From assembly GCF_014596745.1 (NCBI RefSeq), contig NZ_JABTCF010000003.1, forward strand, positions 248,001 to 312,000: DNA of 64,000 nucleotides, read 5' to 3'. The notes beneath the pieces were generated by a model that saw only the letters and a program-made list of their open reading frames with translations, was not told the DNA's origin and made no database searches. This document shows, one piece after another, positions 1 through 64,000 of this stretch; positions within the stretch are counted from its first letter, which is position 1; each line of letters starts with the position of its first letter. A program made the position numbers and the translations under genes. This stretch comes from Maribacter aquimaris. Lineage in GTDB: Bacteria > Bacteroidota > Bacteroidia > Flavobacteriales > Flavobacteriaceae.

Positions 1-404
1 TGTATCGAAACGAGCTTGCCTCTATTTTTACCTGTAGAAATCTCCGCTATATAAGTGGGCGCCAAAATTAAGGCCGCTCCGAATGCTAAACCGCCTAACA
101 TTCTGGCCATGTAGAGCATTTCATAGGAAATTGAATACGCCGAAAGCAATGCTGATAACACATAGCTTATGGCTACATATAACAGTAACTTTTTCCTACC
201 GAAAAAATCGCTTAGCCTGCCTGCCAATAACATCGCAAACATGGCTGCAAAGGAAGGCGAACTTACGACCCAACCCGATTGTAATGCGTCTAAGTTATAC
301 TCTGGGTTAACATATGACATTACTCCTGATATGATACCTGCATCAAAACCGAATAAGAATCCGCCTAATGAAACCACAAAAGCAATAAATATCGATTTTT
401 TCAT
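1..404 (-). CDS. MFS sugar porter, N-terminal part (runs off the window edge)
   Basis: A minus-strand reading frame starts at 404 and stays open to base 1, so only about 134 N-terminal residues are present. The protein begins MKKSIFIAFVVSLGGFLFGF, a first membrane helix followed by DAGIISG, as in the sugar-porter group of the major facilitator superfamily. After helix 2 comes GRLSDFFGRKK, the conserved MFS loop 2-3 motif (GxxxDxxGRkk), and helix 4 carries an RMLGG motif. Its likely role is proton-coupled uptake of a monosaccharide or polyol across the inner membrane; the substrate cannot be told. The start lies 5 bases after the stop of the Gfo/Idh/MocA gene at 410-1390, so the two are almost certainly cotranscribed. 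Confidence 0.88.
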   Translation of the reverse strand, partial: MKKSIFIAFVVSLGGFLFGFDAGIISGVMSYVNPEYNLDALQSGWVVSSPSFAAMFAMLLAGRLSDFFGRKKLLLYVAISYVLSALLSAYSISYEMLYMARMLGGLAFGAALILAPTYIAEISTGKNRGKLVSI

Positions 405-409
405 ATGTT

Positions 410-1390
410 CTATTCGAATGGATATTTTAATCCTATGGAAGTCCTGATTTTATCGAGCAAACCAATTACCTTTAAACTGTCACCCAACGCCCACAATTTG
501 TTCTCTTTCGCATTTGACATCAAATGGTCTTGACACGATATAATTTCATGGGCAAATCCCTTGCCTATTGTCGGTTTTAAAAAATCAACTTTTTTACCGT
601 CTTTAATGATGCTATACCCTTGTGCTTCGTGCCAAATTCTATGAATTTGAATTTCGCCTTCAGTACCATAAATTCTAGCAATCATATCGCTTTCATGGCA
701 AAATCCGGTATACAGCATCGCTTGTGCATTATCATAGTTAAATATCGCCGATGTTTGAATATCAGCACCGGTTTCATGAAACTGGGCAGATGCCTGAATA
801 TCATTAGGTATGCCTAAAAGCAAATATGCCAAAAACACGGGATACGGCCCCATATCCAACAAGGCGCCACCGGCCAAGGCCATGTTCAAGTTGCGCCCAT
901 ACTCATCTTCCAAATTCTGAGGAAAAGAAAAATCAGCTTTAATATGGACAATATCGCCAATTACCCCTTGTGCTATCTTTTCTTTAATTTCCACTATGGA
1001 AGGATTGAATCTAGTCCAAAATGCTTCCATAAGATACACCTTATTGGCTTTGGAAGCCTCAATCATCGATTTTACTTGCTCCGTATTTACGGCCAAAGGC
1101 TTTTCGCAGAGCACATGCTTGCCTTGGTTCATGGCAGCAATACTTAATTGGGCATGTGAATCATGTGGGGTTGCGATATATACAATATCCACATTAGGGT
1201 CCTGAAATAGGGCATCGTATGAACCATAATTTTTGACGGCGCCATGTTTTTTAGCAAACACTTCTGATTTCTCTTTAGAACGCGAGGCAACGGCATATAT
1301 AGTAGCCTGTTCCACCAAGGATAAATCTCCACAAAATTGGTTCGCAATGTTACCCAAGCCTATAATACCCCAGTTAATTTGTTTAGACAT
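410..1390 (-). CDS. Gfo/Idh/MocA family NAD(P)-dependent oxidoreductase (cytoplasmic)
   Basis: This 326-residue protein has an N-terminal Rossmann motif GIIGLGNIA (residues 8-16) and the family signature EKPLAVN (about residues 96-102), whose lysine is the usual catalytic residue. A C-terminal alpha/beta dimerisation domain follows. It resembles the dimeric dihydrodiol / glucose-fructose oxidoreductase branch. There is no signal peptide, unlike the other Gfo/Idh/MocA proteins in this window, so it should act in the cytoplasm, probably on a sugar imported by the MFS porter encoded 5 bases downstream. The exact substrate is unknown. It is separated from the upstream operon by about 600 non-coding bases. 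Confidence 0.9.
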   Translation of the reverse strand: MSKQINWGIIGLGNIANQFCGDLSLVEQATIYAVASRSKEKSEVFAKKHGAVKNYGSYDALFQDPNVDIVYIATPHDSHAQLSIAAMNQGKHVLCEKPLAVNTEQVKSMIEASKANKVYLMEAFWTRFNPSIVEIKEKIAQGVIGDIVHIKADFSFPQNLEDEYGRNLNMALAGGALLDMGPYPVFLAYLLLGIPNDIQASAQFHETGADIQTSAIFNYDNAQAMLYTGFCHESDMIARIYGTEGEIQIHRIWHEAQGYSIIKDGKKVDFLKPTIGKGFAHEIISCQDHLMSNAKENKLWALGDSLKVIGLLDKIRTSIGLKYPFE

Positions 1391-1992
1391 GTATGATTAT
1401 TATAAGATTCGAACTGTAAGAAGTTGTTAAATGGAACTTTCTTAGATGCTAGGCAAAGCTAATCGGCCTACAAAAGAATGGGTAGCACATATGAAGCAGA
1501 TGATATTAAAAATGAAGCGGAGGAGTAAAATTGAAATCAATACTTATTCTAAATGGAACCCGACTCTATATGGATTAAAGTGATACAAGTTTCACCTAAA
1601 TCCTCATATAAAGCACGATATGGAATTGAATAATAATAAATTAACTGCAAAGACAGTAATTGGATTTTTGATTTCTCAAATTTATTGGGAGATCATTTTC
1701 GTTTAGGCATCTACAAAGAGGGTTAGAATAAAACAAAGTTGCCAACCAAGGTCAACAACTTTGTAAAAACCAACTCAACAATTGGGAATCAAAACCCGTT
1801 GTTAAGCTGGCGAATTAAAATAATAAGCCATACTCCCTTTTTGATATCATAATCGATTAACACGAAAGTATTCCAAAATAAAACCAATCCAGTGAAGCTG
1901 TTTCTAATCAAACTTTGTGACAATCAACATGGAATTACTTCTAATTCACATGCACCCGAGGCGATTTCAACCTACTGGAGCCTCTCTGATTA
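1391..1992. other. Intergenic stretch without a supportable gene
   Basis: About 600 bases with stops in all frames and no recognisable product. A 9-base inverted repeat (1733-1741 / 1756-1764, 14-base loop) is present but has no U-tract on either strand, so it is not called a terminator. The promoter of the 410-1390 / MFS unit should lie in the part nearest 1390; no convincing -33/-7 pair was identified. Confidence 0.6.
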
Positions 1993-3339
1993 TTAATATA
2001 AAAGCTTTTCCCATCCTGGAGCATATTCCCTACTCCAATATTTCATTGCTTCTTTATTGTCCAATATATGTCCATTTTTAGGATCAATCTTCAAATTTTG
2101 TCCAGAACGCAATGCTATGTTACCCAATTGAACGAGCAAAGTACTTTTATGCCCTCCATCAATATCGGAATTTAACGGTGTTCCTTTCCGGATGGCATCA
2201 AAAAAGTTTTGAATATGTAAAATATCCAGAAACTGAGAGGGATCCGAAAGGTTATTGGCATTAATTTCTTCCATGCCGTCTTCCGCCTTGATCAATTTAT
2301 TGTTTAAATCATAAACCTTGTAAGAATTCCCCGATTCTATAACCAAAGAACCATTTTCCCCATAGAACATAACACCCACACTACTTCCTTCGACAGAACG
2401 ACCGTTACAACTTCGTCCCTCCCATGTCATCAGGCTATTATTATCAAACTCCAGGTTAATGATTTGTGTATCAGGAGTTTCCCAATCGTCATCATAACGA
2501 TACCGACCACCATTGGAACTTACCTTGGTGGGGTACTCCACCCCTAGACCCCATCTGGCCAAATCCACAAAGTGGGTTCCATTATTCAGTGCCTCACCTG
2601 TTCCCCAATTCCAGAACCAATGCCAATTGTAATGAATTAAATTATCCCTGAACGCCTCGCGCGGTGCAGGGCCTTGCCATAATTCATAATCCAACCAGTC
2701 CGGTACCTCTGTTACTTTTCCCTTCCCAATAGTAGGACGATTATTCGTATACCATGTTTTGGCAAAATAAGGTCGGCCGATAATACCTTCTTTCAAATCT
2801 TTAATACCCTTTACAACATTTGGCCAAGAGCGTCGCTGGTTACCCATTTGTACCACTCGATCGTATTTAATGGATGCGGCTACCGCTAGTTCCCCTTCAT
2901 TTGGGTTATGACTTGCCGGTTTCTCTAAATAAACATGTTTACCGGCCTTACATGCCATTATGGCTGCAGGCGCATGCCAATGGTCTGGAGCAGTTACAAC
3001 CAAGATATCAACATTCTTATCATCCAAGGCCTCCCTAAAATCCGTTACATGTTTGGGTTTCCTGTTTTGTATTTTATCTATGCCGGTGATGAACTTTGCA
3101 GATGCCCTCTTATCTACATCGCAAGAATAGACAACGTCGCAGTTTGACTGTAAGGCGAAATTAGACCCCACTGAATAACCCCTGCTATTTACACCCATAC
3201 AGGCTACCTTGAGACGTTCATTAGACCCTATTATATTACCATAACTTTTAGCACTGAACCCTGGCAACACCCCTCCAATAGATAAGGATGAGACACCTAA
3301 AGCTGCCTTTTTTATAAAATCCCTTCGTTTGTTTTCCAT
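1993..3339 (-). CDS. Tat-exported Gfo/Idh/MocA family oxidoreductase
   Basis: The 448-residue protein starts MENKRRDFIKKAALG, a twin-arginine leader, and has a hydrophobic stretch ending near residue 30, so it should be exported already folded with its nicotinamide cofactor. The mature part has a Rossmann segment (VACMGVNSRGYSVG), the HWHAPAAIMACKAGKHVY segment and the EKPASHN signature with its lysine. The long C-terminal domain contains the WYTNNRPTIGKGK stretch common in exported Bacteroidota/Planctomycetota members. It lies downstream of nagB in the same direction (170-base gap). Family knowledge suggests periplasmic oxidation of a sugar or glycoside, possibly at C3; the specific substrate is not visible. 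Confidence 0.9.
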   Translation of the reverse strand: MENKRRDFIKKAALGVSSLSIGGVLPGFSAKSYGNIIGSNERLKVACMGVNSRGYSVGSNFALQSNCDVVYSCDVDKRASAKFITGIDKIQNRKPKHVTDFREALDDKNVDILVVTAPDHWHAPAAIMACKAGKHVYLEKPASHNPNEGELAVAASIKYDRVVQMGNQRRSWPNVVKGIKDLKEGIIGRPYFAKTWYTNNRPTIGKGKVTEVPDWLDYELWQGPAPREAFRDNLIHYNWHWFWNWGTGEALNNGTHFVDLARWGLGVEYPTKVSSNGGRYRYDDDWETPDTQIINLEFDNNSLMTWEGRSCNGRSVEGSSVGVMFYGENGSLVIESGNSYKVYDLNNKLIKAEDGMEEINANNLSDPSQFLDILHIQNFFDAIRKGTPLNSDIDGGHKSTLLVQLGNIALRSGQNLKIDPKNGHILDNKEAMKYWSREYAPGWEKLLY

Positions 3340-3509
3340 ATTTTGTTTGTATTATACTTGTTTTATATCATTTTACCACGTCGTTCGTCCTCTTGTTTCC
3401 TTTATAAATCAGTACCCTGTAAGTAACAAAAGGCTTCCACAATTATATTTCCTGTTTCAGGCTTACAAACAAATCGATTGTTGTACTAGTGCCTAATGAC
3501 TATAATGGG

Positions 3510-4283
3510 TTAGCTTAATGAATTTTGTAATCGAGACGCTGATTCCACATCCAAAAACATTCTTATATCGTTATGTCTTCTTAACACACTAGCAGGGCAA
3601 TCAGTCGTTACGTCTCCATTTAAGGCGTTATAAACTGCTTCCGCCTTTCTTTCGTCAGGTACCACACAGCTGATTGCCTTACTATTCATAATAGCCGGGA
3701 TAGTCAATGTTAAAGCCTTTTTCGGAACATCATCGATCGTAGGGAACCATCCTTCCCCTAATTGTTGATTTCTACATTGCTCGTCCAAGTCAACCAACTT
3801 CACTAATTTGGTATCGTTGAAATCTGCAACTGGAGGGTCATTGAATGCAATATGGCCGTTCTCCCCTATTCCAATACACGCTACATCAATTTCATGCTCT
3901 CTTAATCTAGCGGCATACTTGTCCATTTCATCCTCTATATCTTCAGCATCCCCATTAATTAGATAAACCTCTAAGGGATTGACGAAATCCAAAATTCTCT
4001 CTTTTAGGTATTTGCGGAAACTTGCTGGATGCGTATCGGCTATACCGTAATATTCATCCAAATGGAAAACTATTACTTTCTTCCAGTCAATTTTTGCCAG
4101 CCTCAAAGCCTTTAAAAAAGTGAACTGTGAAGATCCCGTTGCCAAAATCACCCTTGCTATACCTTTTTTTGCAATAGCCTCATTGATTTTCATTTCAACA
4201 AAATCAGCTGCTGCTTTCCCCATTTCCTCGGGTCGTTGGTAAATATCTATGTTCAGGTCTTGAACTTTAAAAGTTGTATTCAT
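3510..4283 (-). CDS. nagB: Glucosamine-6-phosphate deaminase-like protein (NagB family)
   Basis: 257 residues, the normal NagB length. NagB isomerises and deaminates glucosamine-6-phosphate to fructose-6-phosphate and ammonia in the cytoplasm. The phosphate-loop region (ATGSSQ, residues 48-53), the catalytic LDEY (Asp76) and GENGHIAFNDP with His144 are present. The E. coli catalytic aspartate in GNDGH is Glu141 here, and the AFNEP glutamate is Asp149, a conservative variant seen in other lineages as far as I recall. It starts 9 bases after the Nramp-like gene, inside an operon with a NagA-like protein. No hexosamine kinase or PTS gene is visible anywhere in the window, so the source of a phosphorylated substrate is unexplained. 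Confidence 0.9.
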   Translation of the reverse strand: MNTTFKVQDLNIDIYQRPEEMGKAAADFVEMKINEAIAKKGIARVILATGSSQFTFLKALRLAKIDWKKVIVFHLDEYYGIADTHPASFRKYLKERILDFVNPLEVYLINGDAEDIEDEMDKYAARLREHEIDVACIGIGENGHIAFNDPPVADFNDTKLVKLVDLDEQCRNQQLGEGWFPTIDDVPKKALTLTIPAIMNSKAISCVVPDERKAEAVYNALNGDVTTDCPASVLRRHNDIRMFLDVESASRLQNSLS

Positions 4284-4292
4284 ATTTCTATT

Positions 4293-5537
4293 TTAGTAAA
4301 TAAATTCCATCATTGCGAACCATGATGTTATTAAGGAAAACAGTATCACCGCGAGGATACCAATATTCATTTTAACCCCTGCCTTATACTCGTGCATCAC
4401 AGATTCCCTGTTAATCAAAATATAAATCGGAATCGCTACGGCCGGAAGAATAAAAGCTTGAAAAGCTTGCGAAAAAACCATTAAGATAGGTGGCTTTTCT
4501 TCCATAAAAACAGTTCCAAAAGTAAATAGCAATGCTACTACGATAAGTACTCTTGATTGGTTAGAATGTATATTACGAGGTTTTCCGGTGTAATCGGCAA
4601 TCAGCCATGGCGCTATCAGAACTATGGGGAATACCGTAGACAATCCGGCACCGGTAATACCTATAATTAAAAGAAAAGCCGAAAATTTTCCACCAATGGG
4701 CTCGAACAACTGTATCATATCGACCGTATTGTCAAGTTTCAGCCCCATAACATGAAGCGTTCCTGCTCCAACGGCCATAATCACCCCACTGAGAAAAAGC
4801 ATCATGGAAGCGGAAACAAAGGCATCCCTTTTTTCTTTTTTTATATCCTTTACCCCCCAACCTTTCTCTGCTACCACAGTACTTCTCATGATAAAAACAG
4901 CTGCCGAACAAGTCGTCCCCGCTATAGCGGCTATCAACATATAAGCGCCCGGGGTATTGGGCACTGAAGGAACCATACCTTCCATTAAAGCCCCCATGCT
5001 TGGTTTCACCATTATAAATACAAGGAGAAATGACAGCCCCATCAGGATTACAAGAACCGTAAGTATTTTTTCAAACATTTGATACCTACCAAACCATAGG
5101 AATAAATAGAGTATCGAGACAAAAAAGAGGATGATCCAAAAGGTATTTAACTCCAACCCATTAAAGGCCAACTTAATTCCTTCTTGAACAAGGTCGGCAA
5201 CGATTCCCATTACCCCAATAAGGGCAAGTAACTCCCCTATTATAAGGGCGATAATTATATAGAGGGAAAGTAACCAGCCCCAACGAAATTCTTTTTTAAA
5301 ATTAAAAAGAGCGGTATTACCCGAAACTAAGGTCACTTTTCCATAAGCAACCATAAGTATATAGGTGAAAATACACGAAAGTACGAGAGCCCAAAATAAA
5401 CCCATACCATGTTCCGCTCCAGTTTTGGCCATAGTAGTAACACTCCCTGTACCAATATTGTAACCAATTAGGAATAGACCAGGGCCAACAACACTTAACG
5501 CTAAAAGTATTTTCTTGATTATCTTATTGCTTGCCAT
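4293..5537 (-). CDS. Divergent Nramp-superfamily permease lacking the metal-site residues
   Basis: 414 residues with about 11 predicted membrane helices. Helix 1 begins VGPGLFLIGYNIGTGS, which aligns with the GPG...DPGN helix 1 of Nramp divalent-metal transporters. The metal-binding Asp and Asn of DPGN are Gly and Ser (GTGS). The helix 6 MPH motif is absent (GTTCSAAVFIMRS in its place). It therefore belongs to the Nramp fold but is unlikely to bind Mn/Fe in the classical way. It sits between nagB and the nagA-like gene, suggesting that it imports the product of the periplasmic amino-sugar pathway; that is inference. A second copy with parallel losses is at 57115-58335. Confidence 0.85.
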   Translation of the reverse strand: MASNKIIKKILLALSVVGPGLFLIGYNIGTGSVTTMAKTGAEHGMGLFWALVLSCIFTYILMVAYGKVTLVSGNTALFNFKKEFRWGWLLSLYIIIALIIGELLALIGVMGIVADLVQEGIKLAFNGLELNTFWIILFFVSILYLFLWFGRYQMFEKILTVLVILMGLSFLLVFIMVKPSMGALMEGMVPSVPNTPGAYMLIAAIAGTTCSAAVFIMRSTVVAEKGWGVKDIKKEKRDAFVSASMMLFLSGVIMAVGAGTLHVMGLKLDNTVDMIQLFEPIGGKFSAFLLIIGITGAGLSTVFPIVLIAPWLIADYTGKPRNIHSNQSRVLIVVALLFTFGTVFMEEKPPILMVFSQAFQAFILPAVAIPIYILINRESVMHEYKAGVKMNIGILAVILFSLITSWFAMMEFIY

Positions 5538-5579
5538 GAACAGTATGTTATTATTAAATATATTTTGACTCTAAAAAAT

Positions 5580-6797
5580 TTAGTTCCTGGAATAGACCAA
5601 TTTGCCGGATACGTATGTTTTTTGAATAACCATTTCATTCTTATCCATGGTAAATAGTATCAAATCAGCCCTTTTACCCTTTTCTAATTTACCTAAAGTT
5701 TCCATTGAAAACATTTCGGCCGGATTCGTACTTGCCATTTGGATGGCTTCCGGAAGACTACATTGTGTATATTCCATCATCACTCCCAAACACTTACTTA
5801 TAGGGGATGCCGCTCCCGCGAGCACATTTTCCTTTGGAAGCTTCACTACGTTCGGTGTAAGCAACAATTTACGTTCCCCCCTAATATATTCCCCTGGTGG
5901 CAATCCCGCCAAATCCAAAGCGTCCGACACCAAGATTGTCTTATTTGGTCCCTTTACCTTATAAAAACTTCGTACTTCCTCTCTTGTCAAATGAAAACCA
6001 TCTGTAATAATACTCGTCGTTATACGATCATCTGACAATTGAGGCCAAAGCGGATTGTGGTGACGATTTATCTCATTCGCACATCCATTCCCTAAGTGTG
6101 TCGCCATTTTTGCTCCTGCATCAACGGCATTTTTAACCTGAATAGCAGAACCATTATGATGGCCCAGAGAGACCACGACCCCACTTTCGGTACATTTTTT
6201 TATAAATGGAATAGCACCTTCCAGTTCTGGGGCCATTGTAATTATCACTATCCCATTTTCAGCTGCTTTTTGTATTTCCTGGAATTCTTCCCAATCTGGA
6301 TTTTTTATATACTTTTCCAGATGGGCACCCCTAAATCCTGCTACAGGAGAGATATAGGGTCCCTCCAAATGAAAACCAGGTATTGACGGCCCGATCTCTG
6401 GATCCTTTCTTGCTGCTGCCAATACTGCAAAATTCTCCTTGATCCTATTAATATCACTTGTGATGATGGTGGGGAAATAACTGGTGACCCCAACTTTCCA
6501 TAGAGCCTTGGTAGCCTTCCTAATATCTTCAACGGTCAAGCCCGGTCCAGAAAAATCAACACCCATATATCCATTGATCTGAACATCAATTAAGCCAGGT
6601 GCCATAAATATTTTGGTTTCAGTGTTCTTTTTCAAGGATTGCGTAATCGTTGAAATTCTATCCCCTTTTATCGTAAGGGTAACGGGCTTGTTGTCTAAAT
6701 ATGAAATACCTTCTACCTTCATAGATTTGGTAGTTTCTATTTTACCAATGCCTGTAAAAACAAAAATGATCAATAATATAATTGAAGTAATCTTCAT
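5580..6797 (-). CDS. NagA-like N-acetylhexosamine deacetylase with a signal peptide
   Basis: 405 residues of the amidohydrolase family that includes N-acetylglucosamine-6-phosphate deacetylase. The metal and catalytic positions are recognisable: HLEGPY (Glu145), LGHH (His213/214), ATHLGNG (His234) and VSDAL (Asp292). What is unusual is the N-terminus: residues 1-18 are hydrophobic (MKITSIILLIIFVFTGIG) and the deacetylase domain starts only after residue 26, so export or membrane anchoring is predicted, whereas NagA is normally cytoplasmic. A periplasmic enzyme would meet unphosphorylated amino sugars. The segment after His234 (GNGCANEINRHH) also differs from the usual HLFNAM. Downstream are the Nramp-like permease (42-base gap) and nagB. 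Confidence 0.88.
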   Translation of the reverse strand: MKITSIILLIIFVFTGIGKIETTKSMKVEGISYLDNKPVTLTIKGDRISTITQSLKKNTETKIFMAPGLIDVQINGYMGVDFSGPGLTVEDIRKATKALWKVGVTSYFPTIITSDINRIKENFAVLAAARKDPEIGPSIPGFHLEGPYISPVAGFRGAHLEKYIKNPDWEEFQEIQKAAENGIVIITMAPELEGAIPFIKKCTESGVVVSLGHHNGSAIQVKNAVDAGAKMATHLGNGCANEINRHHNPLWPQLSDDRITTSIITDGFHLTREEVRSFYKVKGPNKTILVSDALDLAGLPPGEYIRGERKLLLTPNVVKLPKENVLAGAASPISKCLGVMMEYTQCSLPEAIQMASTNPAEMFSMETLGKLEKGKRADLILFTMDKNEMVIQKTYVSGKLVYSRN

Positions 6798-6813
6798 AGT
6801 GGTTCGTTTAGGG

Positions 6814-7605
6814 CTATTCTTTATTGCTGTCTAGTATTCTGATTTTTATATTCCGGAACCACGCATCATCATCATGGTTTTGTAAGACAATATGTCCTTT
6901 TCGCTTTTTAATGAAATCCGGAAAGTCCTTATACTTACTAATTTGGTACAATGAATCCAATTGGGCGGATTCGTAATCATATTCGACTACCCTTTTTCCA
7001 TTCAACCAATGCTCAACATGGTTGCCATTTACGATTATCCTGCTTGAATTAAATTGCCCTACAGGCTTCAATTCAACATTCTTTGCTACAATCATATCAT
7101 AAAGTGAACCCGTAAAATGTGAAGTCTTCAAGTTTTCATATAATTCATCGGTATCATCCAATAATTGATATTCAAAACCAATTGCACCGTGGGGGGAATC
7201 ATACTTTTGGGACATTGCTTCGGACACATTATACTTTATTCCGCTATTACCGGCCTTGGATATTTTCCATTCAAAATAAAGTTCGTAATTATCAAAGGTT
7301 GCAATGGTCATCAAATCCCCACCTTCAATAGGCTGTCCATCCGGTAAGGAAGGAACCAAGCCATTGTTCAATTTCCTAATGGTACCATCCTCAATAGTCC
7401 AATGTTTGTCAGGCACTTTTTCCATACCTAATCCACGCCACCCATCAAATGTCTTTCCATCAAACAATAGTTGCCAGTCAGATTCATTTTCCTTATGATT
7501 TTGATTCCCTATTTCCTCCTTATCGTGGGTACTTTGTTTTTTTTCTTGTTTGCAGCTTACTATAAATAAACTAGCCAACATAATGGAAACAATGATTCTT
7601 TTCAT
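6814..7605 (-). CDS. DUF1080 (3-keto-disaccharide hydrolase domain) lipoprotein
   Basis: 263 residues. A lipoprotein signal peptide ends LFIVSC (Cys18). The mature protein is one DUF1080 beta-sandwich with the signature DWQLLFDGKTFDGWRG near residue 43 and AGNSGIKYNV in the middle. Members of this family have been reported to act on 3-keto glycosides made by Gfo/Idh/MocA dehydrogenases. The gene immediately upstream (7616-8623, 10-base gap) is such a dehydrogenase and the one downstream (16-base gap) is the exported NagA-like deacetylase. It is therefore a good candidate for the cleavage step of a periplasmic 3-keto pathway acting on an N-acetylhexosaminide. The substrate assignment is inferred from context. 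Confidence 0.88.
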   Translation of the reverse strand: MKRIIVSIMLASLFIVSCKQEKKQSTHDKEEIGNQNHKENESDWQLLFDGKTFDGWRGLGMEKVPDKHWTIEDGTIRKLNNGLVPSLPDGQPIEGGDLMTIATFDNYELYFEWKISKAGNSGIKYNVSEAMSQKYDSPHGAIGFEYQLLDDTDELYENLKTSHFTGSLYDMIVAKNVELKPVGQFNSSRIIVNGNHVEHWLNGKRVVEYDYESAQLDSLYQISKYKDFPDFIKKRKGHIVLQNHDDDAWFRNIKIRILDSNKE

Positions 7606-7615
7606 ATTTATCTTT

Positions 7616-8623
7616 CTAAATTGTTATTTTTTCAACCTCTTCCCATTGGTTACTATCGGTAGATTTCTGAAGGGCAGCAAGTATTGCAATACCGTTCAAA
7701 ATACTTTGATGTGACCTTGGTTCCTTACCTGTTTTGAACATGTCTACCATATCCTTATCCGCTTTGGACACATCCTTGGTTAAAACATCAGGGATCATTT
7801 CCGTTAGCCCCTGATCCGTTTCAACAAAGGTTCGCCATTCATATTTTTTTGTAGAAAAAATCAAAGAAGCCAACATGCCATTTCCGAAAACCAAATGAGC
7901 TCCGTTTTTACCTTTACCATTTTTAGTCACCCTTACCTTTGCTACATCTTCCCCAAAAATATTAGTCAACGGTTGTATCATATGTGCTCCATAAAAAAAA
8001 GCCCCTCCATATATTGAATTGATATCATAGGGCCCAATACGGACTATTTGGTTTATTTCACCGATTTTATCCACTTTACTTTTGATATTATCGGTCTCAT
8101 AACTTTGTGCAATAGAACTATACGAAGTAACGGGTGTACCCACTTCACGAGCCATGGCCAAAAACTGTTTGGCCTCTTGAAGATTAGTGGAAAATGGTTT
8201 GTCCACAAAAGTCGGGACACCGGCTTTCACAAAGGGAATAGCTGCTGCCAAATGATATTTGCCGTCGCGGTGGTCTACAATAAGCGCGTCAATTTTACCC
8301 ATCATTTCTTTTGGGTCCCTTACCATATTGGGAATCCCCCCATGTTTCATAGCTTCCTTTGCAAATTCCTCGGTTTCCCCCCAAACATATTTTATTTCAA
8401 CACCAGGAAATTTTTTATCAATATTAAAGAGTTTACCAAAACCCTTGGTATGTGAATTTTCCGCCCCAATGACCCCAATTCTTATTGGTTTTGGCTTACC
8501 TGTTCTTTTGGCGATTAAATTGGTTGCGAAACTAGATGGCCCCGATAGTGTTATTGTAGACAATGCAACACCTTTGCCCAATTTTTCAATAAAAGACCTT
8601 CTCGTATTTGAATACGTACCCAT
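7616..8623 (-). CDS. Exported Gfo/Idh/MocA family protein, first gene of the amino-sugar operon
   Basis: 335 residues. The leader has an arginine pair followed by Ser-Phe-Ile (NTRRSFIEKLGKG) and a hydrophobic run, consistent with Tat export. The Rossmann segment is IRIGVIGAENSHTKGFG. The usual EKP signature reads DKPFSTN, keeping the lysine, and HRDGKYH stands where other members have the HxxH-type motif. It is a divergent member and could be a dehydrogenase or, like a few relatives, a hydrolase that uses NAD transiently. It is the first gene of the run that continues through DUF1080, NagA-like, Nramp-like and NagB with gaps of 9-42 bases, and the promoter must lie in the 925-base region above it. 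Confidence 0.87.
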   Translation of the reverse strand: MGTYSNTRRSFIEKLGKGVALSTITLSGPSSFATNLIAKRTGKPKPIRIGVIGAENSHTKGFGKLFNIDKKFPGVEIKYVWGETEEFAKEAMKHGGIPNMVRDPKEMMGKIDALIVDHRDGKYHLAAAIPFVKAGVPTFVDKPFSTNLQEAKQFLAMAREVGTPVTSYSSIAQSYETDNIKSKVDKIGEINQIVRIGPYDINSIYGGAFFYGAHMIQPLTNIFGEDVAKVRVTKNGKGKNGAHLVFGNGMLASLIFSTKKYEWRTFVETDQGLTEMIPDVLTKDVSKADKDMVDMFKTGKEPRSHQSILNGIAILAALQKSTDSNQWEEVEKITI

Positions 8624-9548
8624 TATATCAATTATTATTTAAGGGTTTTGTCGTGATATATTAATAGCATGCGTTCAATTCCCCATCATCAAACCATCAA
8701 AAAACTTCCTAATCATTATTTTCTATTGAACGTTAACCAAAACCTCAAAAACCGCTTTAACAGTACATCAAATTTGAAATCCCGTTAATTCATGAGAAGT
8801 AATCAAAAATAAGAATATCATTAAAACTTTCACAACCTTTCTTTTGTTTTTTTTAAAGTTATTTTTTTTAAAATAATATCCTTAAGTCTTGTTTGTGACA
8901 AAAACACCATCAACCCCTAAATAATGGGCTAATAATTCAAAAATATAGAGTACTAAAGATACATATCCAGCAAGAATTATTTACAAATACTTTTTTACCT
9001 TAAAGATTTATTATGTCTGATATAAACTACCGTTATAACCAGTATAGACATAAAATAACCTATATGCCATTTCTTTTCAAAAACAAGGTGAAAGTTGCCA
9101 TTGAAATCCTTCGTAACAAAAAACAACATTTCTACAATAAAAACATAATAATAAGCTTGTGAAAGAAAATATATTTTTTAGATTTGATAAGTAATGATTA
9201 ACAATCGATTTGACTTATCTTAAATATCATTAATCTTTGGCTTAACATGACAAACCCATGTTTTATAACAATGCGTTTTATTGCATTTTCCTCACTGGTA
9301 AGCCGTAGCCAACAAACCTTTACCTATTTAATGACTTCAAACCAAAAACCAACACCTAGTACCAACGTGGCGGAAACATGTACTACAAATGGTGTCGCAA
9401 CAGGTTTTAATCGATACTATTCAAATAGTACTATAGGTCATAATAGGATGAGTACTGGTTTAACCGAAGGTTCAACTAAATTGTATCATCAAAAGAAAAT
9501 TATGGATTGTATTCTTGCAAATACCCCATTAACCCAAATAGATAGATT
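8624..9548. promoter_or_regulatory. Divergent promoter region between the amino-sugar operon and the sulfatase unit
   Basis: 925 very AT-rich bases separate two divergently transcribed units and must hold both promoters. On the plus strand two overlapping flavobacterial-type candidates are seen: TTG at 9184-9186 with TCGATTTG at 9205-9212 (18-base spacer), and TTG at 9210-9212 with TAATCTTTG starting at 9231. A 7-base inverted repeat, GATAAGT (9186-9192) and ACTTATC (9213-9219), overlaps them and could be an operator. No equally good minus-strand promoter was found. An open frame at 9247-9552 has unlikely composition and is not called a gene, so the sulfatase may have a long leader. Confidence 0.4.
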
Positions 9549-11147
9549 ATGAAGATAATTCAAAAAACTTCTCGAACCATAGTTTTCATTTTGACAATCA
9601 CCTTGTTGATTTCATGTAAAAAGGAAAAAGCAACAATTGAAACCAATAGGCCAAATATCCTGATAGCTATTATGGATGATGCTACCTATGAACATATGGG
9701 AATATACGGATGCGATTGGATAAAAACACCAAATTTCGATAGGATAGCGAAAGAAGGTCTTCTATTTTCAAGGGCATATACACCGAACGCAAAGTGTGCT
9801 CCCTCGAGGTCGATCATATTAACCGGCAGAAATTCATGGCAATTGGAGGAAGCAGCGAATCATTGGGCATATTTTCCAACAAAATTCAAGACCTATCCCG
9901 AAGTATTGGGAGAAAATGGGTATCACGTTGGTTATACAGATAAAGGTTGGGCGCCGGGTATCGCAAAGTTGGACGATGGTAGTGAACGTTTTTTGACGGG
10001 AAAACCATACGATGAAAAACAAACAGATCCCCCTGGTGATTTTATTTCAACAAATGACTATGCCGCCAATTTTTCGGATTTTTTATCGGATAATACAGAA
10101 AGTTCCCCCTTCTGTTTTTGGTTTGGATCAAGAGAACCCCATCGGGCTTACGATAAAGGGATTGGTATAAAACAAGGAGGTAAAAAACTTGAGGAAATTG
10201 ACAAGATCTATTCGTTTTGGCCAGATAACGCCACCGTAAGGTCAGACCTTTTGGATTATGCCTTTGAAATTGAATATTTTGACAAACAATTAGGTAAAAT
10301 GTTCAAAACCTTGGAAGAAAGAGGAGAATTGGACAATACGGTCATCGTTGTAACTTCGGATAATGGAATGCCTTTTCCAAGGGTGAAAGGCCAGGAATAT
10401 GAACTTTCCAATCATCTACCATTGGCTATTATGTGGAAAAATGGAATAAAATCACCAGGCCGTACCATAAATGACATGGTATCTTTTGCCGATTTCGCGC
10501 CGACCTTCCTGGAATTGGCTAATTTGGAACCTTCCGAACAAGGAATGAAGCCAATTATAGGTAAAAGTTTACTGCCCATCTTTAATTCTACCCAATCAGA
10601 AAATATAGACAGCTCAAGAGATGATTTTATATTAATAGGAAAAGAAAGACATGATGTAGGTCGACCTCATGATTGGGGTTACCCCATCCGTGGAATTGTC
10701 AAGGGAGACTACCTCCTTGTCCGGAATTTTGAAACTAGCCGTTGGCCAGCGGGAGATCCCATTACCGGCTATTTAAATTGCGATGGTTCCCCTACTAAAA
10801 CCGAATTATTGGCCTTAAGGAAAAACCCTGAAACATTTCATTACTGGGATTCAAGTTTTGGGAAAAGACCCGAGTTTGAACTATATAACATAAAACAAGA
10901 TCCTGAATGTATGGTAAATATTTATGACGATCCTGCATATTCCAAAAAATCGGATGCGTTGAATACGCTTATGACCGAGGAGCTGAAAAAACAAAAAGAC
11001 CCGAGAATATTGGGGAATGGTCAAATATTCGACAATTATATTTATGCCGATTCCACAGGTGTCAATTTTTACGAAAGATATCTAGCCGGTGAAGAACTTG
11101 GCACTAGTTGGGTCAACCCTTCTGACTTTGAAGATATAGGTGATTGA
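9549..11147 (+). CDS. Formylglycine-dependent sulfatase (family S1) lipoprotein
   Basis: 532 residues with a lipoprotein signal peptide (lipobox ending LLIS-Cys23), so it sits in the envelope. The sulfatase signature [12 protein letters not shown] begins at Cys83, the residue converted to formylglycine by a maturation enzyme not encoded here. Other metal ligands are visible: MDDATYEH (Asp43/44), near SDNGMPFP, and KDR-like residues downstream. The stretch after the signature ([30 protein letters not shown] region) recalls the N-sulfoglucosamine sulfohydrolase type of S1 sulfatases, but the sulfated sugar cannot be assigned. The GH31 gene follows after 51 bases, so the pair probably removes sulfate and then an alpha-linked sugar. 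Confidence 0.93.
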
Positions 11148-11198
11148 TTGACCTATTTTTACTTGAAAACCATAATTTAAAATTGAAATAAAAAAACT

Positions 11199-12815
11199 AT
11201 GAAAAAAATACTATTGATTTCATTATTACTGGTAACTACGTATAACACATATTCCCAGAATAAGGAAAAAATTGAGATTGTAATACAACAAGGGGAATAC
11301 TGGTGGGGTGGACTTAGTTCTATTGGCCACAACACACCTTATGATTCAGAAACTATTGAGAGTCATGACCTTTGGGGCGATAACAAAGGAAATCAAGCGC
11401 AACCATTGTTGTTATCGAGTAAAGGTAGATACGTTTGGAGCGAATCCCCCATAAAGTATTCCTTTGATAAAGGAAAGATAACGGTCACCTCTAGGGATGG
11501 TAAAATTGAATTTGGTACTGCAGGTCAAAATTTACGTGATTCTTATGAATATGCCGTAGCGAATTTTTTCCCACCTAACGGTAAAATCCCAGAGAAACTA
11601 TTGTTTACAAAACCTCAATACAATACATGGATAGAACTTATCTATAACCAAAATGAGGAGGATATATTAAAATATGCACAAGCCATAATTGATAAAGGCT
11701 ATCCACCAGGAGTACTCATGATAGACGACAACTGGCAGGAAAGTTACGGCACTTGGGAGTTCTCCCCTCGCAGATTTAAGGATCCCAAAGGAATGATGAA
11801 GAAATTACATGGCATGGGTTTCAAGGTTATGCTATGGGTTTGTCCTTTTGTGAGTGCTGATACTGAAACTTTCAGACATTTGGCCAAAGAAAAAATGCTC
11901 CTATTGGATGCCGATAAAACACAGGATATACTGTGGGCGGATACAAAAAACAAGGCTGCAATTTTTCGATGGTGGAACGGTGCCAGTGCCTGTCTGGATT
12001 TAAGTAATCCGGATACCCAAGAATGGTTTGAAGGAAGGCTAAAATACTTAATGGATGAATACGGTGTGGATGGTTTTAAATTTGACGCTGGGGACGCAGG
12101 GTTTTATACAGAGGATATTGTTTCTTATGTTCCTGGAATGAATCCAAATGACCATACTACCTACTTTGCCAAATTAGGATTACAATTTCCATTGAACGAA
12201 TATAGAGCGTCATGGAAAATGGCAGGTTTACCTCTAGCACAGCGACTAAGGGACAAACTACATGTTTGGACCGACCTCGAAAAACTCATCCCTGATTTAA
12301 TGTCCCAAAGTTTAATGGGCTATGCCTATACATGTCCTGATATGATTGGTGGTGGAGAGCACCAGTCTTTTGAGAATACCACTACGATTGATGAGGAGTT
12401 GGTGGTACGTTCAGCCCAGGTTCATGCCTTGATGCCAATGATGCAATTCTCTGTGGCCCCATGGCGGGTCCTATCCGAAGAAAATAATCAGTTCTGTTTA
12501 GAAGCTGCATTATTACATGCTAAAATGGGAAGTCTATTTTTAGAATTGGCGGAAGAAGCCTCACGAACCGGAGAGCCTATAGTTAAACCGATGGCCTTAG
12601 CGTATCCTAATAATGGATATGAAACCATAAAGGACCAATTCATGCTTGGAAACCATATATTGGTTGCCCCTGTAGTCAAAAACGGCGAACGAAAACGAAA
12701 AGTAATTTTACCAAAAGGAAAATGGGTGGCAGAAAACGGTAAAACATTTAGAGGAGGCCGCACCATAGAAATTGATGTTCCTTTGAGTCGTTTACCCTAT
12801 TTTACCAAGAAATAA
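11199..12815 (+). CDS. GH31 family glycoside hydrolase, alpha-galactosidase-like branch
   Basis: 538 residues with a Sec signal peptide (MKKILLISLLLVTTYNTYS). The TIM barrel carries DGFKFDAGD with the predicted nucleophile Asp296, and CPDMIGGG with the predicted acid/base Asp381. The WWGG...GHNTPYDSE N-terminal beta domain and the KFDAGD signature place it with the MYORG / bacterial alpha-galactosidase-like branch of GH31 rather than classical alpha-glucosidases; that assignment is from recalled motifs. It is paralogous along its length to the GH31 at 28497-30089 but in the opposite orientation and a different transcription unit. It follows the sulfatase and is ended by a strong hairpin terminator at 12850-12880. 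Confidence 0.93.
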   Translation: MKKILLISLLLVTTYNTYSQNKEKIEIVIQQGEYWWGGLSSIGHNTPYDSETIESHDLWGDNKGNQAQPLLLSSKGRYVWSESPIKYSFDKGKITVTSRDGKIEFGTAGQNLRDSYEYAVANFFPPNGKIPEKLLFTKPQYNTWIELIYNQNEEDILKYAQAIIDKGYPPGVLMIDDNWQESYGTWEFSPRRFKDPKGMMKKLHGMGFKVMLWVCPFVSADTETFRHLAKEKMLLLDADKTQDILWADTKNKAAIFRWWNGASACLDLSNPDTQEWFEGRLKYLMDEYGVDGFKFDAGDAGFYTEDIVSYVPGMNPNDHTTYFAKLGLQFPLNEYRASWKMAGLPLAQRLRDKLHVWTDLEKLIPDLMSQSLMGYAYTCPDMIGGGEHQSFENTTTIDEELVVRSAQVHALMPMMQFSVAPWRVLSEENNQFCLEAALLHAKMGSLFLELAEEASRTGEPIVKPMALAYPNNGYETIKDQFMLGNHILVAPVVKNGERKRKVILPKGKWVAENGKTFRGGRTIEIDVPLSRLPYFTKK

Positions 12816-12849
12816 CAATTTTACTAGGATTAGCTTATATAGTATAAAC

Positions 12850-12880
12850 AAAAAAGCGGGGCACGTCCCCGCTTTTTTTT
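12850..12880. terminator. Rho-independent terminator, usable on both strands
   Basis: A perfect 6-base G+C-rich stem GCGGGG / CCCCGC (12856-12861 / 12867-12872) with loop CACGT is flanked by six A on the left and eight T on the right. It closes the plus-strand sulfatase-GH31 unit 35 bases after the GH31 stop and could also stop transcription arriving from the convergent minus-strand genes. Confidence 0.92.
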
Positions 12881-12967
12881 GTTCGATATTAAATATTTAC
12901 ACATTCTGGGGAATAAGGAATTATTCAACGATGGATTTAAAGACCAATTCCTTAGCCTCTATTAAAA

Positions 12968-12999
12968 AAGGGTTCGACTTTTAAATAAAGTCAAACCCT
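12968..12999 (-). terminator. Terminator of the GH28 transcription unit
   Basis: The stem 12969-12981 pairs with 12987-12999 with one C-A mismatch and a five-base TAAAT loop. On the minus strand it is followed by a run of six T (12963-12968). It lies about 70 bases after the GH28 stop and faces the terminator at 12850-12880, as expected for two convergent units. Confidence 0.8.
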
Positions 13000-13070
13000 C
13001 GTTATTTTAAATTACACAGTTTAGTGGCACAGTATTCCACTTTTTATTCCATGTCCAGTAATTATTGCCT

Positions 13071-14441
13071 TCACTTACTGTCCTTAAAATTTAAAATGTT
13101 CTCATGTATGTATTTTTCATTCCGGATCGTATCTGCCAAAACGTTCTTCAAAAAGACATTTTCCACAGGTAATTCTTCCTGACCTAGAACCCTTGAAATG
13201 AACTTAACATCCTTTGATTGTATATTTTCCAGATAGATATCCTTTATCGGGGTCAATCTTTTTTCATATGTTGGCACCAAATCACGCCATTGATATAATA
13301 CATCCGTCTCAATGCCAAGAATGCCTTCATCAATCTTACCTGCCTTAATATTGTTCACATAAATGTTATTAACATACCCCCCTCTACGTTCATTGGTTTT
13401 TATATAAACCAGATGGTTTAGTTTTGCCCCGTCCACTACTTCACAATTATTCATAAATACATTCTCTACACCACCGGATAGTTCACTCCCTATGGCCAAT
13501 AACTGGTGCCCATTTTTTACAATACAGTTTTGGATCACTAGGTTTTTAGTCGGTGTATTCAAACGCCACGCATCCTGATTACGCCCAGATTTTATAGCAA
13601 TGGCATCATCACCTTGGTCAAAAACACAGTCTTCAATCAAGATATTCTGACTCATTTCGGGATCTACACCATCATTATTATGTCCATGTGCCCAAACTTT
13701 CACATTCCTGATAACAATATCCTTGGATAAAAAAGGATGAATAACCCAAAATGGGCTATTGGTTATGGTAATTCCTTCCAATAGAATATTTTCACTCCTA
13801 TTGAATTGAATAAATTGAGGTCGCATATGCGACTTGCCATTTACCATTTGTCTTTCTTCCACAGGGACATCTTTGGAAGCCAAATTATATAAACGCTTTA
13901 GATTGTCCATGTGTCCCGGAGGACGTAAAAACCATTCCTCCCAAACATCCATTTTGGCCTTTATTTCCCCCGCGCCGGTTATCGCGATATTCTTGCATTT
14001 GTACGCATAAATCAATGGGGAATAATTGAGGCATTCCATTCCTTCCCATGTTGTATGGACAGCAGGTAAATAATCATCAGGATCCTCTGAGAAAACGAGT
14101 ATGGCCCCTTTGTTTAAATGGAGGTTGACATTACTCTTCAGATGAACTTTTCCTGTTATCCACTCCCCTTCTGGTATAACCACTACCCCACCACCAATTT
14201 CATGGGCCTCATTGATTGCCAATGCAATTGCTTTGGATGTTTTTTCCTTATCACCCTGTGTCGCACCAAAATCGACTATAGACATCCTCTTACAATCACT
14301 AAAATCCGGGATTTTAATAGTTGGCATGTCAAAAGGTGCCTCAACACTTATTTCATGGATTTTCACAGGGGGTGTTTCTGTTTTACAAGAGTGAAAAATT
14401 GTAAAACAGATTAGAATTAAAAGTAAGCTTGGTTTTTTCAT
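13071..14441 (-). CDS. GH28 polygalacturonase-like lipoprotein
   Basis: 456 residues with a lipoprotein signal ending FTIFHSC (Cys19). The right-handed beta-helix begins with SIVDFGATQGD (near residue 54), the usual start of GH28. Catalytic motifs are in order: HNNDGVD (Asn255-Asp257, Asp260), QGDDAIAIKSG (Asp278/Asp279, Lys284) and NGHQ (His312). The family hydrolyses alpha-1,4-linked galacturonic acid or related uronates. A beta-helix product anchored in the envelope suggests exo-action on imported oligosaccharides. It follows the SGNH esterase gene by 166 bases, fitting de-acylation followed by uronate release. The exact bond specificity is not determinable. Confidence 0.93.
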   Translation of the reverse strand: MKKPSLLLILICFTIFHSCKTETPPVKIHEISVEAPFDMPTIKIPDFSDCKRMSIVDFGATQGDKEKTSKAIALAINEAHEIGGGVVVIPEGEWITGKVHLKSNVNLHLNKGAILVFSEDPDDYLPAVHTTWEGMECLNYSPLIYAYKCKNIAITGAGEIKAKMDVWEEWFLRPPGHMDNLKRLYNLASKDVPVEERQMVNGKSHMRPQFIQFNRSENILLEGITITNSPFWVIHPFLSKDIVIRNVKVWAHGHNNDGVDPEMSQNILIEDCVFDQGDDAIAIKSGRNQDAWRLNTPTKNLVIQNCIVKNGHQLLAIGSELSGGVENVFMNNCEVVDGAKLNHLVYIKTNERRGGYVNNIYVNNIKAGKIDEGILGIETDVLYQWRDLVPTYEKRLTPIKDIYLENIQSKDVKFISRVLGQEELPVENVFLKNVLADTIRNEKYIHENILNFKDSK

Positions 14442-14607
14442 TGATATTTTGATTTTTGATTATAATAACCGATTATTCAACTATTCTATTCGTATTGGCC
14501 ATGAAGACAGGGGATAAGATCACTGCCTAAGCTTTATTTTTTGATTTTTATCCTGTTTATCTGAAAGTTCTTGGCCATCTACTCGATTGCCAATCTTGAT
14601 ACTTCAA

Positions 14608-16371
14608 TTATTCACCTACAATTATCCCTTGTAATTTTTTAGCTAAAATCTTATAGCCTTTACGATTGGGATGCAATCCATCTGTAAACAATGATTCATC
14701 TATTTTTCCATCCTTGAGCAATAATTGGTCGCCAATAATGCTGAAATCAATTGCTTTTGAATCTGCCATTTGCCCCAATTTTAAATTTAGGCCTCTAATT
14801 TCCTCTTCCTTACCCGTTCTAGGTAATATTCCGATCATCAGAATATCGCTTTGTGGTTGGCGAATTTTAATGGCATTTATCAGCATTTCCAAACCTTTGA
14901 TTATTTCCATCCCACTATTGTGTTCTAGGTTATTTGTGCCGATCATTAAAATAATCCGTTCCGCTTCGTAACCATCAAGTTCATCATGATATACCCTCCA
15001 AAGTACATTTTCAATTCGGTCCCATCCAAACCCAAAATTCCGTACTCCCATTGGTTTCATTATACGCTCCCACGAATCTTTCCCACTAGCAATTGATGAT
15101 TTTGGTTCTCCTCCCCAAAAATTGACTATAGAGTTTCCGAACAGACAAATTTTTGGTGTTTCCGCTTTGTTCAATTCAAGTACTTTCTGATGCCTTTCTT
15201 CCCATTTATAAACAGCAATATCCCTACTTTGGGTCTTGGGGATGGTTGTGGTTGAATTCCCAATCGGCTCCTCCAATATCCCCCTAATCAAATCCTCATA
15301 AACCGTTGCATATTGAATCATTCCATAATCGTTGGGATGAATTCTATCAACGTACATATCAAAATTCAAGGCTAGATCATGTTTCTTCAATAGATAAAGG
15401 TTATCGATTCCTTCCGATTTTAAGGCGTTAAAAGCTTTTTCCAATTCATTATTGAGTGCGATAACTTCATCGTTATTTTTTTTATTGGTCAATTCATCCG
15501 CATAACCAATATGGGCCGACAAAACGATGGGAATACCTGGCCTCTTTTCCCTTAATTTTTTGACGGCATCCATAGTGAGCTTATAGGTGTCATCCTTTGC
15601 TGGATCTAAATTTGGCAAGCAATCCAGGATATACAATTTCGCATCAATTTCTGTCATTAAATCGATTAATTCCGGCTCCAATCTGCCATTACCCGAAAAG
15701 CCAAGATTAATAACAGGTCTTTCCAGTTTTCGTTCTAATATATTTGTCCACGCCATTCCTGGGCGTGAAGCACAAGCTCCCTGGCAAATAGAAGTTCCAT
15801 AAGCTACGATGGGCTTCTCATTACGAGTAGGTAATACCTTAAAAAAGGATTCCTCCACCACACCAATCCCCAGCCTTTCAACTTCATTGTATAACGGTAA
15901 AAATAGCTGGTACTCCCGACCATACTTTTTATACGATTCAGAACTCCCATCAATTCGAAAGGAATAATTACTTTCTGCTTCAATTGAATATGATCCCCAA
16001 CAACGAAGCCATTCACCATCCTTGGTTTTACTGTATAGGTCTAAACCGCTAACGCCCGTAGCAGGCATGTGAAGCATAGCAATAGCTTCTTTTAGCTGAT
16101 AGTTGACTAGAATACTGTCGGCATTGGACCAAAATCGAATAGACAAACCTGCTGATTGTTTCGATAAATTCCAGACGGCTTCCCTAACGGACGCTTCCGC
16201 CCTTTCTGGAAATCGATGATAAACGGATTTCACTTCACTGGGCCAAGCTTGACCTGCAATTACAGGAAATTCACTATCCGCAGGATTCCACCATTTTATT
16301 TTGGTTTCCTCTTGAGAAAAAGAAATATTTATTGCGAATATAAAAAGTAGTAATAATATTGATCTATTCAT
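14608..16371 (-). CDS. Secreted tandem SGNH/GDSL esterase with two complete catalytic domains
   Basis: The start chosen at 16371 gives 587 residues beginning with a clear signal peptide (MNRSILLLLFIFAINISFSQ); an in-frame ATG 81 bases upstream would add an unlikely leader. Residues 25-180 form a beta-sandwich with the GLDLY motif of the SGNH_hydro N-terminal domain. Residues 185-370 are a first SGNH hydrolase: GTSICQG (Ser194), GFSGN (Gly227/Asn228), DRIHP (Asp342/His345). Residues 405-587 are a second: FGNSIV (Ser414), GTNN (Asn480), DGLHP (Asp564/His567). Both triads look intact, so the protein may remove two different acyl groups or one group at two positions. Context suggests carbohydrate O-deacetylation. 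Confidence 0.92.
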   Translation of the reverse strand: MNRSILLLLFIFAINISFSQEETKIKWWNPADSEFPVIAGQAWPSEVKSVYHRFPERAEASVREAVWNLSKQSAGLSIRFWSNADSILVNYQLKEAIAMLHMPATGVSGLDLYSKTKDGEWLRCWGSYSIEAESNYSFRIDGSSESYKKYGREYQLFLPLYNEVERLGIGVVEESFFKVLPTRNEKPIVAYGTSICQGACASRPGMAWTNILERKLERPVINLGFSGNGRLEPELIDLMTEIDAKLYILDCLPNLDPAKDDTYKLTMDAVKKLREKRPGIPIVLSAHIGYADELTNKKNNDEVIALNNELEKAFNALKSEGIDNLYLLKKHDLALNFDMYVDRIHPNDYGMIQYATVYEDLIRGILEEPIGNSTTTIPKTQSRDIAVYKWEERHQKVLELNKAETPKICLFGNSIVNFWGGEPKSSIASGKDSWERIMKPMGVRNFGFGWDRIENVLWRVYHDELDGYEAERIILMIGTNNLEHNSGMEIIKGLEMLINAIKIRQPQSDILMIGILPRTGKEEEIRGLNLKLGQMADSKAIDFSIIGDQLLLKDGKIDESLFTDGLHPNRKGYKILAKKLQGIIVGE

Positions 16372-16540
16372 AGTGGTATATCTGATGTTTTTGATGTAAT
16401 TATTCTTTTTCCGTATAACTTGTGGTCCCTCATAACATATGAAGTTGAACAACCCTTAAATTCATGGTTTTTCACATACTCTGTTATTACGTTTTGACCT
16501 CATTTCATATTTGGCTATCAATCATAGGCCGGAAATTCAA

Positions 16541-18427
16541 CTAATTCATATTCGCTGTAAATCCCGAAGTATCCGTTAGTGATTCCATAAAGGCTATAAT
16601 ATCCTTAATTTCTTGCTCCGATAAATTCAATGGTGCATCGGACAACGTTTGGTTTTCAACCTCTAATCCCATACCTGCCCCTCCACCTAGATTATAAAAC
16701 TCCAATACATCCTCCAATGTATCAAACAAACCGTTATGCATATAAGGTGCTGTTAAAGCTATATTCCTTACAGAAACCGTTTTGAATGAATTTTTAAAAT
16801 AAGGTTGTTTTTCTCCATTAAGGCCATTGGCTATGCGACCCAGATCCGTATCCAACTTTGGGTTGATAGAATCAAAACCCTGGGTAATACCTAAGACTTC
16901 AGATTCAGATTCCAGATAAAATGGCGGAATGGTACCATTGAACATGGGTGCAAAATGACAACTACCACATGCACCTTTTCCCATGAACAAATTAAAACCC
17001 CGTTTAGCATTTTCGGGATATTCATTTGTTTCGTTCCGTACATATTGATCAAAGGGACTATTAAACGATTTTAAAGTGTTTACATAAGCCGCAATGGCAT
17101 TGCTTATGGATCGTTGATTTATATCCTGCTTACCAATACCGCCATACGCTTCCTTAAACAATTTTAGGTAATTGGAATTTCTATTCAGTTTATCGATAAT
17201 AGCTTCAAAATCAGTATTGAACTCCAAATCATTATCAATAACATGTGTGACTTGTTTTTCAATATCAAACGCACGCATATCCCAAAAATAACGTGTGGAG
17301 TAGTTCGCGTTAATTAAGGTTGGCGAATTTCGCGCCGTAAAAACACCTACTTGATTCGATTTACTTTTAGGCAAGCCGTCCGTAAAACCTTTGTTAGGAC
17401 TGTGACAACTTAAACAAGACATTTTATTACCATCTGAAAGCTGGGGATCCTGAAACAACAACTTGCCCAATTGAATTGTTTTAGGATTATCCAAAGGCAA
17501 ATAGACTAATTCTGAATAAAAATCAGTATCGAGAAAATCGCCATCAAATAAATTTTTTGATTCATAGTTTTGGGCGTGCTTTTTAAAAGGCTCTAACTTG
17601 ATGTTGCTTAGGTTCTGAAAATCCAATAATCGGGCATACAAGGGATTGACTACTTCCTTTAAAAATCCCAATCGATCAAAATCATTGAAATCAGTATTGG
17701 CATTCAATATTGTTTTTCCTTTTTCAAATAGATCCTTGATGGTTTTGAATTCGGATTTGGCGTTTGGGGAGACAGCCGTTCCAAAATGCAAAAATGTAGT
17801 TTCCATACTTTGCCAACTGACATAACTTTCTTCCATGGCATTAACAGAGCCTGGCGTATCATAACCTGTTAGGCCCAATGTAAAGATCCTGACCAAACCG
17901 GACCTAAGGCACTCAATAATCTGACTAGACTTTAAATGAATCGGTAAATGCGTTTTTGAAATAAAATCAACGCGCTCCTTAAGTCCATTTGCCAATACTT
18001 TTATATGCTGTAAATTTTCTTTGGACGGTTCATCAAAAACAGCTTCATCCAATGCTTGCAAGCCACAAGGTTCAATAACACTTCCTGCTTTAAAATGCTC
18101 ATTTACTTTAGGCAAAGGTGCGCCATTGATATAAGTACCAGCATAGAACGTTTGATAATAATCAAAAATAAACTCAATGCCCTTATAGGCCAATCTGGTT
18201 TTTCTAACTTGCGCTTTCAGGTTCTCAAATTCGTTTAAGGAAGTCGTTTTATCAGCTTGATCTACCAATACATCCACCTCGCCCTGAAACTTATTAAAAT
18301 TGGCCTCATATACTGCCGCTACTTTTTCTAGGATTCTATCTGTTTGATAAGGTGTAGCCGTCTTCTTGCCGGACAACAACAAAAAACAAATAAAAATTGA
18401 CCCTATTAAAATGCCTTTCTTTTTCAT
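16541..18427 (-). CDS. Di-haem cytochrome c peroxidase (CCP/MauG family) with long N-terminal helical domain
   Basis: 628 residues. After a signal peptide (residues 1-20) comes about 270 residues of helical sequence without a recognised motif. Then follows the CCP/MauG region: CLSCH (Cys338-His342) and CGSCH (Cys487-His491) are the two c-type haem sites, and PYMHNG near residue 570 supplies a conserved late motif. Such proteins reduce peroxide or oxidise a partner in the periplasm. Whether it serves glycan oxidation is not known. Its first 12 codons and upstream region reappear, diverged, at 33040-33079 as a remnant, showing that this gene once followed a PAP gene there as it does here (PAP1, 127 bases upstream). 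Confidence 0.92.
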   Translation of the reverse strand: MKKKGILIGSIFICFLLLSGKKTATPYQTDRILEKVAAVYEANFNKFQGEVDVLVDQADKTTSLNEFENLKAQVRKTRLAYKGIEFIFDYYQTFYAGTYINGAPLPKVNEHFKAGSVIEPCGLQALDEAVFDEPSKENLQHIKVLANGLKERVDFISKTHLPIHLKSSQIIECLRSGLVRIFTLGLTGYDTPGSVNAMEESYVSWQSMETTFLHFGTAVSPNAKSEFKTIKDLFEKGKTILNANTDFNDFDRLGFLKEVVNPLYARLLDFQNLSNIKLEPFKKHAQNYESKNLFDGDFLDTDFYSELVYLPLDNPKTIQLGKLLFQDPQLSDGNKMSCLSCHSPNKGFTDGLPKSKSNQVGVFTARNSPTLINANYSTRYFWDMRAFDIEKQVTHVIDNDLEFNTDFEAIIDKLNRNSNYLKLFKEAYGGIGKQDINQRSISNAIAAYVNTLKSFNSPFDQYVRNETNEYPENAKRGFNLFMGKGACGSCHFAPMFNGTIPPFYLESESEVLGITQGFDSINPKLDTDLGRIANGLNGEKQPYFKNSFKTVSVRNIALTAPYMHNGLFDTLEDVLEFYNLGGGAGMGLEVENQTLSDAPLNLSEQEIKDIIAFMESLTDTSGFTANMN

Positions 18428-18554
18428 TTACAACTTAACACCTTTCTGTTTTGGGGCCCTGTTTAAAACCCCTAACACCGCTATTCCCTTTTGGGGAATC
18501 TCTTCCAAAAAAGGAACAAACCCCTAATGACCAATTGTTGGTCAATTGGCAAAA

Positions 18555-20237
18555 TCATTCTATTGTAACGGATTCGATATACGTCCCGTTTTTTGTGGTG
18601 ATCTCAATAGCATACATACCCTTTGGCATCTTGCTCACATCAATGGTCTTTTTCCGGCTCTTTTTCACCAATTTCCCTATGTTGTTATAGATCTTGACTT
18701 TCTTCAGTCGCTCATTACGGTCCATCGTAATGGTAAGCAAATCATGGCCCGCAACATAAAGGACCTTTTTGCTTTCTGCCCCTACTTCCGCTTTTGGCTC
18801 ATTTGTATCGTCCGTAAACGTCACTCCTGTTTTATGGATGGTGAAATAATCATCGATCTCACCGGTTTCCCTTATGAACTTTATGACCATGTTTTGTCCG
18901 CCATTACCATCATCGTCAATTTCCATGACACAGGACCCCAACTTGTTCATGGAGATGTACATGGCCTGGTGATTCAGGTCCCCACCCGATATTTGTCCCG
19001 CAGACCCAGTGGTTATGTAAACAGCGCCTTCTGGCTCTGTACTGGCTTTTTGGTATGCACCATCACCATCCTCTTTACCATCTCCTTTTCCATTTGCCCC
19101 AACGGTATTTCCCCCGTTCGTAATTTCTTCCAGGCTAAATGTGTTGGACAACCCTTGGTGTCCATTTAAAAAATAAGAACGTTCGTAAGAATGGCTATGA
19201 CCGCTTAAAACCAGATCAACCCCGTTGGCCTCCAACATGGGTGTGAAATTTTCCCGCATTTCAACGGGTCGATGATCAACATCGGAGTCATGCGACCCCT
19301 TGGAATAGGCCGGATGATGAAACAAGGTTACGATCCAATCCTGCGCCGTGTTTTGAATATCGGTCAGCGCCCAATTGTACATAGGACCTCCAACGGCGCG
19401 ACTTGTATGATGGGAGTCCAGTATTATAAAGTGAATATTGGCATAATCAAAGGAATAATAGGCCTCTGTTCCCGATGGGGTTCCTCCTGCTTCTCCTGCG
19501 GTAGGAAACGTGAATATATCGTAATACGGACCGGATTGTGTGTCGGAATCTGCAGAATCGCCATCATGGTTCCCCAAACAGGACCATGCTACGGACTTTT
19601 TGAACATATCGTCATAAACATCAAAAAAGGCATTTTGATATTCACTATCCTTTCCCGTGTTATAGGCGTTATCCCCTAAAAACAACATCATATCCGTTTT
19701 ACCCGGGTTCGTTGCCGTAGTGTCCACATAATTGTAATACGCATCCCGTACCCATCTTTGGAAAGTATTTCCCGTACCAGGGTCTCCTATGATCCAAGCA
19801 CGTACAAATTGGTCCGTTCCGGGGGTGGGTGCCGTTATTACATACATATCACCAGTAACACTTTCGGAAAGGACTTCTGTTCGGTTACCTATATTGAAAT
19901 AATATTTTGTGTTAGGCGTTAAACCGGATAAGGTAACTTCGTGTTCCGTGGTTAAATCGGCGCTTGTTACATTTTTGGACATGGCACCCAATAGGGTACC
20001 ATAGTTGACAACGGATTCGGTAGCGATATCAGTCCTCCATTTTACAATTACGCTCGTCGGTGTCCCGGTCTGTAAATAAGGGCCTCTTTCTACAACTACC
20101 GCCGGTAAATTCTTGGGTACGTCAACATTGTTGGCTGCCACAGCAGCACTGATATTGGGAATATCCACAACGGAAGTTTGGGCGAAAGAATACACCGACC
20201 ATAGGGCGGCTAGCAAAAAAATGCTTTTTTTAATCAT
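18555..20237 (-). CDS. Purple acid phosphatase-like metallophosphoesterase with T9SS sorting domain (PAP1)
   Basis: 560 residues: signal peptide (1-19), a fibronectin-like purple-acid-phosphatase N-domain (about 50-140, with GPYLQTGTPTSVIVKWRTD), then a metallophosphoesterase domain with IGDPG, LGDNAY, LGNHD, FHHP and SGHSHSYERS carrying the expected Asp, Asn and His metal ligands. The last 75 residues (KVKIYNNIGKLVKKS ... GMYAIEITTKNG) are a type IX secretion C-terminal domain, so it should be displayed on or released from the outer membrane. It would remove phosphate monoesters, perhaps from the glycan. It is the close paralogue of PAP2 (33207-34862); the final roughly 80 residues appear identical. 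Confidence 0.94.
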   Translation of the reverse strand: MIKKSIFLLAALWSVYSFAQTSVVDIPNISAAVAANNVDVPKNLPAVVVERGPYLQTGTPTSVIVKWRTDIATESVVNYGTLLGAMSKNVTSADLTTEHEVTLSGLTPNTKYYFNIGNRTEVLSESVTGDMYVITAPTPGTDQFVRAWIIGDPGTGNTFQRWVRDAYYNYVDTTATNPGKTDMMLFLGDNAYNTGKDSEYQNAFFDVYDDMFKKSVAWSCLGNHDGDSADSDTQSGPYYDIFTFPTAGEAGGTPSGTEAYYSFDYANIHFIILDSHHTSRAVGGPMYNWALTDIQNTAQDWIVTLFHHPAYSKGSHDSDVDHRPVEMRENFTPMLEANGVDLVLSGHSHSYERSYFLNGHQGLSNTFSLEEITNGGNTVGANGKGDGKEDGDGAYQKASTEPEGAVYITTGSAGQISGGDLNHQAMYISMNKLGSCVMEIDDDGNGGQNMVIKFIRETGEIDDYFTIHKTGVTFTDDTNEPKAEVGAESKKVLYVAGHDLLTITMDRNERLKKVKIYNNIGKLVKKSRKKTIDVSKMPKGMYAIEITTKNGTYIESVTIE

Positions 20238-20252
20238 GATTTTTTTTTATTG

Positions 20253-20302
20253 ATGAAGCTTTCCAAGCTATTGATTTGTTCTTTTAATTATGCAGCCATT
20301 CA
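20253..20302 (-). pseudogene. Remnant of the 3' end of the TPR gene
   Basis: Read on the minus strand, the bases just before PAP1 encode KEQINSLESF, matching KEQIKSLEAQ at the C-terminus of the TPR protein at 34874-35707. The original stop is lost and upstream homology fades after about 20302. It marks the inner edge of repeat copy A. Confidence 0.8.
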
Positions 20303-20473
20303 GCTTTTGGTCCTGTAGTATTGTAATCATTAATATGATGAAATTTTACACAAACAAATATACCCCTTATTATAGTAATTGCCGGAGCAGAAAACCTTTA
20401 AAAGCTTCTAACTCCGACAATTTATACTTAGTTAAAGAAGGCCTATTTTATAAGCAAGCCTTTTTCAATACTA

Positions 20474-22006
20474 TCAATTAGTATAGGATGGATTTTGTAC
20501 CAAATTTTCATTTTTGAGCATTTCCGCTTCAGGAATCTGATGAAGAATACGATTAGAGGTATATGGAATGGAACCTGGACCTGACCATCCCTGCCATGTC
20601 ATATAACTTCTATCCATAGTTTTCTTATTTCTAAATACATCATGTGTGCGATGTCCCTCATGGGCAAACTCCAAACGAGCTTCATCCAAAACGATATCCA
20701 AAACAGATCCGTATCCCTGAAGATTGTCTAATCGAAACAACTGATCACCCGACAACCCGGCTCGTTCCCTTATTATATTTACCATCTCCAAAGCTTTCTC
20801 TTCCTCACCATTTTTCGCATAAGCCTCAGCCTTTATGAGGTACATTTCCGCCAATCTAAAATAAATGGGGGAATGCAACATCGGCTCGTCATCCTGGTAG
20901 GTTAGTTTTTGGGTCCAATATTCAGGTATACTAGATTTCTCAATCACCTTGTACCCATAATATTCATTATCTGGATCTGGGATTTTATTACCTTCAGAAT
21001 CTAATTCATATTGAACATCAATAAAGTTTGTTCTCAAATCATTAGGGTTCTTGAATAATAAATCCATGAATGAAGAGGATACCATGATTTGACCATAACC
21101 ACCATCTCCATGCATCATTCCTCCCATCATATATCTCCCTACATTATCTGTTGCCAACCTCTGTACCGCAAAAATGGTTTCCGAGTTTCCTACAGGTGCA
21201 TTTCGATTGTATCGAGGGAAAGCTTCAGAACTGAGTAACTGATATCGGCCTGAATTAATTACACTATCCGCATATACTATTGCTTTATCATTCTCTTCCT
21301 TAAAAAGATATAATCTGGAGAGTCCTGCCAAAGCTACTTCCTTGGAAACATAAATATTACTCTTTTCTTCATTTAATAGGCTCGCCGCCTCTAATAAGTC
21401 CTTTTCTACAAACTCGTATGTTTCCTTAACGGTCGCTCTTGAAAGTCCCTCATTTTCCGTAGAAGTGTCACTCAATGGAACCCCTAAATTTGTTGCTGGA
21501 TCGTCGTGGGAATAGGGTCTTCCATAAACGCGTACCAGATCGAAATAAAACATTGACCTAAGGAATATATTCTCTCCCTTTAACTGATCTCTTTTTATTT
21601 CATCTTGCGATGACAACCCTTCGAGATTATCAAGCCCCTCGTTTGCTACATTTATAGAATAGATGGCTCGATAGGAGTACTGCCAAAAATCCAGGGACCT
21701 ATCCGATGCCGAAGTTGGCTGATACGTTAAGGAATATGAGAAATCGTTGCCGCTCCATTGATTAAGAATAACATCGTCACTCATATATTCGGTTACATCA
21801 TAACGCGTTCTATCATAACCATATTTACCCTCTGCAGAACTTAAAAACGCATAGTTCCCAACAATAGTATTTTCAAGCAGTTCCAACGAACTGGTTACTT
21901 GATCAGTCGTGATTTGACTAATTGGTTCAAAATCTATGTTATTTTCAGTACATCCACCCAAAAACAATGGCGATATGCTGATTATAAATATTTTAATGTA
22001 TTTCAT
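20474..22006 (-). CDS. SusD/RagB family outer-membrane glycan-binding lipoprotein
   Basis: 510 residues with lipoprotein signal ending PLFLGGC (Cys19). The N-terminal helical repeats and the conserved segments LRSMFYFDLVRVYG and RLAEMYLIKAEAYAKNG (tetratricopeptide-like) are typical of SusD, as is the RERAG motif and the C-terminal P-S-Y ending. SusD lids the SusC channel and captures oligosaccharides at the cell surface. It starts 17 bases after the SusC stop, the usual susCD arrangement. A 236-base gap downstream leads to repeat copy A. The ligand cannot be predicted; neighbours suggest an alpha-galactoside or amino-sugar oligomer. Confidence 0.96.
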   Translation of the reverse strand: MKYIKIFIISISPLFLGGCTENNIDFEPISQITTDQVTSSLELLENTIVGNYAFLSSAEGKYGYDRTRYDVTEYMSDDVILNQWSGNDFSYSLTYQPTSASDRSLDFWQYSYRAIYSINVANEGLDNLEGLSSQDEIKRDQLKGENIFLRSMFYFDLVRVYGRPYSHDDPATNLGVPLSDTSTENEGLSRATVKETYEFVEKDLLEAASLLNEEKSNIYVSKEVALAGLSRLYLFKEENDKAIVYADSVINSGRYQLLSSEAFPRYNRNAPVGNSETIFAVQRLATDNVGRYMMGGMMHGDGGYGQIMVSSSFMDLLFKNPNDLRTNFIDVQYELDSEGNKIPDPDNEYYGYKVIEKSSIPEYWTQKLTYQDDEPMLHSPIYFRLAEMYLIKAEAYAKNGEEEKALEMVNIIRERAGLSGDQLFRLDNLQGYGSVLDIVLDEARLEFAHEGHRTHDVFRNKKTMDRSYMTWQGWSGPGSIPYTSNRILHQIPEAEMLKNENLVQNPSYTN

Positions 22007-22023
22007 AATTTTTATTCTTTGGA

Positions 22024-25000
22024 TTAGAAGCTAAAATTCAGGTTAAGTAAAAATTTTCTTGTAGGTCTAAATCTACTTGTTTCAGCAAAAGGGTTCTCGT
22101 AACTAACATCCGAATCCCCAAAAGAGTAATTTGTAATTATTGCCAAATTCTCTACAGAAGCATTTATGGTAAACTCCTTAAATACGCCCAAGAAATCCTT
22201 AGGAAAAGTATACCCTAAACTTACTTTCTGAATTTTGAAATAACTTGCATCCTCCAAATAAAAAGATGAAGTCCCGCTAAAATTATATGGATCCCCATAA
22301 ACCAATTGTGGTATATCAGCATCGGTCGTTCCTGGAGTTTCCCAACGCTTTAGATCTTGCCATTTGGTGATTTCAATCCTGTTTGTGCTAAAATCGCTCG
22401 CATTCCAATCAACATAATTATATACCGTTTGTCCAAAAGCAAAATTTGAAAGAACATTTAAATGAAAATTCTTATACTTGAAATAATTGGAAAAACCACC
22501 AGTCATTTTAGGGTAAGAAGAAGACGTTGGCATATAACTGGCCTCTGACTGATAATTTGTGGTTGTAACCAATGCCGGATTATCCGTTTCGTTTCCATTG
22601 ATCTTATTGCCATCCGCATCTTCCCATCTAGTATAAATAGGGGCACCCGTTTGTGCATCTACACCTTGATATTCAGGAAGGTAAAAACTCCTTAGTGAAT
22701 ATCCTTCTCGAATAATCATTCTATCATTAATGATATCCTCTCCTCCATCAAGTTCCAATACCTCATTCTTATTGATATTGAAATTGAAATTAGTTGACCA
22801 AGAGAACTCACCTTCGATATTCTTTGTCGTCAATGATAAATCAATTCCCTGGTTTCGGATAGAACCGATATTACGGACCTGACTGGTAAAACCTGTAGTA
22901 GCCTCTAAAGGAACGGATTGTAACAAGTCATCATTTACACGGTGATATAGGTTGACCTCTAATGAAGCCCGTCCAAATACATTAATATCGAGGCCTAAAT
23001 TAAATTTATGTGCAGTCTCCCACGTTAAATCGGGATTGGGCAAACGAGAAGGCCATGCACCTGCATTGGCATTATAACTGGATTTTGTTGTAAATGAATA
23101 CGTTCCCATTGACAAATAGGGTTCAATATTTGCATTTCCCGTAGTACCATAACTTAATCTAAGTTTTAAAAGATCAAGCCAAGAGCTTGAATCTTCCAAG
23201 AAATTTTCCTTACTGACCATCCAGCTACCACCAATGGAATAAAAAGTACCCCAACGTTTTTCTGCTCCAAATACAGAGGAGGCATCACGACGTAAAGAAC
23301 CCACTAAATAGTACTTATTCTTGTAGTCATAATCCAATTGTCCGAAATACGACAAAAAACCGGACTCATACATATCACCACTCACATCACGGGCACTACC
23401 CACAGAACTAAGTGCGGTCATATCCCCGACGATACCAGTTCCTACAGCATTTACAAAACGGGTTTGATCATAATTATATTCCTGACCCAATATACCGGAC
23501 AGGCTGTGATCACCGAAGCTTTTATTGAGATGTAAGGTATTGGAAGATATAACTCCAAGACCATAACTATAATCCCATTCCATATAACCATCGTAATTAT
23601 AACCAACCCAGGTCATGTTTGAATACGACTTAGAATGATCGGACCCGTTCAATGCTACCCTGTTGGAGGTATTGAACCTTGCCCAGTCTGTAATTTTCCA
23701 ATCCAATTCCATCATTACAGTACTTCCCCAGAATTTTTTACTATTTTCTGATTCTTCCCTTTCCATCATATAATTGACCCCAGTACCACGGTACCACACA
23801 GGTACCTGCTCAAGATCCATAGCTGGAGTTGGTGTTACACCGTCAGGCATAAAAGCAGCATCAAGCGGAACATTCTGATATGCCTGAGTATAGGGACTTG
23901 GCCAATTAAATTCAGATTTATCCCCGTATTGGGCAGTCATTCTAATATTGGTTTTCAGTTTATCGGAAATTTTATGACTTAGGTTTCCCCTAAAATTATA
24001 TTCATTATTATAGTAATCAAGGGCTGTTCCTTTCTCCCTGTTTAAAGAAGCACTAACATAAAATGTAGTCCTATCCGATCCCCCGGACATAGCAACCTGG
24101 GTTTGATTTAAAAATCCAGATCTTAAAAGTAAATCGCTCCAATTAGTGGTGTAATCCAAAGCACTTGTAGGTACAACACCATCCCGGTATTGCTCAAAAG
24201 TTGTATTGACAAAATCAGGATTACCTTCCGCTACCCTTAAATTATAAAGATTTTCCATCGCTGTAGACCACTGTCCATATAAACCTTCGGCATCATACAC
24301 TTTCATCCTGTCATTCCAATTGGAAGTTGGACCAAATGTACTATTTACAGAAACCTTAAATTCACCAGCTTTTCCTTCTTTTGTGGTAACTACAATTACC
24401 CCATTGGCTGCACGGGAACCATAAAGTCCGGTGGCTGCTGCATCCCTTAGGACAGTAATCGTTTTAATATCTTTCGGATCATATTGTCCTCCAATTATCC
24501 CATCAACAACAATTAAGGGAGAGCTACCTGCCTCCATTGATCCCGCACCTTGTATGACCATGGATGCACTTTGACCAGGCTCACCACTACTACCAGATAC
24601 TTGCATTCCAGGAATCCTTCCCTGAAATATATCCCCTAAACTCGTTGAACTTACTGATTGCCTGATTTCCTCTTCTGAAACAATGGACACCGAAGATGAT
24701 AGCTCGGATTTCTTTTTTGTCGCATATCCAACAACTACCATCTCATCCAAGCTTTCAGCGTTGACCTTCAAACTGATAGATATATTAGATTGTCCATTCA
24801 GAGGAACTTCTTGGGTAGCATATCCTATATAGGATACCACTAGTATACTATTCCCATCGGCAACATTCATTAAAAAATTACCATCAAAATCGGCAATGAC
24901 CCCATTTGAAGTACCTTTTTCAACAATATTTGCTCCTGGAAGGGGCATACCACTATCATCGATAATTGTCCCGGTAATTGAATATTGGATGATTGAATGA

Positions 25001-25404
25001 TCCTCTAAGTCTACCCGATCATCACTTGATGACCGAACATCTTTAGTGGTTCGCTTTAGTACTATTTGTTTATTCAAAACCTTATAGGAGACATTTTGAC
25101 CTTGAAAAAGTATGTTCAATATTTTTTGGATCGGTGTATCCAATACCTTAATACTGACTTTTCTTTGGACATCTATTTCATTGGTTTTATAAAAAAAATT
25201 GAATTCACTTTCGGATTCGATTTTCTCTAAAACGCTTTCGATGGACTTGTCTGAAATATCCAATGAAATTTTTTTGTTTTGCCCATAAGAGTTGGCCTGT
25301 AGATTGAACAAGGCCAAAGCAAACAACAGGAATGAAAGCTTCATTGATCGGTTTTTGTTTAGTACGCTTCCCAGAAATATGGGAAACCAATGCTTTTTTT
25401 GCAT
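22024..25404 (-). CDS. SusC/RagA TonB-dependent receptor with STN signalling domain
   Basis: 1126 residues. After the signal region (an alternative start at 25344 would begin MKLSFLLFALALF) come an STN domain (about 45-115, signal transduction to an anti-sigma factor), a carboxypeptidase-regulatory-like beta domain (about 135-220, SITGTIIDDSGMPLPGANI), the plug (about 230-345, ending with the GSRAANGVIVVTTKEG signature), and the 22-strand barrel ending in Phe. It imports oligosaccharides using TonB energy. The STN domain together with the adjacent fecR and sigma genes predicts that substrate binding here switches on transcription by the ECF sigma factor. It is paralogous to 60476-63808. Confidence 0.96.
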   Translation of the reverse strand: MQKKHWFPIFLGSVLNKNRSMKLSFLLFALALFNLQANSYGQNKKISLDISDKSIESVLEKIESESEFNFFYKTNEIDVQRKVSIKVLDTPIQKILNILFQGQNVSYKVLNKQIVLKRTTKDVRSSSDDRVDLEDHSIIQYSITGTIIDDSGMPLPGANIVEKGTSNGVIADFDGNFLMNVADGNSILVVSYIGYATQEVPLNGQSNISISLKVNAESLDEMVVVGYATKKKSELSSSVSIVSEEEIRQSVSSTSLGDIFQGRIPGMQVSGSSGEPGQSASMVIQGAGSMEAGSSPLIVVDGIIGGQYDPKDIKTITVLRDAAATGLYGSRAANGVIVVTTKEGKAGEFKVSVNSTFGPTSNWNDRMKVYDAEGLYGQWSTAMENLYNLRVAEGNPDFVNTTFEQYRDGVVPTSALDYTTNWSDLLLRSGFLNQTQVAMSGGSDRTTFYVSASLNREKGTALDYYNNEYNFRGNLSHKISDKLKTNIRMTAQYGDKSEFNWPSPYTQAYQNVPLDAAFMPDGVTPTPAMDLEQVPVWYRGTGVNYMMEREESENSKKFWGSTVMMELDWKITDWARFNTSNRVALNGSDHSKSYSNMTWVGYNYDGYMEWDYSYGLGVISSNTLHLNKSFGDHSLSGILGQEYNYDQTRFVNAVGTGIVGDMTALSSVGSARDVSGDMYESGFLSYFGQLDYDYKNKYYLVGSLRRDASSVFGAEKRWGTFYSIGGSWMVSKENFLEDSSSWLDLLKLRLSYGTTGNANIEPYLSMGTYSFTTKSSYNANAGAWPSRLPNPDLTWETAHKFNLGLDINVFGRASLEVNLYHRVNDDLLQSVPLEATTGFTSQVRNIGSIRNQGIDLSLTTKNIEGEFSWSTNFNFNINKNEVLELDGGEDIINDRMIIREGYSLRSFYLPEYQGVDAQTGAPIYTRWEDADGNKINGNETDNPALVTTTNYQSEASYMPTSSSYPKMTGGFSNYFKYKNFHLNVLSNFAFGQTVYNYVDWNASDFSTNRIEITKWQDLKRWETPGTTDADIPQLVYGDPYNFSGTSSFYLEDASYFKIQKVSLGYTFPKDFLGVFKEFTINASVENLAIITNYSFGDSDVSYENPFAETSRFRPTRKFLLNLNFSF

Positions 25405-25456
25405 AATTTTGGATGGTTTTAATTAGTAAATTGGTTTACGGTTAAAATCTTGATTT

Positions 25457-25485
25457 GTCGGGACAACGTTGCCGCGTTTCCCGAC
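25457..25485 (-). terminator. Hairpin between fecR and susC (possible terminator or attenuator)
   Basis: A perfect 7-base stem, GTCGGGA (25457-25463) and TCCCGAC (25479-25485), encloses a 15-base loop that itself contains the palindrome CAACGTTG. It begins 11 bases after the fecR stop. The T-run is on the plus-strand side, so as a minus-strand terminator it would be atypical; it may separate constitutive sigma/fecR expression from induced susCD expression. Confidence 0.5.
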
Positions 25486-25495
25486 TTTTTTTTAG

Positions 25496-26635
25496 CTATT
25501 TTTCTTTCATACGGTTTATTTTAATTTTCTTATTATTAATTTCATATTCGAATCCAGCACTCTCTTGAATCGTGTTCAGAATGTCAATTATGGTTTCCCC
25601 TTCCCTAAATTCGCCATTAAACTTGACAAGGTTTAAATCTTTGTAATTGTTTTCTATCTCCACTGCAAAATGTCTTTCTATTTTCTGAATTATATTTATA
25701 AATGATTCATTATTAAAAGTCAAACGTCCCTCCCTCCAACTTAAATAATCACTAACATCCACTTCATTTACCGCTATACTGTTATGGGACAAAGTTGCCT
25801 TCTCCCCAGGACGAATAATAGTAGGGCTTCCTAACAGGTCTTTATCTTTCTTGTTATAAACAGCCACGCTTCCTTCTGTTAGTAGTGCAAATGTTTCTGT
25901 TCCAGTATAGGAACTGACATTAAAGTGGGTACCTAGCACTTCAACGTCTAAGTTATCGGTAGATACAAGAAAATGCGAGAGTGAGTCCTTAGCAACCTCA
26001 AAGTAGGCTTCTCCGTTCAAAAAAACCTGCCTATCCTTTCCTGAAATAAAATTGACAGGATATTTTAGTGAGGATCCCGAATTCATATGAACCAATGATC
26101 CGTCCGACAATCTTATTTCAAATTTTTTACCATTAGGCACAATGATTTCATTGTAGACAAGTTTTTGAAGCCCTTCATTGCCCTCATAACTTATTTGATT
26201 TCCATTCTGTTTACCAATAACTTTTCCTCTGCTATCAAACAAATCCTGTTCTGAATTTGAATCTATCTTTTTGATAGTATTATCTGAAGTTTTTAGTATT
26301 ATTTCTGACTCCACTACTTGATTTGATTCAGGAAGAAATTCCTTTGAAGTATTTTGATACCATAAAAAACTTCCAATCAGCCCTACGATAATTGCAGCAT
26401 ATTTAAGATAATGCTTAATGGAAAATTTACTTTTCTGACTTTTAGTGTTAATATTGGATTTAATATTCATCCATATTTTACCTTTAATTTCCTCATCATA
26501 TCTTAATTCCGACCATAGTTTGTCTTTATCCTGAAATGATTGTAAATACTTATTAAGCATTTCAATTTCCTTTGCTGAACACTCATCTTTGACATATTTA
26601 TCAAAAAGTTCTTTTGCTTGTCTTTTGTTCATCAA
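25496..26635 (-). CDS. FecR family anti-sigma factor
   Basis: 379 residues. The N-terminal cytoplasmic part (about 1-76) should bind the ECF sigma factor. One membrane helix lies at about 77-94 (YAAIIVGLIGSFLWYQ). The periplasmic FecR domain follows (about 155-265, with IVPNGKKFEIRLSDGSLVHMN and GEAYFEVAKD), then a DUF4974 domain (about 305-375, LTFNNESFINIIQKIERHF) that resembles an STN partner. It would hold the sigma factor until the STN domain of the SusC encoded 91 bases downstream signals. It lies 236 bases after the sigma gene, with an inverted repeat between them. Confidence 0.95.
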   Translation of the reverse strand: MMNKRQAKELFDKYVKDECSAKEIEMLNKYLQSFQDKDKLWSELRYDEEIKGKIWMNIKSNINTKSQKSKFSIKHYLKYAAIIVGLIGSFLWYQNTSKEFLPESNQVVESEIILKTSDNTIKKIDSNSEQDLFDSRGKVIGKQNGNQISYEGNEGLQKLVYNEIIVPNGKKFEIRLSDGSLVHMNSGSSLKYPVNFISGKDRQVFLNGEAYFEVAKDSLSHFLVSTDNLDVEVLGTHFNVSSYTGTETFALLTEGSVAVYNKKDKDLLGSPTIIRPGEKATLSHNSIAVNEVDVSDYLSWREGRLTFNNESFINIIQKIERHFAVEIENNYKDLNLVKFNGEFREGETIIDILNTIQESAGFEYEINNKKIKINRMKEK

Positions 26636-26678
26636 TTCAATTTAGTATTACAACAGAAAAATGTTCCATTATCTATAA

Positions 26679-26702
26679 GTACCTGAAATCGAGAAATGGT
26701 AC
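26679..26702. promoter_or_regulatory. Inverted repeat GTACC-N14-GGTAC between sigma and fecR genes
   Basis: GTACC at 26679-26683 and GGTAC at 26698-26702 are separated by 14 bases. The same arrangement with the same spacing survives at 53674-53697 beside the decayed sigma copy, together with a neighbouring T-run and an AAATTATT-ATAATG stretch. Conservation in a decayed copy suggests that it is an original functional element of the sigma/fecR intergenic region, for example a hairpin or operator. The role is inferred. Confidence 0.45.
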
Positions 26703-26871
26703 ACGTCCATTTCGTCTTTTTTTTTAAATTATTGATAATGCTAAGGGAAAAGAATCAGTTATTATGCAGAATTACCTCCATATTACTATAATAGTATTTA
26801 GATAAACCGCATATCTATTGATGATTTGTGAATACACAATTTAAGTGACAATCACTTTGTGAAATAAAGAT

Positions 26872-27447
26872 TTATAGGGTACTGGTTAAAAAGATAAAAT
26901 AAAGGACCCCTTCTTCCATAACCATGTTTTTTCTCAAAAAAGCAAGGGCCTTGGAAATTTGATTTTTAACGGCCTGAACGGAAATTTCCAATTCCAAGGC
27001 AATCTCCTTATTGGACTTATCTTCAAATCTGCTCAAAACAAAAATCTGTTGACATTTCGTAGGTAGTTTGTCCACATGGGTCTTTATTATCGTTTGTAAT
27101 TCGTCAAACTCCAGTTTCTTAGTAATGCTCATCGAAATATCTACAATAATAAGTCTTGTCATATCCTCATCTGAAATTTTCCGATTTCTAATGTGGTTAA
27201 AAACTTGATATTTCACCGCCTGAAAAAGATATGGTTTTAGCTGTTTTACTTTTGCCTTTTTCCGTTTTGTCCAAAAATCTATGAATACATTTTGTACAAT
27301 GTCCTCACATACCTCCTTCTTTTTGAAAATATTCATAGCGAAGAGAAACATACTTTTAGAATAGCGTTCATATATCTCTTCAAATGCAGAAACATCATCT
27401 AGCATTATAAGTTCTAATAAATCACTGTCGTTAAGCTTTGCCGCCAT
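26872..27447 (-). CDS. ECF sigma-70 factor (Bacteroidota FecI-like group)
   Basis: 191 residues, normal for extracytoplasmic-function sigma factors. Region 2 is recognisable around residues 20-90 (DDVSAFEEIYERYSKSMF, VCEDIVQNVFIDFW). Region 4 is a helix-turn-helix near residues 135-175 (LPTKCQQIFVLSRF, NKEIALELEISVQAVKNQ). It should direct RNA polymerase to the susCD promoter when released by FecR. The short C-terminal tail (GVLYFIFLTSTL) is hydrophobic, which is common in this group. A degraded relative of part of this gene is found at 53864-53925. Confidence 0.95.
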   Translation of the reverse strand: MAAKLNDSDLLELIMLDDVSAFEEIYERYSKSMFLFAMNIFKKKEVCEDIVQNVFIDFWTKRKKAKVKQLKPYLFQAVKYQVFNHIRNRKISDEDMTRLIIVDISMSITKKLEFDELQTIIKTHVDKLPTKCQQIFVLSRFEDKSNKEIALELEISVQAVKNQISKALAFLRKNMVMEEGVLYFIFLTSTL

Positions 27448-28496
27448 GAGTTTGATTGGGTAGTTGGATTAACTTACTATTATAAACATACAAATACTAT
27501 TATCACAATAACCTATTCGCCCTGAATTATAGTTTTAAATGATAATATTGAATAAGAACGTTCCTGACCAACCCATAGAAACATCAAACCCAAGGGTGTC
27601 TTGATGGGCTCTCCTTCTGGTTGAACCGTCCTCAGTCCAAACAATCATTTTTCCACTAAACCAACGAGAGAATATGGCAATAAAAACGGACCGCGATATC
27701 AATATCATATCATACAAAACTAAAGTGTAAACCAGAAAATCAGATACACGCTCTGAACAAACCTACATTTTAATTCCAAATAAAAAAAGAAAAACCAAAA
27801 AATATGTGTACGTACACGAAATTTAAAAATACTTGTGCTATTTATTTCTGTTTGTGTAAATTACCATTTGTGATATTGCGAAAATGGCAGGAACCTCAGT
27901 TGAATTTTTATAAGGTCATGCAGAAATTAACCCGGTAAAGTCTCACCAAAAGAATTAAAAACCAACAAACCTAGATAATGAGATCAAACACCATCCCAAC
28001 TTTATTACTCGAAAGTTTAGAACACCTTAAAATGCATCAATTTCGTGTACTACTTCCAGACCCGACAATAGACCCTTATTGAACTCCCTGTATTGATGTT
28101 AATTTGTTTATGCTGTTGTTCCAAATGGAGTCCTTAGTGACTATAGCGCATCATAATCGTTTTGGACAAAATAGTACCTATTATCAATTAGTGAACTATT
28201 TCCACCAAAATGCAGGAATTGCCATCAAATTACAGAGTATCGTTTTACATAGGCCGGGAGACATCGCAATGATCCCTATTGACGGAAAAGGAAAAAGGAC
28301 AGTCTTCTTTCAAGAAAATGGGAAATAGCAGGGAATATCATCCTCCCCATTTTTCCTATAAGGTGCTGCCCTGGCCATTAAGGTTGCCCTTATTCCAATA
28401 ACGGTATACAATGCCCGGTAAACAATGTACTATTCAAGGGCTATCCAGTAGGGAGTACCTTCAAAATGGCACATTGTTAATCACTCTAAAGCACCT
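27448..28496. other. 1.05 kb gap with an unassigned 74-codon frame; probably decayed DNA
   Basis: No product could be recognised between the sigma gene and the GH31 gene. An open frame at 28104-28328 on the plus strand (containing GDIAMIPIDGKGKRTVFFQE) has plausible composition but no known motif and no supporting context. A 12-base perfect palindrome GTGTACGTACAC lies at 27806-27817. The sigma gene promoter should be in the first 100 bases. Mixed short frames on both strands look like remnants of former genes within the inserted cassette. Confidence 0.4.
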
Positions 28497-30089
28497 CTAT
28501 TTCAATCTTTTGAAATAAGGCAGACGCTCTAACGAAACTTTTATGTCCACGGATTTGCCCCCTCTATAAACAACTCCCAATTCATCGATCCATTTACCCT
28601 TCGGGAGTATTACCTTTCGATTTTGTGCCCCTTTTTCAAGTACGGGAGCTACAAGTATATCGTCTCCAAGCATAAACTGATTTTTCACCAATTCATATCC
28701 TTGGTGCGGAAAAACATATTCCATAGAGCGGACGATTGGTTCCCCTGAAATTGCTGATTGTTCGGCAAATTCCATTATTAACGGTACATACTTACTTCTT
28801 ATTTCAACGGCTTTTTTAACAGCTTCAAAATGCTCTTTATCCAAAATCCGCCATGGGGCAACCGAAAATTGCATCATAGGCATTAAAGCATGACATTGTG
28901 CCGATCTAACAATCAATTCCTGGTCTATTGTTTCAGCGCTCAAAAAGGAAACAAATTCACCTCCTCCGATCATATCTGGACAGGAAAAAGAATAACCCAT
29001 AATTCCCTGCACTAAAATACCTGGAACCAATTTTTGCAAATCCTCCCAATTATGACGTTTATCGGACAAACGATTAACAATGGGCTGCCCTGCCATTTTC
29101 CACATTGCCCTGTATTCATTCAATGGATTACCAAGTCCGATTTTTGCATATAATTCACTGTGTTCCTGAGGACTTACCTTTACTCCTCCCGAATAACAAT
29201 CCTCATAGGTCCCAAAATCACCTGCATCAAGCTTAAATCCATCAATACCATAAGTATCCTTTAGATTATTGAGTTGATTTTCAAACCATTGGTTACCTTC
29301 TTTTTTGGAAAGATCTATAAGGCTACTATATCCATTCCACCATTCTATAAGTGCTGGATTTCCAGCTTTATCTTCCAAAAGTATATCCTCTTCCCTGAGT
29401 TTACGGAATACATCACAATCAGGGCTAACAAAGGGGCAGACCCATAACATAACCTTAAACCCCATGGCATGAAGGGAATCAACCATCATTTTCGGATTAG
29501 GAAAACGACCTTCATGAAAGTTCCATTTTCCATAATCCTCTTGCCAGTTATCATCTATCATCAAAACTCCCGGAGGAAAACCGTTCGCTATGATCTGACG
29601 TGCATATTCCAAAATATCCTCCTGGTTTTGGTCGTACATCAATTCAATCCAGGTATTGTACTGAGGTTCTGAAAACAACAACCGGTCCGGTAATTTCCCA
29701 GATGGTGAAAAATGATTTTCTGAGGCAAATTTAAACCCTTCTTTCAACGTTTTTCCTGCTTTGATATACGTCAATGAAGAATCTGGGGATATTACATTCA
29801 ATATTCCATTCTCCATTGATATTTCGAACGGTTTTTCAGACCAAATAACATGCCCTTGATTTGAGAGAAGCATAGGCTGCACCTGATTTCCATAGTTCTG
29901 ATTCAAATTTGCCTTATATCCATTCTGTATTGGCATCATTTCCCCATGTTTAATAACACCGGTCCACCATGACATATTTTTTTCAACCGGTACCGAAATT
30001 TGATGCTGCTTATTTTGTTGGGCAACCCCATTCCAGGTAATTAACAATAGAAATACCTGTAAGCATTTTATATAAAATAATTTCTTCAT
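28497..30089 (-). CDS. GH31 family glycoside hydrolase, alpha-galactosidase-like branch (second copy)
   Basis: 530 residues with a signal peptide (about 1-24). The barrel has DGFKLDAGD with predicted nucleophile Asp288 and CPDMIGGG with predicted acid/base Asp372. The order of segments (NQVQPMLLSNQG, YNTWIELMYDQNQEDIL, PPGVLMIDDNWQ, VMLWVCPF) matches the GH31 at 11199-12815 throughout, so the two are paralogues, but they are clearly diverged and may differ in linkage. It lies in the cassette between the direct repeats. A roughly 100-base sequence upstream (30126-30225) is duplicated upstream of the Gfo/Idh/MocA gene at 31787, suggesting shared regulation. Confidence 0.93.
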   Translation of the reverse strand: MKKLFYIKCLQVFLLLITWNGVAQQNKQHQISVPVEKNMSWWTGVIKHGEMMPIQNGYKANLNQNYGNQVQPMLLSNQGHVIWSEKPFEISMENGILNVISPDSSLTYIKAGKTLKEGFKFASENHFSPSGKLPDRLLFSEPQYNTWIELMYDQNQEDILEYARQIIANGFPPGVLMIDDNWQEDYGKWNFHEGRFPNPKMMVDSLHAMGFKVMLWVCPFVSPDCDVFRKLREEDILLEDKAGNPALIEWWNGYSSLIDLSKKEGNQWFENQLNNLKDTYGIDGFKLDAGDFGTYEDCYSGGVKVSPQEHSELYAKIGLGNPLNEYRAMWKMAGQPIVNRLSDKRHNWEDLQKLVPGILVQGIMGYSFSCPDMIGGGEFVSFLSAETIDQELIVRSAQCHALMPMMQFSVAPWRILDKEHFEAVKKAVEIRSKYVPLIMEFAEQSAISGEPIVRSMEYVFPHQGYELVKNQFMLGDDILVAPVLEKGAQNRKVILPKGKWIDELGVVYRGGKSVDIKVSLERLPYFKRLK

Positions 30090-30125
30090 GTTTTTATTAA
30101 TTGGATATAAATGGGTTCTGATGAT

Positions 30126-30225
30126 TAGTTTTCTTTTGAATTTGTAAAAAAAGAAAGAATCCGTTTGCCCCTTTTACAAAATAGCGATTAGAATTCCCTT
30201 ACAGGATATTCCATTTCGTGGATCT
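30126..30225. repeat. Intergenic repeat, copy 1, upstream of the GH31 gene
   Basis: This sequence aligns at roughly 70 percent by eye with 31816-31918. Shared blocks include TTTGCCC, ATAGCGATT, GAATTCCC, GGATATTC and ATTTCG in the same order. Both copies lie about 30-40 bases before a minus-strand start codon, so the repeat probably contains a promoter or operator. Confidence 0.7.
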
Positions 30226-30371
30226 TGGTTAAGCTGTATCCATTTTTAATACTTTTTTTTACCCTTATTCATTCTATGAATAATCTTAATTTCCTTCCCA
30301 GCCTGCAATCAATTATCATTGGATATAATAATATAACCACTATATTCAATCGTATCTTTTCAATCGCCCGC

Positions 30372-31787
30372 TTACAAACTTTTTGCCCTGGGCTGCAGAT
30401 CGGTCAAAGAACCGATCCTCACAGCCCTGCCCGATTCAATACTATTCCGGGCTGCAATCCCTATCAGTGCAGACATTGCCCCTTCTCGGATCCCTGCCGA
30501 TTGTTTTAAAGGGTCTGTTCGCTCAGGATGTATAAATATCTTGTCCTGTAGCCTCGCATCACCTCCTCCGTGTCCGGAAATATCATAGTGGACATCTATT
30601 ATTTCCTGTTCCTTGTCCCAGAGCTTATGGATAATAATTGGTTCTACCTGCTGTTTCCCTTTTCCTTCCTGACTCATCTCAATATGATGTAATTCCTCCT
30701 GCGAAAGTTTATCAGAACTCAGGTAAGGGATATTCACAAATGCTTCCAGCCGCCCTTTTTTGCCATTAAAAGCAATACGCCAACCTTCCCATGGAGAGTA
30801 TGTTGTTAGCATATAGTTGGCATAGACATTATTGGCATATTTGATGCTCAAGTTCATTTTGTCGTAAATGTTAATCTCTGGTCGAAACAAACAATTATCC
30901 CTTAGGTAACCATCATATTTTTCATTATCGACATACAATTTCTGGTGAAACGCATCACGTCCCCCATCTGTAATGTCCCAGTAAAACTTACAACTGTCTT
31001 TTTCATTACAGGTGCGGCAGTTTACCCCTTTTTTCTTTGGGTTGCGACCATAGAACTCCAGGTCACCACGGGCATACACCTCTTCCGGTTCCGAATCGAG
31101 CCACCAATTCAACAGGTCAAAATGGTGCGTTGATTTATGAACCAGTAAAGTACCACTGTGTTCCCGTTGACCATGCCAACGGCGAAAATAAGAAGCCCCA
31201 TGAGAGGTATTCAGCATCCAGGAAAAATCCACAGAAACGATATCCCCAATTATTTGCTGACTTAATAGCTCTTTAACTTTTAAAGCATAAGGGCTCCAAC
31301 GCAGGTTAAAACCTACGATTACCTTCCTTTTGTATCTTTGTTCCGCATCCAGGATAGCTTGCATTTTATCTTCGTCGGTAGTAATCGGCTTTTCGGTGAT
31401 TACATCAATTCCGTTTTTCAATGCCTTAATAATATATTCATGGTGCGTGGCATCGGTAGTGGCCACAATGATCAAATCGGGCTGATGGTGTTCGAGCATC
31501 TCTTCAAAAGAGGTGTATAGCCCACATTTCTTTCCTACACCAATATACCCCGCTGCATATTTTACCCTCCCAGGATTTATGTCAACCAGTGCCGTGAATT
31601 CTAAAATATCACTATAGTTGGTTACTAAACGTTTTCCCCAAAAATCGTTGCCACGATCTCCCGTGCCAACCAATACTACCTGCATTTTTTTTCCATTGGA
31701 GGTCATCGCTGCCCTTAACGGACTGCTTAGAATGGTTCCCGCAGCGATAACGCCAATGGCAGACAAAAAATCTCTTCTATTTTGCAT
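30372..31787 (-). CDS. Tat-exported Gfo/Idh/MocA family oxidoreductase with Cys cluster
   Basis: 471 residues. The leader MQNRRDFLSAIG is a twin-arginine signal. The Rossmann motif is VVLVGTGDRGNDFWG and the signature TEKPITTDED keeps the catalytic lysine; the HKSTHHFDLLNWW segment is typical of dehydrogenase members. An unusual insert, CRTCNEKDSC near residues 257-266, holds four residues that could bind a metal or form disulfides. It should act in the periplasm on a sugar or glycoside delivered by the neighbouring SusCD, possibly supplying a 3-keto intermediate. It follows the DUF5009 gene by 137 bases and precedes GH31 by 282 bases. Confidence 0.9.
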   Translation of the reverse strand: MQNRRDFLSAIGVIAAGTILSSPLRAAMTSNGKKMQVVLVGTGDRGNDFWGKRLVTNYSDILEFTALVDINPGRVKYAAGYIGVGKKCGLYTSFEEMLEHHQPDLIIVATTDATHHEYIIKALKNGIDVITEKPITTDEDKMQAILDAEQRYKRKVIVGFNLRWSPYALKVKELLSQQIIGDIVSVDFSWMLNTSHGASYFRRWHGQREHSGTLLVHKSTHHFDLLNWWLDSEPEEVYARGDLEFYGRNPKKKGVNCRTCNEKDSCKFYWDITDGGRDAFHQKLYVDNEKYDGYLRDNCLFRPEINIYDKMNLSIKYANNVYANYMLTTYSPWEGWRIAFNGKKGRLEAFVNIPYLSSDKLSQEELHHIEMSQEGKGKQQVEPIIIHKLWDKEQEIIDVHYDISGHGGGDARLQDKIFIHPERTDPLKQSAGIREGAMSALIGIAARNSIESGRAVRIGSLTDLQPRAKSL

Positions 31788-31815
31788 CGATGATTTATTT
31801 TAGATGGGTCAAAAG

Positions 31816-31918
31816 TTAGTTTCATAAAAATCTGCAACGTGAGGAAGAACCCATTTGCCCTCTATTACAGCATAGCGATTGGAATTCCCCTTATGGATAT
31901 TCTATTTCGCAGATTCTG
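31816..31918. repeat. Intergenic repeat, copy 2, upstream of the Gfo/Idh/MocA gene
   Basis: Partner of 30126-30225 with the same block order. It begins about 30 bases before the Gfo/Idh/MocA start at 31787 and ends just before the stop of the DUF5009 gene. Confidence 0.7.
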
Positions 31919-31924
31919 AATGTA

Positions 31925-33025
31925 TTATATTTTGATAAAAAGTTTTCGTTTATACATCCAGTAGCAAATATACCATAGGCCAAAAGCCACAAATAGTGAG
32001 GTAATGATAATTGTACTGATTTCCCCTGTCCATCCAAACAATGCAGTTGAAAATGGTTTTATAATCCGATTCAGGAGATCGGCACCACCCACACTTGCGA
32101 AAATATAGATAAACAGAGGGTTCATGCCTACCACTGCAAAAAACAGTACCCCTCTTTGCATTTTCATCATATCAATTAACCAGAAAGAGGCTGCAAGAGC
32201 AAGCAAGGCCCATCCTCCACTGGCAAATACAAAGGATGTTGTTGCAATTCGTTTTATGATGGGTGTTATTGGATCGAGTCCATAACCAATAATCAATCCG
32301 ATTACCCCCGCCATGACCAAATAGCCCAGTTTTTGTTTGTTTGATTTTTTGCTCATTAACAACTGCCCGGCCAACACGCCCCAAATGGTATGTGCTGAAG
32401 TTGGAATTGCATTAATAGAAACCCAATGTCCCGTTGACAATTGCCCTGAGATCAACATATCTACCCATGATCCAAAATTATGGTCGGCAACAAATGGTTG
32501 ATTAAATCCCTCAACCGAAAAGGTCCGGTATAAGATCTCTGTCAGGACCAACAGTCCAATGGAAACAGCAATCTGGGTTACCACAGGTTTCCGCATTAAA
32601 AGAAAGGCCACGATAATCGTAACGGAAAGTTGTGCCAATACATTTTGAAAACGAAAAACCACTCCATCAGGAATACAATTCAATGCCCAGCCTAATATTA
32701 GAAGGATTAAGGAGCGTTTTAGTATATGTTTCAATATGGATTTATAACTATCTCCTTTACTTATTCTTTTAGAGAATGATAACGGCATGGCAACCCCAAC
32801 GATAAACATAAAAAATGGTTGTATTAAATCCCAGAACCTAAGCCCATGCCAAGGGTGGTGATGAAACTGATGGCCGATATTATAAATAAGTGTGCCTTCA
32901 AGTTGCGGTGAGGTAAGGTGATTGAACAGAAAAGTAAACTCTACGATCAATAAAAACATGGTAAATCCCCTAAAAAAATCAAGGGATAATAATCTGGATT
33001 GTTTTGTGTCTTTTTGTGCGGTCAT
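31925..33025 (-). CDS. DUF5009 / NagX-like multi-helix membrane protein (HGSNAT-related)
   Basis: 366 residues from the start chosen at 33025 (MTAQKDTKQSRLLSLDFFRG). The SRLLSLDFFRGFTMFLL opening, IGHQFHHHPWHGLRFWDLIQPFFMFIVG with its conserved histidines, and about 10 membrane helices identify the DUF5009 / heparan-alpha-glucosaminide N-acetyltransferase-like family, often called NagX in amino-sugar loci. It probably acylates or transports an amino sugar at the inner membrane. A frame extending to 33079 adds 18 residues (MKRTGILIESIFLF...), but these derive from the truncated peroxidase gene in the direct repeat, so the longer start should be rejected. Confidence 0.88.
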   Translation of the reverse strand: MTAQKDTKQSRLLSLDFFRGFTMFLLIVEFTFLFNHLTSPQLEGTLIYNIGHQFHHHPWHGLRFWDLIQPFFMFIVGVAMPLSFSKRISKGDSYKSILKHILKRSLILLILGWALNCIPDGVVFRFQNVLAQLSVTIIVAFLLMRKPVVTQIAVSIGLLVLTEILYRTFSVEGFNQPFVADHNFGSWVDMLISGQLSTGHWVSINAIPTSAHTIWGVLAGQLLMSKKSNKQKLGYLVMAGVIGLIIGYGLDPITPIIKRIATTSFVFASGGWALLALAASFWLIDMMKMQRGVLFFAVVGMNPLFIYIFASVGGADLLNRIIKPFSTALFGWTGEISTIIITSLFVAFGLWYICYWMYKRKLFIKI

Positions 33026-33039
33026 ATAATAATTATTAA

Positions 33040-33079
33040 ATAAAAAAATGGATTCAATTAAAATGCCTGTTCTTTTCAT
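33040..33079 (-). pseudogene. Remnant of the peroxidase gene 5' end
   Basis: From an ATG at 33079 the minus strand encodes MKRTGILIESIF, aligning with MKKKGILIGSIF at the start of the di-haem peroxidase (18427). The sequence before the ATG also matches. After about 12 codons the homology ends, leaving the fragment fused in frame to the DUF5009 coding region. Confidence 0.82.
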
Positions 33080-33206
33080 TTACAACTGAGTACCTTGCTG
33101 TTTTTGGGGCTTGTTCAAAACCCCTAGCACCACTATTCCCTTTTATGGAATCTCTTCCAAAAAAGGAATAAACCACTATCGACCAATTGTTGGTCAATTG
33201 CCAAAA

Positions 33207-34862
33207 TCATTCTATCGTAACGGATTCGATATACGTTCCGTTTTTTGTGGTGATCTCTATAGCATACATACCCTTTGGCATCTTGCTCACATCAATGGTC
33301 TTTTTCCGGCTCTTTTTCACCAATTTCCCTATGTTGTTATAGATCTTCACCTTCTTTAGGCGCTCATTACGGTCCATCGTAATGGTAAGCAGATCATGGC
33401 CCGCAACATAAAGGACCTTTTTGCTTTCTGCCCCTACTTCTGCTTTTGGCTCATTTGCATCGTCCGTAATCGTTACCCCTGTCTTATTGATGGTAAAATA
33501 ATCCTCAATCTCACCGGTTTCCCTTATGAACTTTATGACCATGTTTTGTCCGCCATTACCATCATCCTCAATTTCCATGACACAGGACCCCAATTTGTTC
33601 AAGGAAATGTACATGGCTTGGTGGTTCAGGTCCCCTCCCGATATGTGACCCGCGGATCCGGTGGTTATATAAACGGCACCTTCTGGCTGTGCACTATCTT
33701 TTTGGTATACACCATCACCATCCTCTTTGCCATCTCCTTTTCCTGTTGCCCCAACGGTATTTCCCCCGTTCGTGATCTCTTCCAGGCTAAATGTGTTGGC
33801 CAATCCTTGGTGCCCATTTATAAAATAAGAGCGTTCATAAGAGTGACTATGGCCGTTTAAAACAAGATCAACCCCGTTGGCCTCCAACATGGGCATGAAA
33901 TTTTCACGCATTTCTATCAATCGATCTTCGATGTCCGAATCATGTGACCCTTTGGAGTAGGCAGGGTGGTGGAACAAGACTACGATCCAATCCTGCGTTG
34001 TGTTCTGAATATCGCTTAACGCCCAATTGTACATGGGATCCCCTATGGCCCGACTTGTATGATGGGAGTCTAGGCTGATTACATGGATATTGGCATAATC
34101 AAAAGAAAAATAGGCCTCTGTCCCTGATGGCGTCCCTCCTGCTTCCGCTTCCTTTGGGAAAGTGAATATGTCATAATACGGACCGGACTGTGTGGCCGAA
34201 TCGGCAGAGTAGGCATCATGGTTTCCCAGACAGGACCATGCTACGGACTTTTTGAACATCTCGTAATAAATATCAAAAAAGGCACTTTGGTATTCTTCAT
34301 CGGTACCCGTACTATAGGCATTATCCCCTAAAAACAACATCATGTCCGTTTTACCGGTGTTCGTTGCCGTAGTGTCCACATAATTGTAATACGCATCCCG
34401 TACCTGCCTTTGAAAGGCATTTGCCGTACCGGGGTCGCCTATAATCCAAGCACGGACAAATTGGTCCGTTCCGGGGGTGGGTGCCGTTATTACGTACATA
34501 TCGCCGGAAACACTCTCCGACAGGACCTCCGTTGCGTTCCCTATGTTGAAATAGTATTTCGTGTTCGGGGTCAAACCGGATAAAGCAACTTCGTGTTCGG
34601 TCGTCAAGACCTTGCTTGTCTCGTTCTTGGTCAAAGAACCCAACTCCTTGCCATAATTGACCACGGATTCCGTAGCCGTATCCGTTCTCCATTTTACGAT
34701 AACGCTCGTTGGTGTCCCGGTCTGTAAATAAGGGCCCCGTTCAACAACTACGGAGGGGGTGTTCTTTATAGAGGTGGCAATGGGGCTATCGGCCGTTGCG
34801 GTTTGTGAAAATGAATTCACCGTGAACAACATAAGTAAAATAAGTGTACTTTTTTTAATCAT
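33207..34862 (-). CDS. Purple acid phosphatase-like metallophosphoesterase with T9SS sorting domain (PAP2)
   Basis: 551 residues with the same architecture as PAP1: signal peptide (1-19), purple-acid-phosphatase N-domain, metallophosphoesterase core (IGDPG, LGDNAY, LGNHD, FHHP, GHSHSYERS) and a type IX secretion C-terminal domain. Differences concentrate in the first 45 residues, where PAP1 has a 9-residue longer linker, and in scattered surface positions such as NGHSHS for SGHSHS. It begins 11 bases after the TPR gene stop, so the two are one transcription unit; in copy A that TPR gene is lost. It likely removes phosphate outside the cell. Confidence 0.94.
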   Translation of the reverse strand: MIKKSTLILLMLFTVNSFSQTATADSPIATSIKNTPSVVVERGPYLQTGTPTSVIVKWRTDTATESVVNYGKELGSLTKNETSKVLTTEHEVALSGLTPNTKYYFNIGNATEVLSESVSGDMYVITAPTPGTDQFVRAWIIGDPGTANAFQRQVRDAYYNYVDTTATNTGKTDMMLFLGDNAYSTGTDEEYQSAFFDIYYEMFKKSVAWSCLGNHDAYSADSATQSGPYYDIFTFPKEAEAGGTPSGTEAYFSFDYANIHVISLDSHHTSRAIGDPMYNWALSDIQNTTQDWIVVLFHHPAYSKGSHDSDIEDRLIEMRENFMPMLEANGVDLVLNGHSHSYERSYFINGHQGLANTFSLEEITNGGNTVGATGKGDGKEDGDGVYQKDSAQPEGAVYITTGSAGHISGGDLNHQAMYISLNKLGSCVMEIEDDGNGGQNMVIKFIRETGEIEDYFTINKTGVTITDDANEPKAEVGAESKKVLYVAGHDLLTITMDRNERLKKVKIYNNIGKLVKKSRKKTIDVSKMPKGMYAIEITTKNGTYIESVTIE

Positions 34863-34873
34863 GATCTCTATTT

Positions 34874-35707
34874 TTATAATTGAGCTTCCAAGCTCTTGAT
34901 TTGTTCTTTTAATTTTAATATCGCATTCATATTCTTAAACTTCATATCCAACCGATCAATGGTACCTGTGGCCAGTTTCAATGAGATGATCGCTTCTTTT
35001 GGTCTGTTAATTTCCGCTAGATACATCGCCTTCTTATAATACCAGAACTCCCGCCTATCGTATTCAAGTAAGAAATAATTGTATTGGTCCAATGCTTTTT
35101 CAATCTGACCTGAATTTTTCAGAAGGTCCAATTTTCTGAGCTGGAGCGATAAGGTGTTCGGTCCAAGTAGCTTTAGGCCGGACTCGATCGCGTCCAGGGC
35201 AGCTACCTGGTTTTTGTCGTTCTCGGCAAGTATGATGTCACAGTATTCCAATATGTCCTCAGGACGAAGGTCCCTCATATTATCGATGACATAACGGTAA
35301 GCGTACAAGGACTTTTTATATGCCCCTAGTTCAAATAATATTTGAGCCTCAAGCTTTTTCGCCTTTACGTCACTACTTCCATCCACTTCCAAATAAGAGG
35401 TTATACTTTTTAGGGCAGCATTATAATCCCCCGCCAGATAATTGACCTCGGCAATCCTATACTGTAGCGCCTTATCCGTATTTCCTAAAGACCTTGATTT
35501 AAGGTAGTCCTCCTGGGCCTTTGTGTATTCAATATGCTGTTGATACAACAAACCCCGTTCATAGTACAGCCGAAAGTCCTTTGGACTTTCGGATATCTCC
35601 CTCGTTTTCTCATTTATGCGCTTTGTTAAATCCCCATGCCCGAACACTTGCGCTGATAACAAGGAAAACATAACTATAAATAGTGCTTTCTTAATTCCGT
35701 TCTGCAT
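34874..35707 (-). CDS. Periplasmic tetratricopeptide-repeat protein
   Basis: 277 residues from the start at 35707, which gives a clean signal peptide (MQNGIKKALFIVMFSLLSAQVFG); an ATG 30 bases upstream adds MGMMFYKKGN and is less likely. The mature protein is a series of TPR-like helical pairs (FRLYYERGLLYQQHIEYTKAQEDY, LQYRIAEVNYLAGDYNAAL, AQILFELGAYKKSLYAYR, REFWYYKKAMYLAEINR). TPR proteins act as interaction scaffolds, here perhaps for the phosphatase encoded immediately downstream. Its last codons are also present as a remnant beside PAP1 (20253-20302). No enzymatic motif is seen. Confidence 0.88.
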   Translation of the reverse strand: MQNGIKKALFIVMFSLLSAQVFGHGDLTKRINEKTREISESPKDFRLYYERGLLYQQHIEYTKAQEDYLKSRSLGNTDKALQYRIAEVNYLAGDYNAALKSITSYLEVDGSSDVKAKKLEAQILFELGAYKKSLYAYRYVIDNMRDLRPEDILEYCDIILAENDKNQVAALDAIESGLKLLGPNTLSLQLRKLDLLKNSGQIEKALDQYNYFLLEYDRREFWYYKKAMYLAEINRPKEAIISLKLATGTIDRLDMKFKNMNAILKLKEQIKSLEAQL

Positions 35708-35833
35708 ATTTCCCTTTTTGTAAAACATCATTCCCATTGGTTACCGTACTTTTTTCAAAAAATCAATCTATATGGATAAATTCATAAAACAAACACGGTA
35801 ACTTCCTATTCGTTGACGTTTGATATGATGGTA

Positions 35834-36322
35834 TTATTTCCTAGAAGCAAACAGTCTATTTAATCCTATAATATTACCGGTTGGAAACAGGTATAATACT
35901 AAAAGGGAAAACAGCTCGATCAAGTTCTTATTTACAATGAGGTAACTTCCTTCCGCTACGGCACTTGCTTCTATCCCTATAAATGGGGGATTACTAATAT
36001 AATACAAAAACAATAATACCATTCCACCAATACTGGCCCACCGACTCAATAATCCTACGATTAGGCTTAGCCCGATCAGAACAAGTCCCCATTGGTTACA
36101 GAAATTAATCACCTCTAGGACCCCCGAATTTGATGCCATGCCTTTGAACAAGTTGGCAAAAGGCCCTTGTGAGGCATTCAAAAAACCTGCTGCCGACCAA
36201 TGTGGGTTTAAAACTTTCACGACTCCCTCATAAAGAAAATGCCATCCAATAAGCACCCTAAGGATTACTAGTGCAGATACCTGCCAATTTGAATATTCGC
36301 TATACTGATTATGCTTTCTCAT
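35834..36322 (-). CDS. DoxX family inner-membrane protein
   Basis: 162 residues with four predicted membrane helices. The opening VILRVLIGWHFLYEGVVKVLNPHW and the later FCNQWGLVLIGLSLIVGLLSRWASIGGMVLLFLYY match the DoxX family, relatives of a quinol-oxidase subunit. In Bacteroidota, DoxX genes are often next to exported Gfo/Idh/MocA genes, as here (23 bases downstream of one). A role in passing electrons from a periplasmic dehydrogenase to the quinone pool is an attractive idea but inference. Confidence 0.88.
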   Translation of the reverse strand: MRKHNQYSEYSNWQVSALVILRVLIGWHFLYEGVVKVLNPHWSAAGFLNASQGPFANLFKGMASNSGVLEVINFCNQWGLVLIGLSLIVGLLSRWASIGGMVLLFLYYISNPPFIGIEASAVAEGSYLIVNKNLIELFSLLVLYLFPTGNIIGLNRLFASRK

Positions 36323-36345
36323 TTCTATCTTGATTTTTTAAATAA

Positions 36346-37905
36346 CTAACCGATTATTGCTTTTTCATTTACCTTATCCCAGGTAACCACCTTCTTGTGT
36401 TCATAAGCCAAATTTGCCAGATTGAATGTTACTGCCTCCTCGAAACCTGCCTCAATGTCACAACTCGGTTTACCTTGTCCACGAATTGCATCAACCCATT
36501 CTTTCAGGTGCAACAATGTTGCCTCAACGGTTTTACCATCAATGGTTGTTGGTCCATAGCCACCTTTCATATAAACCTGGGAAGTTGCAGAAGAAATAGC
36601 ATCCACATCATCATCAGGAGCATAATAATAGAATGGGTCGGAGGGATCAAGGATAATATCCTTGTACCTATCAGAATGACTGTCCTTATACATTAGAATT
36701 GCCCTGTCAACATCAACCGTACCGGCAGAACCTAAAATACGGGAAGGTCTATAGGCATCATTTTTTAAATTTCCATCGTAGGTCATTGTCAGACCCCTTT
36801 CTGGGTAGTTGAAAACTGCATTGAATACATCGGGCATATCGCCGTGATGCTTGTAGTAATATTGACCTCCTAGTGCAACCACGGTTTCGGGAATTCCAAG
36901 TTTCAATACTTGGTTCATACATTCGAATTGATGTGACAAATCATTCCCGGTAATACTTGTACCGAATTCGCTATAACGCTGCCAGCTAAAATATTTTTTA
37001 CGATCAAATTCACATAAAGGTACATTCCCTAGGAATTCTTCCCAGTTAATATTGTCTTTGTTCCCCAACTTGTGGTCAAAGGCATCATCACGTATCCATG
37101 CCCCGAAATCGGTATTCCTGTTGGTATATACCTGAACCATACTAACATCACCAAAAACACCCTTCTCATATAGCTCATTGGCGATTTTAAAGCTCATTTG
37201 CTGGCGATTTTGATGCCCTAATTGAAAAACTACGCCCGTATCCTTTATAACTTTCCGTAGTTCAACAGCTTCCTCAATACTATGCGTCATAGGCTTTTCC
37301 AGGTAAATATGTTTCCCTGCCTTTGCTGCTTCAATCGCTATCTGTGCATGTGTATGATCGGCCGTTGCAATTATGATCGCATCAATATCATCAGATGCAA
37401 TCATTTCTTTATAACTTGAAAACACCTTCGCCGGTTTCGGATCACGTTTTTTACCAAAGGGTCTCAAATCATTTGCCGATATTTCCACCCCACGTCTGGT
37501 ATGAACCTCGAAAGTATCGCACACAGCGGCAAACTCAACATTCAGGTCTTCCTGATCCAAGAATTTCTGCATCCCCTTATCGGGTATCCCGTTCTCACTG
37601 CTATCTTCAACATAATCCGGATGAACATAACCAAGGGATTTTAGTAACTGCTCTCCGCGCCAACCATTTCCTACCACACCAAACCTTATGCGATTACCGC
37701 TATTTCCGGTTGGAGGCGACAATTTTTCTTCGGAGACCTCAATCTTATCGATTTTTAACCTTTCAAGGTAATCTTGAGCCTTGGCTTCTTCAATCTTTAG
37801 AAGATTGGCATTATAAGCATATCCGAAATATCCGAGTACCGGTAAGGTTGCCAACGCTTTAATGGTATCCCGACGGGACATTCCATTTGATTTTTTTTCT
37901 TCCAT
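36346..37905 (-). CDS. Tat-exported Gfo/Idh/MocA family oxidoreductase paired with DoxX
   Basis: 519 residues, the longest of the group. The leader contains SRRDTIKALATLPVLGYFG, a twin-arginine-type signal preceded by a short polar stretch. The Rossmann segment IRFGVVGNGWRGEQLL starts only near residue 73, after a linker rich in charged residues. ADHTHAQIAIEAAKAGKHIY and EKPMTHS give the family signature with its lysine, and LGHQNRQQ follows. The pairing with DoxX suggests a periplasmic dehydrogenase reoxidised through the membrane. It lies 149 bases after the GH27 gene, so its substrate could be a released alpha-galactoside. Confidence 0.9.
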   Translation of the reverse strand: MEEKKSNGMSRRDTIKALATLPVLGYFGYAYNANLLKIEEAKAQDYLERLKIDKIEVSEEKLSPPTGNSGNRIRFGVVGNGWRGEQLLKSLGYVHPDYVEDSSENGIPDKGMQKFLDQEDLNVEFAAVCDTFEVHTRRGVEISANDLRPFGKKRDPKPAKVFSSYKEMIASDDIDAIIIATADHTHAQIAIEAAKAGKHIYLEKPMTHSIEEAVELRKVIKDTGVVFQLGHQNRQQMSFKIANELYEKGVFGDVSMVQVYTNRNTDFGAWIRDDAFDHKLGNKDNINWEEFLGNVPLCEFDRKKYFSWQRYSEFGTSITGNDLSHQFECMNQVLKLGIPETVVALGGQYYYKHHGDMPDVFNAVFNYPERGLTMTYDGNLKNDAYRPSRILGSAGTVDVDRAILMYKDSHSDRYKDIILDPSDPFYYYAPDDDVDAISSATSQVYMKGGYGPTTIDGKTVEATLLHLKEWVDAIRGQGKPSCDIEAGFEEAVTFNLANLAYEHKKVVTWDKVNEKAIIG

Positions 37906-38054
37906 TTTTTAACTTTTATTCGTTTCTGAAAATTATATTTTCGGGATATTAAAAGCCCTATTTCAGGTAGGTCTGGTTTTATTGACAACACCCATCCTTC
38001 TTATCCCATTTTTTAAACTACATTTTACCCTTGTGTAAAAGAAATAATTAATTG

Positions 38055-39485
38055 CTATTTATTAGCTGTTATTTCAGTGAACTCTATAAAAACAACTCCA
38101 TTGGCTGGAACTAAGAACTGATGATAACCATCAATTATAAATTCAGAATCACCCCAGATGTCTTTCATTTTAAATGCATTCTTATTCTCAACCACGTTGT
38201 AACTATCCACGATTTCAGTAAATCCAAGATCATACTTGGATAATTTAACATTCCGGTCTGTGGTGGTTCTATTGAAAATTCCGATCCAACCTTTTCCCGG
38301 CTCATCCTTATCAGATGTTAACCACACTTCAAGATTACCCGCTCGATAAACATTTACCCCCATTACGCCATTTTGGTTACAAGCCAACATTTCTTTATTT
38401 GTAAGCAAGGAATACGAAAAATCATCCATCGTAAGCAAGTCGCCGCCAATGAATAACGGTGATGCCGCGAGTGCCCTTTGTGTTAGGAATGTTTTCATTT
38501 GATCTTGTGTAAAATGGCTCTGTCTATTTCTTCCTTCTTCAGGTACGTCCTCTACAAAATCAGGGATTTCTATACATAACCTTCCGAATGGAATCATATC
38601 CAGATCAGGCCAAAAATCCTTCCCTTCCAAGCCGGAGAATTTTTCCCAGGCATAAAACCCTTTTTCAATACTTAACTGATTATCCCATATATCCGATGTA
38701 ATACGCAACATGTTTGCTTTTTTATAGTAAGGTAAATCAACCCTTGTATTTACACCTCCTGGAGAAAGACTGTACATCATCTTATGTCCGCCATTTTCTA
38801 TGGCTTTTGCGATAGCCACAATTTCTTTGGGATTTGGAACCATATCGTCGACCTTGATATAGTCAACACCCCACGATGCCAATTTATCTATCAATGAATT
38901 ATAATACTCCTGCGCTCCAGGTTTGCTCATATCAACCCCATAGTTCTTATCGGACCACACACATATACTTGTTGTATCCGCAATGTCTCTTGCCCTATAT
39001 GGTGTCCCCTTTATGGGAAGATTTTTTTCGACAGCCGATTTTGGAATTCCCCGGATAATCCAAACACCGAACTTTAAACCCTTTTCATGGGCATGATCAG
39101 CCAATGCTTTTATCCCACTTGGGAAATAGGCTTTGGAAGGTTCGGGTAAACCATAACCATCAAGGGTAAGCCCTAATTTTTTCTTAGGGTAATTTGTTCC
39201 CTTATAAAGTTCTACATTATTATACCATCCGGCATCAACAACAAAATATTCATACCCAAAAGGCTTGTACTTTTCTGCCATTATATCGATCATGGCGTTT
39301 GCTTTCTCTTCGTCCAGAAAAACCAAATAACTATCAAAACTGTTGTATCCAAGAGGAGGTGTTGGAGCTAAACCCGAGATTGCCCCCCCTTTTTTTCCAT
39401 TAAGCTCTTGGGACCTCAAAGGAGGATAGATCATTACAAATAAGATTAATAGGAATACATTGAATGTGAATCTCGATTTCTTCAT
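38055..39485 (-). CDS. GH27 alpha-galactosidase-like glycoside hydrolase
   Basis: 476 residues with a signal peptide (about 1-25). The catalytic domain opens with PTPPLGYNSFDSY (canonical P-x-GWNSW, with Trp replaced by Tyr/Phe here), then EYFVVDAGWY. YIKVDD provides the predicted nucleophile Asp213, and RITSDIWD the predicted acid/base Asp265. A C-terminal beta-sandwich completes the melibiase fold. Family members cleave alpha-galactose, alpha-GalNAc or related terminal residues with retention. Signal peptide and neighbours point to a periplasmic exo-enzyme, but the substitutions in the opening motif argue for a specificity other than simple melibiose. Confidence 0.92.
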   Translation of the reverse strand: MKKSRFTFNVFLLILFVMIYPPLRSQELNGKKGGAISGLAPTPPLGYNSFDSYLVFLDEEKANAMIDIMAEKYKPFGYEYFVVDAGWYNNVELYKGTNYPKKKLGLTLDGYGLPEPSKAYFPSGIKALADHAHEKGLKFGVWIIRGIPKSAVEKNLPIKGTPYRARDIADTTSICVWSDKNYGVDMSKPGAQEYYNSLIDKLASWGVDYIKVDDMVPNPKEIVAIAKAIENGGHKMMYSLSPGGVNTRVDLPYYKKANMLRITSDIWDNQLSIEKGFYAWEKFSGLEGKDFWPDLDMIPFGRLCIEIPDFVEDVPEEGRNRQSHFTQDQMKTFLTQRALAASPLFIGGDLLTMDDFSYSLLTNKEMLACNQNGVMGVNVYRAGNLEVWLTSDKDEPGKGWIGIFNRTTTDRNVKLSKYDLGFTEIVDSYNVVENKNAFKMKDIWGDSEFIIDGYHQFLVPANGVVFIEFTEITANK

Positions 39486-39552
39486 AGATTTAATAGATTT
39501 GAATATATTATACGATTAGATTTTTAAGCATTTTTACAAGGATTGAAACTAT

Positions 39553-41004
39553 TTATTTCCTACCACCATATTTGGATTTTTTGACTTTGATTTCCCCAAA
39601 CGAATACCAACCTTCATTATCCCTTCCCTCAATGGCCAAATTAACTTTAGGTTCATGTGATTGCGGATCTACTATACCCACCTGCATTTGATACGTTCCG
39701 TTTGGCATATCCCAAGGAATTGCAATTGCATCGTCATAAATGATATCACCAGGTAACCATGATTTAATATCGGCATCCGTAATAAACACTTCCGTTCGTT
39801 TTTCGTTGGTAAGCCTAATGGCCAAAAGAAAATCCTTATAAATGGGAGCCACACCCTTATTTTCCCACCATGAATTATACGGGACCATTTCCCCGGGGAC
39901 AGTATATTCAGGATAGGCAATAGTGCGTAATACAAACCGGTATCCCATCTTCTTAAGCCAGTCATCTACCAGATCTTTCCATTCTTCCGGCACTGGCGAT
40001 GATTTGGCATTAAACGAGGAGATATGCCATTTTAAGGATTCATTCAAAATATACGCAACGTCTTCCCGGTCATACCCCTGATTCTCTTTCCACCTAAGGA
40101 ATGTTCCACATATTTCGAAACTTAAAGGTGCACTTTTCCATGCCTCCCTAACCCCACAATTATGTATTCGTTGTGGATACAGATCGTACATATGTGCAAA
40201 GCCATTTTCTTCAGCAGCCCAAAAATCGAGATCACCAATACAATCGACCCTCCAGCCAATATCCGCAAGGGAACTTGCATACTTATTCGTTTTTTCATCC
40301 ATTAACAAGGCAATTAAGGGCGTTTTTGTAAAGGATTCGGTATATGCTTCCACCAACAGTTGCATTGTGTTTTTTGAAAGTAATTGGGACCCTTCACCTT
40401 CTCCCCACGCACCCACAATAGCGAGGTCGATTCCCTCAACATTCGGATGGCCATCATACCTTGCCCCCAGTGCCCGTACCATTCTTCCGAAATATTGGGC
40501 ATACCTTGGATCCTCGGGATTTACAGCCCATTTTGGTACCGGACTCTTCCATTCGTGGTTGGGGTCAACCATTTTCCTGTACCAATTGGGAACATCCTGT
40601 TTACTATCGTTACCGTAAGGAGCAATCCTTATCATTAAGGTCTGTCCTCTGCTCTTTGCGGTATATAACGCCCGGTCAAGCAACTCCCAATTATACTTCC
40701 CATCTGCAGTTTCTATATACTTCCAATACACCCGATAGTATGCAATTGTTGTATCAGGGTAACCTTCATTGGTCAAATCCCCATCAAATTCCTGATAGTC
40801 AATGGTAAGTCCTTCGGTCCAACCATTACCGGAATTCAGATTGTCACCATTAAAACGTTGAAAGGTCATAAATCCCTTGCCAGGATTGGTCAAAACATCA
40901 TCAATCTCTATAGGCCGGGTCCTAATTAATTGTTGCGCGGACAATTCGGCAACAAACAATAAGACAGCACAAAATGCAAATGCGTAATTTTTAATTTTTG
41001 TCAT
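39553..41004 (-). CDS. DUF4832 protein, putative TIM-barrel glycosidase (copy 1)
   Basis: 483 residues with a signal peptide (about 1-23). The start NPGKGFMTFQRF and the IAYYRVYWKYIE segment resemble clan-A glycosidase barrels, and DUF4832 covers the C-terminal half. VGAWGEGEG (Glu202/Glu204) is a plausible acid/base, and SFEICG (Glu297) a plausible nucleophile; the same two positions occur in the neighbour at 41074-42552 (Glu202, Glu300). The C-terminal 120 residues look like a beta-sandwich. No activity is known to me for this subtype. It is followed by GH27 after 67 bases, fitting a joint role in breaking the same glycan. Confidence 0.85.
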   Translation of the reverse strand: MTKIKNYAFAFCAVLLFVAELSAQQLIRTRPIEIDDVLTNPGKGFMTFQRFNGDNLNSGNGWTEGLTIDYQEFDGDLTNEGYPDTTIAYYRVYWKYIETADGKYNWELLDRALYTAKSRGQTLMIRIAPYGNDSKQDVPNWYRKMVDPNHEWKSPVPKWAVNPEDPRYAQYFGRMVRALGARYDGHPNVEGIDLAIVGAWGEGEGSQLLSKNTMQLLVEAYTESFTKTPLIALLMDEKTNKYASSLADIGWRVDCIGDLDFWAAEENGFAHMYDLYPQRIHNCGVREAWKSAPLSFEICGTFLRWKENQGYDREDVAYILNESLKWHISSFNAKSSPVPEEWKDLVDDWLKKMGYRFVLRTIAYPEYTVPGEMVPYNSWWENKGVAPIYKDFLLAIRLTNEKRTEVFITDADIKSWLPGDIIYDDAIAIPWDMPNGTYQMQVGIVDPQSHEPKVNLAIEGRDNEGWYSFGEIKVKKSKYGGRK

Positions 41005-41073
41005 TTAATACTCTTTTCAGTTTTAACCTTGTCGTCCTATTCGTTAATTGTACTTTAAAATTGTGTGCATGGT

Positions 41074-42552
41074 TCAAAAAGATAGATTTTGAATCACAAA
41101 ACAATCGTTGTGTTTTATATTGGTAGTTAATCCAATTTCAACCGGACCCCCTGAATCCTCATCAAAAAGCTGAATGGCTAACTGGTAATTTCCCCTAGGG
41201 TCTACGGGTAGGGCAACCTTATATTTTTCGGTTGTTATCTGGTTCGGCATCCAGTCCTTATTTCCTGAATCCTGAATTACAAATTCGATAGTTTCATCTG
41301 AATTATCCTCAGGAATTAATTTTCCCTTTAATTGATATCCGGAATATGCGGGGGCAACACCTTTGTTCAACCATGTGATTTCAAATGATAATTCACCATC
41401 GACATAATCTGTGGTTTGAATAGATTGAGGGAAATACCAATACCCACTACGATTGAACAATTCTACTGTCAATTCCGGATTATCAGCTAACCACTCACCC
41501 AAATAACCATGAAACCCAATGTAGGTAGGGTGTATTAATTCCATTGCATTTCTGAATATCTCGGCACCACTTACCTTTACTCCTGGAATAATTGTTGAAC
41601 CATTTTGACCCATCCAGTGTCCATCCTTTTTTACCTGGGCATAATGTTGCAACTCAAAAACGGTTGGTCGGGTTTTATAAACCGCTTCGAAAAAATGGGG
41701 TTGGCTTACCGTCCATGTGTCCAAGTTGTCCTCTACATCCACCATTGGACTATCATCTCGAAAAGAAAAACCTTTTTCTTTGGCAAAATTCAGCAACTCC
41801 TCCATCTCTTCTTCCGACTTTCCAAATCTTAGCAAATCGTCTGAAACAACCAATAAAGCGTTTTTGTAATGTTTCAAATATAAATTCAAATGTGTTTTAA
41901 TCTCATCATTGGTAGCCGGAATACGTGTTGAATAATAGGTATGACCTTCACCCCACTCACCAATACTTCCTACATCGATGTATCGGACCCAGGGTTTCCC
42001 ATCATATTTTTTGGCGAAAGCCTTATGAAAATTATCCAATTTCCCAAGATAGATAGGATCGTCCCAATCGGGTGTCCAAGAGGCTGACCCATACTCAGGA
42101 CGATCAATGCCCGATGCCCCAGCCTCGATCACCCAGTATGGTGTTGCATACCTTATGCCATCTACTTCGACAGGAACACTTCCGGGAGCCCCTCCTGTTT
42201 CCTTACAGGTGATGCGAAATGAAATCTTATACCCCATTGGTACATATTTCTCCACTATACTATCAATATACGACCAGTTGTATTTTCCTTCTTCGGGTTC
42301 TAGGTAAGCCCATGCCAGACGAAGATACAGATGATCCATTCCAACAAAAGTCGTTAGATCTTTTTCATCCTGGATAAGGTATCTTTCAATACCATTATCG
42401 AGCATGTGATGATACCAGCCTTTATCCGGATTAATAAGTGGGCGGAGGGTGTCCCATTTACTTACAAGATCTGTTTTTTGTGGACTAAAGTTCTCCTTCG
42501 ACGAACAAGAGAAAATGAGTGTGACAAATATTAAAGAAACTAATTTCTTCAT
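41074..42552 (-). CDS. DUF4832 lipoprotein, putative TIM-barrel glycosidase (copy 2)
   Basis: 492 residues with a lipoprotein signal (LIFSC, Cys16). The barrel begins NPDKGWYHHM, with YLRLAWAYLEPEEGKYNW at strand 2, the same layout as copy 1 with low overall identity. VGSIGEWGEG (Glu202) and PTVFELQ (Glu300) stand at the positions of the two candidate catalytic carboxylates. The acceptor side differs (CKETGGAPGSVPVEVDG), so it may act on a different linkage. It lies 69 bases upstream of copy 1 and appears to be cotranscribed. Function is inferred from fold-level motifs only. Confidence 0.85.
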   Translation of the reverse strand: MKKLVSLIFVTLIFSCSSKENFSPQKTDLVSKWDTLRPLINPDKGWYHHMLDNGIERYLIQDEKDLTTFVGMDHLYLRLAWAYLEPEEGKYNWSYIDSIVEKYVPMGYKISFRITCKETGGAPGSVPVEVDGIRYATPYWVIEAGASGIDRPEYGSASWTPDWDDPIYLGKLDNFHKAFAKKYDGKPWVRYIDVGSIGEWGEGHTYYSTRIPATNDEIKTHLNLYLKHYKNALLVVSDDLLRFGKSEEEMEELLNFAKEKGFSFRDDSPMVDVEDNLDTWTVSQPHFFEAVYKTRPTVFELQHYAQVKKDGHWMGQNGSTIIPGVKVSGAEIFRNAMELIHPTYIGFHGYLGEWLADNPELTVELFNRSGYWYFPQSIQTTDYVDGELSFEITWLNKGVAPAYSGYQLKGKLIPEDNSDETIEFVIQDSGNKDWMPNQITTEKYKVALPVDPRGNYQLAIQLFDEDSGGPVEIGLTTNIKHNDCFVIQNLSF

Positions 42553-42743
42553 AGATTTTAATACATTTAAAACTGGATTTTCATCGAGCCCTAAAACAAA
42601 GTTTATTCTATTATTGATAATTCAGTTTAACACCTATTTTTAAATATCAAATATGCGTGGGACATCCTTTTTTTAAGTTCCCATTGAAGCGAACGTAACG
42701 GTTTCCTACGTACTATTTCATCTCTTCGATAATATCCTTCCCA

Positions 42744-43700
42744 TCAATTTTTTACCAGCTTATTATTAAAATAACGAAGGTCATTCGCTAATTTTCGATA
42801 GATATCTTTTGGTAACATGGTTGGGTTTGTTTGCCCAAACTCCGCACCTCCTAAATCATATTCGCAATGAATGGTTATGGGTTTGGTTGTCAATAGACGC
42901 TGGGCATCATCTGCATACTTTTTAAAATCAACCATTCCTTCCCCTAATGGAATCCATTCCGGCTCCCATCTTTTTTCCCCTTTCTTCCATAAAAAATCTT
43001 TTATGGCCAAGCTATTTATCCACGGTTCTATTATTTTCAAGGTCAATTCCCAGGAGTAGCCTCCTTCAACCGTTGCATGTGCTATATCATACTGCACTCC
43101 AACATATTCGGGGTCAAAATCCTTTAATATATAATGTAGGTCCCAAATAGCACCGCCTACCATACCCCACGGGCCTGAATGGTTTTGATACCCCCCTTTA
43201 ATGTTATATTTCCGGTTTAATTTCTCAAGCTTTTCGAGCCTACGCTTGCAGTTGTCAAGGTTCTGAAAAACCGGTAATTTATCATCGTATTTAAAGTATC
43301 CCATACGATAATAGCTGATGCCGGAATCAGCCGCCGTTCCTAGAATATCTTCCGTTAATCGATCATTCGCATCATTTATTCCCGTAGCGATCATGGGTAC
43401 ATCAACCCCTGCCTTTTTCAAAGTCTTGACGGCCTTAGGTAAATCCCTTTTTACATTTTCGGGCAATACATGCCCATTATTTCTCACCGTTAAGTCAGCC
43501 CCACCGAATCCTAATCTCGCCAATGTTTCCCCTAACTCCTCGTAATTGAGGAATTGAAGGCATTTCGAAAACACACACACCTTGTTATCAATGGGTGATG
43601 GAATAAGTTGTGCTGCCAATGTTGGGGCAATCCCTACCCCAGCCGCCGTAGCTGAGGTTACTTTTATAAATTTTCTTCTCGTAAAACTCATTTTAATCAT
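42744..43700 (-). CDS. Exported sugar-isomerase/epimerase-like TIM-barrel protein
   Basis: 318 residues. The leader SFTRRKFIKVTSATAAG is a twin-arginine signal. The rest is a xylose-isomerase-like barrel (AP endonuclease 2 family) with metal-ligand candidates in GGYQNHSG, YDIAHATVEGG and HCEYDLGGAE. Cytoplasmic relatives isomerise sugars or inosose; an exported, Tat-dependent form suggests a folded metal enzyme acting in the periplasm. In the reported 3-keto-glycoside pathway of Bacteroides a protein of this family takes part, so a role after the Gfo/Idh/MocA dehydrogenases is plausible. It precedes the DUF4832 pair by 191 bases. Confidence 0.88.
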   Translation of the reverse strand: MIKMSFTRRKFIKVTSATAAGVGIAPTLAAQLIPSPIDNKVCVFSKCLQFLNYEELGETLARLGFGGADLTVRNNGHVLPENVKRDLPKAVKTLKKAGVDVPMIATGINDANDRLTEDILGTAADSGISYYRMGYFKYDDKLPVFQNLDNCKRRLEKLEKLNRKYNIKGGYQNHSGPWGMVGGAIWDLHYILKDFDPEYVGVQYDIAHATVEGGYSWELTLKIIEPWINSLAIKDFLWKKGEKRWEPEWIPLGEGMVDFKKYADDAQRLLTTKPITIHCEYDLGGAEFGQTNPTMLPKDIYRKLANDLRYFNNKLVKN

Positions 43701-43773
43701 TTTAGGCTGACAAGATTGTCCGGCTACCCCAGGCTACCCTATATCAACTATTGTTAAATACTAAAGCCTAATC

Positions 43774-45051
43774 TCATTTTGTTTCCTTAAAATAGATATC
43801 AAAGACATTACATAATTCATCACCTAGGAGTATCCAATCATCCGATAAAGGTTTTTTATCCAAGCCTTTGATCCAATGGGCATTTAGTTCATATATCAAT
43901 GCATCTATATCATACCTTGCCATTAAGCCTTCTTCAAATGATGTTGTCCCAAAAAAGGAAGTAGTTTCGCTGAACCACGTATGCTCCCGAAGTAAACCTT
44001 CCAAAACCTTCATGTTTTCCACATACCCTTTCTTTTCTTTACCCGCAGTCGAAAAGAACAGCGGTCCGTTGGAGTCATTGTGGAAATCGATGGCAAGATC
44101 CGGTTTCATCCCTTTTGCTATCATAGCTTCCAACCATTTTTCCATGGCGGCATTTTCGGGAGCCAAAATGGGATCGGCAGGTGCTGTCAGGTTCCGGTTG
44201 AGATCCATACCATTCAGATTAAACCGCGAAATCCCCCTGGCCACACCATCCATATTTGCCATAGGTAAAATGTAGACCGTATAATTTTCTAAATATTTTT
44301 TAGATTCCCTTGAATTGTCAAGCAATTTCTTAATGATTCCTTCAACGACCCAGTTGCCTCCTGGTTCCCAGGCATGAACCCTGGCCCTTATAAAAATCCG
44401 GTGTGGTGCATTATCCCCTCCGACTTGGATGATCTGAAGCTTTCTTCCTTCGACAGTATTGCCGATAGGGGTGATTTTCACCAACTTATTTTCCTCAATG
44501 TCCGAAACCAGATTTTGAAGATCGCTCACCCGATAAGGGTCTACCCTTGCGATATAAAGGGAATCGGATTCCATGTGTATTTTAACTTTCATTCGCTCAC
44601 CCTCAATCCATTCCACAGGGACGTGTTCCCATTTCCTGTCATCGGGAGAGGTGATGCAATCCATGATCCAAGTATTGAAAGGTATTTTCTTTCCGTTATA
44701 GATTTCACTGAAATTATGAAAGACCAAGGTTAGATCGGTTCCCTTTTTCGCTTCAAGCAAAAAATGCCAATGATCATAAGCCCGGTTCAAGGAGTTCCGC
44801 TCATAGTCGTAGTTCAAAAAGATATTTACGGTACTGTCATTGGCCAACTCCCAGTTCAGGCTTGACCCATTCTCGATCGTGGTTTTGATATAGGTTAGCC
44901 CTGATTTTGCCTGTTGTTCCGGTATTCCCTTTTCGTTACCGCTTAAAGCATATTTCGAAGAAAAGGCAAAAATCACGATTACGATTGGAATAAGAAACAG
45001 GATTCTTGATTTTGGGCTGAATAGATTGAACTTTCTAATATTTTTAATCAT
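43774..45051 (-). CDS. M14 family zinc carboxypeptidase, membrane-anchored or secreted
   Basis: 425 residues. A hydrophobic segment at about 18-32 is a signal anchor or signal peptide. Residues 50-175 form a beta-rich M14 N-domain. The peptidase domain shows RVHAWEPGGN with zinc ligands His226 and Glu229, MDLNRN (substrate-binding Asn285/Arg286), IDFHND (third zinc ligand His324) and YELNAH (catalytic Glu388). It would remove C-terminal amino acids or cleave amide-linked amino acids in the periplasm. A carboxypeptidase inside a glycan locus is unusual and links to the amidase and M20 peptidase nearby. Confidence 0.92.
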   Translation of the reverse strand: MIKNIRKFNLFSPKSRILFLIPIVIVIFAFSSKYALSGNEKGIPEQQAKSGLTYIKTTIENGSSLNWELANDSTVNIFLNYDYERNSLNRAYDHWHFLLEAKKGTDLTLVFHNFSEIYNGKKIPFNTWIMDCITSPDDRKWEHVPVEWIEGERMKVKIHMESDSLYIARVDPYRVSDLQNLVSDIEENKLVKITPIGNTVEGRKLQIIQVGGDNAPHRIFIRARVHAWEPGGNWVVEGIIKKLLDNSRESKKYLENYTVYILPMANMDGVARGISRFNLNGMDLNRNLTAPADPILAPENAAMEKWLEAMIAKGMKPDLAIDFHNDSNGPLFFSTAGKEKKGYVENMKVLEGLLREHTWFSETTSFFGTTSFEEGLMARYDIDALIYELNAHWIKGLDKKPLSDDWILLGDELCNVFDIYFKETK

Positions 45052-45083
45052 CTTAATAGGTATTGTTTTATTTTGAATACTCC

Positions 45084-45109
45084 GGGTAATCCCTATTTTG
45101 GGGTTACCC
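45084..45109 (-). terminator. Hairpin overlapping the stop of the amidase gene
   Basis: GGGTAATCCC (45084-45093) pairs with GGGGTTACCC (45100-45109) with one T-G wobble and a six-base loop. It overlaps the stop codon of the upstream gene and has no T-run on the minus strand, so it may be an mRNA-processing or stability hairpin rather than a full terminator. Confidence 0.4.
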
Positions 45110-46138
45110 TTTTCTTAATTTTTTCTGCATATCAGTAGCACTCTTAATATGGTCTATATGCGTTTTAAGATCAAACTCCTCCAGAATATCCGCGATTTTC
45201 ACTTCGGGAGAAAGGCTTTCGATAATCGACCACTCCTCTTCATTGAAGTTGGTAATTTTCACCTTTCTTCCATATTTCGCATGAATGTCCTTGAATTTCC
45301 TGACATAGGGCCAAGTATGCAGAAACGCTTTCTCAAGATTCAAGGGGGCTATGGCCCAATACTTGTCCCAAAATCCGGTTGTTGCGATTTCATCCCCGGT
45401 TACATCACATATTTTAGCCGTACCGTTGAGTGTGCTTGAAACCACACAATATTTGTTCTGCCAGGCCCTGGTATTTATCGCTTTTCCTCCGGAATATGCG
45501 GAAGGAAAAAACACAATCTCAGCACCCTTTGCCTTCAATTTCTCCCACCCATCATTCCACTCAAGGTCGAAACATATTTGAACTCCAATTATCCCGAAAT
45601 CTGTTTTAAATACTGGGGGATCAAGTGGACCGGGGGTAATCCCCTTGCCCATCTCTCCTTCGGTGGTATGTGTTTTTCGGTATTCTCCCAATACCTTCCC
45701 TTCCCTATCTATAACCACTGCTGCATTATAATACTTGCCATTTTCAACCGTATAAAGTGGACAGATAATATACGTTTTATGCTTTCTGGCAAACTCGGCA
45801 AACCTACTTGTTATTTTTCCCAAGGGTTGCTCTGCAACTTCCGCTATGGATATCTTTTCCGAAATATGGAAAAATGGAAAAATTTCAGGAAGACAAATTA
45901 CATCAGGTTTATAATTTACAATATCCGCCATATGACCCAAGACCTCGTCAACCATATCCTGGTAATTGGCTGCGTCAATCTTTGTCAATGTCAGTGTAGC
46001 GATCCAGACTTCCCTTGGTAACTTTGAAGGCAACGGTTCCCCGCTCACATTGGAGGCGGAAAATACTGTTGAAGGAGTTAATGCAATCCCTGCCCCCAAA
46101 CCTAGTGTAGAGTTCCTGATAAAATTACGTCGTTCCAT
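45104..46138 (-). CDS. Exported carbon-nitrogen hydrolase (nitrilase superfamily amidase)
   Basis: 344 residues with a signal region (MERRNFIRNSTLGLGAGIAL..., about 1-30) resembling a Tat leader without a perfect motif. The catalytic triad of the superfamily is complete: CLPEIFPF (Glu85), GEYRKTH (Lys155) and VQICFDLEW (Cys189). The family hydrolyses carboxamides, N-carbamoyl groups or nitriles. An exported form next to an M14 carboxypeptidase (52 bases downstream) suggests removal of an amide group from an envelope-accessible substrate. The leader makes a cytoplasmic housekeeping role unlikely. The exact substrate is unknown. Confidence 0.9.
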   Translation of the reverse strand: MERRNFIRNSTLGLGAGIALTPSTVFSASNVSGEPLPSKLPREVWIATLTLTKIDAANYQDMVDEVLGHMADIVNYKPDVICLPEIFPFFHISEKISIAEVAEQPLGKITSRFAEFARKHKTYIICPLYTVENGKYYNAAVVIDREGKVLGEYRKTHTTEGEMGKGITPGPLDPPVFKTDFGIIGVQICFDLEWNDGWEKLKAKGAEIVFFPSAYSGGKAINTRAWQNKYCVVSSTLNGTAKICDVTGDEIATTGFWDKYWAIAPLNLEKAFLHTWPYVRKFKDIHAKYGRKVKITNFNEEEWSIIESLSPEVKIADILEEFDLKTHIDHIKSATDMQKKLRKG

Positions 46139-46197
46139 ATTGTTTATTTTAGAAGTTGTTTAAATTAGAAAAGCACGTTTACCCAATAACATGAGGG

Positions 46198-47865
46198 TTA
46201 ATAACTTTCTACTGCCCCTATATCCGGTGCATTTCCTTTATAGATTAAACTTACGGGTGCTTTATCTTTCCATTGTATCTTTTTATTGAGAATCAAATAC
46301 CCGGTATCGTAATCAATACTTAGTACTTGGGCTTCCTCGGCTCCGACGCGAATCATATCCCCTTCAACAATAGTGAATCCATCCGAAAAGAAATAAGGAT
46401 CCCCTACTTTTAGAACATTATTCTGATCTGCACCAATGGCATATGTCATAAATGCCCCCGCATCTACACAGGGACTATCTTTTGTTAACTCATATTCACT
46501 TCGTTCAAGTTTTTTTACGTTAGGTTCCTTAGCGCTGAACCGAGGGTTTCCCTGAATATTGTTCCGGTTATAGTCTGGATAAGCCTGTTCAAAAGCATCC
46601 AGGGTATAGCCCATGTCTTTTTTCTTCATCCAAACTACAACTTCATTCTTATCACTCTGTGGGGTGACATTATTGTTGTAGAACCGGGTTTCCGAAGGAT
46701 TGGCAGATGAGCTGTAAGCAATTTGAACACTTGGTACATCCCTTTGGGTATGGGCATCCTTGAATATCCTGTTGGCATAGAATATGTTGTTCATAAAGAT
46801 ATTGTCATATTGCTCAGAATAGGGGTTGTGCGACATTACTACTCCCGGACCACTACCATAGCGGCCTCTTTCCCCGTTGGAATACACCGTGTTATTATAC
46901 GTTCGGTTCGAATAATTGAATACGGCCTCTGGAGAGTCTCCATCACCACCAACTCTGCCATATCCACAAAAATCCATGCCCCCGTCACATCCGGCAAATA
47001 TATTATTTCGCATAATACACTTTACACCCGCAAATTGTGTACCCCAACTTGCCGGGGCTGTTTTACCTTTATAAAGCCCATCCCTTTGAGAATTCGGTCC
47101 AAATAAGTTGTTTTCAATAAGGATGTGTTCACTCTTTCGGTAGGGATCGGACCATTCCCTATCACGGGTTGCGAATATCTCTAGCAGCTTTTGGATAGGA
47201 TTGATCAATATGTTGTTTCGAATGGCCGAGTTATGGACCCCCATAAAAACCAGACAGGTATGGGATGCCGTATGAAAGGTATTACCTTCAACCAAATGAA
47301 AGCTACCTCCTTGAATAGAAAGAAGGTCGGTCCCGTTTTTCACTATATTATTCCTGAAAACAAAATAGTCCCCCATCGTTTTCAACTGACAGGATTCAAA
47401 CAATGTACTATTTTCAAAATAACAATTTTCAACGGTAATATGTGAAGAGGATTTAATGGACATGAATTGGGGGCAGTCAAGGAATTTCAACCCTTTTATA
47501 ACAATATAGTCCTTCTGATCGATCCATAAGGCAGGGGCGAGTGAATCCCCTGAAAATTGAACCACTTCGTCACCGAAGTTTTCAAATGTAATGTACTTGT
47601 TTTCCTCGCCTGAGTTTTGGGGACTAAACTGTTTGTTGAATACACCTCCCCTAATCAATACCTGGGTTCCTGCAGTGGCAACTTTTGCTGCCGATTCCAA
47701 TGTTTTATAGGCATCGCCATCAAGACCATTGCAATCGCGGTTCGAAATGGAATAATTACCCGTACAATCAGTCTTTAGTTGTTGATCGACATAAATGACC
47801 TGTGCATAGATGTGAAAGCTATTTAAAAGTAAAAAAAACAGTAGTAGAACATATGGCTTCTTCAT
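46198..47865 (-). CDS. Secreted right-handed beta-helix protein, possible polysaccharide lyase or hydrolase
   Basis: 555 residues with a signal peptide (about 1-21). Repeated short strands with hydrophobic and Asn-ladder residues (KYITFENFGDEV, DYIVIKGLKFLDC, SHITVENCYFENS, VFRNNIVKNG, NSAIRNNILINP, EHILIENNLFG) are parallel beta-helix repeats. The opening region (DGDAYKTLESAAKVATAGTQVLIRGGVF) resembles PL6/pectate-lyase-like superfamily proteins. No clear lyase Lys/Arg pair could be assigned by eye, so it is a likely glycan-binding or cleaving enzyme of unknown type. It shares no alignment with the GH28 gene beyond the fold. It precedes the amidase by 59 bases. Confidence 0.82.
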   Translation of the reverse strand: MKKPYVLLLFFLLLNSFHIYAQVIYVDQQLKTDCTGNYSISNRDCNGLDGDAYKTLESAAKVATAGTQVLIRGGVFNKQFSPQNSGEENKYITFENFGDEVVQFSGDSLAPALWIDQKDYIVIKGLKFLDCPQFMSIKSSSHITVENCYFENSTLFESCQLKTMGDYFVFRNNIVKNGTDLLSIQGGSFHLVEGNTFHTASHTCLVFMGVHNSAIRNNILINPIQKLLEIFATRDREWSDPYRKSEHILIENNLFGPNSQRDGLYKGKTAPASWGTQFAGVKCIMRNNIFAGCDGGMDFCGYGRVGGDGDSPEAVFNYSNRTYNNTVYSNGERGRYGSGPGVVMSHNPYSEQYDNIFMNNIFYANRIFKDAHTQRDVPSVQIAYSSSANPSETRFYNNNVTPQSDKNEVVVWMKKKDMGYTLDAFEQAYPDYNRNNIQGNPRFSAKEPNVKKLERSEYELTKDSPCVDAGAFMTYAIGADQNNVLKVGDPYFFSDGFTIVEGDMIRVGAEEAQVLSIDYDTGYLILNKKIQWKDKAPVSLIYKGNAPDIGAVESY

Positions 47866-47980
47866 AGATAGAATGATAATTGATTTAAATAATTATTACT
47901 TATTTTACATGTAAACTCTTGTCCTAGTATTGATAGGACATACCTCAAAAATGATAAACCGAAAAAAGCAATCAGGTTTT

Positions 47981-49108
47981 TCATTGAACAAAGTCTTTCT
48001 TTTTTAAAAGAATATTGGTGTATATTTCTACTGCCTTCTCCAGCTTGTCCACATAACAAAACTCATCCGTTTGATGTGCCATTTCTGGTTGTCCCGGTCC
48101 CAAAATAACCGTTGGAATACCCCCATAAGCGCCTTGCAGCACAGATCCGTCCGTGAGATAGGGCAATGCCCTTGGATAATCGGGTGCGTTCTTTGGAATA
48201 CCACAAGCGTCATATACCCTTTGTACAAACGGGTCTTTTTCTTCCGTGGAAACGGCAATCAGATCCGTTAAGGTTTCAATAGACACTTCCTCTCCCAACT
48301 CCTTTTGAAGTTTGGCCAATAACTTATCGTGGTCTACTTTCGTTGTTGTGCGGGCGTCAATGGTAAATTCAGCATGATCGGGCACCGAATTGAGGTTTTG
48401 TCCCCCCGAAACCTTTCCCACATTCACCGTAGGGAAACCGAGCAGGGGATCCTCTTCAACTCCAAAATCAAATTTTTCAACCTTTGAAATAGCACGGGCT
48501 GCTTTATAGATTGCATTATCCCCTAAATGGGGCATAGAGGAATGGGCGGTGACCCCTGAAAATGACAGATTGAGATAGAGTCCCCCTTTATGGCCAATTG
48601 CTGGAATATTGGCAGTTGGTTCACCAACCACAATACCACAGGCTTCTCCCAGTCCTGGATACGTTTTTATTAAATCCTTGGCCCCTTGGCATCCCAATTC
48701 CTCACCTGCTGTAAGTACCAAACGCACCCCTCCGTCTATGGAACCTAGGGAAAAAGCATTTATGGCCGCTATAACCATAGCAGCAACGCCCCCTTTCATA
48801 TCACTCGACCCCCGACCGTAGATTTTTCCATTCTTTACCTCCCCTCCGAAGGGATCAACTGACCATTCTCCCACACCTAGGGGAACCGTATCAAAATGAC
48901 CGGTAAAAACAATTGGCGGAATATTCTTTGAATACCCTCTGCCCGCAATAACATGAATCCGATTACTTTCAAAGGGAACATATTCAACATCAAACCCATT
49001 TTCCTCCAGTAAATTTCCAATAAATTTGGCGGCAGCATACTCGTTCCCAGGAGGATTTATGGTATCCATGGCAATAAGTCTTTTTGTAAGATTCATTACG
49101 TCAATCAT
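47981..49108 (-). CDS. M20 family metallopeptidase (ArgE/DapE/CPG2-like), cytoplasmic
   Basis: 375 residues without a signal peptide. The two-zinc site motifs are present: FTGHFDTVP (His70/Asp72), GRGSSDMKGG (bridging Asp), TAGEELGC (catalytic Glu and ligand) and a late His (PEMAHQTDEF). A dimerisation domain lies between (GVTAHSSMPHLGDNAIYKAA). The family hydrolyses N-acyl amino acids or small dipeptides. Being cytoplasmic, it could finish an N-acyl amino acid released by the periplasmic M14 and amidase enzymes. Gaps of 115 and 206 bases to its neighbours leave operon membership uncertain. Confidence 0.92.
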   Translation of the reverse strand: MIDVMNLTKRLIAMDTINPPGNEYAAAKFIGNLLEENGFDVEYVPFESNRIHVIAGRGYSKNIPPIVFTGHFDTVPLGVGEWSVDPFGGEVKNGKIYGRGSSDMKGGVAAMVIAAINAFSLGSIDGGVRLVLTAGEELGCQGAKDLIKTYPGLGEACGIVVGEPTANIPAIGHKGGLYLNLSFSGVTAHSSMPHLGDNAIYKAARAISKVEKFDFGVEEDPLLGFPTVNVGKVSGGQNLNSVPDHAEFTIDARTTTKVDHDKLLAKLQKELGEEVSIETLTDLIAVSTEEKDPFVQRVYDACGIPKNAPDYPRALPYLTDGSVLQGAYGGIPTVILGPGQPEMAHQTDEFCYVDKLEKAVEIYTNILLKKKDFVQ

Positions 49109-49314
49109 AAATGGGTTTCTTTTAACTTATTAATATTCAACATAGGTCGTAATCAAACATTTTACATCTTCCTTGTTCAGAATAACGCTAACCATCGACT
49201 ACTGCAGAAGGTTCCGTTACACTCACCCATCCTGCCAGAACCAGGAAGGGTTTCAATCAATGGTTTCTTTTTTGCTTCCCTTTATTTCGTGATTGTCATT
49301 GTTAATATGTTTAT

Positions 49315-51063
49315 TTAATGTAACCTTTGACCATCTTTTAGTAATGCCTCCCTTAATTCAGGGTAAGGTACTTCTTGAACATCCGTATTGGCATCTATGG
49401 CAAGCGCCGCTGCCGTGGCAGCTGATTGTCCTAAGACCATAAATACCGGTTCCATGCGTATAGACCCAAAGGCAATGTGCGTGGCACTGACACAGACAGG
49501 GACAATAAGATTGGTACATTCCTCTTTTTTAGGCACCAAAGACCTATAGCTTATAGGGTAGGGTTTAAAGCCATGGGCCTCCACATTGCCCTCGTTCTGT
49601 ACATATCCATTGGCGTCCACATAACGCTGTACATTATGTGAATCCATACCAAAAGCGGCCAAACCAATAGGATCCTCGGCCACTACCAATGCCTCACAAT
49701 TTTTCTGGGTCATTACATAAGTACTGATCATTCTTCTGGCTTCCCGAATATAGAGTTGTTGCTGCCAACCGTCCTGTCTTTCAAATTCATCTTTGGAAGT
49801 TCCCAATTTTGAAGCTTCCTCGCGAACCTCCTTAGGTACCCTTGGATGATTGGCTAGGGTCCACATCAAACCCATTTGGTAATTCCTGTGGTCCTCAATG
49901 ATCTTTTCACGTTCGGCATATGTAGCCTCAGGATAGTCGTAATTCTTGCCGATATAATCTGTAGAAAAGCCATATTTATTATTTGAATCCGTTTTGCGAT
50001 TAGGCATCCTGGAATCTATTATTGGTAGTATATAACCACCATAATTATACATGTCATGTACCGACCCTTTGCGAGCTTCATAATTTCTAAATAAAAGTTC
50101 ATAATCCAGTTCATCATAATTAGCAGGTTTCTTAAATGGAATACGATTTTCTGGGTGATCTGTAAGGCACATTCTAAAACAATAGGCCTGTATTTTTTTA
50201 TCCCCTTCCCCTTCCAGTCCCGGTTTTCCATTTACATTCGGTAAAAGCCCACTGGTCGGATTTCCCTTTTCCACGTAGGGGTCAACCCCAGGAATAAGAT
50301 TATGGCCATATGCATTTATGGAAACCATTCCGGTCAAAGTCCTGTTTATACTATTTGCCTGTACCCCATTCAAGGTTTCCCCATATTCGTCGTTACCCTC
50401 ACGACCAATGGCATATGAAACTCCGGCTGAAGCCATTAGGTCTCCCTCATAAGTCGCGTCCAGATAAACCTTCCCTATAAAAGTTTTACCACTTTCCATG
50501 GTAATCGACTCAATTCTGCCATTTACCTTTTTAACTCCAGAATCCCTGTTCAATCTTTCGTTATAGACCATTTCAATCTTCTCGTTATCCATCAAGGCCT
50601 TATACACCGAAAGGGCTGCGGAAGGCTCAAATGTCCACATAGAGTCTTCCTCTTCTTTTGTACGGTTTTGTCCCCTATCCATATAATCTGACCTTTTCTC
50701 CCATTTCCAATTCTTCGGGTCATCATAATATTTTTTGATGTTTTCATAGAACTCCCTGGATATACCACCAATGGCCTGCTTATTCCCTATATCGGTCTGG
50801 CCCAGACCTCCAGTGGTCAGTCCCCCAATTCTATTGGTGGGCTCTATAAGTACAACGGACTTGCCCAATCTACTACTTTGCAGAGCAGCAACGACTCCTG
50901 CGGAAGTTCCACCATATATAACGATATCAAATTTAACCCTGTTCGTTTTTTTATAGGATTGCCCTTGTAATGAAAAACAAAACAGTAACACAAGAAACAG
51001 GCTGTTACGTGTTGTTGCCATTAAAAATTTACTTAAACCCAATTTTCTATTGCCCTTATTCAT
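49315..51063 (-). CDS. Exported FAD-dependent oxidoreductase (FAD_oxidored family)
   Basis: 582 residues. The dinucleotide-binding motif VIYGGTSAGVVAALQSSRLG begins about residue 48, followed by GGLTTGGLGQTDIGNKQAIGG, the hallmark of the FAD-dependent PF12831 family common in Bacteroidota glycan loci. A hydrophobic segment at about 20-34 is a signal peptide; an alternative start at 51021 (MATTRNSLFLVLLF) gives a more ordinary one. It likely oxidises a sugar or related alcohol in the envelope with electrons passed to an unknown acceptor. It is 112 bases downstream of GH109. Confidence 0.88.
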   Translation of the reverse strand: MNKGNRKLGLSKFLMATTRNSLFLVLLFCFSLQGQSYKKTNRVKFDIVIYGGTSAGVVAALQSSRLGKSVVLIEPTNRIGGLTTGGLGQTDIGNKQAIGGISREFYENIKKYYDDPKNWKWEKRSDYMDRGQNRTKEEEDSMWTFEPSAALSVYKALMDNEKIEMVYNERLNRDSGVKKVNGRIESITMESGKTFIGKVYLDATYEGDLMASAGVSYAIGREGNDEYGETLNGVQANSINRTLTGMVSINAYGHNLIPGVDPYVEKGNPTSGLLPNVNGKPGLEGEGDKKIQAYCFRMCLTDHPENRIPFKKPANYDELDYELLFRNYEARKGSVHDMYNYGGYILPIIDSRMPNRKTDSNNKYGFSTDYIGKNYDYPEATYAEREKIIEDHRNYQMGLMWTLANHPRVPKEVREEASKLGTSKDEFERQDGWQQQLYIREARRMISTYVMTQKNCEALVVAEDPIGLAAFGMDSHNVQRYVDANGYVQNEGNVEAHGFKPYPISYRSLVPKKEECTNLIVPVCVSATHIAFGSIRMEPVFMVLGQSAATAAALAIDANTDVQEVPYPELREALLKDGQRLH

Positions 51064-51175
51064 ACGTTTAATCTTTTATATTACGTTTTTTTTAGATCAT
51101 TGCCTTCTGATTCAACGACCCATAATGTTCATTCAGAAGGCAAACAGCAGATATTTATTCCGAGTAAATAATGTA

Positions 51176-52588
51176 TTAGCTAATGATTGCCAAAGGCTTA
51201 GTTGTTTTCCAATTTCCTCTAGTAAAATCAGGGAACTCTTGGGGAGCACCGTTTTGGGTAACAGAAGCTTCGCTTAAGGCTCCTACCGCACTCCAATAGC
51301 AACCTTCATATACGTTTTGATCTAAAGGTTCCCCTTTTCTTAAACACTCAATAATCCGGTATCTCATTATGAAGTCCATTCCTCCATGACCTCCCATTTT
51401 ATTGGCCAATTCGCCTAAGCGTAGGTATAATGGATGCTCATATTTCTCAAAAATCCTTTGTAGTTGTTCACCTTCTGCATATTCATGATGGCTATCAGGC
51501 CCTCCTTCAACACCACCTTCCAAGGCAATTCGGGTTGGGAATCCCGCCAAGATTCCTTTTGTTCCTTGAATTAGATTATGTCTGGTATAAGGTCTAGGAC
51601 TAGTTTCATCCCATTGCACCATAATGGTTCTACCCAAATATGTTTTAACGATTGAGGTATTTATATCGCCTCCCTTATAATCTAACTTGTTCCATTTATG
51701 ATCAGGTGGGAAATTTTTAGCGGCATATAGATTTCGGCCCTTTGCAGGGGAAGAAAAGGAGTTTATAAATTTAAAGTTATCCTCTCCCCTAGCCAAATTC
51801 ATATATTGGGCGACCGGGCCCAAACCATGGGTTGGATATAGATTACCATCACGTTGGGCATATTGGTAGGTACGCCACGAGCCTGTACCACGTTCTATAT
51901 CGTTCATTTGCTCCCTTAATTCATGGATATAGGCTGCTTCGCCATGCAACAACTCCCCAATGACACCCTGTCTACACATGTTTAAATAGAGTAGTTCCTC
52001 CCTATTATAATTACAGTTTTCCATCATCATACAATGCTTCTGGGTCTTCTCAGAAGTATCGACTATCTCCCACATTTCCTCAAGGGTAAGGGCAAGAGGT
52101 ACTTCCACAAAAACATGGGCCCCACTTTTCATAGCTTCGATGGCCATGGGTGCATGTAATTCCCAAGGAGTACAAATGAAGACCGCATCCGGTTTCTCCT
52201 TTTTCAACATTTTTTTCCAATCGTTTTCCCCATTGGTGTATAAAGTGATGTCCTTATGCCGTGTCCCTCCTCCGTTCTCTTTACATACTTTCCCGGATTT
52301 TTCGGCCAAGTCTTCATAAAGGTCACTAATCGCCACCACTTCCGTACCTTCAATAGCAGAAATCTGTTCGACATGTCCCGAACCACGTGAACCAACCCCT
52401 ATAAACGCACATTTCACCGTATCCAATTTCGGAGCGGAAAAACCGCCCATGTAAATAGCCCCGGGCTTAGGTGCCGGAATATTATTTAGATTTTTTCCCG
52501 TTATGGAATTTGACCATACAGGTGCCATCGCCAATCCCATTCCTGCAATTGATGTTTTTTTGATAAAATTTCTCCTATTCGACTTCAT
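51176..52588 (-). CDS. GH109 family glycosidase, predicted alpha-N-acetylgalactosaminidase
   Basis: 470 residues with a twin-arginine leader (SNRRNFIKKTSIAGMG). It has the Gfo/Idh/MocA fold (CAFIGVGSRGSGHVEQ), but the catalytic EKP signature is replaced by VEVPLALT, and the segments CTPWELHAPMAIEAMKSG, KHCMMMENCNYNREEL and GELLHGEAAYIHELR match GH109. These enzymes keep a tightly bound NAD and cleave alpha-GalNAc (some beta-N-acetylhexosaminides) by transient oxidation and elimination. The late HGGMDF segment is also typical. The protein must be folded with NAD before Tat export. It implies N-acetylgalactosamine-like residues in the target glycan. Confidence 0.92.
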   Translation of the reverse strand: MKSNRRNFIKKTSIAGMGLAMAPVWSNSITGKNLNNIPAPKPGAIYMGGFSAPKLDTVKCAFIGVGSRGSGHVEQISAIEGTEVVAISDLYEDLAEKSGKVCKENGGGTRHKDITLYTNGENDWKKMLKKEKPDAVFICTPWELHAPMAIEAMKSGAHVFVEVPLALTLEEMWEIVDTSEKTQKHCMMMENCNYNREELLYLNMCRQGVIGELLHGEAAYIHELREQMNDIERGTGSWRTYQYAQRDGNLYPTHGLGPVAQYMNLARGEDNFKFINSFSSPAKGRNLYAAKNFPPDHKWNKLDYKGGDINTSIVKTYLGRTIMVQWDETSPRPYTRHNLIQGTKGILAGFPTRIALEGGVEGGPDSHHEYAEGEQLQRIFEKYEHPLYLRLGELANKMGGHGGMDFIMRYRIIECLRKGEPLDQNVYEGCYWSAVGALSEASVTQNGAPQEFPDFTRGNWKTTKPLAIIS

Positions 52589-52631
52589 AATCCTTTTTTA
52601 TATTATTATTCCCCGATACCCCAATCAATCA

Positions 52632-53627
52632 TTAGTCTTGAAGCATCGATTTATATTTAGCTACCTCTTCTTCAGAAACACTGGAACTATTATTTCCAAA
52701 AGAAGCCCTTACATAGGTAAGCACATCGGCCAATTCTTTATCTGTCAAGAATTTAAAGCTGGGCATTTCCATATTATAGGATATGCCCTTAACCTCTATG
52801 GGTCCCGACACTCCATTAATCACCGATCTTATAATTCTATCCTTATCGGCAACTCCTTCCGTTTTGGTTAATGGTGGAAAAAAACCTTCAGCACCAGAGC
52901 CATCTGCCTTATGACAGGAAGCGCAATAATTCTCATAAATGAACCTTCCATCGTAATGCATAGTTCCATTCCTAAAGACCATAGCATCCTTATCGCGAGG
53001 TGTATGCTTTTCCTTCATCCCTTCCAGCCTATTTCCCAAATCTTTCCCTGCCTGATGAATCCCAATAATCTTATCATCATTCCCCATTGGTAATTTTGTA
53101 TCACTACAATACCCTGGATTAGCACGTGGAGGCCAGTCTTTATTACTTGTACACAGATAAATATCACCATTAGGAGCTGAGATCACACCCTTTATCCTTC
53201 CAAACTGTCGGTTAAAAGCAATAGTCTCTCCTTCTACACTTGTTCCGTCAACAGAAAGTTTTAAAACCCTTTGACTTATTCCCTTTATTGAACCTACCAA
53301 GATCCCGTTCGTCCACTCCGAAATTGTTTTTATCGTATCCGTATTCATTTGATTGACCGTTCCTTTTATTTCGGTAAACCACAAAATATTATCCTCAAAA
53401 TTGTCATAACAAAGGTCCCATGGATAATCCAGATTTGAAGCAACAACAGAAACTGCCAATTGGGAAGTTTCCAACGTTTTTTTGAATAAAAATTCCTGAT
53501 AGGATGTATTCTCCCCTACTATTTTTATGCGTTCCGAACAAGAAACATTCAATAACATCAGGAATAAGACATACGTACCTAGTCCTGCTTTAATTATATT
53601 ATGTTTTAAATTCATACTTCCTTTCAT
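52632..53627 (-). CDS. Truncated sorbosone-dehydrogenase-like propeller fused to cytochrome c, internally deleted
   Basis: 331 residues with a lipoprotein-like signal (lipobox ending NVSC30). Residues 55-95 (NLDYPWDLCYDN, ILWFTEIKGTVNQMN) match the first blade of the PQQ glucose/sorbosone dehydrogenase propeller. Residues 104-190 (WTNGILVGSIKG, RVLKLSVDGTSV, GRIKGVISAPNGDIYLCTS) match its last blades. The middle blades, usually about 200 residues, are missing at about residue 98, and the usual catalytic residues are therefore absent. The C-terminal cytochrome c domain is intact: CASCH (Cys235-His239) and MEMPSF. The frame is preserved, so it may still carry electrons, but it cannot be a full sugar dehydrogenase. 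Confidence 0.82.
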   Translation of the reverse strand: MKGSMNLKHNIIKAGLGTYVLFLMLLNVSCSERIKIVGENTSYQEFLFKKTLETSQLAVSVVASNLDYPWDLCYDNFEDNILWFTEIKGTVNQMNTDTIKTISEWTNGILVGSIKGISQRVLKLSVDGTSVEGETIAFNRQFGRIKGVISAPNGDIYLCTSNKDWPPRANPGYCSDTKLPMGNDDKIIGIHQAGKDLGNRLEGMKEKHTPRDKDAMVFRNGTMHYDGRFIYENYCASCHKADGSGAEGFFPPLTKTEGVADKDRIIRSVINGVSGPIEVKGISYNMEMPSFKFLTDKELADVLTYVRASFGNNSSSVSEEEVAKYKSMLQD

Positions 53628-53668
53628 AAATGACCTACTTCTACCATCATCCGGGGAAAACCCTTATA

Positions 53669-53925
53669 CGTAAGTACCTAAAAACACGAAATGGTACACG
53701 TTTAGATAGTCTTTTTTTTAAATTATTCATAATGTTAAATGAACAGAATTAATTATAATTCGAATTTATTCCCAAACTGACAGAAGATTATTTAGACAAA
53801 TCACATATACGTTGCTGATTCTTAAATAAACATTTTAATCAACAATCATGATACTTAATATTTGGACTTCCCTTGATAATCTACTCAAAACAAAAATCTA
53901 TTGACACTTCATAGATAGTTTGTCC
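53669..53925 (-). pseudogene. Decayed copy of the ECF sigma locus (sigma 3' region and following intergenic DNA)
   Basis: The stretch 53864-53925 aligns with codons of the sigma gene at 27013-27073 encoding VDKLPTKCQQIFVLSRF: on the minus strand it reads DKLSMKCQ-stop-IFVLSR, with a C-to-T nonsense change and a one-base indel. The stretch 53669-53850 aligns with the sigma-fecR intergenic region 26674-26860, including the GTACC-N14-GGTAC repeat (53674-53697). About 140 bases of the sigma 3' coding end are deleted between the two blocks, and fecR is absent. The remaining bases to 54000 contain no other recognisable feature. Confidence 0.8.
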
Positions 53926-54000
53926 GCCTTTAATTTCATTCTTGGAAACCTCCTTATTTTATTATGGTTTAAATTCACCCTATTTCTCATTTTAAACAAA

Positions 54001-54870
54001 CTACCCCAATTCCGGACCTGCAATTAAAAATTGCTTACTTACCAATCCCGCAAATGAATTATCTTTTAAATACATCCTTACAAATGACCGTTGACAGGTA
54101 AAACCAAGAGCGGTTAATCGCTGTTTGAATGGTATCTGATCGTTAAGAACATCGATCACGACGGACTTACCAACCTGTTCTTCAAGAAGAATTTCAATAA
54201 GGTTTATGGCATCATCGGTCGTTTCCGCCATAAGCGGACCTATCTGAAAAAATTTAAGTCCTGGGCGTCCAAGAACATATCCTACGATACGCTCATCCCT
54301 TACAATGCACCAGGCCTTATTTCTTTTCTTAAGGGCATTGATCAATTCAATTCTATTGGATCCGAAAATCTCCAGGTCAAGCCTTGACAACGCTTCCATA
54401 TCCCCGAGCGATAAGGGCTTGACAGCATCTTTGTTTGTTTTGCCCACGTTTCCATTGAACGTAGGGAGTACCATTCTATCGATTTCCAATTCCTCTAGGA
54501 AACCCAATTTGCGATAGACTGGAATTCCCGCTGCTGTAGCATCCAATTTTATGGATTTACAACCTTCTAATTTTTCAATAATGGTATGCAATAGATTCTT
54601 GCTGATCCCCAAACCCCGAAAGTTCTTAGATACCAACATCATTCCTATCCAAGCAACTTGATCATTATAATTCATGGCGGTTACCGTACCTATAATAGTG
54701 TCTTTGTAAGTGGCCACAAGACATAAATCAGGATTAAGGTCTAGAAGCATTTGCCAATCTTCCTTTGTTTGATTCCAATTTTCCGCAAGCACTAATTGCA
54801 TTGCTCCGGAAATATCAGCCTCAACCATCGGCCTGAAAACAATATTTTTCAGCTTACTATTCATATTCAA
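54001..54870 (-). CDS. Two-domain GNAT acetyltransferase
   Basis: 289 residues. The N-terminal half is a GNAT domain with the acetyl-CoA-binding segment GMMLVSKNFRGLGISKNLLH (about residues 82-101) and a following VYRKLGFLEE motif. The C-terminal half (about 155-280) resembles the second GNAT-like domain of YitH/HolE-type proteins (Acetyltransf_18), with GPLMAETTDDAINLIEILL. It is cytoplasmic. The start is 3 bases after the stop of the aldolase gene, indicating translational coupling. It may acetylate an amino sugar or amino acid formed by neighbouring enzymes; the acceptor is unknown. Confidence 0.9.
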   Translation of the reverse strand: MNMNSKLKNIVFRPMVEADISGAMQLVLAENWNQTKEDWQMLLDLNPDLCLVATYKDTIIGTVTAMNYNDQVAWIGMMLVSKNFRGLGISKNLLHTIIEKLEGCKSIKLDATAAGIPVYRKLGFLEELEIDRMVLPTFNGNVGKTNKDAVKPLSLGDMEALSRLDLEIFGSNRIELINALKKRNKAWCIVRDERIVGYVLGRPGLKFFQIGPLMAETTDDAINLIEILLEEQVGKSVVIDVLNDQIPFKQRLTALGFTCQRSFVRMYLKDNSFAGLVSKQFLIAGPELG

Positions 54871-54873
54871 CCA

Positions 54874-55941
54874 CTATTTGAGCCAGCCCGCTACATTTTT
54901 CGCTATAAAAAGATCATCATTCAATTCAGGATATGCTTTATAAACCCTATCGATTTCTGCTTTTTGTCCTGGGGTCAAACAATCCTTTTCATTCAAGGTC
55001 CATGTCCCCTCTAAAAGACCTTGTCTTCTTAAAACTTCATGAAGACCTACGATACATCCCGAAAAATTATTAGCGGCATCAAAGAAAGCTGCATTACTAT
55101 CGGTAATCTTAGCCGCCATGGTCAAAAGTTTCCCCGAATCATTGGCATATGTCCCACTTTTAATATCCTCTAAGAGCGTTACTGCCGCCTTTGCCCATAC
55201 AGACCAATGACCCAATAACCCTCCCACGATTCTCTTTTTTATGAGTTTGCCATTTGACTGAATCTCAAATTCAGTCATTAAATCAACCAATATATTATCA
55301 TCATTACCCGTATAAAGGGCTATTTGATCGGCACGTCCGGATTCAACAACGGCTCGTACCACATCGAAGGTTTGATATCTATTAAATGGCGCCATTTTTA
55401 TGGCTACCACATTCTCGATCTGGGCAAACTCCAACCAAAAATCAAAATCCAAATACCGACCACCTACAGCGGTCTGCATATAAAAGCCTATGATTGGCAT
55501 TACCTTGGACACCTCCCTACAGTGATCCAATAATTCTTTATTAGAAGCTTCCGGCAACGCGGCCAGACTTAGTAAAACAGCCTGATATCCTAGATCAGCC
55601 GCCATTTGTGCTTCTTTTAGGGCTTGGTTCGTATTACCGATGACACCAGCAATCCGAAGAATGGTCCTATCCGATTTTGAAGTATAAGAATCCATTTCCT
55701 CCTTCGCCAGCTCCAATACTGGCTTAAATAGATTTACATCGGGTTTTCTAATCTCGAATTGGGTTGTGTGTACCCCAACCGCCAAACCACCCACTCCAGC
55801 ATCCAGATAATATCTTGATAAAGCCCTTTGCCTTTTCTCATCCAACTTTCTGTGTTCATTTAAGGCCAAAGGATGCGCCGGAATTACCGTACCCTCATGA
55901 AGTAGTTGCTTTTCTTTTGTGGTTAATTTATTATGATTCAT
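54874..55941 (-). CDS. DHDPS/NAL-family class I aldolase
   Basis: 355 residues, longer than the usual 290-310 of dihydrodipicolinate synthase and sialate lyase, mainly through a C-terminal extension. The barrel shows GFYMQT (catalytic Tyr154) and VVAIKMAPF (Schiff-base Lys182); the pyruvate-binding GTTGE loop is not evident and is replaced by VGVHTTQFE. Members add or release pyruvate-like units in lysine, sialic acid, sugar-acid and hydroxyproline pathways. It is coupled to the GNAT gene and 91 bases after an epimerase-like gene, so it may cleave a keto-sugar-acid in the same cytoplasmic pathway. Confidence 0.88.
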   Translation of the reverse strand: MNHNKLTTKEKQLLHEGTVIPAHPLALNEHRKLDEKRQRALSRYYLDAGVGGLAVGVHTTQFEIRKPDVNLFKPVLELAKEEMDSYTSKSDRTILRIAGVIGNTNQALKEAQMAADLGYQAVLLSLAALPEASNKELLDHCREVSKVMPIIGFYMQTAVGGRYLDFDFWLEFAQIENVVAIKMAPFNRYQTFDVVRAVVESGRADQIALYTGNDDNILVDLMTEFEIQSNGKLIKKRIVGGLLGHWSVWAKAAVTLLEDIKSGTYANDSGKLLTMAAKITDSNAAFFDAANNFSGCIVGLHEVLRRQGLLEGTWTLNEKDCLTPGQKAEIDRVYKAYPELNDDLFIAKNVAGWLK

Positions 55942-56032
55942 TTGTATTAGCTCTATTTAATTACCTCTATTTCAGACTTACCCGAAGTAACCCTTACTAT
56001 TTTTTATTATGGGAAGCTCCATCTATATGGAA

Positions 56033-57073
56033 TCAATACTTCCCGTCTTTTACTTCAAAATGCGTTGGTTTCCCATGAACCCGGTGTTCTGAATCCACCC
56101 AATCCGCTATCCACTTGATCATGCTATCAACGGAAACCTCTGGGTCTCCCATTTCTTTCTCCATTTGCGTGGCGTTTGAAAGGAGGGCTTCTCTATCCTC
56201 TTTTCCTGTTATCACCACTTCCTTACCCATGAGTTTTCCGAATTTGATAGCTACATTTTTTACCGAAATTGTTTCCAACCCGGTAATATTCAATATTTTG
56301 GCCGGACTTTCACACATCAATAGTGATTGTAATATGAAGGCATTGGCATCACCTTGCCAAATGACGTTGGCATAACCCATCGTAACATCAACTGGCTCAT
56401 TATTTTTGACTTTTAGGGCTATATCCACTAAAACACCATACCGCATTTCAACGGCATAATTAAGTCGGATCAATGAAATTGGTGTTTTGTTTTCTAAACT
56501 TCCATATTGAAATAGGCGCTCTCTACCCAAGCATGATTGGGCATATTCACCAACAGGAAGTGCTGGGTCTGATTCTACAGAACCTCCGGAATCAATATCA
56601 ACCAACGGATAAACACAACCTGTGGAAAGGGCTACGATACGTGATTTTTTAAACTGCTCAACAACCAAACCCGGAATAAAGGAATTCATAACCCATGTGT
56701 AGGATTCATTACCCTGCGTACCAAATTTTGTACCCGCTAAGTAAATTACATTTTCAACGTCTGGCAGGCTTTTAATAAAATCCTGATTGACAAGATCACC
56801 AGCTATCGTTTCTATACCCAGTGATTCTAAATAGTCCTTGTTTGTCGCTTGGCTAAATCTGGAAACACCGATTATCCGCTTCTTCACCCCTGCCAAATCA
56901 CAGGCTCTTTTAGCCATATGGGCCATTGAAATACCCATTTTCCCGGAAACACCTAAAAAGATAATATCTCCTTTGAGTCCTTCCATCAACTTCACAACTT
57001 CTGGAGTTGGTCTTGATATGGCCTCTTCCAGCTCCTCTTCATTTTTAAATATTTCAGGATATGTCTTTTTCAT
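56033..57073 (-). CDS. NAD-dependent epimerase/dehydratase-like protein lacking the YxxxK lysine
   Basis: 346 residues. The N-terminal Rossmann motif IIFLGVSGKMG (about 37-47) and the NVIYLAGTKFGTQ, ALSTGCVYP and LNITGLETIS segments identify the extended short-chain dehydrogenase family. The catalytic motif usually YxxxK reads GEYAQSCLGRE: Tyr177 is present but the lysine position is Cys181. Either a different residue substitutes (for example Arg184) or the enzyme has another chemistry. It lies 41 bases after the Nramp-like gene and probably forms an operon with the aldolase and GNAT genes. Confidence 0.87.
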   Translation of the reverse strand: MKKTYPEIFKNEEELEEAISRPTPEVVKLMEGLKGDIIFLGVSGKMGISMAHMAKRACDLAGVKKRIIGVSRFSQATNKDYLESLGIETIAGDLVNQDFIKSLPDVENVIYLAGTKFGTQGNESYTWVMNSFIPGLVVEQFKKSRIVALSTGCVYPLVDIDSGGSVESDPALPVGEYAQSCLGRERLFQYGSLENKTPISLIRLNYAVEMRYGVLVDIALKVKNNEPVDVTMGYANVIWQGDANAFILQSLLMCESPAKILNITGLETISVKNVAIKFGKLMGKEVVITGKEDREALLSNATQMEKEMGDPEVSVDSMIKWIADWVDSEHRVHGKPTHFEVKDGKY

Positions 57074-57114
57074 TGTTCTTTATTATTAATTATACGCTTA
57101 CGTTGCTATACCAT

Positions 57115-58335
57115 CTAAACCGTTAAATACCCAATTAGTTTTCCATACATAAAATAGACCAAGACACTTATGAGTATAAACCCGACCAAGGCCATAAAAT
57201 TCTGTAGGATGCTATTCTTATACTTGCCCATTATGGACTTGTTATTAAGCACCAGGAACAAACCCATGGCAATAAGTGGCACACCTAAGATCGACGATGC
57301 CTGGGCCATTATCAAGGCGTATATTACATTGCCCCTGAAAAATACGGCAATCACCATTCCGGCGAGCAATATCACAGCCGTAAATACCTTGGGCATTTTC
57401 TCGTTCATTGAACTGCCCATGCCCATACTATCGGCCAATAAACCACCGCCAGTAACCGAATTGACGAGTAGGGACGAAAATGCAGCAGCTATAAACCCAA
57501 ACCCAAAGATGTATTTGGCAAAACTTCCCAGCAACCTTTCCAATTGAATGGCCATATCAGCTGCGGAGTTCACCGATATCCCTTTTGGTTTTAGAGTCGC
57601 AGCAGCCGTAATTACAACCAATGTAGATATTAAGGCCAGTAAGAATATCCCTATTTTGGTATCCCTTATACTTCTCGACATATCTTTCAACTTCCATCCT
57701 TTTCCCTGTACAAGGTAGGATTGGAAAAATGCATTGTGTAATACGAAGGTAGTACCCACTAGGGCCGCTATTTCATTAAAATCCTCACCCGAAACTGCCT
57801 TTGGTATAAAACCCAACGCAGCAGCTTCCAAATCTGGCCTTATAAAAACAAGGTTTATGATAAAGGCAAGAATCAAAACGACGACCATGATCATCATTAA
57901 ACGTTCAAGGGCCTTGTACAGGTTCTTTGTAAAAAAAACCAATACAATCGCCAAGGGCGTAAATATTAATGGCCAAATAGTTTCGTTAATCCCTGTTAAT
58001 GTTTTCATGCCCATTCCGACACCAAGGTTGTTACCAAATTGAAAACTCAGGGCTGCCATAAATGAACATACACCAATAGCAATGGAGAACCACTTACCAT
58101 ATTTCTCGGAAATCATCTTTAATAATGATTTCTCGTGTAGAACACCATAACGAACACTCATTGTCGTATAAACACTCATGGAGATAGCGCCTATAAGTAT
58201 TACCCATAACAAAGAATAACCATGTGTCGCGCCTATCTTGGAGGAAACTGTAATGCTTCCAGGTCCTAAAACCACTGCAGCTATAATAAAACCAGGACCT
58301 AAAGCCTTGAAGAAATTCTTTATTTTAAGATTCAT
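57115..58335 (-). CDS. Divergent Nramp-superfamily permease lacking the metal-site residues (second copy)
   Basis: 406 residues with about 11 membrane helices. Helix 1 starts LGPGFIIAAVVLGPGS; the Nramp DPGN becomes GPGS, losing the metal-binding Asp and Asn just as in the permease at 4293-5537. Helix 6 reads TTFVLHNAFFQS: the methionine and proline of MPH are gone, the histidine is kept. It is the first gene of a cytoplasmic set (epimerase-like, aldolase, GNAT), suggesting import of a small organic acid or amino-sugar product into that pathway. The two Nramp-like proteins are distant paralogues with the same losses, which argues against simple decay. Confidence 0.86.
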   Translation of the reverse strand: MNLKIKNFFKALGPGFIIAAVVLGPGSITVSSKIGATHGYSLLWVILIGAISMSVYTTMSVRYGVLHEKSLLKMISEKYGKWFSIAIGVCSFMAALSFQFGNNLGVGMGMKTLTGINETIWPLIFTPLAIVLVFFTKNLYKALERLMMIMVVVLILAFIINLVFIRPDLEAAALGFIPKAVSGEDFNEIAALVGTTFVLHNAFFQSYLVQGKGWKLKDMSRSIRDTKIGIFLLALISTLVVITAAATLKPKGISVNSAADMAIQLERLLGSFAKYIFGFGFIAAAFSSLLVNSVTGGGLLADSMGMGSSMNEKMPKVFTAVILLAGMVIAVFFRGNVIYALIMAQASSILGVPLIAMGLFLVLNNKSIMGKYKNSILQNFMALVGFILISVLVYFMYGKLIGYLTV

Positions 58336-58894
58336 TTATTTAATTTATAAGAAAACCCAGAAGCACCCTATATTTCATTAAAAACCGGTTACCCCCTATT
58401 TACAGGGTAAAAGTGATTCTTGATTTTTCGATATAATGAATTGAAAAAAATAATGGACATCGCATAAAAGACCCATAATCCATATTTCTTAGGAACAAAC
58501 CCTAGCTGGGAAATCGGATATATGCCAACACTCCGGTTGATGAAATCTTTTTTGCCCTACCATTTAAATTGTTCATTCACAGATAATAACATTATTCTGA
58601 ACCGTAGAATCCTCTAATCTGTCAAAAAGTGATACCTGAGGAAATACAACTATATTGGTTCCCTTGGAAATCTCCTCTTTGTTTTTCTGTAAGTGTAAAA
58701 ATTCAATTAATGGTTTAGAATGCAGTTGTTATGAAATTCTTATCGGGGAGAAACCCACAAATAAAACAGTTAGAAATGTTTGTTCATTTTTAACCCAAAA
58801 CCAAAAAGTATAAGTGCTTCTTGATTTGTTAAAATAAAGGCATTCCTTTTAGGAAAAAGAATGCCTTTGAACAACTAACTCAAACAACTAATTC
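58336..58894. other. Intergenic region between the Nramp-like operon and the susCD operon
   Basis: About 560 bases without a recognisable gene. It holds the terminator of the susCD unit at its right end (58835-58869) and must contain the promoter of the Nramp-like operon near 58336-58450. A small inverted repeat TTACCC...GGGTAA lies near 58390-58410. No conserved promoter pair was found by eye. Confidence 0.5.
58835..58869 (-). terminator. Terminator of the second susCD operon
   Basis: AAAGGCATTC (58836-58845) pairs perfectly with GAATGCCTTT (58859-58868); after one mismatch four more A-T pairs close on an AGG loop. On the minus strand the hairpin is followed by ATTTTAAC, a T-rich tail. It lies about 26 bases after the SusD stop. 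Confidence 0.85.
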
Positions 58895-60448
58895 TTAATA
58901 TCCTGGATTCTGAACAAAATTCTGATTCTTGTCTACTTCCCCTTGTGGTAATGGCCACAAGTATCTAAACTCACTGAAATTAGATTGTGGTTCCAATCCA
59001 CTGGGACCAAATACTTCATTTCCTAAATCCCTACGGACTATGTCGTACCATCTTTTAAATTCAAATGCCAATTCTATACGTCTTTCTTCCAATATTACGT
59101 CTCTTAGATCATCTTTACTGGTTCCGGACGCAACATCCTCAGGAAAATCAGAGGGAGCATAGCTACCATAACCACTTCCTTCAAAATCAATGGTTCCCCC
59201 ATTTCTCGCACGACCTCTAATTTGATCGACATAATCGATAGCTTCTGAAGTAAGCCCTAATTCATTGCCAGCCTCAGCGGCGATAAGCAATACTTCGGCA
59301 TACCTAAAAGCAGCGTGGTCAAAATCAGATCTCCATCCTGCAGTGGTCCTTCCTTCACCAACGAATCTATTGTGTTTTGCAATATGTGGTCTGGCCACCT
59401 CAAAGTCAGTAAAAGGTCTGACAATATCGGTATCGTCATTCAATATCAACGAATCAGCCATACTCACCTTAAGTCGATAATCATTGGTATCCCAATTATT
59501 GTACACGTTAATTGAAGGAACAAGCATACTCCAACCCCTGATTGGTTTCACTCCACCTTCAACACCGGTAAACGGACCAATCTTGTTATCATTTTCATAA
59601 GTGGCTGGATTTGGGTTTTCCCCGGTTTGATTACCGGTAAAATCAATTGTAAAAATATACTCAGGGGAAGACCATTGTTCACTTTCCCTAAACACATCCT
59701 GAAAATCATCTACCAAGGCGTAGTTTAATTCACCTGAATGATCTATCACCCATTTAGCCATATCATAGGAATTTTGCCAATCTTCCCTAGTCAAATAAAT
59801 AGAGGCTAAATAAGAAGCCGCTGTTCCCTTTGATGGCCTAGATCTAACACTACCACGTGAATCCATCTCTAGATTCTCAAAGGCGAATGTCATATCTTCG
59901 ATGATTTTCACATAAACTTCATCCGTTGATGATAATTCAATACTTAAGGCATCAACAATATCAGGACTATCGATATAAGGAATATTACCATACAGTCTAA
60001 TTAAATGGTAATACAAAAAACCTCTAACAAATCTTGCTTCAGCTTCTGCTATGTTTTTATCTTCCTCATCAATATCATCACCTAAAAGACCTATACCTTG
60101 GATAGCCGTATTCGCGGTAGCTATAGCTTGATATGCCGTAGCCCAAAAACCACTTACAAAAGAATTTGTAGGGGTAACCAAGAAAGGACTAAACTCGGTA
60201 TAATCACTGAATTCCAATCCATTATCAACCATATCACTTGACAGTAGCAATGGCGTGGTAAGTCCACTTCCGTAAAAATTCGACGATGCCATTAAACCGT
60301 ATGTCCCATCTGTCATGGCGTTTACATCATCTATAGTATTAAAGAAACCTTCTGGACTTAATGTCCCTACCGGTTCTTCATCTAAGTCTGCGCAGCCAAC
60401 AACAATAGTCAAAATAGCTAGTGCAGAAAATTTTATTATATTCTTCAT
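58895..60448 (-). CDS. SusD/RagB family glycan-binding lipoprotein (second pair)
   Basis: 517 residues with lipoprotein signal ending LTIVVGC (Cys19). SusD hallmarks are present: EAEARFVRGFLYYHLIRLYGNIPYID, FRYAEVLLIAAEAGNELG, DQIRGRARNGG and the C-terminal WPLPQGEVDKNQNFVQNPGY region that reads as the usual WPIP-like ending. The sequence is clearly different from the SusD at 20474-22006, so the two pairs likely bind different oligosaccharides. It starts 27 bases after the SusC stop and is followed by a terminator. Confidence 0.96.
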   Translation of the reverse strand: MKNIIKFSALAILTIVVGCADLDEEPVGTLSPEGFFNTIDDVNAMTDGTYGLMASSNFYGSGLTTPLLLSSDMVDNGLEFSDYTEFSPFLVTPTNSFVSGFWATAYQAIATANTAIQGIGLLGDDIDEEDKNIAEAEARFVRGFLYYHLIRLYGNIPYIDSPDIVDALSIELSSTDEVYVKIIEDMTFAFENLEMDSRGSVRSRPSKGTAASYLASIYLTREDWQNSYDMAKWVIDHSGELNYALVDDFQDVFRESEQWSSPEYIFTIDFTGNQTGENPNPATYENDNKIGPFTGVEGGVKPIRGWSMLVPSINVYNNWDTNDYRLKVSMADSLILNDDTDIVRPFTDFEVARPHIAKHNRFVGEGRTTAGWRSDFDHAAFRYAEVLLIAAEAGNELGLTSEAIDYVDQIRGRARNGGTIDFEGSGYGSYAPSDFPEDVASGTSKDDLRDVILEERRIELAFEFKRWYDIVRRDLGNEVFGPSGLEPQSNFSEFRYLWPLPQGEVDKNQNFVQNPGY

Positions 60449-60475
60449 AATTATATTTTTATTTATTGTTGGTTA

Positions 60476-63400
60476 TTAAAATCCGATGTTAAGTCCTAAA
60501 GTATAAGATTTCACATTTGGATAACTACCATAGTCAAGTCCAAGGTTACTACTGGAACTACCATATGCTACCTCAGGATCAACACCCTTATAATCCGTCA
60601 ATGTCAACAAGTTTTGACCACTGATATAAATTCGGGCTGATGATAAGTTGATTTTAGACAATAAAGTTTCAGGAAAGCTATAACCCAAAGAAATATTCTT
60701 CAACCTAACATAGCTAGCATCATCTACCCAACGATCGGAGGTTACAAAACTTCTACTGATCCTTGCTTCGGGAATGTCCGTATCCGTATTTGTAGGCGTC
60801 CATCGATCAAGCGCATCGGTTGTTACGTTGGTTCTTCCGTTTAAGGCTCCTAATTCCATAAGGGAGTAATTTAGCATTTCACCACCTTGTGATCCTTGAA
60901 TGAAAATATTCAGACTTATGTTCTTATAGCTAAAATCATTATTCCAACCCCACGTAAAATCAGGATGTGGATTTCCAATAACACTACGATCGTCATCCGT
61001 TAGTTCACCATCCCCATTCAGGTCCTTGAATTTTTCACCACCAACATCTTCACCGCCTACAAGTACATCATCGGCAGTCTGTACAACTCCGTCATAAACA
61101 TAACCCCAAAACTGACCTACAGATAGGCCTTCTCTCAATATTTGTGTATTTCCAGCTCCAGCTAAAGGTGCAGAAGAATAATAAATATCATTGTCTTCGG
61201 TATCGTTCTCTACAAGTTTGATGATCTCATTCTTATTAAATGAAATATTTGCAAATGATTTCCATTTAAAATCATCATTCTGGATAATGGTTGCGTTCAG
61301 TGCCAATTCAAATCCTTTGTTTTCTACAGTTCCGATATTTTGCAACTGAGACTCAAACCCTGTAAATGTAGGGGTAGGAACATCGAATAAAAGATCCTCA
61401 GTTCTCATGATATAGTAATCAGCTGTAAATCCAAATCTATTCCCCAGGATTCCAAAATCCACACCAATATTTGTCTGTGTAGTCGTTTCCCATGATAAAT
61501 CGTTATTGGAAATGGTTGAAGGCCTTAAAGCGGTAACCGTACTACCTTGAACTGTCGTAAAAACATCAGTAAACGAGGCCAATGATTGATAAGGGCTTAT
61601 CGCCTGATTACCTACCTCACCATAACTAGTACGTAGTTTAAGTAAACTGATGGTACTAGAATCGGTAAGAAACTCCTCATCAGAAATTTTCCAACCAAAA
61701 GCGGCAGAAGGGAAAAATCCGTACTTGTTATTTGCTGCAAATACCGAAGCACCTTCATAACGACCTGTAAACGTAAATAAATACTTGTCGTTCAAGGTGT
61801 AATTCAATCTTCCGAAGAACGCTTCAAATGTTGATTTTGTCAATTCGGAATCAACAGCAGGTGTGTTTGTACCCGCTCCTAAGTTCCAATATGAAAAAGA
61901 ATCGGAAATAAAACCGGAAGCTATAGTTGTTGAAAGCTCCTGTCTATCTTTTTGGTAAGAATAACCAGCCATCAATGATACATCATGAATATCACCAAAT
62001 ATTTTGGAATAATTCAAATAATTCTCATTGATCAAACTCGTGTACTTAACATTGGTAAGCGTAGCCTCGCCCCCTGTACTACTACCACGTTCTAGGGTAG
62101 TTGGGTAATACTGACCCGTTCTGGAACCACTTACCTTTAAACCTAATGTAGACTTAAACTTTAAACCTTCGGCAAGAGCGATTTCCGCATAAACATTACC
62201 TTGAAATAAATCTTTCTCAACTTCATTTTGGTATTCGGTTGCCATAGCATAAGGGTTATCGATAGGATAACCAACAACACTTAGTGAATTATCACCATTT
62301 TCATCTTTAGCCCCTTGGGTAGGTGAAAATTTATAAGCCCCTGATACAACCCCAGTTTGGGAAGCATCCCCACCTTCTTGGGTTCTTACCCCATTGCGAT
62401 TGGTTCGACGTGCAAATAAACTTGTCCCAATACTCACAGACTCTGACACTTTTAAATCCAAATTGGAAGTAAGCGAATATCTTTTATAATCCGAATCCTT
62501 GATAACACCTTTCTGATCATAGATTGCCCCGGACAGATAATAATTCAATTTATCTGTTCCACCAGCAACTGAAAGCTGGTAATTCTGTATCCCACCTGGT
62601 CTAAATATTTTATCTTGCCAGTCTGTTCCTTTTCCCGTCAATTCCGGAACAAAATCAGGATAAAGCTCTTGAATATAACCTGTAAATTGATCCGCATCAA
62701 GTAGGTCAAGCGTGTTTATTTCTTTCTGGGAAGAATATGATGATGAAAAACTAAATTGTGGTTTTCCTTCAGTACCCCTCTTTGTAGTTATAAGTACAAC
62801 CCCATTAGCCCCTCTAGCTCCATAAATTGCAGTAGACGAAGCATCCTTAAGAATTTCCATGGACTTAATATCCTCAGAAGGAGGCATTGTTCCACCAATA
62901 AATCCATCAACAACAATTAAAGGATCATTTCCGGCATTAATGGAAGTATTACCACGGATTTGGATACTGTACTCCGATCCAGGTGCACCATTTGTGGATT
63001 GCACCGTAACCCCGGCTGCCCTACCTTGTAAGGCCTGGGTGGCATCGACAACAGGGAAAGCAACTAAATCCTCTGAATTAACGGAAGAAACAGAACCTGT
63101 CAAATCGCTCTTTTTCACACTACCATAACCTACAACGACAACTTCATCCAATCCGGCAGCATCCACTTCCATTTTGATATTGATCATGGTACGACCATTG
63201 ATCGCTACCTGTTGGGTTGCAAAACCAATATAAGAAACAACTAATGTTGTATTCAGATTGCTTAGGGAAATTGAATAATTACCATCAAAATCGGACTGTG
63301 TACCATTAGTAGTGCCTTTTTCCAAAATACTTGCCCCTGGTAACGGAGTGCCTTCCTCATCAACAATATTACCAGTCACAATACTTTCTTGCTCCGGTGT

Positions 63401-63808
63401 GATAAGAACCTGACCTTCTTCTTCAGTCTCTTTTTTCGATATCTTTACCCCTTGTTTTAATATGATTTGAGTACCTCTTATTTTATATACGGTGTTCGTA
63501 GTGCTGAACATACTTTTGAGTACTTTCTCAATATTTACCTCATGCAAATCCAAGGATACCTTGCGACTTAAATCAACTTGTTTGATTTTGTAAATAAATC
63601 GAAAGTCTGTAGTGGATTCAATATTATCAATAATACTTCGAACACTCGAATTCTCAACACTCAAAGTGACCTTGGTCTTTTGAGCATAACCGTTATTGGC
63701 ATGTAACCCAAACAAGGCCGTTAACAATAACAAGGTAGTTAGTTTCATTTTTAAGTCAAATTTCAACAAAGGTTTATTCAACCTCCATAGGTTCTGTGGT
63801 TTTTTCAT
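60476..63808 (-). CDS. SusC/RagA TonB-dependent receptor with STN domain (second pair)
   Basis: The start chosen at 63808 gives 1110 residues; a frame reaching 63880 adds 24 residues (MFEHFPVVKSDRIFF...) that do not look like a leader. The signal region MKLTTLLLLTALFGLHANN is followed by an STN domain (DFRFIYKIKQVDLSRKVS), a carboxypeptidase-regulatory-like domain (SIVTGNIVDEEGTPLPGASI), the plug (AIYGARGANGVVLITTKRG) and the barrel. STN implies control by a FecR/ECF pair, which should lie just outside the window to the right because no regulator is found on this side. Confidence 0.95.
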   Translation of the reverse strand: MKKPQNLWRLNKPLLKFDLKMKLTTLLLLTALFGLHANNGYAQKTKVTLSVENSSVRSIIDNIESTTDFRFIYKIKQVDLSRKVSLDLHEVNIEKVLKSMFSTTNTVYKIRGTQIILKQGVKISKKETEEEGQVLITPEQESIVTGNIVDEEGTPLPGASILEKGTTNGTQSDFDGNYSISLSNLNTTLVVSYIGFATQQVAINGRTMINIKMEVDAAGLDEVVVVGYGSVKKSDLTGSVSSVNSEDLVAFPVVDATQALQGRAAGVTVQSTNGAPGSEYSIQIRGNTSINAGNDPLIVVDGFIGGTMPPSEDIKSMEILKDASSTAIYGARGANGVVLITTKRGTEGKPQFSFSSSYSSQKEINTLDLLDADQFTGYIQELYPDFVPELTGKGTDWQDKIFRPGGIQNYQLSVAGGTDKLNYYLSGAIYDQKGVIKDSDYKRYSLTSNLDLKVSESVSIGTSLFARRTNRNGVRTQEGGDASQTGVVSGAYKFSPTQGAKDENGDNSLSVVGYPIDNPYAMATEYQNEVEKDLFQGNVYAEIALAEGLKFKSTLGLKVSGSRTGQYYPTTLERGSSTGGEATLTNVKYTSLINENYLNYSKIFGDIHDVSLMAGYSYQKDRQELSTTIASGFISDSFSYWNLGAGTNTPAVDSELTKSTFEAFFGRLNYTLNDKYLFTFTGRYEGASVFAANNKYGFFPSAAFGWKISDEEFLTDSSTISLLKLRTSYGEVGNQAISPYQSLASFTDVFTTVQGSTVTALRPSTISNNDLSWETTTQTNIGVDFGILGNRFGFTADYYIMRTEDLLFDVPTPTFTGFESQLQNIGTVENKGFELALNATIIQNDDFKWKSFANISFNKNEIIKLVENDTEDNDIYYSSAPLAGAGNTQILREGLSVGQFWGYVYDGVVQTADDVLVGGEDVGGEKFKDLNGDGELTDDDRSVIGNPHPDFTWGWNNDFSYKNISLNIFIQGSQGGEMLNYSLMELGALNGRTNVTTDALDRWTPTNTDTDIPEARISRSFVTSDRWVDDASYVRLKNISLGYSFPETLLSKINLSSARIYISGQNLLTLTDYKGVDPEVAYGSSSSNLGLDYGSYPNVKSYTLGLNIGF

Positions 63809-64000
63809 ATTTTTGATTGTTTTATTGTGGTTTGCAAAAAAAATGCGATCACTTTTTACGACCGGGAAATGCTCGAACATTTTCCGGTTTTTTATTAAAA
63901 AAAAGTATCGACAGTTGTATTCAGTTCACTACTTCATATTGATTTTCTGTTTTTAGGGTTCTACTTCCTTTTATTTGATAATTACTGTATTACTTTTTAT

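Follow-up and report, generated by a model that had tools for sequence, protein, structure and literature searches.

A composite glycan-degrading gene cluster in Maribacter that may have been joined by homologous recombination within a purple acid phosphatase gene

In Campbell-type integration, a single crossover leaves an insert between two same-orientation copies of the gene that recombined, each of them belonging to a complementary half-module. Bacteroides can gain glycan-degrading gene clusters (PULs) without the help of mobile DNA, through homologous recombination at core-gene 'genomic nodes', as set out in the portion of Pudlo et al. (2022; PMC8845570) that we draw on here; the same portion names ICE-borne PUL transfer as a route of glycan-locus gain. 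The open-access literature on PUL recombination, or on the species name, yielded no description of the composite PUL reported below; no open-access paper joining PULs, direct repeats, excision and circles was found, nor anything relevant on PUL gene conversion.

The locus lies in the window, the whole 64,000-nt stretch of Maribacter aquimaris DNA that was analysed. As in Campbell-type integration, its cassette of PUL genes stands between same-orientation repeats, here of a purple acid phosphatase (PAP) gene, and the neighbouring genes are complementary; unlike in such integration, no circular donor was found for the Maribacter cassette, and the plasmid collection gave no near-identity match. 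With ICE-borne transfer it has in common that a glycan locus was gained. Unlike an ICE or a composite transposon, it yielded no integrase or transposase family in a Pfam scan of 25 window proteins, among them the nine main ORFs from PAP2 through PAP1; no tRNA was found in the window, and inverted repeats of 30 nt or more are absent from 15000-38000, in keeping with the view of the initial annotation that no integrase is needed. The absence of mobile-element genes at the PUL, combined with the homologous recombination that we propose at flanking genes, resembles Bacteroides node exchange, as does the existence of a relative (the MAG HyVt-319) in which the flanking genes are contiguous without the variable segment. 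In Bacteroides, replacement concerns the DNA that lies between two core nodes, whereas in Maribacter a PUL-linked accessory gene would be the exchange point, and the homologous gene has been left as direct repeats around the cassette, with the copies still converting. Measured against that part of the published account, the Maribacter case belongs with Bacteroides-type PUL recombination (PMC8845570).

BLASTN of the two flanks aligned 18392-20099 with 33044-34751 in a single ungapped stretch of 1,708 nt (1,478/1,708 identical, 86.5%; E = 0), together with a second piece at the PAP starts (20224-20289 against 34849-34914; 57 of 67 columns identical). The copies are in direct orientation, 14,652 bp apart. 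Nucleotide homology between 18388-20302 and 33040-34920 is therefore established and the repeats are direct, as first described; their alignable part comes to ~1.8 kb and not ~1.9 kb, the sequence at the PAP N-terminus having diverged. A search of the whole genome with the left copy recovered that copy, the right copy in two pieces, and a single further match of 42 bases (E 6.5e-4). All genes whose coordinates are given here are on the minus strand. The right copy, PAP1 (33207..34862; Pfam Metallophos, Pur_ac_phosph_N and Por_Secre_tail; 92% amino-acid identity to PAP1 of Maribacter polysiphoniae), follows a complete TPR gene (34874..35737), the left half of a TPR-PAP-peroxidase module, and is without a peroxidase gene. 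The left copy, PAP2 (18555..20237, identified with Pfam; 79% amino-acid identity to the PUL-borne PAP of Arenibacter sp. F26102), continues into a complete di-haem cytochrome c peroxidase gene (16541..18427; Pfam CCP_MauG), the right half of the module, and is preceded directly by only ~52 nt of TPR-gene 3' end (the TPR' scrap, 20238..20289), whose left break point is common to the Arenibacter PUL-borne PAP. Both copies encode a type IX (T9SS) C-terminal sorting tail, as judged from Pfam. Orthologues of the complete TPR gene stand immediately before PAP in 18 contiguous modules; the initial assignment as TPR is weak, with two Pfam TPR families scoring below their curated cut-offs. At its low end, the match of the left copy takes in the opening 36 nt of the peroxidase ORF (16541-18427). 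The corresponding stretch of the right copy is read in frame with the DUF5009 ORF, starting MKRTGILIESIF, its peroxidase counterpart being MKKKGILIGSIF; this copy carries the PAP-peroxidase intergenic sequence and the first ~36-48 nt of the peroxidase (33032..33206), joined to the DUF5009 leader at about 33032-33044 in an A/T-rich stretch.

The cassette between the repeats encodes, by Pfam assignment, a DUF5009 family protein (31925..33079; Pfam DUF5009), a GFO/IDH/MocA oxidoreductase (30372..31787), a GH31 glycoside hydrolase (28497..30089), an ECF-type sigma factor (26872..27447; Sigma70_r4_2 and Sigma70_r2), a FecR-type anti-sigma factor (25496..26635), a SusC-like TonB-dependent transporter (22024..25404; Plug, STN and CarbopepD_reg_2) and a SusD-like glycan-binding lipoprotein (20474..22006; SusD_RagB and SusD-like_3). 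The start of the DUF5009 ORF at 33079 is peroxidase-derived, and comparison of leaders suggests that 33025 was likely the original start. The GC content of the cassette is unremarkable except for 26001-28000 (31.7%). On one side the cassette is flanked by GDSL, GH28, GH31 and sulfatase genes, the GDSL hydrolase (14608..16452; identified by Pfam and gene order) following the peroxidase both in the window and in the cassette-free HyVt-319 locus. On the other side lie DoxX, an oxidoreductase, an alpha-galactosidase-like GH, two DUF4832-like proteins (one scoring just below the DUF4832 cut-off), a peptidase M14, a nitrilase-like enzyme and others. As PUL genes are present outside on both sides, the cassette lies inside a larger PUL and is not an island in unrelated DNA.

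PAP was found at E <= 1e-80 in 17 of 397 family genomes, and the scan of named genomes gave 76 PAP loci. Fifty of these (L017-L066) were classified around the best PAP of each, some of them on short contigs where a missing neighbour may be off the end. A TPR gene within 200 nt before PAP is combined with a peroxidase after it in 18 loci; a TPR gene 0.2-3.5 kb before PAP is accompanied by a peroxidase after it in 7 loci and by none in 13; and 10 loci have neither. The close TPR without a peroxidase and the peroxidase without TPR each occur once among the 50, and both instances are the M. polysiphoniae copies. The TPR-PAP-peroxidase module is thus common, and its split into complementary halves is seen only in this Maribacter lineage. 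Its context is mostly not conserved between genera, and a fixed chromosomal home for the module was ruled out, since the flanks differ among the loci compared, except for L010 against L012.

Both parental gene orders exist in relatives. The contiguous TPR-PAP-peroxidase locus without the cassette, which the first reading of the window had envisaged in relatives, is present in the Maribacter genome HyVt-319 (L053): five PUL genes colinear with window 46198-53627 are followed by nitrilase, TPR, PAP, peroxidase and GDSL, with no cassette there and also without the seven genes that separate nitrilase and TPR in the window. This cassette-free parent is a MAG. Arenibacter sp. F26102 holds the complementary order: the same PUL backbone (SusC 84%, SusD 90%, on to GH28 69%) leads to TPR'-PAP-DUF5009-sulfatase-GH31, and a separate complete TPR-PAP-peroxidase is found elsewhere in this genome. 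The TPR' homology starts at the same distance upstream of PAP, within a few bases, in PAP2 of the window and of M. polysiphoniae and in Arenibacter. The TPR' alignment between window and Arenibacter spans 57 columns with a score of 59 (highest of 300 shuffles, 32), and that between M. polysiphoniae and Arenibacter scores 55 (highest shuffle, 34); the neighbour upstream of TPR' is SusD in the window and GH28 in Arenibacter. The tail of the scrap is Arenibacter-like (LESSINNQ versus LEAQL); that of HyVt-319 reads LESTINN, so the LES.. tail may be ancestral and does not decide on a foreign origin of the scrap. The window repeats combine these parental neighbours crosswise, PAP1 having TPR and DUF5009, and PAP2 having TPR' and peroxidase-GDSL. 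In Formosa, a PAP without TPR' comes immediately after a SusC-SusD pair (74-81% identity), so that a PAP behind such a pair is not unique to Maribacter. The similarity of the SusD-PAP2 spacer to the Formosa SusD-PAP spacers is weak and inconsistent: of 300 shuffles, 13, 1 and 283 reach the score of the window spacer against L2A11, F. algae and Form2B, and 6 and 53 reach that of the M. polysiphoniae spacer against L2A11 and Form2B.

From these gene orders, we propose that the locus is a composite PUL in which older versions of the cluster were joined by homologous recombination within PAP, an account that we hold to be somewhat better than even. One older version would have carried TPR-PAP-peroxidase-GDSL as one unit, and another a TPR-less half-copy, TPR'-PAP, adjoining DUF5009. 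Homologous recombination within the PAP genes would have joined both, placing the cassette (DUF5009 to SusD) between TPR-PAP1 and TPR'-PAP2-peroxidase. The simplest topology would be a single-crossover insertion of circular or tandem cassette-bearing DNA; the crossover, the circle and the direction of transfer are what we infer for this step. A circle recombining once with a resident locus was the initial proposal, of which the complementary parent TPR'-PAP-DUF5009 has been recovered, and neither a donor of the whole cassette nor a circle was found. The full donor order did not turn up in any genome; in F26102, SusC-SusD lie on a third contig without PAP. The oxidoreductase matched in 39 of 397 family genomes, at best at 69% outside this genome and genus, and the 20-kb contexts of its best and next-best matches (2 of the 38 places outside this genome) contained no other cassette gene. 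A search for GH31 in five genomes gave three matches at 51-59%.

We favour recombination in PAP over an in-place tandem duplication of TPR-PAP-peroxidase, after which copy 1 would have lost the peroxidase and copy 2 the TPR gene, with the cassette inserted or grown between them. The TPR' break point of PAP2 already exists in Arenibacter with another upstream neighbour, which suggests that the half-copy predates a local duplication, and the PAP-DUF5009 adjacency is common to Arenibacter as well. Duplication has points in its favour, among them the second PAP copies within the same locus in other taxa (L056, L057, L059, L062 and L066; in opposite orientation in L059 and L062) and the existence of a PUL-borne PAP with a decayed TPR (L020). 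The intergenic copy beside PAP1 is moreover of Maribacter type, the identity between the two window copies (86.9%) standing against 83.7% between the PAP2 flanks of the two species, and the four Maribacter PAP copies group together in the trees described below. Taken together, we regard tandem duplication as rather unlikely.

Within the genus, PAP at E <= 1e-60 is present in 2 of 12 genomes, that of the window and Maribacter polysiphoniae DSM 23514, with two copies in each. Between the TIM gene and the sulfatase, M. polysiphoniae has the gene order of the window, including both half-modules, and the common genes show 89-99% protein identity; M. polysiphoniae has two extra genes between PAP1 and DUF5009, one without a Pfam hit and one a sulfatase. 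The composite is accordingly older than the split of both species, or was passed between them. A fresh insertion in the window's genome is ruled out by this second carrier, so the arrangement is not recent there. An assembly artefact or chance similarity is practically negligible, given the same order in an independently sequenced genome at these protein identities and the E value of the repeat.

PAP trees were built from 24 sequences, namely the window and M. polysiphoniae pairs and 20 other named loci, with L030, L034, L036, L037, L039, L041-L044 and all from L047 on except L053 left out beforehand. In trees of codon-alignment columns 0-1050 and 0-540 the four Maribacter copies are monophyletic (100/100 and 100/99); for columns 0-1050 the Arenibacter PUL PAP is sister to them (97/95), with the PAP1 pair branching inside the PAP2 copies. 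AU tests reject a clade that unites both PAP2 copies and the Arenibacter PUL PAP (p-AU 0.013 for columns 0-1050, 0.011 for 0-540 and 7e-5 for 1050-1683). Only for columns 540-1050 does such a clade appear, weakly (59/90), and there monophyly of the four copies is not rejected (p 0.52); in columns 600-1050, PAP2 is 85-91% identical to the Arenibacter PUL PAP versus 77-83% for PAP1, a difference for which the AU tests establish no separate source. The Bacteroides node scheme, in the part of its description used here, leads one to expect donor-like signal in flank genes (PMC8845570). PAP1 and PAP2 are not traced to two sources by their phylogeny, which in this respect lends no support to the original scheme, with copies from different sources. 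Conversion between the copies can produce such trees, but so can plain duplication.

Exchange between the copies is visible in their variable sites. Among sites that split the four Maribacter copies two and two, columns 0-1379 contain 104 of the orthologous kind, 11 concerted within genomes and 5 of the third kind, and columns 1380-1683 contain 1, 22 and 0 (Fisher p 2.2e-16, with the cut chosen after viewing the site map). The last ~300 nt of PAP, encoding the sorting tail, have been homogenised separately in both Maribacter genomes after their divergence; in the window the informative sites and an exact run place this tract at 18555..18860 of PAP2 and about 33207-33510 of PAP1, and the longest exact run between the copies (89 nt, at 18607) falls inside it. 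Recombination between the repeats therefore happens, and gene conversion blurs the PAP trees and hides a crossover within PAP. The cassette has been kept in both species although the repeats recombine.

The 3' flank of PAP1 points to a further event in the window's species. The 180 nt 3' of M. polysiphoniae PAP1 resemble the peroxidase-type flanks of window PAP1, window PAP2 and M. polysiphoniae PAP2 (W1, W2 and Mp2) only at shuffle level, with 226, 71 and 105 of 500 shuffles reaching the respective scores; the local alignment of the W1 flank with W2 scores 216, against a highest shuffle of 28. The M. polysiphoniae PAP1 flank has weak homology to that of the Arenibacter PUL PAP (score reached by 26 of 500 shuffles), and the DUF5009 leaders of M. 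polysiphoniae and Arenibacter agree at 52 of 75 ungapped positions (highest of 2,000 shuffles, 39). The window's leader resembles these two only close to the start codon, with peroxidase sequence further out. Judging from these alignments, the peroxidase scrap beside PAP1 is probably a later event in the window's species; both scraps of the reciprocally truncated edges first noted are real, and the edges would then not be the scar of one crossover. The most economical account has the two extra genes lost from the window's species and the scrap acquired there as a copy of PAP2-peroxidase sequence; the opposite polarity, with the M. polysiphoniae state derived, is less economical. A PAP2-peroxidase stretch would have replaced the PAP1 3' flank, in the window's species only, becoming joined to the DUF5009 leader in the A/T-rich stretch, and the two genes that M. 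polysiphoniae has at that place are absent from the window. The PAP-peroxidase intergenic identities (86.9% W1-W2, 81.4% W1-Mp2 and 83.7% W2-Mp2; shuffled level 61.5, sd 4.6) indicate that this copy is not young.

The same joint bears on a further alternative, in which linear foreign DNA would have entered through homologous recombination at one end, within PAP, and through illegitimate microhomology joining at the other, between peroxidase start and DUF5009 leader, with no circle. The joint does lie in a short A/T-rich stretch present in both sequences, and the intergenic and peroxidase sequence beside PAP1 is of the resident type. The M. polysiphoniae composite, however, is without that joint and has kept an Arenibacter-like DUF5009 leader, which makes the composite look older than the joint, and we consider entry of linear DNA improbable.

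Beyond the joining of older cluster versions that we propose for this locus, the PAP gene might be a general exchange point of the PUL family, at which Flavobacteriaceae swap or add PUL modules across genera free of integrases. TPR-PAP-peroxidase units and half-copies would lend the DUF5009, SusC-SusD and peroxidase-GDSL sides common homology; we put this forward as a tentative and rather doubtful extension. PUL gain without mobile elements has so far mostly been inferred from pangenomes. Here one locus retains both half-modules, relatives keep both parental orders and the copies exchange on, which makes a stepwise history testable. Among marine Flavobacteriaceae, the locus provides an example where exchange would take place at an accessory gene of the PUL and not at a core gene.

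The two direct copies of the purple acid phosphatase gene that flank the PUL cassette display concerted evolution of their sorting-tail ends (PAP1, 33207-33510; PAP2, 18555-18860; both on the minus strand) inside each genome, that of the window and that of Maribacter polysiphoniae, and the remaining PAP sequence diverges. A similar pair of PAP contexts is seen in a different genus, namely SusC-SusD-PAP and TPR-long PAP-peroxidase in Formosa algae (loci L031 and L034), which share one orientation and are separated by 14.5 kb; comparison of protein windows found no clear homogenised tail in this pair. On the PAP1 side of the cassette, the adjoining DUF5009 ORF (31925-33079, minus strand) is opened in-frame by codons of the peroxidase N-terminus, which add 18 residues in the window sequence; the original start of this ORF was probably at 33025.

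The TPR-PAP-peroxidase module also occurs in a MAG labelled Cyclobacteriaceae (L035), the PAP of which clusters with Arenibacter in our trees, a placement that would reflect either transfer or misbinning. In Arenibacter catalasegens (L020) the same PUL backbone terminates in a PAP gene with a decayed TPR gene upstream; peroxidase is absent, the accompanying intergenic sequence appears to be of the peroxidase type, and ceramidase-like and DUF7133/cytochrome genes follow.

Seven genes between TPR and nitrilase in the window (35834-45051) are missing from the corresponding place in the cassette-free locus of the Maribacter MAG HyVt-319; the PUL has therefore been altered at more than one place.
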